This document shows positions 1 through 37,969 of a DNA stretch of 37,969 nucleotides, piece after piece. Positions within the stretch are counted from its first letter, which is position 1; each line of letters begins with the position of its first letter. The notes below the pieces were generated by a model. That model did not search any database. It worked only from the letters and a program-made list of their open reading frames with translations, and was not told the DNA's origin. The position numbers were made by a program, and so were the translations under genes. Source of the DNA: an uncultured Eubacterium sp. (GTDB lineage Bacteria; Bacillota; Clostridia; Lachnospirales; Lachnospiraceae); assembly GCA_947385775.1 (NCBI GenBank), contig CANDMI010000034.1, positions 1-37,969 on the forward strand, given 5' to 3'.

Positions 1-2
1 CG

Positions 3-467
3 GTCGAAGCCGCCCAAAGGAAATATCATGCGGTGGAGCTTCCAAAAACAACAAGGACGTATAAGGAGCAGCGCCAGAGCGCGAAAGAGGGGATGATTTT
101 TCAGAATAAGCCGGAATTATTAGGCGAGCTTGCCGAAATTAAGCCGCCAGAAGTATGGAATGAGCATACGGCAAAGGAAATGCTGCGCTTAGCCGATCTT
201 CGCAGCAAAAAAGCCGCCAGCGTCCCGGACAGCGAAATGCCGATGGATTTCCATGTATATATTATAAAAATAAAGGGCGGGCGGATGGAATTGCAGATTG
301 ACTTTCATTGGGAGCTTTTTGGAATGTCTTATTCCGGAGACGCGAAAGCGATGAAAAAGCTAAAAAGGCTCGGACGCAGGCTGTATTGTTTTTATGGCGT
401 ATCCGCCGCGGATATGGAAAATAAGAGCGAGAGGTATCGAAGCCTTGTGGCGGCATTGAGTGGATGA
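3..467 (+). CDS. Unrecognised protein, 3' part of gene cut by window edge
   Basis: The reading frame is open from the left edge to TGA at 465-467, so the gene probably begins outside the window. A GTG at 33 with AAAGGA about 11 bases upstream is an alternative start, giving 144 residues. The codons before that GTG read like ordinary coding sequence, which favours a longer protein. The visible part is charged and Lys/Arg rich, with a mixed alpha/beta tail ending in a basic helix (KKLKRLGRRLY). I see no membrane segment, signal peptide or catalytic motif I can name. It is followed by about 110 bases without a convincing gene and then by a toxin-antitoxin remnant. No function is proposed. Confidence 0.55.
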   Translation, partial: VEAAQRKYHAVELPKTTRTYKEQRQSAKEGMIFQNKPELLGELAEIKPPEVWNEHTAKEMLRLADLRSKKAASVPDSEMPMDFHVYIIKIKGGRMELQIDFHWELFGMSYSGDAKAMKKLKRLGRRLYCFYGVSAADMENKSERYRSLVAALSG

Positions 468-578
468 TGGTCAAAATCCCGTCTTTGCACTGGAAGATGA
501 ATTTGTAATAGAAAACGGAAAATCAATTGAACGTGGAGTATAGTGAAATTAAATTCGAAAAAAACAGGAGGAGTGGAA

Positions 579-818
579 ATGGTAGCCGAAAAACCGATCA
601 GTATAAGCACAGAATCCCGTGCACGAATTGCAAATGGTGAGCCGCTGTTCGATGAAGCGCAGAATCTTGTTGTTATTTCAGCTTATGACTATGCTCAAAT
701 GTTAAAAGCAAAAGAAAAAGAGGAATACTGGGCAGAAATCGACAGGCGGACAGAACGCTTGAACAGGGGCGAAGGCATTCATAAAACTATGGAAGAATTA
801 GAGGCAATGGTCGAGTAA
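579..818 (+). CDS. YefM/Phd-like antitoxin
   Basis: This 79-residue protein is a likely type II antitoxin of the YefM/Phd group, which bind a cognate RelE/YoeB-type toxin and autoregulate their own promoter. The ATG at 579 is chosen because AGGAGGAG at 566-573 ends five bases before it; an upstream in-frame GTG at 543 has no such site. Visible hallmarks are a central beta-strand with the pattern LVVISAYDYAQML, as in the family's VVLIS-x-x-x-Y-x-x-LL segment. A long charged helix follows, and the C-terminus MEELEAM resembles the toxin-wrapping tail of YefM proteins. The N-terminus is divergent. The main support is context: directly downstream, overlapping its stop, is a degraded YoeB-like coding remnant. 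The antitoxin may therefore survive as an orphan. Assignment is moderate. Confidence 0.6.
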   Translation: MVAEKPISISTESRARIANGEPLFDEAQNLVVISAYDYAQMLKAKEKEEYWAEIDRRTERLNRGEGIHKTMEELEAMVE

Positions 819-990
819 GATAAAGGACATACAGCATAACGGACCTATGAAAGGCATTGGAAAGCCGGATTCATGAAAGCATCGTCCTGGATATTCCCGT
901 AGAATTGATGACTGTAATCGCCTTATATATGATATGGATGAATTGCAAAACATCTTTATAAAGTCTTGCAAAGGCCATTATGAAGAATAA
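817..990 (+). pseudogene. YoeB-type toxin remnant (truncated, internal stop)
   Basis: The frame starting at 817 reads KIKDIQHNGPMKGIGKPDS, a TGA at 856-858, then KHRPGYSRRIDDCNRLIYDM and, after the next residues, IKSCKGHYEE and a stop at 988-990. This closely follows the C-terminal half of YoeB/Txe mRNA interferases (roughly DI-x-x-NP-x-x-GIGKPE-x-LKH, then GYWSRRI-x-x-x-HRLVY, then ISCRYHY). The N-terminal ~35 residues are missing, a stop sits where Leu is expected, and the Trp of the GYWSRRI motif is absent. The remnant starts at the antitoxin stop, the normal arrangement for yefM-yoeB. It is a dead toxin with the antitoxin still open. Confidence 0.75.
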
Positions 991-1112
991 GATTCGATAT
1001 AAGTGAGATAAATCCTGTAATTCTTTCCAGCCAGCGGTGAAATAGAAATCCGGGATTGGAATTTGACCAAATGGCTTTGTGGATGAAGCAGTTTTTTAGC
1101 GGAGGAGCTGAT

Positions 1113-2405
1113 ATGGACGATTATAGAAACTTGCTGTTGCGTGTAAGCACAAATCTAAAAAGCCAAAAATCTATGTCGTATAATTCAAATTCAGAATACA
1201 ATATTTTTCAGATATTGGGAGTGGCAAAAAAAGAGGTTGTGATGTGCCGTTTTTTAACGGACTTGTTAAATCCCGAGGGGCGGCATGGATGCGGCATATT
1301 GTTTTTAAAGTCTTTTTTCAACGATGTGCTGAAAAGTCCGATCAATGACACATTGCTTGCCCATACGGATGTGATCGGGGAATTTGGCATTGATAATGAG
1401 CGCAGGATTGACATCGTAATTTGCAACGCTCAGTTTTTTATTCCAATAGAAGTTAAAATTTACGCTGGAGAACAGGAAGGCCAGTGTTATGATTATTATG
1501 AGTATGCTAAAAAATTCGACGAACATACGCAAATCGTCTACCTGACGAGGTTTGGAAGTGAACCCACGGAATACAGCAGGAAAGCGAAAGACAAAGCTGA
1601 AATTTTGCCGAATGATAAGATAAAGCGTATCTCATGGGAAAAAGACATACTTGGGTGGCTGTCAGCGCTGCTTATACAATTAAAGGAGCCGATAAAATCA
1701 ATGGTCATGCAATATATGGATGCGATTCATTTCATAGCCGACCGAAGGGATGACAGGATGATGGAGAAAAATCTGGAAATTTTATATGAATCCGTGGATT
1801 TTTTCCGTGCGGGAATACAGATTGAAAAACACATGAAAGCCGCGAAATTAAGGCTGATCGGGCTTGTATTTGATGATTTCAAAAAAGAAATGGATATCGC
1901 GTTGTCAAAATATGGATTAGAACTTGAAAAAAACGCCAATTATTATTCTTATGAAGAAAAACAGCATGAGAAATTTTATGACTGTTACAGTACATATCCT
2001 GGTTTAAATTATATAGTAAAAAGAGCGAAATTTAAAAATAGCGGCTTGCAGATGTGGTTTCGGATAGAAATAGAGCATAATCTTTTTGCCGGAATTTGTT
2101 TATTTGATACGAAAGCCATGCCAAAAGACGGAAGTTCAAAAGGTCATCCAGTGAATGAAATAACCGCTGAAATCCTAGATGAAGCAGCAAGGTATCTCGA
2201 CAGAAATATTGTTACTCCGGCAGACTGGTGGCTTGCATGGTGTTATCCAAACGGAAAGCGTCAGGATGATTATTATGATGACGTGCCGGATTTCAAGCAT
2301 ATGAACCAATGCGCGATCAACCTTGCCGACGATCAGAAACGGGCGGAATTTGTGAAAAATGCGGCGGCGGTTTTTAAGGAGCGGCTTTTGAACTATCTTT
2401 TGTAA
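1113..2405 (+). CDS. PD-(D/E)XK nuclease superfamily protein (PDDEXK_4-like)
   Basis: A 430-residue protein. ATG at 1113 is chosen because GGAGGAG at 1101-1107 precedes it at good distance; in-frame TTG 1056 and ATG 1071 lack a ribosome site. An early segment (NIFQILGVAKKEVVMCRFL, then TDLLNP-x-GRHG) matches the N-terminal signature of the PDDEXK_4 group. The nuclease core follows: D100 in RRIDIVI, and E113-V-K115 in IPIEVKIYAGEQEGQ, the D...ExK metal-binding pattern, with Gln-rich positions after it. Members are often lone genes in variable islands; a defence or DNA-repair role is plausible but not shown. The C-terminal ~200 residues (from about 230) are of unknown fold with no membrane segment. 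Base composition is AT-richer than the secretion locus. No partner methylase or helicase is next to it. Confidence 0.7.
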   Translation: MDDYRNLLLRVSTNLKSQKSMSYNSNSEYNIFQILGVAKKEVVMCRFLTDLLNPEGRHGCGILFLKSFFNDVLKSPINDTLLAHTDVIGEFGIDNERRIDIVICNAQFFIPIEVKIYAGEQEGQCYDYYEYAKKFDEHTQIVYLTRFGSEPTEYSRKAKDKAEILPNDKIKRISWEKDILGWLSALLIQLKEPIKSMVMQYMDAIHFIADRRDDRMMEKNLEILYESVDFFRAGIQIEKHMKAAKLRLIGLVFDDFKKEMDIALSKYGLELEKNANYYSYEEKQHEKFYDCYSTYPGLNYIVKRAKFKNSGLQMWFRIEIEHNLFAGICLFDTKAMPKDGSSKGHPVNEITAEILDEAARYLDRNIVTPADWWLAWCYPNGKRQDDYYDDVPDFKHMNQCAINLADDQKRAEFVKNAAAVFKERLLNYLL

Positions 2406-2450
2406 AAGCAACATTTTGTACATCATGTTTCTAAAGCTTTTTTGACAATA
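2400..2450 (+). terminator. Possible weak terminator between convergent genes
   Basis: AAAAGC at the end of the nuclease gene can pair with GCTTTT about 27 bases later, in GCTTTTTTGAC, which supplies a short T-run. The stem is only six pairs and the loop is long, so this is a weak candidate. It lies in the 50-base gap where the plus-strand nuclease gene and the minus-strand membrane-protein gene converge. Confidence 0.25.
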
Positions 2451-2455
2451 TGAAT

Positions 2456-3106
2456 TTACAAAACAAACATAATCCATAAAATCGGATATGTTTTTCGAAT
2501 ATCTCGATTGACTAAAAGATATACGCTTCCAAACGCCATGCCTGAAATAACAGTTACAATCCCAGTTAAAATATCTTTGGTAAAAAAGTGTCCGATTCCC
2601 CATGTAATTGCGACAATAATTCCACCGTAAGGAATATTTTGTTTGTGAAACCATTTCTCGAAAGCATTTTGTCCAAACACCAAAATAAGAGTGACTAACG
2701 CCGTTTCAAAAAAATAATAGATGTATTGAAAAACAAACTTTACAGGGCCGTTTGCATAAAATTCTTTTATTACCTTACTTCCGTTCCAATCGAAATAAGA
2801 AAGAATGAGACTTCCGATCATAAATACAGCGACGAACGCCCATTGCCAGGCAGACATTTTGTCTCCTTTTTGGAACAGGTCAAAATCATATTTCTTTTTT
2901 GCAAAACGAACGATGCGCCAACTTGCAACGCCCCATAGACTGCATGTAACCACCCAATGGATGATTGTTTGCAGATCTGTCCATTCATTTATCGGAGAAC
3001 CATATATCATGGGTTCTAACCCAAATGCTAATAATACTTCCAATCCAATACTTGCAAACGCCAACAAAGCCAAGATCATATAATTTATTCCAGATGCTTT
3101 TTTCAT
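2456..3106 (-). CDS. Polytopic membrane protein, CPBP-like
   Basis: A 216-residue protein from ATG at 3106, chosen because TTTGGAGGAA precedes it on the minus strand; a frame extension to 3157 lacks a ribosome site. It has about six hydrophobic segments: near residues 7-30, 48-65, 88-105, 130-147, 160-180 and 185-215. The C-terminal stretch AITWGIGHFFTKDI, followed closely by GMAFGSVYLLVNRDI, resembles the later membrane helices of CPBP (CAAX protease and bacteriocin-processing) proteins, where a conserved His lies in an F-x-x-x-H type helix. The EExxxR motif of active CPBP enzymes is not evident: only KWFH and a lone Glu (FEK) precede. It may be a non-catalytic relative. It stands alone with no operon partner. 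Function unknown. Confidence 0.6.
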   Translation of the reverse strand: MKKASGINYMILALLAFASIGLEVLLAFGLEPMIYGSPINEWTDLQTIIHWVVTCSLWGVASWRIVRFAKKKYDFDLFQKGDKMSAWQWAFVAVFMIGSLILSYFDWNGSKVIKEFYANGPVKFVFQYIYYFFETALVTLILVFGQNAFEKWFHKQNIPYGGIIVAITWGIGHFFTKDILTGIVTVISGMAFGSVYLLVNRDIRKTYPILWIMFVL

Positions 3107-3237
3107 GTAGAACGATTCCTCCAAACTCTGAATGATACGGTTAATAGAATACCACAATTACACGCATATTTCTATTGAATTTTTATTAAATTTTCATTGC
3201 CTTCGCTTGGTCTTGCTTTGTGGCTGGCTCTGCTGTC

Positions 3238-3280
3238 AACTCTTGTGCATTGTCTTTACCAACACTTGGCCTTTCTGCGG
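3238..3280 (-). repeat. Echo of the topB 5' coding end
   Basis: On the plus strand, 3238-3280 matches 5531-5571 (codons near the start of topB) nearly base for base, with a 2-base insertion and about five substitutions. Both contain AACTCTTG, GTCTTT, CCAA and TTGGC in the same order. On the minus strand it reads AERPSVGKDNAQEL against topB AEKPSVGKDIARVL. It lies in the same orientation about 85 bases beyond the topB stop, and is probably a fragment of a second copy or a partial duplication. Confidence 0.5.
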
Positions 3281-3286
3281 AGGGGG

Positions 3287-3320
3287 AAAGCGGCACGCCG
3301 TTTCCGGGGTGTGCCGCTTT
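3287..3320 (-). terminator. GC-rich hairpin downstream of topB
   Basis: AAAGCGGCAC (3287-3296) is perfectly complementary to GTGCCGCTTT (3311-3320), and the stem can extend by three inner pairs (one G:T) to 13 bp. It is 45 bases past the topB stop. There is no T-run after the stem in the minus direction, so it may stabilise the 3' end rather than being a classical intrinsic terminator. Confidence 0.4.
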
Positions 3321-3364
3321 AACGATCAGAACTGTTTTAAAATATCGTTTTGTTTTACATCGCC

Positions 3365-5587
3365 TTACAGCTTTATATTCGAAAGCGCGCTTGCAAACGC
3401 GTTGTTTAGCGGCTCTTTCGACTCCCGTTTCATTTTATCCATATATCTGGACACGTCCTTTTTCGATACGCCGCCGCTTTCTTTTTTGCGCTTCTCAAAA
3501 GCGGATAATTTTTCCCGGTAGCCGCAGGCGCATACAAACTTTTGCTGTTCGCCTTCTCCTACAAGCTCCATTTTTTTATGGCACTTTGGACAGCGGGCGT
3601 TTGTGACGCGGGATAAGCGTTTTTTGTAGCCGCATTCCCGATCCTGGCATACGAGCATGCGGCCGTTTTTCTGGTTTACCTCCAATAAGAGCTTGCCGCA
3701 GTCCGGGCATTTTTTTCTGGTCAGGTTGTCATGCCGGTAGGTTTTTATGGAAGCGGCGATGTCTTTTACGATTTCCGCGGTATAGGAGCGGATTTGTGCT
3801 TCAAAGTCTTTTTTTCTTGCGTTTCCCTTTGCAATGTCCGCTAACTGCTGTTCCCATTGGGCGGTCAGCTTCGGGGAGGTTAGCCCCTTTGGAGCAAGCT
3901 CCAGTACCTGCCTGCCTTTGGAAGTTAAGTGAATGTATTGATCTTTTTTTTCGATCATAAAGCTGTGGAACAGTTTTTCAATAATATCCGCGCGGGTGGC
4001 GACGGTTCCAAGCCCGCCGGTTTCATCCAGCGTTTTTTTTAGCGACTGATCTTTACTTTCCATATATTTTGCGGGGTTTTCCATTGCGGCAAGCAGGGTG
4101 GCTTCGGTAAATGGGAGAGGGGGCTTGGTCTTTCCTTCCAGGATTTTTCCTTCGCCAAAGAAAATGGCCTGTCCTTTGGTAAATTCCGGAAGGCTTTGCG
4201 GGTCTTTTTTTTCGTCTGATTTTTCTTCAAACGAATTTTGGCTGTCCGTATCCTCCTCATAGCGGATGCCGGAGTCCTCCTGTATTTTTTTGATCTCCTG
4301 CCAGCCCATTTTTCGTATGGTTTTTCCTTTTACGACAAAGCGTTCTCCATTGCAGACAGCCGTGACCTCCGTTTGGTCGTATTCGCAGGGCGGGAGAAGT
4401 ACGGAAAGGAAGCGTGAGACGACAAGCTCGTAAATCTTGCGCTCCCCGTATTCTAAGTCGTTTAAGCGAACGCCCTGTTCTGTCGGGATAATGGCGTGGT
4501 GGTCGGACACTTTTTTATCGTTCACAAAGGAAGAGTTTGCTTTGATCGGGGATTTTAAAATTTGGCCGCAAATGCGGCTGTAGCCCGAAAAGCGGCATGC
4601 CTGGACGCGTTCCGGCAGCGTTTCTACGATATCATTTGTAAGATATCTGGAATCCGTCCTTGGATAGGTCAAAACTTTGTGATGCTCATATAAGCGCTGC
4701 ATAAAATCTAACGTCTGCTTTGCGGAAAAGCCAAACAAACGGTTTGCGTCCTGTTGCAGGGCCGTTAAGTCATAAAGCATTGGCGCGTAGGACTTTTGCC
4801 GCTTTGTTTTGACCTCTTCCACCGTGCCTTTTTCGTTTGCGGTTATCTCCCGGGCTTTTTGTATCTGTTCCTTGGAAAAGACGGATTGCTGGTTGTCTTT
4901 GGATTTCCAGCGCCAGACGACGCCGCCTGCGCTTATCGAAAGGCCGTAGTAAGGCTTTGGCGTAAACGCCTTGATCTGCGCTTCCCGTTTGGCGATGATG
5001 GCTAAGGTTGGAGTCTGCACCCTGCCGCAGGAAAGCTGCGCATTATGCTTTACAGTCAAAGCGCGGGTGGCGTTTAAGCCCACCAGCCAGTCGGCCTCGG
5101 CCCTTGCCACAGCCGCTTCGTACAGCTTATCGTATTGCGACGCGTCCTTTAATTGCGAAAAGCCCTGGCGAATGGCGCGGTCTGTCACCGAAGAGATCCA
5201 AAGCCTTTTCATCGGCTTTTTCACGCCGGCCTTTTTTAAGATCCAGCGCGCGACCAGCTCCCCCTCGCGCCCCGCGTCGGTGGCGATGACGATGGAATCG
5301 ATGTCTTTTCGATACAGCTGTGATTTTACGGTCTGGTATTGCTTTCCGGTTTTGGGTATGACCTGGATCTGTAGCTTTTCGGGCAGCATCGGAAGCGTTT
5401 CCATGCTCCAGGTTTTCCACTGGTCTCCATAGCTTTCCGGGTCGCAAAGCTCCACCAGATGCCCCAAGGCCCAGGTTACGACATAGTCCTTTCCTTCCAA
5501 AAAGCCGTTCCCGCCTTTTTGACAGCCGAGAACTCTTGCAATGTCTTTGCCAACGCTTGGCTTTTCTGCGATCACTAATGATTTCAT
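3365..5587 (-). CDS. topB: DNA topoisomerase III (type IA)
   Basis: This type IA topoisomerase cuts one DNA strand through a 5'-phosphotyrosine link and decatenates or unlinks replication and recombination intermediates. From ATG 5587 it has 740 residues. It opens with the Toprim motif KSLVIAEKPSVGKDIA, has the acidic Toprim motif DAGREGE near residue 104, the family blocks SCGRVQTPTLA and GLNATRAL, and the catalytic Tyr308 in YPRTDSRYL. The ETGGLGTVATRADIIE block is also present. The tail has two zinc-ribbon modules (CPDCG with C-x-x-x-x-CGY, then CPKCH with CACGY) and a basic end. Length fits chromosomal and mobile-element TopB of Clostridia. No conjugation genes are adjacent, so an integrative-element origin is not supported here. 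An in-frame GTG at 5599 is an alternative start. Confidence 0.96.
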   Translation of the reverse strand: MKSLVIAEKPSVGKDIARVLGCQKGGNGFLEGKDYVVTWALGHLVELCDPESYGDQWKTWSMETLPMLPEKLQIQVIPKTGKQYQTVKSQLYRKDIDSIVIATDAGREGELVARWILKKAGVKKPMKRLWISSVTDRAIRQGFSQLKDASQYDKLYEAAVARAEADWLVGLNATRALTVKHNAQLSCGRVQTPTLAIIAKREAQIKAFTPKPYYGLSISAGGVVWRWKSKDNQQSVFSKEQIQKAREITANEKGTVEEVKTKRQKSYAPMLYDLTALQQDANRLFGFSAKQTLDFMQRLYEHHKVLTYPRTDSRYLTNDIVETLPERVQACRFSGYSRICGQILKSPIKANSSFVNDKKVSDHHAIIPTEQGVRLNDLEYGERKIYELVVSRFLSVLLPPCEYDQTEVTAVCNGERFVVKGKTIRKMGWQEIKKIQEDSGIRYEEDTDSQNSFEEKSDEKKDPQSLPEFTKGQAIFFGEGKILEGKTKPPLPFTEATLLAAMENPAKYMESKDQSLKKTLDETGGLGTVATRADIIEKLFHSFMIEKKDQYIHLTSKGRQVLELAPKGLTSPKLTAQWEQQLADIAKGNARKKDFEAQIRSYTAEIVKDIAASIKTYRHDNLTRKKCPDCGKLLLEVNQKNGRMLVCQDRECGYKKRLSRVTNARCPKCHKKMELVGEGEQQKFVCACGYREKLSAFEKRKKESGGVSKKDVSRYMDKMKRESKEPLNNAFASALSNIKL

Positions 5588-5603
5588 AAATATTACCACA
5601 CTT

Positions 5604-5619
5604 TCTGAATGCTTTCAGA
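5604..5619. promoter_or_regulatory. Operator-like inverted repeat in topB leader
   Basis: TCTGAA-TGCT-TTCAGA is a perfect 6-bp-arm inverted repeat just downstream of the topB -10 box, between promoter and start codon. It could be a repressor site or a small hairpin in the 5' UTR. No regulator is identified. Confidence 0.4.
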
Positions 5620-5621
5620 CC

Positions 5622-5650
5622 ATTATAGCAATTTGTGACGGAAAGCGCAA
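5622..5650 (-). promoter_or_regulatory. Sigma-A promoter for topB
   Basis: On the minus strand TTGCGC (5650-5645) and TATAAT (5627-5622) are separated by exactly 17 bases. The -10 matches consensus. It lies about 35 bases upstream of the topB start, with the inverted repeat in between. Confidence 0.65.
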
Positions 5651-5716
5651 TTGATTTTCAAAGGCTCCTGTAACGATGATGCGGTTTGTTTTTGGGATAA
5701 TTTGAAGGTTTGTGCT

Positions 5717-5960
5717 ACCCGGACGCTGGAAGCATGCCGGGGGCCTGTCCCGACGTTCCGGCTGCGGAATGTAAGAAGCCCTAAGCATTCTGTTTATAAG
5801 CTATTGATACCGGACGGACCGGGATTGTATCGCCATCCATGGCGACAATCCCTTTTTCGGGCATCCCTGCCCGAAAATCCTGTTAAAAGCAGAATGCTAA
5901 GGGCTTCTAACATCCCCTCGCAAGTCACATCGGGACAGCCCCCGGCTTGCTTCCTGCTGG
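5717..5960. repeat. Long-palindrome element, copy 1
   Basis: A ~240-bp non-coding unit whose two halves are inverted repeats over about 65 bases. The left arm (5727-5790, starting GGAAGCATGCCGGGGGC) pairs with the right arm (5890-5954, ending GCCCCCGGCTTGCTTCC when gaps are allowed). Inner hairpins are GGGATTGT with ACAATCCC around a GCCATCCATGGC palindrome, and CGGGCA with TGCCCG. The other copy is at 6101-6343 in opposite orientation. Arms differ between copies but each copy keeps internal complementarity. It could be a MITE or BIME-like element or a structured RNA. Short reading frames across it are not believed to be genes. Confidence 0.75.
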
Positions 5961-6100
5961 TTATCGAAAATTTAAACGTTTCAAAACTGCCTGCCAATAA
6001 CTTGCTCCTTTTGCCAGTATAAAATTCTGGGAGTATGCAATTGCCATATAGATTGAAAAATGGGGCTGGTTGGGAAAAATAACGGAAAGCTTTTGAAAAA
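5961..6100. other. Spacer between the palindromic elements, nothing recognised
   Basis: An AT-rich 140-base stretch between the two inverted copies. I see no gene, promoter or repeat of note in it. Confidence 0.4.
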
Positions 6101-6343
6101 CAGCCGGAAACAGGCGGCAGGCCCGTCCAGATGTGACTGCGCAGGGATGTTAGAAGTTCTTGGCATTCTGCTTTCCGTACAGGATTTTCGGGCAGGGATG
6201 CCCGAAAAAGGGGATTGCGCCATGGATGGCGGTTAATCCCCGATCCGTCCGGCATTGAAACCCTTGCGCAGAATGCCTAGAGCTTCTTACACCCCGGAGC
6301 CGGAACATCCGGACGGGCCTGCCGCCTGTTTCCAGCGTCCGGG
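6101..6343. repeat. Long-palindrome element, copy 2 (inverted)
   Basis: The reverse complement of this unit aligns with 5717-5960 over its full length, including the CCCGGACGCTGGAA outer end, the AATGTAAGAAGC-type segment, the GCCATCCATGGCG core and the CGGGCATCCCTGCCCG hairpin. Its outer arms (GGAAACAGGCGGCAGGC at 6106-6122 and GCCTGCCGCCTGTTTCC at 6317-6333) are exactly complementary to each other, yet differ from the arms of copy 1, which is compensatory change. The element ends about 130 bases upstream of the promoter of the next gene. Confidence 0.75.
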
Positions 6344-6472
6344 TGGAATTTTCCCAATATTTTGCCGGATAACGCTCTATTATTGATGATTTACACGTTA
6401 GAGCCCCACCCCATGAAAAGTAACCAGTTTGGCCCAGGACTTTGCATTGCACATTCAAAGATAGTCAGGCGC

Positions 6473-6500
6473 TTGATAATCGGGCGTGTTGTGTTATACT
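6473..6500 (+). promoter_or_regulatory. Sigma-A promoter for the AAA-ATPase/nuclease gene
   Basis: TTGATA at 6473-6478 and TATACT at 6495-6500 are 16 bases apart and lie 40 bases before the ATG at 6541. Between 6344 and 6472 I see no other feature. Confidence 0.6.
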
Positions 6501-6540
6501 GAAAAATAAGAAAATGGCGCGCTGCGCAGGGGGTGGCAGG

Positions 6541-8244
6541 ATGGAAAAAGCATTGCCGATCGGAGTGGAAAATTTCGAGGATATGGTAAGCTCGGGCTAT
6601 TACTATATTGATAAAACCATGCTGATAAAAGAGCTGTTGGATCAAAAAGGAAAGGTGAATCTGTTTACCCGTCCAAGGCGTTTTGGAAAGACGCTGAATC
6701 TAAGCATGCTTCGGTATTTCTTTGAAGATACGGGGGATTTTGAAAAAAATGAGCGGCATAAAAAGCTGTTTTTGGGAATGAAGATAGCGCAGGCGGGACA
6801 AGCTTACGCCAGGCACATGTGCGGATATCCGGTGTTTAACCTGACGCTTAAGTCGGCAAAGCAGGAAGATTTCGAAATGGCGTATTATATGGTGCAAACG
6901 GCGGTCAGCACAGAGTTTGAACGCCACAGGGGCGTTGTGGAAGCGGCAAAAGAAAGCCTTTCTTTCAGGGAATATGAGCGCTACATTGCGATCGCGGAAG
7001 GGAAGGCGCAGGAAAAGGAAGTTCGAAACGCGTTACAGCTGTTTTGCCAGTGTATGTATAAGGCGACGGGGAAAAATACGGTTATTTTAATGGATGAATA
7101 CGACGTGCCGTTAGAAAATGCGTATTTTCGTGGATTTTATGATCAAATGGCGGTTTTTTTACGCGCGCTGCTGGAGCCGTCCTTAAAAACAAACGATTAT
7201 CTGCAATTTGCGGTTATGACAGGATGCCTTAGGATTTCAAAGGAAAGTATTTTTACAGGGTTAAACCATTTAAAGATCATTTCCATACTGGAAAAAAGAT
7301 ACAGTGAGCATTTTGGATTTACCGAGCCGGAGGTGTTGCGGATGATGGAGCGCTATGGCGTGTCGGAGTGTTTTCCCACCTTGAAGGAGTGGTACGACGG
7401 CTATCGGTTTGGAGACACGGAGGTTTATAATCCATGGAGCGTGATCAACTTTTTGTATGACCTTTCTGCGGACAGGCGGGCGCTTCCGCGGCCTTATTGG
7501 GCCAATACAAGCTCCAATGATATGATTAGAAATTTAATCCTGCGCGCCGGTTTTGAAACGCGGGGGCAGATTGAGGCACTTTTAAATGGAAAGAGCCTGG
7601 ATATCCGGGCGCATGAAGAAGTCACATATGAGGATATGCGAAACGATGGAGAGAATTTGTGGAATTTTCTATTATTTACCGGATATTTGACAAAAGAAAC
7701 GGAATATTTAAAAGACGATTCTATTTTTTTGCGGGTGCGTATACCAAATAAAGAAGTGAAGTCCATTTATCAAAACACGGTTTTAAATTGGATGGGGGAT
7801 CGGATAAAAAAGGAGGATTTTCATGATTTTTATCATGCGATGGAGCAGGGGGACGCGCGGAAGATGAAAGACGCGTTAAACGCTGAGCTTATCCGCACCA
7901 TCAGCTTTTATGACCATGCCGAAAATTTTTATCATGGATTTCTTGCCGGGATCTTAAGCCAGAGCGAGGATTACCTCGTAAGATCGAATCGGGAATCCGG
8001 CAATGGACGATCCGATATAATGGTAAAAAGCCCATCGCTTCGCGGCAGGGCGTTTATTTTGGAATTAAAGGCGGCTAAGTCCATTGACAATCTGGAAGCA
8101 GACGCGCAAAAGGCGCTACAGCAGATTTATGATAAAAAATATGTTTTGGAGCTGCAAACGGAAGGATACCGGAAAGTGGACTGTTATGGGATCGCATTTT
8201 ATCGAAAAGACTGCGAGGTCCGCTATGGAAAAGGGAGTGCGTAA
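6541..8244 (+). CDS. AAA-ATPase-like / PD-(D/E)XK nuclease domain protein
   Basis: A 567-residue protein of the widespread family combining an N-terminal 'AAA-ATPase-like' domain (PF09820 type) with a C-terminal PD-(D/E)XK domain (PF08011 type). ATG 6541 follows AGGGGGTGGCAGG; the frame runs further up but without a ribosome site. Family hallmarks are [12 protein letters not shown] at the N-terminus, [13 protein letters not shown], the P-loop-like RPRRFGKT at about residues 44-51, the acidic MDEYDVP near residue 185, and [11 protein letters not shown]-x-x-VYNPWSV near 280. Near the C-terminus is the nuclease signature GRSDIMV...ILELK followed by Ala-rich helix and QIYDKKY. Copies are often numerous in Clostridia and Bacteroidetes genomes; the cellular role is not established. 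It is monocistronic, with its own promoter and a terminator overlapping its stop codon. Confidence 0.9.
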
Positions 8245-8257
8245 GCGCTCTTTTTTT
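8235..8257 (+). terminator. Rho-independent terminator
   Basis: GAGTGC (8235-8240), loop GTAA, GCGCTC (8245-8250, one G:T pair) and seven T residues at 8251-8257. The loop contains the TAA stop codon of the ATPase/nuclease gene, so the last codons form the stem. Confidence 0.8.
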
Positions 8258-8311
8258 CTGCGCGTTTATACTACAAAAGCCAGCTCAACCAGCTGAAACT
8301 AAAGAACTCGT

Positions 8312-8339
8312 ACTGTCAAAAAGTGTACTTTTTAACAGT
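8312..8339. repeat. 28-bp palindrome, copy 1
   Basis: Arms ACTGTCAAAAAGT and ACTTTTTAACAGT around a GT centre, with one mismatch. It is the same sequence as the perfect palindrome at 8502-8529, exactly 190 bases away. It may be an operator half of a looping pair or the end of a small mobile element. Confidence 0.7.
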
Positions 8340-8501
8340 TTACGCCAACTGAACTTAGTTTAGCATATGCAATATTGAAAGTCCACATATTTTGCGCATT
8401 TGATTCAAAATTTCTGTGAAAATCACCCCAAACCCATCCCACGAGCCCCCATTTTTTCATTTTTGATCTGATTTGCTGCGCAGTTGAGGCAGTTTTTTGC
8501 A
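8340..8501. other. Non-coding interval between the two palindromes
   Basis: About 160 AT-rich bases with no gene I can support. It contains a run of C-rich and T-rich tracts (ACCCCAAACCCATCCC, then CATTTTTTCATTTTTG). No clear promoter is visible, although transcription of the downstream series must start nearby. Confidence 0.4.
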
Positions 8502-8529
8502 ACTGTCAAAAAGTACACTTTTTGACAGT
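8502..8529. repeat. 28-bp perfect palindrome, copy 2
   Basis: Arms ACTGTCAAAAAGT and ACTTTTTGACAGT are perfect around an AC centre. The right arm contains TTGACA (8522-8527), a consensus -35, but no convincing -10 lies 16-18 bases later. Position upstream of the first gene of the secretion/signalling series suggests an operator. Confidence 0.7.
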
Positions 8530-8562
8530 AAATTTATGCACAGCCCCATGCAGAAGAAGTAT

Positions 8563-8636
8563 GCCGCCTAAGCGGCGCGTGGGACGCGCGACGAGTAGGG
8601 GAAGATGGCTTTTCCCTATTCGATCGCTCAGGCGAT
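8563..8636 (+). ncRNA. Structured 5' leader with four consecutive hairpins
   Basis: Four short hairpins follow one another: GCCGC/GCGGC (8563-8576), GCGCGT/ACGCGC (8575-8589, sharing two bases with the first), a 12-bp stem CGAGTAGGGGAA/TTTCCCTATTCG with one or two G:T pairs (8592-8622), and ATCGC/GCGAT (8623-8636). They end 26 bases before the ATG of the next gene. I do not recognise a known riboswitch class. A 17-codon reading frame (8605-8658, MAFPYSIAQAIGKRKER) overlaps the last hairpins and ends inside the ribosome-site region, so a leader peptide is possible. Confidence 0.45.
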
Positions 8637-8662
8637 TGGCAAAAGAAAGGAGCGTTAGGAAC

Positions 8663-9382
8663 ATGAAAAAAAGGGAGAGCGGAAGAAGAGTTGGGTATTT
8701 ATGCGCGTTGTTAGCGGGATTGGCGGTTGTTTTATTTTTAAATGTAAACCGTGTGCAGGCGGCGGAGAGCCTCGCGCTTTTTAGCTTTGAAAACGCGAAG
8801 GATCTGAAAGTGGGAAAGGGCGAAAAGATTGACCTTACAGGGGACGTAAAGGCGACGGGCTGGAAATCCAGCAACCCGAAGGTCGTAAAAGTTTCCAAAA
8901 AGGGCGTGGTAAGCGCGTTAAAGACGGGCAAGGCCGTAGTAAGCGCAAAAATCAACGGCAAAAAGAAAGAATGCCAGGTCACGGTGGCAAAGGACGCGGT
9001 AAAGGCAAGCAGTTATTTAAAAAAGGCATACCGGACATGGGAATGCCCGGAAAGCGGGAAAAAGGCTGAGATAAAATCCGGGAAATTTTTAGACGGGCTG
9101 AAAAATATCCTGTTGAATATTGAAAAGCAAAACGACGACGATGTGGAATATAAAAGCTGTAAGAAGATCACGGCGGTTGAAGAGGATGAATCCGGCGCGA
9201 CGGTTTATTTTGAAGCCACAGGCGTTTTGAATGGAAAGGAAAGGAGCTTTCCTTGCACCGCGGTTTTTACGGATGATTATGAATATGAAAAATACGATTA
9301 CGCTTTGATGATGCAGCCAGTCCTTTGGATTACGGATGAAGGAAAGCTGTTGTATGGAGCAGGGTCTTTCTGGTATGCGTAA
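8663..9382 (+). CDS. Secreted Big_2-domain protein
   Basis: A 239-residue exported protein. ATG 8663 follows AAAGGAG and TTAGGA. Residues 1-34 form a Sec signal peptide: basic start, a hydrophobic core VGYLCALLAGLAVVLFL, and AQAA-like cleavage at VQA/AES. Residues ~45-110 are one bacterial Ig-like (Big_2) domain with the typical WKSSNPKVVKVSKKGVVSALKTGK pattern split across its strands. The remaining ~125 residues are an unrecognised acidic domain with a C-terminal W-Y-A end. Its stop codon overlaps the next start (TAATG), so it is translationally coupled to the kinase downstream. It may present or contact ligands for that kinase's outer domain; that is inference from coupling only. It is the first gene after the structured leader. 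Confidence 0.8.
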   Translation: MKKRESGRRVGYLCALLAGLAVVLFLNVNRVQAAESLALFSFENAKDLKVGKGEKIDLTGDVKATGWKSSNPKVVKVSKKGVVSALKTGKAVVSAKINGKKKECQVTVAKDAVKASSYLKKAYRTWECPESGKKAEIKSGKFLDGLKNILLNIEKQNDDDVEYKSCKKITAVEEDESGATVYFEATGVLNGKERSFPCTAVFTDDYEYEKYDYALMMQPVLWITDEGKLLYGAGSFWYA

Positions 9383-11382
9383 TGGCTGGAAAAATATGTT
9401 TTTGGTGCTTTAAAAACAGAGGGAATCAGGCGGTATGCCCCCATTGCGGATATGCGCAGGCAAATGACGCACAGCAGGCATACCAGCTAAAGCCTGGCGC
9501 CGCGCTGCATAAGCGCTATGTGATCGGCGCAAGCATCGGCATCGGCGGGTTTGGCATTACCTATAAGGCGTTTGACGTGACCCTTCGCATGGTCGTGGCG
9601 GTGAAGGAATTTTACCCGGCGGGGCTTGTAAACCGGGCCGGGGGAGAAAAAAAGGTCGGCATTTTTTCCGGTGAGAAAAAAGCGGAGTTTCAAAAGCAGC
9701 TGGGCCGCTTTTTGGAAGAGGCAAGGAGTATGGCGCTTTTTTCAAAGGAACAGGACATTGTAAACGTCTATGACTTTTTTGAAGAAAACCAGACCGCTTA
9801 CATCATTATGGAATACGTAGACGCGCCGCTGTTAAAAGACGAGCTGAAAAAGCGGCGGTTTTCGCCGGAGGAAGCCGGCGGATATATGCTTGCGATTTTA
9901 GACGCGTTGGAAAAGGTGCATGGACATAATATCATACATAAGGACATCAGCCCGGACAATATCTTTTTGACGGGAAAGAACGAAGAATATTCGATTAAAT
10001 TGTTTGACTTTGGAGCCGCAAGGCTCCAGGGCTCGGAGCGTACGGAGGCGGTCGTGGTGAAGGCGGGCTATACGCCGCCGGAGCAGTATACGTCCACAGA
10101 AGTCCAAAGCTTTAGCATGGACATCTATGCGGCGGGGGCGGTCTTTTATGAAATGATGACCGGGGAAAAGCCGGTGGATTCCAGGGACCGGGTCGTAAAG
10201 GATGAGCTAAAGGAGTTAAAAGAGTTTGGCGTATCGGCGGATGAATATTTAGAGCGCATCATATTTAAAGCTATGGCCATCGAGCCGCGCCTGCGGTTTC
10301 AGACGGCTGGGGAATTTCGGGCGGCGCTGATACACCGTAAAAAGGTGCTGCTGCCGCAGGAGCAGCTGAAAAAAAACCGCAGGAAAAAGCGGATATTTGC
10401 GGCAACGCTCGCGTTTGTCGTTCTGCTTGCCGGAGGGACGCTTGTTTTAAATTCCACCGTGTTTTCCGGGCGCGGCAAAATCGATGTGGCGGGGCTTGAA
10501 AAAGAGGAGATTTCGGTCTGGATTTCCTCCGAGGACGCGCAGGAGGCGGACGCGCTTTCCAAAACGCTTTTAGAAAGCGCAAAACAGGTGTGCCCAAAGC
10601 TAGAGGTGGAAGCAAAGGTCATAGCAAGGGAGGACTATCCAAATGCCCTTTTGGAAGCGGCGGAAAAAGACGCTTTGCCGGATGTGTTTTGCGCCGACGG
10701 GCTTAGCGATTCCTTTTGGGAGGAGAATCCCTGCGCGGAGCTTTCCAAGCTGCTTCGTACGATGGAGCTTTCCGAATACCTGTATCTGGAAGAGCTGAAA
10801 AAAGAAGGGGGCGTGTACGCGCTTCCGACCGCGATGCAGACAGGGCTTTTATATGGAAGCGGCGCGAAAATAGAAGAAGACGCTCCAGACGCGGTGGAAT
10901 TAGACGACCTTGAAAAGTGGCGGCACGCCATAGGCTACGCGGATTCCGACGGCGTGTTTGAGCGCTTGAAAGATCAGGCGGATCGAACCGCCTGGATCGT
11001 CGGGGACTTGTCTGATATGGGAAAGGTGGAGGCCGTTACCGTGGAGGCCGTGCCGTCTGTGGATTTTACTGTTTTGCCAATCGTAGAGGAGCAAAAGCTT
11101 TTGGGCAGCATGGAGCGGTATTACGCGGTGAAAAAAAGTGAGGATGAAAATAAACAGGACGCTGGAATGGCGGTTTTATCCCTGCTTTTTAGTCAAGGGA
11201 TGCAAAGCGCGCTGTATATGGATAACCGGGAAGGACTGCCTTTAAACCGGGCGGTCTTAGACAATTATAAAGAAAATAAGCTTACGACTTACTTGAATTT
11301 TCTGCGCGATTATGACTTAGAGGAAGCGCAGCTTTTGGATGGCGAAGGGATTTGCGCGCAGATCAAAAGGAAGCTGGAATAA
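9382..11382 (+). CDS. Zinc-ribbon Ser/Thr kinase with solute-binding-protein-like ectodomain
   Basis: A 666-residue transmembrane Ser/Thr kinase. Residues 6-24 form a zinc ribbon (CFWC...CPHC). The kinase domain spans about 46-315: Gly loop GIGGFGITYKA, lysine K75 in VAVKE, catalytic loop HKDISPDN (His186, Asp188; a non-RD kinase), DFGAA at 209, and activation segment GYTPPEQY. A single membrane helix follows at ~338-357. The outer part (~370-666) reads like an ABC-type extracellular solute-binding protein: EISVWIS, a DYPNALLEAAEKDALPDVF segment, KEGGVYALPTA, and near the end GLPLNRAVLDNY. This replaces the usual PASTA sensor, so it likely senses a small molecule or peptide. It is coupled to the secreted protein upstream and precedes an FHA protein and EssC. 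Catalytic residues look intact. Confidence 0.88.
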   Translation: MAGKICFWCFKNRGNQAVCPHCGYAQANDAQQAYQLKPGAALHKRYVIGASIGIGGFGITYKAFDVTLRMVVAVKEFYPAGLVNRAGGEKKVGIFSGEKKAEFQKQLGRFLEEARSMALFSKEQDIVNVYDFFEENQTAYIIMEYVDAPLLKDELKKRRFSPEEAGGYMLAILDALEKVHGHNIIHKDISPDNIFLTGKNEEYSIKLFDFGAARLQGSERTEAVVVKAGYTPPEQYTSTEVQSFSMDIYAAGAVFYEMMTGEKPVDSRDRVVKDELKELKEFGVSADEYLERIIFKAMAIEPRLRFQTAGEFRAALIHRKKVLLPQEQLKKNRRKKRIFAATLAFVVLLAGGTLVLNSTVFSGRGKIDVAGLEKEEISVWISSEDAQEADALSKTLLESAKQVCPKLEVEAKVIAREDYPNALLEAAEKDALPDVFCADGLSDSFWEENPCAELSKLLRTMELSEYLYLEELKKEGGVYALPTAMQTGLLYGSGAKIEEDAPDAVELDDLEKWRHAIGYADSDGVFERLKDQADRTAWIVGDLSDMGKVEAVTVEAVPSVDFTVLPIVEEQKLLGSMERYYAVKKSEDENKQDAGMAVLSLLFSQGMQSALYMDNREGLPLNRAVLDNYKENKLTTYLNFLRDYDLEEAQLLDGEGICAQIKRKLE

Positions 11383-11397
11383 AGGACGGATAAAGAA

Positions 11398-12351
11398 ATG
11401 AGATTTAAAACTTATGCGAAAGCATCGAACGTAATATTAAAAGCGAAGCTGGCTTTTGGCGAAAAGCTCAATGAGCGGGAGCTGGAATATTTGCTGCATA
11501 ATAAGGTGCCGGGGTTTTTTGACATCGCCTATGACGGGAAAAAGCAGCTGACCTATGAAGCGCCTTGCGACCTTACGCTGGCAAGATATTTAAAGGACAC
11601 AAAGATCGAGGAGCGGGCGTTTTGGAAGATCATGGTGCAGATGCTGGATGTGGAGATCGCGGCAAAAAGCAGGGGGCTTTACCCGGAGCATCTTTTAATG
11701 AAGCCGGATTCGGTTTATCTGGATGAAAAAACGTTAAAAATGTATTTTCTTTATCAGCCTGTAAACGTCGCAAAGGAGATGACGGACGACCTGTTTGCGG
11801 TCATCCACGATATTATTTACCAGGAGCTGAAAAAAGAAGGCGGAGTGGGCCAGGTTTATTTAATCGATTTCCAAAACTATTTAAAGCAGGGGGATTACCG
11901 CTTAGAGCATGTGCGCCAGTACATCGTACAGGCAGTCTCCGGGAATGCGAGGCCGGGGGCCGGCCCTATAAAGGCGCAGCCTAAGGAGGAAGAGGAGGAC
12001 TTAGAGCAGTACACCGTAATGCTTGGCAGCGCGGGCGGAGGTAGCGCCCCAAAGCAAAAATGTATGCATTTAACCAGGGTTCGGACAAACGAATGCAAAA
12101 CCTTTCGCGAGGATATCGTAAAGATCGGCCGTTCCAGCCAAAACACCTACTGCGTTACCGGAAACGCGTCCATCGGGCGAAACCATGCGGCGATCATAAA
12201 AAGGGGGGACGTTTGCTATTTAAAGGATTTAGGCTCGGTCAACGGAACCTTAGTCAACGGGATGCAGCTTGGCGGCAATCAGGCGTGCAAGTTAAAAAGC
12301 GGCGACAGAGTGCAGCTTGCGGATGAACAGTTTGTGTTTGAATTTAAGTAG
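11398..12351 (+). CDS. DUF6382-like (kinase-fold-like) FHA protein
   Basis: A 317-residue soluble protein after AAAGGACGG. The C-terminal ~90 residues are an FHA domain with the phosphothreonine-binding signatures IGRSS, SIGRNHA and SVNGTLVNG all present, so it should bind a pThr peptide. Residues 1-185 match the pattern of the DUF6382 N-terminal region. They carry a strand-rich start, YEAPCDLTLARYL, a helix, then LYPEHLLMKPDSVYLDEKTLKMYFLY. This last part resembles the place of the catalytic loop in kinase-like folds, without catalytic Asp residues. The arrangement recalls the cytosolic pseudokinase domain of EssB/YukC, but no membrane helix follows. The linker (~190-225) is acidic. Lying between a kinase and EssC, it is a candidate phospho-adaptor or EssB substitute; this is inference. 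Confidence 0.75.
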   Translation: MRFKTYAKASNVILKAKLAFGEKLNERELEYLLHNKVPGFFDIAYDGKKQLTYEAPCDLTLARYLKDTKIEERAFWKIMVQMLDVEIAAKSRGLYPEHLLMKPDSVYLDEKTLKMYFLYQPVNVAKEMTDDLFAVIHDIIYQELKKEGGVGQVYLIDFQNYLKQGDYRLEHVRQYIVQAVSGNARPGAGPIKAQPKEEEEDLEQYTVMLGSAGGGSAPKQKCMHLTRVRTNECKTFREDIVKIGRSSQNTYCVTGNASIGRNHAAIIKRGDVCYLKDLGSVNGTLVNGMQLGGNQACKLKSGDRVQLADEQFVFEFK

Positions 12352-12372
12352 CAGGATAAGGGGTAGAGATTT

Positions 12373-12570
12373 ATGGAAGACATAGCAACGCTTTTACTGT
12401 CGCAGCAGGCGATACTGATTTATGAGGTCATTCTTTTTGCGGCATTGACCGTGTCCATCCTATTGCTGTCTAAAAAAAGAAAGCTAAGAAAGCAGATCCA
12501 GTCGACGGCTATGGAGCGGCAGGTGAAAAAATCGCTGGACGATTCGCTGGTAAACCAAAGGCGGAGGTAA
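12373..12570 (+). CDS. Small single-pass membrane protein
   Basis: A 65-residue protein with RBS AAGGGG and ATG at 12373. A short N-terminal segment is followed by one hydrophobic helix (about residues 13-35, AILIYEVILFAALTVSILLL). A strongly basic tail (KKRKLRKQ ... NQRRR) then predicts N-out, C-in topology. It sits six bases before the EssC start and may be translationally coupled to it. Position and topology are like the small membrane subunit EssA of T7SSb systems, but there is no recognisable sequence similarity. Its role in the secretion channel is inference. Confidence 0.7.
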   Translation: MEDIATLLLSQQAILIYEVILFAALTVSILLLSKKRKLRKQIQSTAMERQVKKSLDDSLVNQRRR

Positions 12571-12575
12571 GTTAG

Positions 12576-15500
12576 ATGAACGTGATATTGTCAGCATATT
12601 CAAAAGAGGCATTCCGGGAATACCAGCTTCCGTCTGTAAACAACGCGGATTTTACCATTACATTCAAAAGCGATTTTTTTCATCTGAAAAAAAACCGGAG
12701 CGTTTACTTAGAGGTCATGGACCATGTCTGGAGCTTTAAGCAGAGTAAGGACTACAGCATCCATAAGGACGCGTCTGTTTATGAAGGGCAGCCCCTGGCG
12801 GATAAGGATGTTTTGAATTTATACATAGACGGGGAAGAAAAGATCGTATTGATCGTAAAATACGTAAATTCCCTGTTCCACGCCTATGAAAAATTTTCCT
12901 TAGCGGGGATCAGCCAGATCACGATCGGGGAAAAGGCGGACAACGATATTTCCTATGACTATATGAAGCTGGTTTCCAGAAGCCATGCGGCGATCGTCAG
13001 GGAGGGGGCGGGGTTTAAGCTTGTAAACCACAGCTTAAACGGCACGTACGTAAACTCCTACCGTATGGATAAGGAGCGGCTGTTAAGCCCCGGGGCCTGC
13101 ATAGATATCATGGGGCTTCGACTGATTTATTTAGGGGACTGCCTTGCGGTGGATACGGCGGGAAGCCATGCCAAGGTCAACAGGCAAAAGCTGAAAGCGA
13201 TGCCAAAAAAACAGGCGGGCGCGTTTAAACAGGCCATGCCCGTATCCAGCGGAAAGAGCGTTTATCACCGTTCCCCGCGGACGTTTTATGAGATGACGCA
13301 GGGGGAGATTGAGATCGAAGGGCCGCCGCAGGCGGGGCAGGAAAAGCCCCAGTCGGTGTTTCTTACGATCGGGCCGTCCTTTACGATGACGCTTCCTATG
13401 ATCGCGGGCAGTATGTTAATGATGTCGCCCGGGTCGGGGGGAAATTCGATTTCGATGTATTCCGGCATCGTCATGTCGGTTTCTTCGGCGGTTTTGGGCG
13501 TGTTTTGGGCGCTGCAAAGCCTTCGGAGCCAGAAAAAGGAGGAGGCCGAAAAAAAACGCGCCCGGTTTGAGCGTTACAGCGAATATTTATTAGATAAAAC
13601 GGAAGAGATCAAAGGAAAGTATGAAAGCGCATCGCAGAAATTGTTTGAAATGTATCCCGACGCGGGCACAAGCTTAACCTATGATGAAAGCACGGGGCTG
13701 CTTTGGAGCCGCAACCCGTCCCATGAGGATTTCTTAGAGCACAGGCTTGGGATGGGCAACGCGCCGTTTCCGGTAAAGATCCAGACTCCGAAAGAAAAAT
13801 TTTCCGTATATAAAGACGAAATGGAGGATAAGCCGCGCTTTATAAAGGAAAATTACGAGACGCTTTACGATGTGCCGCTTTCGGTGGATCTGGCAAAGCA
13901 TAAGCTGATCGGCATTGTGGGCGGGCAGCAAAAGGCGGGGGCCATTGAGATCGCAAAGCTTTTGGCCGCGCAGATTGCGGCGAACAACTGCTATACGGAC
14001 GTAAAGATGGGATTTTTTTACGACAGCGGGATTTCCAATGAGGAAAAGGAGTGGGAGTTTGCAAAATGGCTTCCCCATGTGTGGTCGGAGGATAAAAAGA
14101 CAAGGTACTGCGCGTCCAACGCAGAGCAGGCCAGCGATGTGTTTTACGAGCTGACAAAGGTCTTTCGCGCCAGACTGGAAGAAGAGGACGGCTTTCCTTC
14201 AAGCGAAAAGCAGCTTCCAAAGCCGTATTACATCCTGTTTATTTCGGATATGGGCCTTTTGGACGGGGAGCTGATCGCGCGCTATATTATGGGCAGACAT
14301 GAAGCGGCGGGGCTTACGGCCTGTATTTTGACCAGCCGTTATGAGGAGCTTCCAAACGAATGCGATTTTATCATTGAAAATACAGCCAGGTACCAGGGGA
14401 TGTACGAAGTGGCCCTTGGGGAGGAAAAAGGGCAGAAAATCCAGTTTGACCAGATAGACGGCTTTCGGCTGGAGCGTTTTTCCAGGCATCTTGCGACCTT
14501 GCAGGTGCAGGAGATGGAAAAGGGCGGGGAGATCCCAAACGCGCTTTCCTTTTTTGAAATGCTTGGCGTATCCAGCCCAAAGGAGCTTCCGGTAAGAGAG
14601 CTTTGGGCGAAAAACAGGACTTATGACAATATCAAAGGCATGGTGGGCGAAAAAGCCGGCGGAGTGGCGTGCTATCTGGATGTGCATGAAAAATACCATG
14701 GCCCCCACGGGCTTGTGGCGGGCACGACTGGATCTGGAAAGTCTGAAACGCTCCAGACTTATATGCTGTCTTTGGCGGTGAACTACAGCCCGGACGACAT
14801 TGGATTTTTTATCATCGATTATAAGGGCGGCGGCATGGCAAACCTGTTTGACGGCCTGCCGCATATGGTCGGGCAGATTTCAAACCTGTCCGGGAACCAG
14901 GTAAAACGCGCGATGATCTCGATTAAGAGCGAAAACCGCAGGCGCCAGCGGGTCTTTACCGAGCATGGCGTAAACAACATCAATTTGTACACAAGGCTTT
15001 ATAAAAACGGGGAGGCCGCGCTTCCGGTGCCCCATCTGTTTATCATTATCGACGAGTTTGCGGAGCTAAAGCGGGAAGAGCCGGAATTTATGCGCGAGCT
15101 GATCTCTGTGGCGCAGGTCGGTCGAAGCCTCGGGGTGCATATGATCCTTGCGACCCAAAAGCCAAGCGGCACGGTGGACGACAATATCTGGTCGAACTCC
15201 AAGTTTCGGCTTTGTTTGCGAGTGCAGGATAAACAGGACAGCAACGACATGCTGCATAAGCCGGACGCCGCGTACATTACCCAGGCGGGGCGGTGCTATT
15301 TGCAGGTCGGAAACGACGAGGTGTACGAGCTGTTCCAGTCGGGCTACAGCGGCGCGGCGTACGAAGAAAACGTGGCTGTGGGCAGCACTGAGATCGCAAA
15401 GCTTTTGCAGCTAAACGGAAACGTGGAAATGACGGGCGCCTCCGCGAAGTTTTCCCAAAAACAAAAGGTGGAATATCTTTGGATGGAAAAGCTTGCCGAA

Positions 15501-17555
15501 TGCATGGAGCTTGCGCAAAAGGCGGTTAAGATCACCTTAGAGGAATGTAAGACAAAGCAACAGCTTGGGCGGCTGGTGCAGGCGATGTATAAGGCGATGT
15601 GGCATGAAAAGCTGGATTATCCGGTCAGCAGGTTTAACACCGACAGGCTTTGCGATTTTATTTTGGCATATAAAAGGCTGCTGGGCAGGCTGCCTGGCCC
15701 AAAAGCCATCCTAAACGAATTGGTGGAGCAGTCCGTTTCCGGAAAGATACGTATGCCCCAAAGGAAGGAAAAAACCCAGCTGGACGCGGTGAAAGAATAT
15801 CTGGCGCAGATGGCCGTAGAATGCGGCTATACCTACCATATGCAGTTATGGATGCCGGTGCTGCCAGACCATATTTATTTACAGGAATTTGGCGAGTTTG
15901 CGGAGCGCAGCTTTAAAGACGGCGCATGGCCAGCGCAGTCCGGGGCGTGGGGGCTTGAGATCGTGCTTGGAAAGATCGACGACCCGGAAAACCAAAACCA
16001 GATGCCGTTATTTTTCGATTTTGCAAAGACCGGGCATCTTGCGGTGTTTGGAAGCATCGTAAGCGGCAAGAGCACGCTGTTGCAGACCATGGCATACGCT
16101 TTGATCCACCGTTTTACGCCGGAGTTTGTCAATATTTACGCTTTGGATTTTAGCAGTAAAATGATGTCCGCTTTTGAAGACGCGCCCCATGTGGGCGGCG
16201 TGATGTACGAAAACGACCTGGATAAGATCAGCAAGTTTTTTAACATGATAGACGCTGTGTTACAGGAGCGAAAGACGCTTTTGCGGGGCGGCAATTACAG
16301 CCAGTATGTGCAAAAAAACGGCGTTACGATGCCAGCCATCGTTATATTTGTGGATAATTACGCTTCCTTTAAAGAAAAGACAAATGAAGACTATGAAGAG
16401 CTTATGATCGCGCTTTCCAAGGAGGGCGTAAGCCAGGGGATTTATCTGGTCGTGTCAGGCGGGGGCGTTGGCATGAACGATGTGACTTCGCGGCTTTGCG
16501 AAAACATCACGACGGCGCTTTGCTTGCAGCTCCAGGAGCGGTATGAATACATTGACCTTTTACATACGAATGTAATTGAGGTAATGCCGGAGGGCGGGAT
16601 AAAAGGAAGGGGCCTTACGGATTACGAGGGACGCATCCTGGAATTTCAGACCGCGCTTTCTCTAAAAGCGGAAAATGACTATGAGCGGATGGAGCTTATC
16701 CGGGCAAAATGTGAGGAAATGAAACGGGCATGGACGGGAAAGCGGGCAAAGCCGGTGCCGGAAATCCCGAAAAAACCAGTGTGGTCCCAGTTCCATATTT
16801 TGGAAGATTATCAAAAAATGCTCTTAACGCCGGACTTTTTGCCTGTAGGCTACGATATGGCAAACGCCCAGATCTACGGAATCCCGCTTCGCCAGACCTA
16901 CTGCTATACGGCATACGGCACGGCGCGCTCCGGAAAGACCAATTTTTTAAAGGTATGCTTGCAGGCCGCGTTGGAGAAAGAGGGAAAGGTGTGCGTGATC
17001 GACAACGAAGCGCATGACTTACAAAGCTATGCGTCATCCGGACTTGATTACGTGGAGGATGAAAAAGGGCTGTACGACTATTTTACAGAGCTTTTGCCTG
17101 TGTTTAAGGAACGAAATCAAAAGAAGCATGAAATGCAGGGAAGAGACTGCGAGGAAGAGGAGATCTTTGATGAAATGTCAAAATTTATACCGTATTTTAT
17201 CTTTATCGCGGATATCAAAGAGCTGGCCCTTTTGATCAACGGCTCCCAGTATGACATGAGGGGATTTTTTAAAAACATCCTGGAAAAGGGGAGTCTGCAC
17301 CACATTTATTTCTTCAGCGCCATTTCCTTAAAAGACCATTCCGACATTATGGGGGATGAGCTGTATGAAACCTTTACCGGATATAAAACGGGCATCCATT
17401 TTGGCGGGAATATGGCGGACAACCGGGTATTGAATTTTGAACACATTCCATACAATGAGCAGACAAAGCCGCTGCCGCCAGGCGTGGGATGCCTGCCGGA
17501 CTCGGGGGCTGGGACGGATACCGAAAGGGTTGTCCTGCCTATGGCTAGGAGGTAG
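12576..17555 (+). CDS. essC: EssC-like type VII secretion ATPase (FtsK/SpoIIIE)
   Basis: The 1659-residue motor of a type VIIb secretion system. GGAGG at 12563-12567 sets the ATG. The N-terminal ~200 residues are cytosolic and contain an FHA domain (~112-185; IGEKADNDIS, SRSHAAI, SLNGTYVN, with Glu replacing the usual Arg of the first motif). Two membrane helices lie at ~262-315, then a coiled linker and a domain typical of EssC. Three FtsK-type ATPase domains follow, with P-loops GTTGSGKS (716), GSIVSGKS (1159) and GTARSGKT (1448). Domain 1 has a full Walker B (FIIIDEF, Asp826); domains 2 and 3 have IFVDN and IFIAD, lacking the catalytic Glu, as expected for regulatory domains. It secretes WXG100-type dimers. 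It is embedded among kinases, FHA proteins and WXG100 genes, and length matches Firmicutes EssC/YukBA. Confidence 0.95.
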   Translation: MNVILSAYSKEAFREYQLPSVNNADFTITFKSDFFHLKKNRSVYLEVMDHVWSFKQSKDYSIHKDASVYEGQPLADKDVLNLYIDGEEKIVLIVKYVNSLFHAYEKFSLAGISQITIGEKADNDISYDYMKLVSRSHAAIVREGAGFKLVNHSLNGTYVNSYRMDKERLLSPGACIDIMGLRLIYLGDCLAVDTAGSHAKVNRQKLKAMPKKQAGAFKQAMPVSSGKSVYHRSPRTFYEMTQGEIEIEGPPQAGQEKPQSVFLTIGPSFTMTLPMIAGSMLMMSPGSGGNSISMYSGIVMSVSSAVLGVFWALQSLRSQKKEEAEKKRARFERYSEYLLDKTEEIKGKYESASQKLFEMYPDAGTSLTYDESTGLLWSRNPSHEDFLEHRLGMGNAPFPVKIQTPKEKFSVYKDEMEDKPRFIKENYETLYDVPLSVDLAKHKLIGIVGGQQKAGAIEIAKLLAAQIAANNCYTDVKMGFFYDSGISNEEKEWEFAKWLPHVWSEDKKTRYCASNAEQASDVFYELTKVFRARLEEEDGFPSSEKQLPKPYYILFISDMGLLDGELIARYIMGRHEAAGLTACILTSRYEELPNECDFIIENTARYQGMYEVALGEEKGQKIQFDQIDGFRLERFSRHLATLQVQEMEKGGEIPNALSFFEMLGVSSPKELPVRELWAKNRTYDNIKGMVGEKAGGVACYLDVHEKYHGPHGLVAGTTGSGKSETLQTYMLSLAVNYSPDDIGFFIIDYKGGGMANLFDGLPHMVGQISNLSGNQVKRAMISIKSENRRRQRVFTEHGVNNINLYTRLYKNGEAALPVPHLFIIIDEFAELKREEPEFMRELISVAQVGRSLGVHMILATQKPSGTVDDNIWSNSKFRLCLRVQDKQDSNDMLHKPDAAYITQAGRCYLQVGNDEVYELFQSGYSGAAYEENVAVGSTEIAKLLQLNGNVEMTGASAKFSQKQKVEYLWMEKLAECMELAQKAVKITLEECKTKQQLGRLVQAMYKAMWHEKLDYPVSRFNTDRLCDFILAYKRLLGRLPGPKAILNELVEQSVSGKIRMPQRKEKTQLDAVKEYLAQMAVECGYTYHMQLWMPVLPDHIYLQEFGEFAERSFKDGAWPAQSGAWGLEIVLGKIDDPENQNQMPLFFDFAKTGHLAVFGSIVSGKSTLLQTMAYALIHRFTPEFVNIYALDFSSKMMSAFEDAPHVGGVMYENDLDKISKFFNMIDAVLQERKTLLRGGNYSQYVQKNGVTMPAIVIFVDNYASFKEKTNEDYEELMIALSKEGVSQGIYLVVSGGGVGMNDVTSRLCENITTALCLQLQERYEYIDLLHTNVIEVMPEGGIKGRGLTDYEGRILEFQTALSLKAENDYERMELIRAKCEEMKRAWTGKRAKPVPEIPKKPVWSQFHILEDYQKMLLTPDFLPVGYDMANAQIYGIPLRQTYCYTAYGTARSGKTNFLKVCLQAALEKEGKVCVIDNEAHDLQSYASSGLDYVEDEKGLYDYFTELLPVFKERNQKKHEMQGRDCEEEEIFDEMSKFIPYFIFIADIKELALLINGSQYDMRGFFKNILEKGSLHHIYFFSAISLKDHSDIMGDELYETFTGYKTGIHFGGNMADNRVLNFEHIPYNEQTKPLPPGVGCLPDSGAGTDTERVVLPMARR

Positions 17556-17561
17556 CGGGAA

Positions 17562-18308
17562 TTGGTAAGTATGCTTGTTTACGGCCTTGGGCAAAAGGAG
17601 CGGGGGGAGCTTTCGCGGATGGTGAAAGACGCGTTTGCGTACCTTTCCGACGAAGAGCTAAAACTGCTTTGCCTTTCCGCTCCGGCTGCGCTTTTGGAAT
17701 ATTTAGAAAAAGCGCCGCTATTGGACCTTGCCTGCGTAGGCGTAAACGGGCAGGAGGAGATTACGCTTTTGCGCCGTATCCGAAGCCAGTATGCAAAAGC
17801 GGAGCTTTTTTTGATAGCGGACGCTGCGGTTTCACCGATGAAATATTTAACGCCGGATGTGCGGGCGGCTTCGCTGCTGCTTTCTCCGTATGAGCAGGAG
17901 CAGCTAAGGCAGGTGTTGCAGGAGTTTTTAAGAAGCTGCCTTGGGGAAAGGGAAAGCCTTGAAACGGAAAAGGAGTTTCTTGTAATTGAAAACCGCGAGG
18001 GAAAAACGCTGATCCCGTTACGGCAGATTTATTATATCGAAGTGCGGGAGCGCAAGATCTTTATCCGCGTGAAAAACAAAGAATACAGCAAGTACGATTC
18101 GATGGAGCATATGTTGGAGCAGCTTCCGGACTGGTTCGTGCGCTGCCACAGGAGCTTTGCGTTTAACGCGCAGCATTTAGAGCGGGTGAAGCTTTCCGAA
18201 AACGCGGTTTATTTAGAGCACGGCATGACGATCCCGTTATCAAGAAGCTATAAATCGGCAATGAAGGAGTATATGCAAAGGCAGGGCCATGGACGCGATA
18301 GGTTATAA
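17562..18308 (+). CDS. LytTR-family regulator with degenerate receiver
   Basis: A 248-residue transcription regulator. TTG 17562 is favoured because AGGAGG (17547-17552) lies nine bases before it; ATG 17571 would be 18 bases away. Residues ~137-238 are a LytTR DNA-binding domain (LRQIYYIEVRERKIFIRVKN, WFVRCHRSFAFN, then LSRSYKSAMKEYM). These proteins bind pairs of ~9-bp direct repeats. The first ~125 residues have receiver-like strand/helix spacing, but the phosphoacceptor position reads LACVGVNG instead of LDIxMPxxDG. The N-terminal acidic pair and the conserved KP lysine (here SP) are also missing. It is therefore probably not controlled by a histidine kinase; phosphorylation by the local Ser/Thr kinases or ligand binding are alternatives. 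It overlaps the next gene by 20 bases. Confidence 0.85.
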   Translation: MVSMLVYGLGQKERGELSRMVKDAFAYLSDEELKLLCLSAPAALLEYLEKAPLLDLACVGVNGQEEITLLRRIRSQYAKAELFLIADAAVSPMKYLTPDVRAASLLLSPYEQEQLRQVLQEFLRSCLGERESLETEKEFLVIENREGKTLIPLRQIYYIEVRERKIFIRVKNKEYSKYDSMEHMLEQLPDWFVRCHRSFAFNAQHLERVKLSENAVYLEHGMTIPLSRSYKSAMKEYMQRQGHGRDRL

Positions 18309-18921
18309 CGACGACTGTTATGAGATTTATTATATGAAAGAGAGCGGGTTAAAGCTGCTTTTGGCGGGGCTTGGGCAGGAGGGCTGGTACGGGCTGTTTT
18401 CCGTAAAAGTGAATAAGGATACGGCAAATGAGACGCTTGCCGGATTATACCAGGACGGCGTGATCGACTGGGACGATTCCGGCGACGCGGTAAAGGTCAG
18501 ACAGCCCTTTGCCGGGATGCTTGACGCGATGCTGGAAAAAAAGGTGTGCGTCACCGCGCAGATGCCCTGGGAGGACGCGTTTGTCCGCTGCTTTTATCTT
18601 TCGGCCTCCGCTTCGGTATTGACGCAAAAAAGCCGCAGGGAGGAAAAGACGCTTGGGATGGCAAAGCTTAGCCTGCCCCGGTGGATGCGGCTTTTAGAAG
18701 ACGACTGCGGGCGCATGGAAACGGGCGAAAGCTGTATTCTAACCTGCCAAAGCAGCAAAAACGGCCGCGTGTACCGGCGCATACAGGTGAAACGGTCCGG
18801 GCTTCGCTCGTTTTTCTTAGAATGGGAAGGGGACGAAGACGGAAAGCTTTCCTGTATGCTTGAAGAGCTTGCGGGCGCGCTTACGGCAGCGCTTGGCCTG
18901 GATTGGCTTTATTTGGATTAA
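18289..18921 (+). CDS. T7SS-linked protein of unknown family, EspG-like pattern
   Basis: A 210-residue protein starting at ATG 18289 inside the end of the LytTR gene. No signal peptide or membrane helix. The first ~85 residues have the run of a small winged-helix-like unit: a Y-rich start, LLLAGLGQEGWYGLF, then ETLAGLYQDGVIDWDDSGDAVKVRQPFAGML. This is reminiscent of mycobacterial EspG chaperones (an ELAAAGL-type helix, 'D-x-x-G' turn and Pro-x-x-x-x-x-x-V strand), which hold PE-PPE substrates. The remainder is alpha/beta with a C-terminal helix of the kind EELAGALTAALGL, also similar to the EspG end. Similarity is by eye only; sequence identity is low. Position between LytTR and EsaB supports a secretion role such as substrate chaperone. 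Confidence 0.6.
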   Translation: MDAIGYNDDCYEIYYMKESGLKLLLAGLGQEGWYGLFSVKVNKDTANETLAGLYQDGVIDWDDSGDAVKVRQPFAGMLDAMLEKKVCVTAQMPWEDAFVRCFYLSASASVLTQKSRREEKTLGMAKLSLPRWMRLLEDDCGRMETGESCILTCQSSKNGRVYRRIQVKRSGLRSFFLEWEGDEDGKLSCMLEELAGALTAALGLDWLYLD

Positions 18922-18958
18922 ATTGGCTTGACTTAAATGGCAAAGGGGGGCTTTTCGA

Positions 18959-19207
18959 ATGATTTTAGTGGATGTAAGCATACCCGCGGTGGATGCGAAT
19001 TACGATTTTATGCTGGATGAAAATGTGCCGGTGGCGCAGGTCATGGAGGAGATCAGCGAGATGATCTCCAAAAAAGTAAAGGAAAAAAAGCCGGCGCGGA
19101 TCACGGACTTTGTGTTATATTCCATGGACACCGGAACGCTCTTAGATTACGGCGTAAGCCTTTATGCGAATGGCATCCGGGATGGGAGCCGCCTGATCTT
19201 TGTCTGA
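18959..19207 (+). CDS. esaB: EsaB/YukD ubiquitin-like T7SS protein
   Basis: An 82-residue ubiquitin-like protein of the YukD/EsaB family, a cytosolic accessory component of type VIIb secretion. AAAGGGGGG precedes the ATG. The fold is recognisable from sequence: a first strand (MILVDVSIPA), an acidic turn with YDFMLDENVPV, a helix (AQVMEEISEMISKKV), then the strand FVLYSMDTGTLLD and the family-typical end GVSLYANGIRDGSRLIFV (L-x-x-x-GI-x-DGD-x-L-x-L in relatives). Length matches the family (~80 aa). It follows the EspG-like gene closely and is the last gene before a 185-base gap, so it may close the transcription unit that includes EssC. Confidence 0.9.
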   Translation: MILVDVSIPAVDANYDFMLDENVPVAQVMEEISEMISKKVKEKKPARITDFVLYSMDTGTLLDYGVSLYANGIRDGSRLIFV

Positions 19208-19226
19208 ATTTCATAAAAAATGCCGT

Positions 19227-19254
19227 TTGGACATACAAACAGGTCAAGTAATAC
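19227..19254 (+). promoter_or_regulatory. Candidate promoter for the WXG100 gene array
   Basis: TTGGAC (19227-19232) and TAATAC (19249-19254) are 16 bases apart in the largest gap (19208-19392) inside the secretion series. They would give the small secreted proteins their own, stronger transcript. The leader is A-rich. A later TATAGT at 19284 lacks a good -35. Confidence 0.35.
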
Positions 19255-19392
19255 ATTCAGGCGCTTTTCATAAAAAAACCTGCTATAGTTATCATCAGCA
19301 GGAGGGAACAAATAAAAAAGAAAAAACAGGAAATAAAATCAAGAAATAATATCAAAAAAACGGTACAACCGCAGGGTGATGGAGGATTGAAA

Positions 19393-19734
19393 ATGGAAGC
19401 TTCGATGCAGTTTAAGCAATTAAGGCGTCTGGCGAAAGAACTGGAGCAATGCGGGAGCTGCCTTTCATCCAATATCAGCAAACTGGACGCATTGTGTGAA
19501 AGCCGCTACAGCAAACCGTTGGAAAAAAATCTCCAGGCGCAAAGCGCTTTCTTAAAAAAACAGGCGGGCGCGTTAAAGGATATGGCGGCTGTATTGGAAC
19601 AGGCGGTTTACCTCTATGAAAGGACGGAGGAGTCCATCATACAGGAAGGGGAAGCGGACGTAAGAAAATACGACGAATCGCTTCGGGCAGTCAGCCTTTC
19701 CGATATGGCGCATGTCCCGGTAAAGTTAGTATAA
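19393..19734 (+). CDS. WXG100-superfamily-like helical protein without WxG
   Basis: A 113-residue protein from ATG 19393 with GGAGG at 19381-19385; an in-frame TTG at 19387 is too close to that site. It is almost wholly helical with two long amphipathic stretches and a break near residues 35-42, the hairpin layout of WXG100 proteins. The turn has no WxG (CESRYSKPL instead). The second helix carries YERTE, the Y-x-x-x-D/E export motif shared with its neighbours. Two Cys near the turn are unusual. It is the first gene of a seven-gene array of small helical proteins and could be the partner of one of the WXG100 proteins, or a Lap-like targeting factor. No signal peptide. Confidence 0.7.
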   Translation: MEASMQFKQLRRLAKELEQCGSCLSSNISKLDALCESRYSKPLEKNLQAQSAFLKKQAGALKDMAAVLEQAVYLYERTEESIIQEGEADVRKYDESLRAVSLSDMAHVPVKLV

Positions 19735-19749
19735 GGAAAGGGGCAGGAT

Positions 19750-20052
19750 ATGGCAGAAAAGATCCGGGTCCATACAGGCAGGCTTGGAACGGACGCGCAG
19801 CGTATGCTTTCGCTGGCGCAAAATATGGAAAAACAAATTGACGCGATGCGCCAAAGCGTCACGGTTCTTGGAAACATGTGGGAAGGCCCGGGGCAGGCGG
19901 CGTTTCAAAAAGCCTTTTTGGACGATGTAAAGACCATCCTTGCGGCAGTACAGGAGATGGAGGGCGTCTGCGGATTTGATGAAAACGCAAAGGCCAAGTA
20001 TGAACAGTGTGAAAAAAAGATTGGGGCGTTGGTTGACGAGATTAAAGTTTAA
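19750..20052 (+). CDS. WXG100 protein 1
   Basis: A 100-residue EsxA-type protein. RBS AAAGGGGCAGG. Two helices are joined by the MWEG turn (Trp44-Gly46), followed by the conserved F-x-x-x-F pattern (GQAAFQKAF), and the second helix ends with YEQCE, the YxxxE export motif. It has no signal peptide, as expected for cargo of the FtsK-type secretion ATPase. Such proteins dimerise as four-helix bundles. It is somewhat more divergent from the pair at 20117 and 21190 and may be the partner of the preceding WxG-less protein. Confidence 0.9.
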   Translation: MAEKIRVHTGRLGTDAQRMLSLAQNMEKQIDAMRQSVTVLGNMWEGPGQAAFQKAFLDDVKTILAAVQEMEGVCGFDENAKAKYEQCEKKIGALVDEIKV

Positions 20053-20116
20053 AATCAAAGCTTGAATCAAGAAAATAAAGTTTCATGTAAGATAAAGATA
20101 AGGAAGATTATTTGAT

Positions 20117-20425
20117 ATGGCACAATTTACAGTTACTACAGCATTACTGAATCAAAAGGCAGGGGAACTTCGCTCCAGCAACCGGAATCTGATATTGCAG
20201 TTTAATAACTTAAAAAGCCAGCATCAGGCATTAAATGGGATGTGGGAAGGCGATGCAAGGCAGGCTTTTGACAAAGCGTTTAACCGTGATATCCAGCAGA
20301 TGCAGAATTTCTACAACGAAATGGAAAACTATATTACAAAGTTGGTAGAGGTGGCAAAAAATTATGAACGGGCAGAATACCGTAATGTTATGGAAGTGAC
20401 AAGGCGCACAAAACGATATAAATAA
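20117..20425 (+). CDS. WXG100 protein 2 (paralogue of the 21190 gene)
   Basis: A 102-residue EsxA-type protein with MWEG at 42-45 (W43), AFDKAF and the export motif YERAE. RBS AAGGAAG. About 75-80% of residues are the same as in the gene at 21190, and the first 24 residues differ at a single position. The 5' untranslated sequence from TTTGATATGG onward is shared as well, so the copies arose by tandem duplication over 1073 bp. The C-terminus differs (RRTKRYK instead of HVRTYK), suggesting divergence of partner or recognition. It fits the classical EsxA role: secreted, required co-substrate of the system. Confidence 0.92.
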   Translation: MAQFTVTTALLNQKAGELRSSNRNLILQFNNLKSQHQALNGMWEGDARQAFDKAFNRDIQQMQNFYNEMENYITKLVEVAKNYERAEYRNVMEVTRRTKRYK

Positions 20426-20457
20426 GATAGAAAAGGATAGCAACAGGAGGGCAGGGG

Positions 20458-20775
20458 ATGTCGGATTTCCGTCTAAAGGTATCGGCAGAAGACTTGCAGC
20501 GGGGGGCGCAGCAGATAGAGAGCCAGATTACAGGCATAGAAAAATCCTGGAATCGCTTTTACGAGCTGGCAGGCGCGTCCAGATATTACTGGGAGGGGGA
20601 CGCTTCCGATTACAGAAAAAGGCTTTTAGAACAGACAAGGCAGGATTTGCAGGCGGCCATCTTACGGCTAAAGGAGTGCCCGGTCAGTTTATTGAAAATG
20701 GCGGGGGTATATGTGGAGGCCGAAAAACAGGCGGCGGAGTTAATAAACGCCCTGCCGGACAACGTACTCGATTAA
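20458..20775 (+). CDS. WXG100 protein 3 (divergent)
   Basis: A 105-residue small helical protein with YYWEG at 43-47, a positively charged first helix end, and YVEAE as C-terminal export motif. RBS GGAGGGCAGGGG. The turn carries WEGDASDYRKRL, where relatives have a phenylalanine; this Y-R variant resembles the EsxB-like or DUF-type partners rather than EsxA. It is 17 bases from the next gene, which also belongs to the family, so these two may form a heterodimer. No signal peptide. Confidence 0.85.
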   Translation: MSDFRLKVSAEDLQRGAQQIESQITGIEKSWNRFYELAGASRYYWEGDASDYRKRLLEQTRQDLQAAILRLKECPVSLLKMAGVYVEAEKQAAELINALPDNVLD

Positions 20776-20791
20776 CGATAGGAGAGCGGCA

Positions 20792-21103
20792 ATGGCAAAG
20801 ACAGTGGATACGATCGAAATGGATTTTCGAAACGCCAAAAGGCAGGCCGATGAATTAGAACAGATTGCACAAAACTTAAAAACGCTTTCCGAGGGCCGGG
20901 CGCAGACTTGCCTTTTCGAAGTGGCGGCAAGCTGGAAAGGGGAAAACGCGTCGGCGTTTTGCAAAAAAGGGGCGGCGGCGTGCAGCCATATACAAAATTC
21001 CGCAAACGACCTGAAAAACGCGGCGGACACGCTGCGGCGCATCGCGGCAAATTTGTACGAAGCGGAAATGAAAAACTATGAAACCGCCCGTAACAGGGAA
21101 TAA
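20792..21103 (+). CDS. WXG100 protein 4 (divergent, WKG)
   Basis: A 103-residue helical protein with SWKGENASAF at 47-56, the WxG turn and following small/aromatic positions of the family. RBS GATAGGAGAG. Two cysteines (Cys57 and 64) follow the turn and Cys40 precedes it, unusual for this family. The C-terminal helix has YEAEMKNYETA; the canonical YxxxD/E spacing is not met exactly. If it lacks the export signal, its partner (probably the preceding protein) could supply it, as in EsxA-EsxB pairs where one subunit carries the signal. Confidence 0.82.
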   Translation: MAKTVDTIEMDFRNAKRQADELEQIAQNLKTLSEGRAQTCLFEVAASWKGENASAFCKKGAAACSHIQNSANDLKNAADTLRRIAANLYEAEMKNYETARNRE

Positions 21104-21189
21104 AATCAAAAAACGGATTAAAAAATGGCATCTTAGATGTAGCATATACATTTCAAGATAAATAAAAATTTTAAAGGAGGTCATTTGAT

Positions 21190-21492
21190 ATGGCACAATT
21201 TACAGTTACTACATCATTATTGAACCAAAAAGCAGGGGAGCTTCGCTCCAGCAACCGGAATCTGACCACACAGATCAACAACTTAAAGAGCCAGCATGCG
21301 GCTTTGAATGGAATGTGGGAAGGCGATGCGAAGCAGGCGTTTGACAAAGCGTTCAATCAGGATATTCAGCAGATGCAGAATTTCTACACAGAAATTGAAC
21401 ACTATATCGCAAAGCTTGCGGAAGTGGCGAAGAATTACGAACAGGCCGAAGCGAAAAACGTAGAGATCGCGCATGTAAGAACTTATAAATGA
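21190..21492 (+). CDS. WXG100 protein 5 (duplicate of the 20117 gene)
   Basis: A 100-residue EsxA-type protein with MWEG (W43), AFDKAF, and YEQAE. It has the strongest ribosome site of the array, AAAGGAGGT, suggesting the highest expression. It is the tandem paralogue of the gene 1073 bases upstream: the first 24 residues differ at a single position, with later changes mainly on helix surfaces. It follows an 86-base AT-rich gap that resembles the leader of its paralogue. Confidence 0.92.
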   Translation: MAQFTVTTSLLNQKAGELRSSNRNLTTQINNLKSQHAALNGMWEGDAKQAFDKAFNQDIQQMQNFYTEIEHYIAKLAEVAKNYEQAEAKNVEIAHVRTYK

Positions 21493-21607
21493 AGTTCACG
21501 TATGTTAAATCTTCTACCGCGTATGGGTGGAAAATAATAGCGGAATGGATTCCAAATGCCAGATTCTAAATACCAATTAAAAAAAGAAAAGAAGAGAGGT
21601 AAATAAA

Positions 21608-21925
21608 ATGACAGGAACATTAAAGGTAGAACCGAGCAGATTAAAGAGCACAGCGGCGAATTTTCAGTCCACAGGGCAGCATGTCCAGAGGATGACCCAG
21701 TCTATGACGGATATTGTAAACCAGCTCTCCGGCAGGATTTGGAGCGGCGAGGCGGCAGACGCTTACAAAAGAAAGTTTGGGCAGTTGCAGGATGATATCA
21801 ACCGCATGGTAAAAATGATCAATGAGCATGTGACAGACTTAAACGCGATGGCGTCCGAATACGAACGTGTGGAGAATACAAACAAAAACCTTGCCAATTC
21901 TTTAAAGGGAGATGTCATCTCATAA
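21608..21925 (+). CDS. WXG100 protein 6
   Basis: A 105-residue WXG100 protein with IWSGEAADAYKRKF at 44-57 (WSG turn) and the export motif YERVE near residue 84. RBS AGAGAGG followed by A-rich sequence. The N-terminus (MTGTLKVEPSRLKSTA) is typical of EsxA/EsxB homologues of Clostridia. It is the last of the seven small helical genes and is followed within 20 bases by a strong hairpin, which may protect or terminate the array transcript. Confidence 0.92.
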   Translation: MTGTLKVEPSRLKSTAANFQSTGQHVQRMTQSMTDIVNQLSGRIWSGEAADAYKRKFGQLQDDINRMVKMINEHVTDLNAMASEYERVENTNKNLANSLKGDVIS

Positions 21926-21942
21926 CTTGGAATAAGACTACG

Positions 21943-21974
21943 ACAATAGGACGCTTGTAAAAGCGTCTTATTGT
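21943..21974 (+). terminator. Strong 14-bp hairpin after the WXG100 array
   Basis: ACAATAGGACGCTT (21943-21956), loop GTAA, AAGCGTCTTATTGT (21961-21974); all 14 pairs form with a single G:T. There is no downstream T-run, so it may be a partial terminator or an mRNA-stabilising or processing element that uncouples the abundant WXG100 message from the membrane-protein message. Confidence 0.6.
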
Positions 21975-21996
21975 GATAGTTATGGAGAAACGTAAA

Positions 21997-23502
21997 ATGG
22001 CTTATTTAAGAAAAACAGGCGCGCATGCTGTGACGGCTGCGCTTTTTTTTACAATCCTTTTTCTTGCGATCCTTTCTTTGTTTCCGCGAAAGGCTAAGGC
22101 CGCGCAGAATCCGCAGGACGGGATCATTGAGGTGGAAAGCGGGTTTGTGGATGGAAAGGGCGTATTTTGGAAGATGCGCTCAGGCAGCGGTTTTTTGATC
22201 TCGAATCAGGAAAACGCGACTTATGTAGTGACCAACAGCAGCAACGTGTCCAATACGCCTGGCAGCATTAAGAAATTTTGCAAAAAGCATTCCATTTCCA
22301 CCGAAAACATGCAGTTTGCCAATACCGTGCGGGTGGTGGTCACAAGGGATGTGACGGCGGTCGCGGAAATTGTCGTAAAAAGCGTGGAGCGGGATTACTG
22401 CGTGCTGTCCGCCGCAAATGTGGCAAGCCAAAAGGAGTCTTTAAAGCTTGGAAAAAGCGCGGATATCGAAGCGAACGCCCCGGTTTATGCGTATGGGTTT
22501 CCAAAGCAGGACAAAGAGCAGAGCATTGAATTTTCTCAAAACGATGTGCGCTCGATACAAGGGGCGCTGACCCAGACGGCGGCGTATAAAGAGGGCGGCG
22601 TATACCTGGCGCATTCGGCTCCGGTCATACAGGGGCTGGAAGGCGGGCCGCTTTTGGATGCGGACGGCTATGTCGTTGGATTAAATTGTAAAATGTCGCC
22701 GGAGGAGGACACGGGCATCGCCTATGCGCTTCCGATCGATGAGATCAGCGCGGTTTTGGATAATTTTTCCATATATTACGGAAGCCGCGAGATCGACGAA
22801 GCTCATTTACAGCTGCAAAACGCGTATAAGGAATGCGAGGGGCTGTTAGCGGAGGGCAAATATAAGAAAGCGTCCACAGAAGCTTTGGAAAAAGCGTTGG
22901 AGGATGCGCAGGAAGCTTATAAGCTCGAAAAGCCTGGCGCAGCGGATTACGAAAAGGCGTTGCAGTCGCTTTTGACGGCAAAAGGACAGCTGGAGCCAAA
23001 GACGCAGACGCTTACGATTTTGATCCTGATCTTTGGGGCCTGCGACATCCTTCTTTTTATCTTTCTGATTGTGATCGCGGTCAAAAATTCGAAAGAAAAA
23101 AAGCAGATGGAAATGCAGCGCGTACAGCAAAGCGCAAGGGCGGGGGCAGTGCGTAAGCAGGCTCAGCCGGATATGGGCTACAGACAGCCAGTCGCGCCGC
23201 CGGCCGGACGCAGGCTTCGGATGATCCGCCAAAAGACCGGGCAGAGCGTGGTGTTAAACAAAAACCAGTTTATCATCGGAAAGAGCCAGACATTGGCGGA
23301 TTTTGCCCTTGTGGATAACCAGACCGTCAGCAGAAAGCATGCGATGCTCTATGAGGACAACGGCAGTTGGTATGTGGACGATCTAAATTCGCTGAACGGA
23401 ACACGTGTAAACGGAGAAAAGGTCATTCCAGGACAGCCAGTTAAATTAAAGAGCGGGGATGAGATCACATTGTCGGACGAAGCTTTCCTTGTGCAGAATT
23501 AA
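21997..23502 (+). CDS. Transmembrane pseudo-trypsin receptor with cytosolic FHA domain
   Basis: A 501-residue protein. ATG 21997 is chosen because GGAG ends nine bases before it; ATG 21982 has no site. A signal/anchor helix lies at ~11-36. Residues ~42-255 resemble a trypsin-like (HtrA/DegP) domain: GSGFLISN, TYVVTNSSNV, and EGGPLLDADGYVVGLN. However, the catalytic His of TN-x-H is missing (TNSSN), and the Ser of GNSGGP is Glu215. It is therefore predicted inactive and probably binds peptides. A helical stalk (~265-335), a membrane helix (~340-363) and a C-terminal FHA domain (~408-500; IGKS, SRKHAM, SLNGTRVNG) follow. The FHA is cytosolic. This would connect an outer peptide-binding domain to phosphothreonine partners inside, plausibly the kinases or EssC. 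Located right after the WXG100 genes. Confidence 0.85.
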   Translation: MAYLRKTGAHAVTAALFFTILFLAILSLFPRKAKAAQNPQDGIIEVESGFVDGKGVFWKMRSGSGFLISNQENATYVVTNSSNVSNTPGSIKKFCKKHSISTENMQFANTVRVVVTRDVTAVAEIVVKSVERDYCVLSAANVASQKESLKLGKSADIEANAPVYAYGFPKQDKEQSIEFSQNDVRSIQGALTQTAAYKEGGVYLAHSAPVIQGLEGGPLLDADGYVVGLNCKMSPEEDTGIAYALPIDEISAVLDNFSIYYGSREIDEAHLQLQNAYKECEGLLAEGKYKKASTEALEKALEDAQEAYKLEKPGAADYEKALQSLLTAKGQLEPKTQTLTILILIFGACDILLFIFLIVIAVKNSKEKKQMEMQRVQQSARAGAVRKQAQPDMGYRQPVAPPAGRRLRMIRQKTGQSVVLNKNQFIIGKSQTLADFALVDNQTVSRKHAMLYEDNGSWYVDDLNSLNGTRVNGEKVIPGQPVKLKSGDEITLSDEAFLVQN

Positions 23503-23518
23503 AAAGCGGGAGATCAGG

Positions 23519-25399
23519 ATGGGGAAAACGAGAATCAATTATAAAGAAGAAAAAAACAATAGGAAAACAGGCGCGTTTTTGCTGCGCGTTTTTGCGCTTG
23601 CGCTTTGCTTTACCGGATTTATAGCATTTGGCGCGGGTAAAAAGGAAATCGCCGCGCAAGACGATATTCCAAAAGGGCCGCAGCTAAATGCCGACGCAAG
23701 CCAGGTTGCCTATACGAATGTCTATTTTGGCAGTTACCCGCAGGAGGAGGTAAAAGGCGCCGACCTGACCGCTAAGATCACCGGAGCGGATTATGACAGC
23801 TATGGGGACGCGGTCGTGGACGGCGTAAAATACCACAGGCTAAAATCCGGCCAGACCAACAACGACGAGCAGTTTGGAAACAGCGCGTACCGTTATTTTA
23901 AATGGCGGCGCATCCGCTGGCGCGTGCTTGCAAACGACGGCAAGACGCTGTATTTGATGGCGGATGGCGCGCTGGACTGCCAGAGCTATCATAATGTGGG
24001 CGAAGCCGTAACATGGGAGGACAGCTTTTTACGAAAATGGTTAAACGGCTCCTTTTACCGCACCGCGTTTAGCGAAAAAGAGCGGCAGGCCATCGTAAGC
24101 CAGGCGGTGGACAACCAGGAATACGTGACGGCGGGCGGCGCAGAAAACAGCGTGACCAATGACCTTATATACCTTTTGTCCCTGCCGGAGATGGGAAAGA
24201 CCGAGTATGGCTTTCCAGCGGCAGTCCAAAATGCGTCCCCATGCCGTCAGATGGCGGCGAGCGATTACGCCTATACGATGGGCGCGCGCTTAGGGGCGCA
24301 GGACGGCTCCGGGGATCAGTGTTGCTGGTGGTGGCTTAGAAGCCCTGCGGTGGAGGAAGAAAACGCGCTTCGCTATGCGGCTTTGATCAACCATACAGGC
24401 GCGTTTACGATGTATGGGCTTGTGGAAAATCCATACCGGGGGGTCGTGCCGGTCTTACATATCAGCATCGATTCTCATGCCTGGCTGGATTCGGACGACG
24501 GCACAAGCGGCTCTGGCGGCGGAGAATCCGCGAGCGTGCCTTTAACCGTGGGCGCGCCGAACATGCAGCGCAGCCAGAATGTGGCGGCGTTTGATGTGGA
24601 GGCAAAAGGCGGGCTTGCGGGAGAGTACGATTACCAGTGGTACTATGCGCCGTCGGAAACCGGCGGCGGCCATCCGATCAGCGAATCGGATTATAAGTCG
24701 ATCGTATGGCAGGGAAAGGCGCTTTATATTGACTTAAAAGCAGACGACGTGCCGGACGGGCTGTATTTATACTGCGCGGTAAACGATGGGCGCACAACCG
24801 TAGAAAGCAGCCGGATCTGGTTTTCGAAGCAAAAAAAGAGCCAGAAGATCACGTATCAAAAAGGCTCGATTGAAAACCAAAAGCTTGCCTACGGAGCTTC
24901 CTTTCATCTAAATGCAAAGTGCAACGGGGCGGGGGCTTCCATTTCTTATAAAAGCAGCGATCCGAAGGTGTTGTCGGTTACGAAAGACGGAAAGTTAAAG
25001 GCAAAAGGCTACGGCAAAGCGACCGTTACCATAACCGCTTCGGATTCGCCGGTGGACGAATATGGCAAAACCGAAAAAAAGCTGACTTTGACTGTCGTGC
25101 CAAAGCAGGTGAAGCTTAGCAAGGTTACAAAAGAAAAAAACAGCCAGGGCAGGGTCGAGGGCGTGTACGTCAAATGGAAAAAGGATTCTTCGATCGACGG
25201 CTGCCAGTACAATATCGCCTACAATAAAAGCTTTACGCACAGCACGAACGGGGAAAAGGAAGGCCAGGACAATTTTATGCGGCTGCGCTATCTGGATATC
25301 AGCAAGGACAAGCTCTATATCCGGGTGAGGGCTTATAAGAAATCAGGAAAAAAGACTTATTACGGAAAATGGAGCAAGAGCTATATCGTGTCACTGTAA
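23519..25399 (+). CDS. Secreted DUF6273 / Big_2 / Fn3-like surface protein
   Basis: A 626-residue exported protein. ATG 23519, with GGGAGATCAGG before it. A basic start and hydrophobic helix (~18-45) form the signal sequence. Residues ~60-317 are a DUF6273 domain: VYFGSYPQEEV, FKWRRIRWRVLA, MADGALDCQSYH, WEDSFLRKWLNGSFY and late CWWWLRSP. This is a lectin-like fold of unknown function common on Clostridia surface proteins. A Ser/Gly linker follows at 320-337. Then come an Ig-like segment, a Big_2-type repeat (ISYKSSDPKVLSVTKDGKLK, ~470-540), and a C-terminal Fn3-like domain with YVKWKKDSSIDGCQYNIAY and RVRAYKKSGKKTYYGKWS. No anchor is visible, so it may be released or attach via Big/Fn3 domains. 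It is separated from the FHA receptor gene by 16 bases. Confidence 0.85.
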   Translation: MGKTRINYKEEKNNRKTGAFLLRVFALALCFTGFIAFGAGKKEIAAQDDIPKGPQLNADASQVAYTNVYFGSYPQEEVKGADLTAKITGADYDSYGDAVVDGVKYHRLKSGQTNNDEQFGNSAYRYFKWRRIRWRVLANDGKTLYLMADGALDCQSYHNVGEAVTWEDSFLRKWLNGSFYRTAFSEKERQAIVSQAVDNQEYVTAGGAENSVTNDLIYLLSLPEMGKTEYGFPAAVQNASPCRQMAASDYAYTMGARLGAQDGSGDQCCWWWLRSPAVEEENALRYAALINHTGAFTMYGLVENPYRGVVPVLHISIDSHAWLDSDDGTSGSGGGESASVPLTVGAPNMQRSQNVAAFDVEAKGGLAGEYDYQWYYAPSETGGGHPISESDYKSIVWQGKALYIDLKADDVPDGLYLYCAVNDGRTTVESSRIWFSKQKKSQKITYQKGSIENQKLAYGASFHLNAKCNGAGASISYKSSDPKVLSVTKDGKLKAKGYGKATVTITASDSPVDEYGKTEKKLTLTVVPKQVKLSKVTKEKNSQGRVEGVYVKWKKDSSIDGCQYNIAYNKSFTHSTNGEKEGQDNFMRLRYLDISKDKLYIRVRAYKKSGKKTYYGKWSKSYIVSL

Positions 25400-25411
25400 G
25401 CGAAAAACATC

Positions 25412-25446
25412 TGCCAAATGATCAGCGTTTTGCCAGTCATTTGGCA
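25412..25446 (+). promoter_or_regulatory. Hairpin in the leader of the PP2C gene
   Basis: TGCCAAATG (25412-25420) and CATTTGGCA (25438-25446) are exact inverted repeats around a 17-base loop. The hairpin occupies the gap between the DUF6273 stop and the likely TTG start of the phosphatase. It also covers an alternative ATG at 25418. No T-run follows. Confidence 0.45.
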
Positions 25447-25474
25447 TCAGCCAAAACGAGACGGGGAGACTTTT

Positions 25475-26608
25475 TTGTTCGGACGAAAAAAAACGGGAAA
25501 AACGCCAAAAGCGGAAAAATCAATTAATACAGAAAAAACAGTCGAAATAGATAAAAATAAAATAGCTAAAATAGATAAAAAAGATAAAATAGATAAATCA
25601 GTCAAAAAAGAAGGATCAGAAAAATTAAATAAAAGATATCAAAAAAACAAAGATCCAGATTCGGATTTACAGTTGGATTATCAAAGTTTAGACAAAAATT
25701 TAGATCTTCTAGATCAAAGTGACGAAATTTCAGACAGCTCTTTTTATGAGCTGGAAACCGTGACCTTGGAGCTGCCCGGAAAGGAAGACGTCACAAAAGA
25801 CCTAGGCAGGCAAAAAAACGCGGCGCGATCACCCCAAAAAAAGCGCTGGCGCGTTAAGGTTGGCACATCCAGCGTGATCGGAAGCCGCAAGTCACAGCAG
25901 GATTCCGTGTTTGGATATGAGTCTAAGGGATGGGCGCTTGGCATAGTCTGTGACGGCATGGGCGGGCTTTGCGGCGGGGACGTCGCAAGCCGCGTCGCGC
26001 TGCAAAGCGTTGCGGACGCGTGGTTTGAAAAAAAAGACAGTATGCGGAATATCCCGGATTTTTTTCGAAGGGAAGCCGTCCTTGCAGACCAAAAGGTGTA
26101 TGGACAGACCTCCCCGGAGGGTGAAAGGCTAAACGCCGGCACCACGATCGTGGCGGCTTTGATACAGGAAAAGGGATTATACTGGCTTTCCGTCGGGGAC
26201 AGCAAGCTTTATTTTATCCGTGGAAAGGAAATCGTGTCGTTGAACGTGGAGCATAATTACCGGCTGGAGCTAAACGAGCGGCTGCGTCAGGGAAAGATGA
26301 CCGCTAAGGAATACGCCGCGGAGGAATACCGCGCCGAAGCGCTGACCAGCTATTTAGGCATCGGGGAGCTGACCAAAATGGACATTAACCAAAAAGCGTA
26401 CTCGCTAAAGGACGGGGATATCGTTTTACTGACAAGCGACGGGTTGTACCGCAGCCTGTTAGAAGAAGAGATCCTTTCCATCGTAAACGCCAACAGGCAC
26501 GATATGCAGCAGGCGGCGGACGCTTTGACCGCGGCGGTAAAAGGAAGAAAAAAGCAGGATAATACGTCGGTGGTCATCCTGCACTATATCATGGAGAATG
26601 CGTTATGA
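25475..26608 (+). CDS. PP2C-family Ser/Thr protein phosphatase
   Basis: A Mg/Mn-dependent phosphatase reversing the two kinases encoded nearby. TTG 25475 (377 aa) is preferred since GGGGAG lies six bases before it; ATG 25418 has no ribosome site and would add 19 residues not typical of the family. Residues 1-120 are a variable low-complexity extension rich in Lys, Asp and Ile (repeats of KIDK) with an acidic second half. The catalytic domain (~123-375) keeps the metal-binding and phosphate motifs: GSRKSQQDS, VCDGMGG, NAGTTIVAAL, SVGDSKLY, LLTSDGLYRSL and KQDNTSVVIL. No membrane helix. Its stop overlaps the following FHA gene start (ATGA), so the two are translationally coupled. Confidence 0.92.
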   Translation: MFGRKKTGKTPKAEKSINTEKTVEIDKNKIAKIDKKDKIDKSVKKEGSEKLNKRYQKNKDPDSDLQLDYQSLDKNLDLLDQSDEISDSSFYELETVTLELPGKEDVTKDLGRQKNAARSPQKKRWRVKVGTSSVIGSRKSQQDSVFGYESKGWALGIVCDGMGGLCGGDVASRVALQSVADAWFEKKDSMRNIPDFFRREAVLADQKVYGQTSPEGERLNAGTTIVAALIQEKGLYWLSVGDSKLYFIRGKEIVSLNVEHNYRLELNERLRQGKMTAKEYAAEEYRAEALTSYLGIGELTKMDINQKAYSLKDGDIVLLTSDGLYRSLLEEEILSIVNANRHDMQQAADALTAAVKGRKKQDNTSVVILHYIMENAL

Positions 26609-27243
26609 TTTTAAAAAGATGTAACCACGGACATTACTACGATGGCGAAAAATATGACAAATGCCCGGAATGCGGCGGGCTTTTGGGGATCAATCCGGGC
26701 TTTGGCGTATCTGGCGGGTTTGACGGGGATTATGCGGACGAGGATTCTGTGACCGTCGCTTTGCCCCGTAACCATGAGCCGCAAAGACAGAGCCACGGGC
26801 GCGGGATGGACGATGACAACGTGACGGTGACGCTGTCGCATAATCCGCCTGTGAAGCAGGGCTTTAAGCCGGTGGTGGGCTGGCTTGTCTGCATCCGGGG
26901 AAAGGATTTTGGCAGCGGCTTTTCGTTAAAGCTTGGGAAAAACCATATCGGAAGGTCGCCGGATATGGAAATCTGCTTGCAGGCGGATGAAAGCGTCGCG
27001 ATGAAAAACCATGCTGTTATCTATTATGTGCCAAAGCAGCGGCGCTTCGCCGTAGAGGCGGGGGTTTCCGGCAAGCGGCTTTTTCTAAACCGCAATGCGC
27101 TCATGCGCCCGGTCTGGATCAAGCAGCACGATATCTTAACGCTTGGAAACGTCAGTTTGATGTTCTTCCCCTGCTGCGGGGAGCATTTTAGCTGGGAAGA
27201 GCTGATACGAAAGCGCAGGGAGAGACAGCAGGGATCGGTGTAA
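26605..27243 (+). CDS. Zinc-ribbon FHA protein
   Basis: A 212-residue soluble protein. The N-terminus holds a Cys-rich module (CNHGHYY...CPECGG) resembling the zinc ribbons at the starts of the two kinases. A Gly/Asp linker with two similar acidic repeats (DEDSVTVALPRN and DDDNVTVTLSHN, each with a Thr that could be phosphorylated) follows. Residues ~100-185 form an FHA domain: IGRSPDMEICL and a weak MKNHAVIYY. The usual Ser-x-x-His and Asn-Gly-Thr residues are partly lost, so pThr affinity may be reduced. Coupled by ATGA overlap to the PP2C gene. The threonines between the Cys module and the FHA resemble the N-terminal pThr switch of GarA/Fha1-type proteins, which suggests a kinase substrate that folds back on its own FHA; inference. 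Confidence 0.85.
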   Translation: MILKRCNHGHYYDGEKYDKCPECGGLLGINPGFGVSGGFDGDYADEDSVTVALPRNHEPQRQSHGRGMDDDNVTVTLSHNPPVKQGFKPVVGWLVCIRGKDFGSGFSLKLGKNHIGRSPDMEICLQADESVAMKNHAVIYYVPKQRRFAVEAGVSGKRLFLNRNALMRPVWIKQHDILTLGNVSLMFFPCCGEHFSWEELIRKRRERQQGSV

Positions 27244-27257
27244 ATGGGGGAGACAGT

Positions 27258-30200
27258 ATGAAAAGTGTAAAAGCAAAGCTTCATAAAATAAAGCTTATTC
27301 AAACAAAGTTTATTCAAACAAAGCTTTCAAAAAAAGCGATCGCGCTGATCTTAACCTGCGCGGTTTTGCCTGCAAATACGGCTGCGCTGCATACGACGGC
27401 GCAGGCGCGCCCAAAAGCGAATGTCAGCGCAAAAAGCGCCAAAGAAAAAAAGCAGGCGCCCAAAAAAACAGCCAGACAGCAGGCGCAGGGGATCCATGTG
27501 GCGTATCATTCCATTGAGGAGATACGCGATTATGTAAAAAAGAATAAGGCTTCTTTAGACGAAAAGCCGGAATTTGAAATAATCCCGGCAGAGTCGAAGC
27601 CGTACAATGAGGGAAAGCTTTCCGATAAGACCGAACAGTCCGCGTTAAATATGCTAAAGCAGATCCGTTATATTGCGGGCGTTTCTGATAAGGTGCAATT
27701 GTCGGATGAGCTGATTGGCTATGCGCAGGCTGGGGCGTATGTAAATTATGTAAATGGGAAATTGACCCATGATCCGGAAAAACCGGATGGGATGTCGGAA
27801 GATCTGTATCAGCGGGGATATAAAGGAGCGTCCAGTTCCAATATGTCACAGTCATGGAGCGATCATAGCATAAATGATACGATCGCATTGGGATGGATGT
27901 TGGATAGCACACAAAGTAATATGAAAAGCGTTGGACATCGCAGATGGTTGTTAAATCCGAAAATGGGTCAAACTGGGTTTGGAAAAGCAGGAGCTTTTAG
28001 CAGCGTATACGTGTTTGGTGAAAACAAAGTAGATGCATCAGTTACAGGAGTTGTATGGCCTGCGCAAAATATGCCGACGGAGTATTCGATCAGTGCGTTA
28101 CCATGGAGCATAAGCTTAAACCATTCAGTTGATTATAGTGCGATAAAAGTAAGCCTGACTAGGCTGTCGGATGGAAAGGTGTGGAATTTTTCAAAAGATT
28201 CGGCGGATGGAGAGTTTTATGTAGATAATAATTTATATTCCTACGGTTTGCCGGGCTGTATCATCTTTCGTCCCGCTTCTGGAATCGCAGGCTATAAAGA
28301 CGGCGACTCCTATCAGGTGACGGTTACCGGAGATAGAGAGGAAATCTCCTATACTGTAAATTTTTTCGACGTATTTCCTCTGGAGAGCATTTCCGCCACA
28401 TATACAGGCGGCGAGGTGATAGAAGGCGGCGAAGTGGAAAAGTCAAGCTTTGAAGTAAAGGGCAGCTATTCGGACGGAACGGTAAAAGAGATTCAGGATT
28501 TTACGGTAAAACAATATGAGATAAAACCTGGTGAAAATGAGATCACGATTCAGTATAAAGATAAAAAGACTACCGTAAAAGTGCCTGGAAAAGCGAGACA
28601 AGTTACGATCAAATTTGATCCCGCAGGCGGTCAATCGGTTTCAGATTGCAAAATAGACAAAGGCACAGCGTTAAAGGAGCTTCCAACGACAAGCAGGGAC
28701 GGATATATTTTTGAAGGCTGGTATACAAAGCCGGATGGCGGCGTAAAGCTGGAAGAATCTGCCATTCATGAAAAAGACGCGACTTATTATGCCCATTGGA
28801 AAAAAGTAGAGCTAAGCGGAATTTCGGCAGAGTTTTTATGGGGAAAGCGGATCATAGGCGTATATGGTTTAGAAAAGGAAGCCTTTGAGGTGATCGCGGA
28901 TTATACAGACGGAAAAAGTTATAAGGTCAGCGATTTTACAATAGACGATTATACATTAAAGGATGGAGAAAACACGCTGACAATCCGCTATGAGGGAAAA
29001 TCCACCGAGGTAAAAGTGCCTGCGGTATCCGTAAAAGATTTTAGCGTGATGTATATTGGCGGGCAAAAGATGGAAGGGGAAACGGAACTGGATGATTTAG
29101 ATATCCGGGTGTACGCAAAGCTTTCGGATGGAGAGACGGTCATTTTTAAGTATTACGATGAAGCATATACGATCGACCCATTTGTAATCCAGCCTGGAAA
29201 TAATACACTGACGCTTCGCTTTGCCGGGCAACAGGCCACGTTTCAAGTGATTGGCCGCGCAAAAGAGACAGAGACGCAAAAAGCGGTTTTAAGCTTTGAC
29301 GCGCAGGGGGGCCTTGCGGTATCCAGCCGGACGCTGGAGAAAGGTTCGGCTGCGGGAGAATTGCCTGTTACATCTAAAGCCGGGTATGTATTTGACGGCT
29401 GGTATACGCAGTCCACAGGGGGCGTAAAGCTTACGCCGCAAACCCTGATCCAGGAAAGCGTAACCTATTATGCACACTGGATTGCAGAAACGCCGGATAA
29501 ACCAGACACGCCGGAGACACCGGATAAACCGGAAACACCGGATAAGCCAGAAACGCCGGATAAACCAGACACGCCGGAGACACCGGATAAACCGGAGACA
29601 CCGGATAAGCCAGAAACGCCGGATAAACCGGACACGCCAGAAACGCCAGACAAACCGGAAACACCGGATAAACCAGACACACCAGATAAACCGAATACGC
29701 CAGACAAGCCGAACACATCAGATAAACCGGAAACGGTGACGGTCACATTTGACGCGCAGGGCGGCAGCGCGCCGGGGCAGATGCGGGTGGAAAAGGATAA
29801 AAGCCTTTCCTACATTCCGATTACAGAAAAATCCGGCTTTAAATTCCAAGGCTGGTATACGCAAAAAGACGGAGCCGGAACAAAGCTTACGCTTGGGACG
29901 GTGCACAGGCAAAATACCGTATATTACGCATACTGGCTTGCGGCGGATCAAAAAATGACAGGCATTGAGGCTGTGGCAAAAGGAAACGCCGCCCAGGGGC
30001 AAAGCGTCCGGGCGCATCTTACCGTATACGCGCTGTATTCCGACGGCTCCAAGCGAGAGATTTCCGATTACGCCGTTTCCCAAGAAACCCTTCAGGCAGG
30101 CGCAAACGCGATCGTCGTAAAAAGCAATGGGTTTTCCAAAACGGTGCAGATACAGGCTGCGGCGACAAACCAGGCAGCGGCGGAGAACGCGCTGACCGCG

Positions 30201-30869
30201 ATCCGCGCGGTTTATAACGGCGGGAAGGTACCGGCAGGCGTCTGTTATCAGTTCGATGGGTTAAGCGTAAGCGGCGTGTACGCCGACGGCACGGTAAAGG
30301 AAGTAAGCGGCTATGCGTTTAGCGGGAATATCATTAAGCCCGGGAGCAATACCGTAACCGTCCATTTTTCCGGAAAAACGGCGACCTTTACGGTAACCGG
30401 CTACGAACAGGCCATAGTCAGCATCCATTCCCCAGAGGTGCGAAGCATTTTTGTGGCAAAGGACGGTTCGGATTTATTTACGATATTAAACAGTTCCCTT
30501 CCAAGCCGCAGCGGGTATCAGTTCGCGGGCTGGTATCTGGATAAAAAGCATACGAAAAAGGTAAGCGAGGAAGTCAGCATATCTGATGGGATGCAGGTTT
30601 ACGCAAAATGGTTAAAGACTACAAACTGGAAATTAAATAAAAGCAAAGCGTCGATTTATAATGGCGCGAAGCTGAAGCTTTCTATAAAAGGGCTAAAAAG
30701 CGATAAGGTCAGTTGGAAAACGTCGAAGCAAAAGGTCGCTTCAGTTTCCCAAAAGGGGATCGTAAAGGCAAGAAAGCCAGGAAAGGCAATGATTACCGCG
30801 ATCACAAAGGACGGGGCGGTCATGACCTGTAAAGTGACCGTGAAGAAGGAAAAAAAGAAGAAAAAGTAA
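27258..30869 (+). CDS. Large secreted CAP-domain protein with Ig-like and Flg_new repeats
   Basis: A 1203-residue surface protein; RBS GGGGGAG, ATG 27258. The signal sequence spans ~24-52 after a long basic start. Residues ~127-250 form a CAP/SCP domain (QIRYIAGVSDKVQLSDEL; GHRRWLLNPKMGQTGFG near 225). Four InlB B-type/Flg_new repeats (each GY-x-F-x-GWYT...YYAHW or similar) lie at ~447-514, 675-741, 827-894 and 1052-1118. At least five Ig-like (Big_3-like) modules with YSDG-x-x-x-E-x-x-DY and KPG-N-T-x-T pattern lie between them. A Thr-Pro-Glu-Asp-Lys-rich stretch (~743-826) is encoded by a 63-bp periodic repeat. A Big_2 domain (~1123-1198) and a Lys-rich tail end it. No sortase motif. The CAP-containing first third is AT-richer than neighbours, a hint of domain shuffling. 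Confidence 0.88.
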   Translation: MKSVKAKLHKIKLIQTKFIQTKLSKKAIALILTCAVLPANTAALHTTAQARPKANVSAKSAKEKKQAPKKTARQQAQGIHVAYHSIEEIRDYVKKNKASLDEKPEFEIIPAESKPYNEGKLSDKTEQSALNMLKQIRYIAGVSDKVQLSDELIGYAQAGAYVNYVNGKLTHDPEKPDGMSEDLYQRGYKGASSSNMSQSWSDHSINDTIALGWMLDSTQSNMKSVGHRRWLLNPKMGQTGFGKAGAFSSVYVFGENKVDASVTGVVWPAQNMPTEYSISALPWSISLNHSVDYSAIKVSLTRLSDGKVWNFSKDSADGEFYVDNNLYSYGLPGCIIFRPASGIAGYKDGDSYQVTVTGDREEISYTVNFFDVFPLESISATYTGGEVIEGGEVEKSSFEVKGSYSDGTVKEIQDFTVKQYEIKPGENEITIQYKDKKTTVKVPGKARQVTIKFDPAGGQSVSDCKIDKGTALKELPTTSRDGYIFEGWYTKPDGGVKLEESAIHEKDATYYAHWKKVELSGISAEFLWGKRIIGVYGLEKEAFEVIADYTDGKSYKVSDFTIDDYTLKDGENTLTIRYEGKSTEVKVPAVSVKDFSVMYIGGQKMEGETELDDLDIRVYAKLSDGETVIFKYYDEAYTIDPFVIQPGNNTLTLRFAGQQATFQVIGRAKETETQKAVLSFDAQGGLAVSSRTLEKGSAAGELPVTSKAGYVFDGWYTQSTGGVKLTPQTLIQESVTYYAHWIAETPDKPDTPETPDKPETPDKPETPDKPDTPETPDKPETPDKPETPDKPDTPETPDKPETPDKPDTPDKPNTPDKPNTSDKPETVTVTFDAQGGSAPGQMRVEKDKSLSYIPITEKSGFKFQGWYTQKDGAGTKLTLGTVHRQNTVYYAYWLAADQKMTGIEAVAKGNAAQGQSVRAHLTVYALYSDGSKREISDYAVSQETLQAGANAIVVKSNGFSKTVQIQAAATNQAAAENALTAIRAVYNGGKVPAGVCYQFDGLSVSGVYADGTVKEVSGYAFSGNIIKPGSNTVTVHFSGKTATFTVTGYEQAIVSIHSPEVRSIFVAKDGSDLFTILNSSLPSRSGYQFAGWYLDKKHTKKVSEEVSISDGMQVYAKWLKTTNWKLNKSKASIYNGAKLKLSIKGLKSDKVSWKTSKQKVASVSQKGIVKARKPGKAMITAITKDGAVMTCKVTVKKEKKKKK
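29500..29735 (+). repeat. 63-bp periodic repeat encoding ETPDKP-type stretch
   Basis: The block starting CCAGACACGCCGGAGAC recurs every 63 bases (29502, 29565, 29628) with a few changes. Each unit encodes 21 residues built from ETPDKP/DTPDKP hexamers. It lies inside the coding frame and keeps it, so it is an expandable linker, not a CRISPR or intergenic repeat. Confidence 0.85.
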
Positions 30870-30896
30870 TTGGCATAAAAACGGGAGAGGGCAAAA

Positions 30897-33242
30897 ATGA
30901 CAAGATGTATGGGCTGCATGGCAGAAATGGCAGATGGCGAGCGGATATGCAGGCATTGCGGATACCAGAAAGGGACAGACGTAAAGGAAGCCTATTATCT
31001 GCTGCCTGGCACAGTATTGAAAAAAAAATATGTGGCGGGTCGGGTGCTCGGATACGGCGGATTTGGCGTAACCTATATCGGATGGGACCAGGTGTTGCAG
31101 CGCAAGGTGGCGATCAAAGAATACCTGCCCAGCGATTTTGCCACAAGAAGCTATGGCTCCAGAAGGGTGACGGTATTTTCCGGGGAAGCCGCGGAGCAGT
31201 TCCAGGCGGGGCTAAAGAGCTTTTTATTCGAAGCGAGGCGGCTTGCGAAGTTTAATTCCGTCGCAGAGACGGTGGACATTTATGACTGCTTTGAAGAAAA
31301 TGGGAGCGGTTATATCGTAATGGAATATTTAGACGGCATGACTGTAAAGGAAGCTTTGCGCAAACGCAGGCGGCTTTCCGTAAAACAGGCCAGGGCCATC
31401 GCTTTATCCGTGCTTAGGGGGCTTGAGCCAGTGCATAAGGCGGGCATCATCCATCGCGACATCGCGCCGGATAATATCTTTATCACAAAAACGGGCCGGA
31501 TAAAGATCTTAGATTTCGGCGCGGCCCGCTACGCCACCGCCGTGCAGTCCAAAAGCCTTTCCGTTATATTAAAGCCTGGCTTTGCGCCGGAGGAGCAGTA
31601 CCGCAGCAGAGGAGAGCAGGGGCCTTGGACGGACGTTTACGCGCTCGGCGCGACGGTTTACTGCATGATTACCGGGAAAAAACCGGAAGAATCCATTCAG
31701 CGGCTGGCGGACGACCATTTAAAGTCGCCGTCGGAACTGGGCATTGAAATTGACCCAAATATGGAAAACGCGATTATGAACAGCCTAAACGTGCGAAAGG
31801 AATACCGCATACAGGACGCGGCGACCTTTTACCGGGCGTTGTACGGCAAAGAGGACGTGGAGCGCGTCATCGAAAAAACAGACCCGAAAATCAGCTGGAA
31901 GCTCCCGTTATGGATGAAATGCGCAACGGCATTTGCCTGTGCGTTAGTCTGCGTCTGTATCGGGCTGTTTGCCACCGGGAATTTGAATTTTACAAAAAAA
32001 GAGATCACAGGCGCGGACGGGCTTGCGGCGCTAAGCGGCACGCAGCGGTATGTGCCGAACGTATCCGGCATGAGCTATGAGCAAGCGGAGGGATTATTAA
32101 AGGAAAAAGATTTAAACATCGTAATCAGTGGGATGAATTACAGCGAAAGCATATCCAAAAATAAGATTTTAAGCCAGACCCCAAGGGACGGCTCCGTCGC
32201 CGAAGCCAAAGACCTGATCAAGGTCATTATGAGCGGCGGGAAGGAAGAGATCATGATGCCGGATCTATCCGGCATGACAAGGGAAGAAGCGGTACAGATG
32301 ATAGCAAGTCAAAATCTTTTGTTCAGCGAGGAAAAATCGACAGAGGAATATAGCGACGTAGTGCAAAAAGGCAGGGTGATCGCGCAAAGCATCCAAGCGG
32401 AAGAGCGAACTGCCGTACAGACGGAAGTTTTTATCACGGTTTCCCTTGGAAGCTTAAACGAGGAAACCGCGTTACTTAAAGCGCCGGATTTAACCGGCAT
32501 GACAAAGGAAGAAGCGATTCGAAAATTAGGGGAGCTTAAAGAGCAGGCGGGATTTACCTATTCTTTGGGCGAAGTGAAAAATAAATACAGCAAAACGGTG
32601 GAAAAAGGCCAGATCATCAGCCAAAGTCCAAAAGCCGGGGAGTCGGCGCGCACCAATGTGCCGATCCGCATCGTCATAAGCAAAGGCCCGGAGCTTGTGC
32701 AGATACCAGAGCTTTTATACATGCAAAAAGATCAGGCAGTCCAAAAGCTGCAAAAAGCAGGGCTAAGCGTGCAGCTTGAAACCGCATACAGCAATCAGGC
32801 GGCGGCAGGGCTTGTCATAGAACAAAGCGTGGAAGCCGGAAAGAAGGTCGCAAAAGGCAGCGGCGTGACGCTTGTGATCAGCCTTGGAAAGCAGCCGGTG
32901 CAAAACGGCGGCGGAAGTACCGGGGCTGGAACTGGGAGTGGAAGTACCGGGACTGGAAATGCTGGAAGTGGGAGCGGCGGAAATAGCGGGACTGGAAATG
33001 CCGGAAGTGGAAGCGGAAGTAACGGAAGCGGCGTGCAGGAGCCGTCTGGCGGGAATGCCGGAAGTGGAAGCGGCGGAAGTAACGGAGCGGGAAGCGGCGT
33101 GCAGGAGCCGTCTGGCGGGAATGCTGGAAATGGAAGCGGCGCACAGGCCCCGTCCGGCGCGGGAAATAACGGAGATGCCGGAAGCGGCGGAGATGGCGAT
33201 AAGGCGATCATGCCGGATGGCGGAAGCTTTGTGGTGGAATAG
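30897..33242 (+). CDS. Zinc-ribbon PASTA Ser/Thr kinase
   Basis: A 781-residue transmembrane Ser/Thr kinase. RBS GGGAGAGGG before the ATG. A zinc ribbon (CMGC...CRHCGYQ) occupies residues 4-23. The kinase domain (~40-305) has GYGGFGVTYIG, Lys74 in VAIKEY, the loop HRDIAPDN (His186, Asp188; an RD kinase), DFGAAR at ~206 and PGFAPEEQY. A membrane helix (~336-360) is followed by four PASTA repeats (~385-665; e.g. PDLSGMTREEAV, PDLTGMTKEEAI), which in PrkC/PknB bind peptidoglycan fragments or lipid II. The last ~110 residues are Gly/Ser/Asn-rich, unusual for PknB-type kinases, perhaps a spacer through the wall. Catalytic residues intact. It shares the HxD numbering with the SBP-type kinase upstream, so they are probably diverged paralogues. 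Confidence 0.93.
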   Translation: MTRCMGCMAEMADGERICRHCGYQKGTDVKEAYYLLPGTVLKKKYVAGRVLGYGGFGVTYIGWDQVLQRKVAIKEYLPSDFATRSYGSRRVTVFSGEAAEQFQAGLKSFLFEARRLAKFNSVAETVDIYDCFEENGSGYIVMEYLDGMTVKEALRKRRRLSVKQARAIALSVLRGLEPVHKAGIIHRDIAPDNIFITKTGRIKILDFGAARYATAVQSKSLSVILKPGFAPEEQYRSRGEQGPWTDVYALGATVYCMITGKKPEESIQRLADDHLKSPSELGIEIDPNMENAIMNSLNVRKEYRIQDAATFYRALYGKEDVERVIEKTDPKISWKLPLWMKCATAFACALVCVCIGLFATGNLNFTKKEITGADGLAALSGTQRYVPNVSGMSYEQAEGLLKEKDLNIVISGMNYSESISKNKILSQTPRDGSVAEAKDLIKVIMSGGKEEIMMPDLSGMTREEAVQMIASQNLLFSEEKSTEEYSDVVQKGRVIAQSIQAEERTAVQTEVFITVSLGSLNEETALLKAPDLTGMTKEEAIRKLGELKEQAGFTYSLGEVKNKYSKTVEKGQIISQSPKAGESARTNVPIRIVISKGPELVQIPELLYMQKDQAVQKLQKAGLSVQLETAYSNQAAAGLVIEQSVEAGKKVAKGSGVTLVISLGKQPVQNGGGSTGAGTGSGSTGTGNAGSGSGGNSGTGNAGSGSGSNGSGVQEPSGGNAGSGSGGSNGAGSGVQEPSGGNAGNGSGAQAPSGAGNNGDAGSGGDGDKAIMPDGGSFVVE

Positions 33243-33278
33243 CAGGTTTTTGAATGTTTTGTTTGGGAGGGATGAGGA

Positions 33279-36200
33279 ATGAAAAAGATGTTTCGAAAGG
33301 CATTGGCGCTTATGCTTGCGGTGTGTATCGCGATGGGGCTTTTGGCGGCGCCTGGACTTGGGAAACGGGAAGTGCGGGCGGCGGAGGTTTCTGGCGATTT
33401 TGAATACGAGACGCTTTCGGACGGTACCGTTTCAATTACAAAATATAATGGGAAAAAGGCATATTTAAAGATTCCGGATGAAATCGCTGGTAAGAAAGTG
33501 ACTGTGATTGGAGAGGGGGCTTTTGAAAGGAATCAAAATCTGGAAGGGGTGATTGTGCCGCGCTATTTGAAAAGCATTGGAGAAAGGGCGTTTTTTGGTT
33601 GTGAGAAATTAAAAGAAGTTAATTTTGAAGGACAGGAATTAAAGGAGGTAGGAGATTATTCGTTTTCTGGTTGTCTGGCTCTGACGGATATAGTTATTTA
33701 TGGGGATGGAGCAAATATAGGTGACTATGCGTTTTCAGGCTGTTTGGCTTTGGAATATGTTGATTTGCGAAAGGCACTGGAAATAGGAAGCGGTGCGTTT
33801 TACGATTGCAACAGTTTGCTAGATATTTCGATACCTTATGGCATTACGGCTATCAAAGGAAATGCTTTTACAGGATGCAGCAGATTGGAGTATGTGTATT
33901 ATAGCGGAACGAGGGAGCAGTGGCAGCAGATACAATTTGGAGATGGCAATAAGTTGTTGGATTCAGAGATTGAACATTTATTTTATGAGCCGACTTATGA
34001 AACACAGACATATTTGTGTCGGGTGATCGATAATGATACAATAAGAATTACAGGATATAAAGGCTCGGAAACAAAGATTGAAATCCCTTCTGAGCTGGAT
34101 GGAAAACGTGTAGTTGAAGTTGTGTCAGATCAAGAGTCATGGGAAAATATGGAGGAGGTTACAATTCCAGACAGTGTCACAAAGGTGGATTTTTATGGAT
34201 GTCAATCTTTAAAAAATATTTATGTAGAGGAAGGTAATAGAGAACTAGCATCAGTGGACGGTGTTTTATTTAACAAGGATAAAACAGAATTGATATGTTA
34301 TCCAGGAGGGAGGATAGGCGCTTATAATATTCCATCCGGAGTAACTAAAATATGTGACTTTGCTTTTCCAGGTTGCCAAGAGTTGACGGAGATTTCGCTG
34401 CCAAGCAGCGTAAAAGATATGGGATACGAGCCGTTGGGTGATTGTCCGAAATTGGAAAATATTTTGGTAGAACCGGGGAATCAAAATTATGTGTCAGAAG
34501 ACGGGATTTTGTTTAATCGTGGAAAGACAGAAATCGTTAAATACCCGTCAAGCAGAACTGGAGCTTATAAAATTCCATCTGGGGTAACGCATATTCACCA
34601 GGGAGCTTTTGCTAGTTGCGATAAGCTGACGGAAATTAATTTTCCGGCAGGATTAAAAGATATTGGTGAAGGGGCATTTGCTGGATGTCAAAGTCTGACT
34701 AAGGTTGTGATTCCAGATGGATTGGAACAGATTAGCAGAGCGGCATTTGGTAATTGTGAAAAATTAGAGGAAGTTAAATTTCCAGAGGGGTTGAAAATAA
34801 TTGAACCAGCAGCTTTTTGGGGATGCGTCGGCTTAAGAAGCATTACATTTCCAGATGGGCTTAAAGAAATTGAATCAGAAGCTTTTTTAGAATGCGTCGG
34901 CTTAAGAAACATTACATTACCAGATAGCATAACTCAAATAGGGGCGTGTGCTTTTGAAGATTGCAGTAATCTTGAGAGAATCAGCATACCGAGCGGCGTA
35001 GCGGAATTAGGAGAAGGAATGATTTCGGGATGCACAAACTTGGCGGAGGTTTATATCTCAGAAGGAATGGCGCAGTTAAATATGTATGCGTTTGCTGGGT
35101 GCGCAAACTTGAAAACGATAACGTTACCAGCCAGCGTAACTCGTATTTATTTAAAGAATAATTTTAAAATTAATATGTTTTGCGATCAAATAAGCGACGT
35201 TTATTATGGCGGCAGCAAAGAGGAATGGGAACAAATTGACGTTACATATGCAGAGGATGGCTTGCCAGTGCAAAAAAAGCTGGGATTAAATAATGCGCAG
35301 ATACATTTTGCAGATTTGAATGAGCCGGAGCTTACATTAGGCGATTATAAATACAAAGTTTTGGACGATGGAACCGTTGAAATCATAAAATACATTGGCT
35401 CTGATTCCAGTGAGCGTGTGGAGATACCGGAAAAGATTGACGGGAAAAGCGTAACGGGCATCGCAAGCTCCGCGTTTGCTGGCAATGAAGCATTGAAATC
35501 GGTTTCGATTCCGGTTAGCGTGACAAGCATCAAAGAAAACGCGTTTTTAGGCTGCGCTAATTTAAGCGATGTGTATTACGCAGGCGAAAAACAACAATGG
35601 GAGAAAGTAAAAATAGATAAAACTGGCAACGACCAGATCATAAATGTCGCCGCTATCCATTATATCGATCCGTCTAAAAAATATAGATATAAAATTATGG
35701 AAGATGGTTTTGTTGAAATAACTGGGTATATCGGTTCGGATACCGTTTTGGATATCCCGGAAAGGATAGAGGAAAAGCATGTGACAAGTATAGGATATGC
35801 TGCTTTTATGGATTGTATTAACCTGGAAGGGGTAACCATTCCAAATGGGGTAACAAGTATGTCTAGCAGAGTATTTCAAGGCTGTACACGTTTAAAGAGA
35901 ATTTCGCTTTCAAATAGCGTAAAGTTTATCGGAGATAATGCTTTTAACGGCTGTACGGAGTTGGCTGGCATTCTGCTTCCAGATAGTGTAACAACGTTAG
36001 AAGTTGGTGCTTTTTATGGGTGCTTAGGGTTGAAAGAAATCACAATTCCGGACAGTGTAAAAAATATCCACACTTCGGCGTTTGAGTATTGCACAGGTTT
36101 AAAGAAAATTAAACTACCAGCTGGTTTAACATATATAGGAAGTTCGGTATTTAGAGGCTGTAAAAATTTGGAGGAAATTAATATTCCAGACAGCGTTTCA

Positions 36201-37969
36201 TCTATAAGGCCGTTTGCCTTTTGGGATTGTATAAGCTTAAAAGAAATCAGGTTTCCAAATAATTTAAAGGCTGTAATGCCTGGTGTATTGAAAGGCTGTA
36301 CTGGCTTAAGGAAAATTATAATTCCAGTCAGCGTGACAAAAATAATGAGGGATGTGTTTAACAGCTGCATTGCTTTGGAAGATGTTTATTATACTGGTAC
36401 AAAAGATCAGTGGGATAAGATAGAGGTCGATACCACTGGAAATGAAGTTTTACAGAAAGCAAATATCCATTATAACCACGGCATAGAGCCAGAAGTTCCA
36501 GGCGAGCAAGAAGAAGTGACCGACGCTAAGCAGGAGCTTGAAAACTTAAAAGCAGGCGATGCCCTTTCCTTAAATCCCGCTTTCCAGCCGTATCTTTCCG
36601 ATTCACAGATCGACACCATGGAAAGTTACCTGTACACCTGGCTTGCGGAAATCAACTATGCGTACAGATATTCCGGCAGCAGCGGCGTAAAAGAACGCAT
36701 TATGAAAAAAGCCGGGATCGACCCGCAGGGGGATTTTGCATCCGGAAAGGAAAAAGCGGTTACGCATATTTCGGTGGATACAAAATACGGCAAAAAGACA
36801 TTTGAAGTCACCCTTGAACTGGGAAAACCGGACAGCAACGGGAACATGTACCCGTCTTACGGGGCTATGCATTACGAGGCGCTGCAAAAAGGCAGTATCC
36901 CGTCTGACATCCCAAAGGCCGGGCAGATTGGAAAAACCGGGTATACCGATATCGGGTCATTTGTCCAAAGCGTAAGCAAATCCGCGGAAGACACGCTCCA
37001 CGGCACGTACCAGTGGCAGTCTTTGGAGGATGAAATGACCGCGGGGGTTTTGGCGGATAAAACCATAGCGGAAATTATCGGCAATAAAAACGGCTCTTTT
37101 TCCGATGGTACATTTGTGATATATGAAAAGCCGCTTTTTACCTACAGCAAAAAAGTCACCATCGCCTGCCCGGTGGATGTGCGGGTTTTCACCATGGACG
37201 GCAAAGGGGCAGGGTCGGTGGTCGGAAATAAAGTCGAGGAAAAAGACGGGCATGTGAGGCTGGACGTAAACGGGGAAACAAAGACCGTCTACTTAAGCGG
37301 AAACGACTATTATTTGGATTTGCAGGGCACTGGGACAGGGAAAATGAATTACACGGTAGAGGAGATGGCCAACGAGGACGTGTGCCGCAACGTGCAGTTT
37401 TTGGAGTTGCAGCTGAAAAAAGACCTGCAATACGAAGGCTATGTGTTCCGCCCGTTAAACATCGACAGCGACCTGTACGCGCTGCGGAAGGTGGAAGGCT
37501 CTGAAAAAGAGACGGTCTTTTCCGATAAGGACTCCTATGAGGCGCTGTTTAAAAAGGTGCAGGGCCTTACCTTAAGCCATGGGGAGGCGACGCTGGATAA
37601 AAACCGCAAGGTGCAGCTAAACGCCACCCTGTACCCGCTGGACGCGAGCAACAAAGGCTTACAGTGGACGGCCGACAACCAGTCCGTCTTATCCGTGGAC
37701 GAAAACGGCCTGGTGACGGCGGTGGGCGCGGGAAGCGCGACGGTTACGGTGTCGACGAAAGACGGCAGCTTCCTAAAGCAATACTGTGTTTTTAACGTAA
37801 AAGGCGGCGACAATGGCAATAACAATGGCTCCGGTGGAAACGGCTCCGGCGGAAACGGCGCGAATGGAAACGGGACGGGAAGCAACGGCGGAAATGGCTC
37901 AAACGGAAACAGCTCGAATGGAAACGGAACGGGAGGCTCCGGCAGCAATGGCTCAAACGGCAATGGAAC
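33279..37969 (+). CDS. Giant BspA-type LRR surface protein, runs off the right edge
   Basis: An open frame from ATG 33279 to the window end (1563 codons visible, no stop). RBS GGGAGGGATGAGG precedes it. The signal peptide has a basic start with LALMLAVCIAMGLLAAPG and cleavage near RAAE. Residues ~40-1065 are LRR_5 (BspA-like) repeats of ~23 residues with the pattern IP-x-SV-x-x-I-G-x-x-AF-x-x-C-x-x-L. They fall in four blocks; each opens with a DGTVEI-type strand plus IPE-x-IDGK-x-VT and ends with YYxG-(5-6)-W-x-x-I (at 33897, 35202, 35574, 36387). After ~1068 comes an unrecognised domain with a PSYGAMHY motif, then a Big_2 domain (37590-37800) and a Gly/Asn/Ser-rich linker at the edge. The LRR region is AT-rich and the rest GC-rich. 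Confidence 0.88.
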   Translation, partial: MKKMFRKALALMLAVCIAMGLLAAPGLGKREVRAAEVSGDFEYETLSDGTVSITKYNGKKAYLKIPDEIAGKKVTVIGEGAFERNQNLEGVIVPRYLKSIGERAFFGCEKLKEVNFEGQELKEVGDYSFSGCLALTDIVIYGDGANIGDYAFSGCLALEYVDLRKALEIGSGAFYDCNSLLDISIPYGITAIKGNAFTGCSRLEYVYYSGTREQWQQIQFGDGNKLLDSEIEHLFYEPTYETQTYLCRVIDNDTIRITGYKGSETKIEIPSELDGKRVVEVVSDQESWENMEEVTIPDSVTKVDFYGCQSLKNIYVEEGNRELASVDGVLFNKDKTELICYPGGRIGAYNIPSGVTKICDFAFPGCQELTEISLPSSVKDMGYEPLGDCPKLENILVEPGNQNYVSEDGILFNRGKTEIVKYPSSRTGAYKIPSGVTHIHQGAFASCDKLTEINFPAGLKDIGEGAFAGCQSLTKVVIPDGLEQISRAAFGNCEKLEEVKFPEGLKIIEPAAFWGCVGLRSITFPDGLKEIESEAFLECVGLRNITLPDSITQIGACAFEDCSNLERISIPSGVAELGEGMISGCTNLAEVYISEGMAQLNMYAFAGCANLKTITLPASVTRIYLKNNFKINMFCDQISDVYYGGSKEEWEQIDVTYAEDGLPVQKKLGLNNAQIHFADLNEPELTLGDYKYKVLDDGTVEIIKYIGSDSSERVEIPEKIDGKSVTGIASSAFAGNEALKSVSIPVSVTSIKENAFLGCANLSDVYYAGEKQQWEKVKIDKTGNDQIINVAAIHYIDPSKKYRYKIMEDGFVEITGYIGSDTVLDIPERIEEKHVTSIGYAAFMDCINLEGVTIPNGVTSMSSRVFQGCTRLKRISLSNSVKFIGDNAFNGCTELAGILLPDSVTTLEVGAFYGCLGLKEITIPDSVKNIHTSAFEYCTGLKKIKLPAGLTYIGSSVFRGCKNLEEINIPDSVSSIRPFAFWDCISLKEIRFPNNLKAVMPGVLKGCTGLRKIIIPVSVTKIMRDVFNSCIALEDVYYTGTKDQWDKIEVDTTGNEVLQKANIHYNHGIEPEVPGEQEEVTDAKQELENLKAGDALSLNPAFQPYLSDSQIDTMESYLYTWLAEINYAYRYSGSSGVKERIMKKAGIDPQGDFASGKEKAVTHISVDTKYGKKTFEVTLELGKPDSNGNMYPSYGAMHYEALQKGSIPSDIPKAGQIGKTGYTDIGSFVQSVSKSAEDTLHGTYQWQSLEDEMTAGVLADKTIAEIIGNKNGSFSDGTFVIYEKPLFTYSKKVTIACPVDVRVFTMDGKGAGSVVGNKVEEKDGHVRLDVNGETKTVYLSGNDYYLDLQGTGTGKMNYTVEEMANEDVCRNVQFLELQLKKDLQYEGYVFRPLNIDSDLYALRKVEGSEKETVFSDKDSYEALFKKVQGLTLSHGEATLDKNRKVQLNATLYPLDASNKGLQWTADNQSVLSVDENGLVTAVGAGSATVTVSTKDGSFLKQYCVFNVKGGDNGNNNGSGGNGSGGNGANGNGTGSNGGNGSNGNSSNGNGTGGSGSNGSNGNG

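Follow-up and report, generated by a model that had tools for sequence, protein, structure and literature searches.

Gene content and organisation of the locus

We analysed a stretch of 37,969 nucleotides from an uncultured Eubacterium sp. (the window), in which the main genes form a plus-strand run from 8522 to 37967, the contig end, with intergenic gaps of -44 to 224 nt (Table 1). An earlier sequence-only reading had described a same-strand series of genes here, and its inventory was largely borne out. The EssC-like ATPase matched NCBIfam T7_EssCb_Firm at 1083 bits (cut-off 778) and contained an FHA domain and two FtsK_SpoIIIE stretches; EsaB and the PP2C phosphatase scored over their Pfam cut-offs, as did both transmembrane Ser/Thr kinases, each of which has the N-terminal CxxC...CxxC expected of a zinc ribbon; and four FHA proteins, counting EssC, scored 60.3, 39.8, 64.4 and 27.8 bits against a Pfam cut-off of 20.7. 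Seven WXG100 proteins had been counted, of which six carry the W-x-G motif; the seventh (19387-19734), a helical-hairpin-like protein, lacks it. To this inventory we add a 65-aa membrane peptide, a LytTR regulator, an EspG-fold protein, a trypsin-like ectodomain, a DUF6382 domain, and solute-binding-protein-like and PASTA ectodomains on the kinases.

Table 1. Predicted features of the gene run
Feature	Position	Strand	Basis
Secreted/membrane protein, Big_2-like domain; first gene of run (start at 8663 more likely)	8522..9382	+	Pfam Big-like/Big_2; hydrophobic segment 57-79
Ser/Thr kinase 1 with zinc ribbon, kinase domain, single TM segment and solute-binding-protein-like ectodomain	9382..11382	+	Pkinase 132.6 bits; K/D/N/D intact
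DUF6382 pseudokinase-like domain and C-terminal FHA (TseJ-like)	11398..12351	+	
65-aa single-TM peptide immediately 5' of EssC	12373..12570	+	hmmsearch E 2.5e-8
EssC: FHA (Glu for Arg), membrane part, FtsK/SpoIIIE ATPase domains	12576..17555	+	TIGR03928 1083 bits; Pfam; FHA residues
LytTR-type DNA-binding regulator (TsiN-like)	17562..18308	+	Pfam LytTR 71.8 bits
EspG-fold chaperone (TsiG-like)	18289..18921	+	EspG fold at ranks 1-14
EsaB/YukD/TsxB ubiquitin-like protein	18959..19207	+	Pfam YukD 42.1 bits, over cut-off
Helical-hairpin-like protein without W-x-G, opens cassette	19387..19734	+	Weak EspC/PPE matches
WXG100 W1	19750..20052	+	Pfam over cut-off; order
Extra WXG100	20117..20425	+	Pfam over cut-off; 78/100 residues identical to W4
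WXG100 W2	20458..20775	+	Pfam 21.6 bits, below cut-off, E 0.00027; order
WXG100 W3	20792..21103	+	Pfam 19.3 bits, below cut-off, E 0.0013; order
WXG100 W4	21190..21492	+	Pfam over cut-off
WXG100 W5	21608..21925	+	Pfam over cut-off
Trypsin-like ectodomain, TM 344-374, cytoplasmic FHA (Lys for Arg)	21973..23502	+	Trypsin_2 and FHA; residues; hydropathy
Protein with hydrophobic segment 37-60	23459..25399	+	Pfam; hydropathy
PP2C/PPM phosphatase (TseF-like)	25418..26608	+	Pfam over cut-off; four scored Asp positions intact
Zinc-ribbon-like protein, degenerate FHA	26605..27243	+	FHA 27.8 bits; Ala, Lys at Ser, Asn positions
Large protein with a signal-like N-terminus (by eye) and weak CAP, Flg_new and Big domains	27258..30869	+	Pfam; sequence
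Ser/Thr kinase 2 with zinc ribbon, kinase domain, TM segment and four PASTA stretches	30897..33242	+	Pkinase 117.2, PASTA 177 bits; K/D/N/D intact
BspA-type LRR surface protein with Big_2, truncated by contig end	33279..37967	+	Pfam

The 65-aa peptide resembles the N-terminus of a TM-FHA protein found at the same place in related loci (profile from 44 proteins of named loci). No receiver domain was matched by Pfam in the LytTR protein, and no candidate toxin effector was seen within the window. Exported surface genes (Big, CAP and LRR proteins) share the run with the secretion genes and are possible targets of kinase regulation.

The core machine and the WXG100 cassette

Related loci were sorted by eye from their EssC matches into groups A (the window and 21 neighbourhoods), I (3) and B (22); this sample covers part of the EssC-like places, the fragment G006:C146 was dropped, and neighbourhood lengths vary with contig ends. 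A quick EssC tree, which included ten named loci from the clade of the window and gave composition and long-branch warnings, was used for broad grouping only. Many of the named loci are metagenome-assembled; one record title reads Bacteroidales and a few only 'bacterium'.

The gene order EssC-LytTR-EspG-EsaB was seen in 60 of the 71 named loci with 2.5 kb of downstream sequence, mostly from Lachnospiraceae or other Clostridia by record title; LytTR and EspG were absent from the remaining 11. Five or more WXG100 genes were present in 57/62 named loci with 6 kb downstream. By best match, 37 of the 60 loci with at least five such genes kept the window order W1-W5, and 21 more departed from it only at the first one or two slots. 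Four of the six W-x-G proteins of the window exceed the Pfam WXG100 cut-off and two fall below it. The extra copy is likely, from its identity, to be a duplicate of W4, and the family of the hairpin without W-x-G occurs at the same place in 8 loci including the window.

EssB/YukC (PF10140) was not matched in the window's genome (96% complete), in any of 16 group-A genomes or in the single intermediate genome searched, and exceeded the cut-off in 8/21 others (8/38 in total). A plain T7SSb was rejected on the group-A count. EsaA (TIGR03929) exceeded its cut-off in none of 24 genomes, YukC-bearing ones included; weaker matches occurred in 10 of the 24, and the window's genome has two sub-cut-off matches on another contig.

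Kinases, phosphatase and ectodomains

Each kinase contains one hydrophobic segment (337-363 or 338-366 by hydropathy), and the catalytic K, D, N and D are intact in both. Of the kinases scored, 50/60 have intact K, D and D. Scoring of the phosphatase used four Asp columns, one further Asp column not being placeable; all four are intact in the window's PP2C and hold Asp in every ungapped row (n=42). Judged from these residues, the kinases and the phosphatase look catalytically intact.

A profile of the kinase 1 ectodomain matched ABC solute-binding proteins (best E 1.7e-5), and SBP_bac_8 exceeded its cut-off in two of six scanned proteins, the window's kinase 1 not being one of the two. The trypsin-like domain has Ser and Glu at the His and Ser positions, and an active protease in this receptor was rejected on that basis. 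The H-D-S triad is present in 1/21 copies from the slot after EssC and in 8/17 other copies, the 17 including the window's copy and two fragments.

Phosphothreonine sites of the FHA domains

We scored the Arg, Ser, His and Asn positions, which we take to be the phosphothreonine-binding residues of FHA domains, in those domains that had a profile match. None of the four FHA domains in the window retains the complete set. In EssC the site is complete in only 5/79 clade members, and the window has Glu in place of Arg. The description of the locus as a complete phosphothreonine circuit was thus too strong, and the reader step is uncertain in the window because no FHA domain there has an intact site. 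The test is able to see intact sites, since 5 of 12 EssC rows from outside the clade (G002, G012, G237, G017 and G065) were complete and 7 incomplete. The large FHA proteins kept all four residues in 23/28 cases; in relatives, large FHA proteins that have no recognisable trypsin domain mostly keep the site, whereas in the trypsin-like copy of the window Lys stands at the Arg position.

Linkage of the phospho-genes to EssC

The proximity of kinase genes to EssC is not a chance effect: 83 kinase matches were counted across 16 related genomes, and 23 of them lay within 20 kb of EssC against 1.01 expected, a 23-fold enrichment calculated with rounded sizes for genomes chosen from the clade. Synteny had been named as the check on the sequence-only reading, and it held insofar as EssC-linked kinases occur in 14/16 genomes; however, both kinase and PP2C are missing from 8/42 well-covered clade loci, and only 16/42 combine the two with a separate FHA protein. 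Four genomes (G404, G325, G335 and G425) have the same core and none of the phospho-genes nearby. The module is therefore dispensable for the machine.

Kinase, PP2C and FHA genes were not found by profile in the EssC neighbourhoods of eight same-family, YukC-bearing genomes, where the FHA profile used also missed EssC itself. One neighbourhood was taken per genome, in G056 one of two, and in G060 YukC lies on a different contig from EssC. These neighbourhoods fit the earlier remark that no standard T7SSb locus is so equipped, but T7SS subtypes bearing the kit were published in 2024 (PMC11217815).

DUF6382 and Tad pilus loci

The DUF6382 model matches kinases. In its alignment, where we located the region of the catalytic loop by eye, DFG is found in 0/28 rows and H-x-D in 1/28, so that in the region examined the domain looks like a pseudokinase. 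Three of the 28 rows (L139, L140 and L178) look like FHA-FHA proteins and were excluded from the structure alignment. A DUF6382 sequence profile run against the PDB gave a kinase at E 0.64 as its sole result, and EssB chains were absent among the 50 PDB matches listed for the domain. YukC matched a kinase profile at Prob 26.7, below the score of DUF6382.

DUF6382 was present in all 31 same-family genomes searched, including 18/18 EssC-negative ones (a sample of the 147 genomes without an EssC match, some incomplete). Tad-pilus markers lay beside it in 15 of the 16 DUF6382 loci inspected in EssC-negative genomes, and neither kinase nor PP2C was found in those 16. The window's own genome has a Tad-type locus without EssC that contains DUF6382, PP2C, kinase and FHA genes (VWA-FHA). 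The sequence-only reading had held that phospho-genes found widely away from EssC would speak against it, and this is partly what the DUF6382 distribution and the Tad-type locus show. By profile, DUF6382 occurs in only 9/80 named loci and thus does not serve EssC as a general partner across the clade.

We tentatively propose, as a minority possibility, that DUF6382 is an EssB-related pseudokinase adaptor serving both Tad pili and T7SS in these Clostridia, fused to FHA and coupling CpaF or EssC to receptor kinases and PP2C. If this were true, EssB would itself represent a single branch within a larger pseudokinase docking family for envelope machines. The literature searched gives no fold for DUF6382 where it mentions the domain; our analysis suggests one and links the domain to Tad pili.

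Interpretation of the locus

The locus combines these genes and predicted folds in a conserved order, with intact residues in its kinases and its phosphatase. The reading that we favour, to which we give an even chance, is a T7SS with a T7SSi-like core and a near-fixed cassette of five WXG100 proteins, without EssB, plus an accessory envelope-signalling module. Envelope sensing is the likeliest role of the kinase/PP2C/FHA genes in this arrangement. We infer that kinase 1 would sense the exterior through its solute-binding-like ectodomain and kinase 2 through its PASTA repeats, that these receptor kinases would phosphorylate proteins of the locus, and that PP2C would reset the signal. The likeliest reader would be the membrane receptor with its ectodomain, TM segment and cytoplasmic FHA. 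The FHA domain of EssC, having lost Arg in most of the clade, probably docks free of phosphate, as in T7SSb; in the window its partner may be the DUF6382 pseudokinase of the neighbouring gene. EspG may serve substrate delivery and LytTR transcription.

It is also conceivable, if rather doubtful, that the phospho-genes are a general envelope-stress kit which controls surface or wall genes, or only T7SS transcription, and not the motor. The same kit stands at the EssC-less Tad-type locus of this genome, DUF6382 occurs in every EssC-negative genome tried, Big, CAP and LRR proteins lie within the run, some loci lack kinase and PP2C, and the LytTR regulator belongs to the core. Such a kit sits poorly with the kinase enrichment at EssC, with the failure to find it in the eight same-family EssC neighbourhoods of YukC-bearing genomes, and with the lack of kinase and PP2C at the 16 DUF6382 loci inspected where EssC is missing from the genome.

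We consider it unlikely that the locus is the published T7SSe, in which kinase, PP2C and DUF6382-FHA would gate secretion through phosphothreonine recognition, including that by the FHA of EssC. The TM Ser/Thr kinase, PPM phosphatase, TM-less DUF6382-FHA protein, EsaB, several WXG100 proteins and a short TM peptide are all in the T7SSe list, as far as the available text gives it (PMC11217815). However, the T7SSe ATPase is reported to keep a well-conserved phosphothreonine site that EssC has lost in the window and in most of its clade, and the LytTR and EspG core present here belongs to T7SSi and not to the T7SSe description in that text (PMC11217815). Nor was TseI, a large Ig-like protein with a signal peptide and C-terminal TM, identified by a hydropathy scan; the large Big-domain proteins of the window have no C-terminal TM by hydropathy, in a run cut by the contig end. 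Still less probable is a purely architectural role, with FHA and pseudokinase parts docking independently of phosphorylation in the manner of EssB and EssC, and the kinases as coincidental neighbours. The degenerate FHA sites of the window and the pseudokinase-like DUF6382 agree with such docking. So does E. coli, where the YukC pseudokinase binds the FHA region of YukB in what its authors regard as a phosphorylation-independent manner, no typical kinase of that type being known to them there (PMC9600267). Against it stand the complete sites of most large FHA proteins and the intact kinases and PP2C that accompany many of these loci.

Comparison with known systems

In the T6SS PpkA/PppA/Fha system, kinase, PP2C and FHA genes stand beside the secretion motor. 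The window resembles it in that such genes adjoin a motor; the machine is unrelated and the window's FHA sites are degenerate. From T7SSb (yuk/ess), with which it shares EssC, EsaB and WXG100 families, the locus differs in its added kinases, PP2C and FHA proteins and in the lack of an EssB/YukC match in its genome. Tad pilus loci of the same family share the DUF6382-FHA gene, and the one in the window's genome also PP2C, kinase and VWA-FHA; they have the pilus motor CpaF in place of EssC, and the 16 loci from other genomes lack kinase and PP2C.

T7SS subtypes that carry genes for kinase, PP2C and FHA proteins were described by Garrett, Higginson and Palmer (2024), who suggested control through phosphothreonine and pointed to the analogy with the T6SS; in the text available, T7SSe and T7SSj have kinase, phosphatase and FHA protein, and T7SSc and T7SSf part of the kit (PMC11217815). 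They also cite IreK of E. faecalis for reported control of T7SS transcription (PMC11217815); our literature search under strict terms found no paper on IreK with T7SS, and one on EssC-type T7SS in Lachnospiraceae listed a single metagenome paper. A textbook T7SSe was rejected, the EssC FHA site being lost and LytTR and EspG present; of short single-TM proteins such as TseH and TseK of T7SSe, one was found, the 65-aa peptide.

T7SSi, published only from Vallitalea as far as that text goes, likewise has an FHA-bearing ATPase with a poor phosphothreonine motif, an EsaB-like protein, an EspG-like chaperone and a LytR-like regulator (PMC11217815). Its WXG100 genes are scattered, whereas the window clade has five in near-fixed order, and its description there includes no PP2C or separate FHA protein (PMC11217815). 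TsiM of T7SSi, kinase-like with a C-terminal TM, was not found here. A protein upstream of EssC in the four same-core genomes without phospho-genes might, as a guess, be TsiM; it has no phmmer match in clade A, and outside clade A it matched just one kinase protein, from G262 (E 2.5e-16). Kinship of this candidate to EssB or DUF6382 was not supported (hhalign Prob 0.13 and 1.01). By its sequence, then, the window appears to be a variant whose EssC-LytTR-EspG-EsaB core resembles T7SSi and whose phospho-kit resembles T7SSe. A T7SSi-like core reported from one genus would thus extend to many Lachnospiraceae-type genomes, several with titles naming gut, cecum or rumen samples and a few with titles naming strains, and in these loci it is joined to a kinase/phosphatase kit.

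Gene content and conserved core

Contig C34 (37,969 bases) is the entire window, and the host genome comprises 3.98-Mb in 152 contigs. Between 8522 and the contig end, every main gene is on the plus strand, and the gaps between genes range from -44 to 224 nt. Pfam and NCBIfam searches bore out the earlier inventory of EssC, EsaB, WXG100 proteins, two kinases, PP2C and four FHA proteins, but six small proteins, and not seven, carry W-x-G, and a membrane peptide had been overlooked.

Features in the window, elsewhere in its genome and in relatives
Location	Coordinates	Strand	Feature
Window	1056-2405; 6442-8244		PDDEXK nuclease-type proteins, upstream of run (Pfam)
Window	3365-5599	-	Topoisomerase with Toprim, upstream of run (Pfam)
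Window	12373-12570		65-aa membrane peptide
Window	21973-23502	+	Receptor after WXG100 cassette: trypsin-like ectodomain, TM, FHA
Window	33279-37967	+	BspA-type LRR surface protein; closes run, ended by contig edge
Own genome, C48	7039-18027 (L119); 54-4427 (L120)		Tad-type locus: DUF6382, PP2C, kinase, VWA-FHA
Own genome, C19	2203-10580 (L121)		Tad-type locus: DUF6382
Own genome, C105	6994-10041 (L123)		Kinase domain fused to AAA/NB-ARC-like NTPase, 1015 aa
Relative, L161	2512-4299		FHA protein with vWA ectodomain, upstream of EssC (Pfam)
Relative, L186	19029-20570		FHA protein with vWA ectodomain, after cassette (by eye)
Relative, L179	20896-22263		Family near EssC in 35 loci; example with weak WXG100 match at start
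Relative, L170	22081-22392		DUF4176 protein; family near EssC in 33 loci (one example scanned)
Relative, L202	21512-23254		Mbeg1-like, helical C-terminus; family near EssC in 15 loci (one example scanned)

Scanning genome contigs with 19 aligned EssC sequences gave 338 relatives, and the best 80 were kept as loci, mostly from Lachnospiraceae or other Clostridia (by title) and mostly metagenome-assembled. Among these best 80 of 338, EsaB followed EssC in all 71 loci with 2.5 kb downstream, accompanied in 60 of the 71 by LytTR and the 210-aa EspG-fold family, and at least five WXG100 proteins were found in 57 of 62 loci with 6 kb downstream. In the window, a hairpin-like protein precedes the cassette of five (W1-W5), and the extra WXG100 protein, identical to W4 at 78 of 100 residues, is likely its duplicate. 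Five or more WXG100 proteins follow EssC in 60 loci: by best match, 37 retain the window order W1-W5, 21 depart from it in no more than the first one or two slots, and two in other ways. One Clostridium sp. (chh4-2) has two loci, L186 and L191, on two scaffolds, with marker genes of the same order and length. The L179, L170 and L202 families, with no member in the window, are candidate substrates and partners.

Linkage of kinases to EssC

The window EssC was searched against 250 genomes of its family. From the better EssC places, a subset was fetched and sorted by eye: 21 neighbourhoods resembled the window and form group A with it, three were intermediate, and 22 made up the rest. Kinase matches in 16 group-A genomes numbered 83, of which 23 lay within 20 kb of EssC versus 1.01 expected; 14 of these genomes had at least one such match. 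The kinase-EssC linkage is not due to chance. Of 38 genomes searched for YukC/EssB, a T7SSb component, 8 had a match above cut-off; no group-A genome (16 searched) and no intermediate one (one searched) was among them. Profiles detected no kinase, PP2C or FHA genes in eight EssC neighbourhoods, one per YukC-bearing genome.

Writers, eraser and readers

The K+D+D residues are present in both window kinases and in 50 of 60 kinases from the best 80 of 338 loci, and PP2C has Asp in every gap-free row at four placeable Asp columns. From these residues, the kinases (writers) and PP2C (eraser) look active. The kinase 1 ectodomain has a profile resembling ABC solute-binding proteins (PDB, best E 1.7e-5); SBP_bac_8 was above cut-off in two of six proteins scanned, window kinase 1 falling below it. 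Kinase 2 has four PASTA stretches. The receptor ectodomain varies, since it is trypsin-like in the window and vWA in L161 and L186. In the window it has Ser at the His position and Glu at the Ser position; H-D-S occurs in 1 of 21 trypsin-like FHA proteins in the slot after EssC (best 80 of 338 loci) and in 8 of 17 other trypsin-like proteins.

For scoring the readers, we assumed Arg, Ser/Thr, His and Asn to be the FHA phosphothreonine positions. The sequence-only reading of a T7SS with a phosphothreonine circuit stands as a gene observation, but 'complete circuit' was an overstatement, as none of the four window FHA domains has a complete site: Glu replaces Arg in EssC, Lys replaces Arg in the trypsin-like receptor, Gly replaces Ser in DUF6382-FHA, and Ala replaces Ser and Lys replaces Asn in the zinc-ribbon FHA protein. 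Across the best 80 of 338 loci, sites were complete in 5/79 EssC, 2/24 trypsin-FHA (15 with Lys at the Arg position), 0/10 DUF6382-FHA, 2/10 mid-sized FHA and 13/50 small FHA proteins, but in 23/28 of the large FHA proteins that lack a trypsin match. The scoring can detect complete sites, because five EssC outside the clade (genomes G002, G012, G237, G017 and G065) have all four residues; seven other rows there were incomplete.

Likely function

In E. coli, according to PMC9600267, the YukB FHA region is bound by the YukC pseudokinase and, per its authors, lacks conserved phosphate-binding residues. By analogy, the worn EssC FHA domain probably docks without phosphate, and DUF6382 may perhaps be its docking partner in the window. 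Kinases and PP2C are intact, and complete FHA sites exist in relatives; together these suggest that a phospho-signal is really present at the envelope, and this signal may gate secretion. Against such gating stands the absence of both kinase and PP2C from 8 of 42 well-covered loci; a separate FHA protein alongside the two enzymes was seen in only 16 of these 42.

Comparison with known T7SS types

Types T7SSc-T7SSj were defined by Garrett, Higginson and Palmer (2024; PMC11217815), who report kinases, phosphatases and FHA proteins among them and already propose phosphothreonine control, citing the T6SS parallel. The general idea is not new. As far as our literature searches show, novelty lies in the composite core and its occurrence across Lachnospiraceae-type genomes, in assigning an EspG fold and a pseudokinase, and in the connection to Tad.

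In the same paper, T7SSi, seen in Vallitalea only, combines an FHA ATPase whose phosphothreonine motifs are poor with four further components: a protein like EsaB, a chaperone like EspG, a regulator like LytR and a kinase-like protein. The window core matches this list except for the kinase-like protein. Vallitalea belongs to the order Lachnospirales. EssC-LytTR-EspG-EsaB also occurs in four genomes of another Lachnospirales family; there, a gene whose product has a C-terminal TM lies upstream, and the surroundings contain neither kinase nor PP2C. In a quick tree these four form a clade beside that of the window, both apart from the YukC-bearing group. The window kinase, PPM phosphatase, DUF6382-FHA and short TM peptide agree with T7SSe as described in the same source, whose ATPase, however, is said there to retain its phosphothreonine site, whereas that of the window EssC is incomplete. 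Judging from gene content, we therefore call the window a variant with a T7SSi-like core and a T7SSe-like kit.
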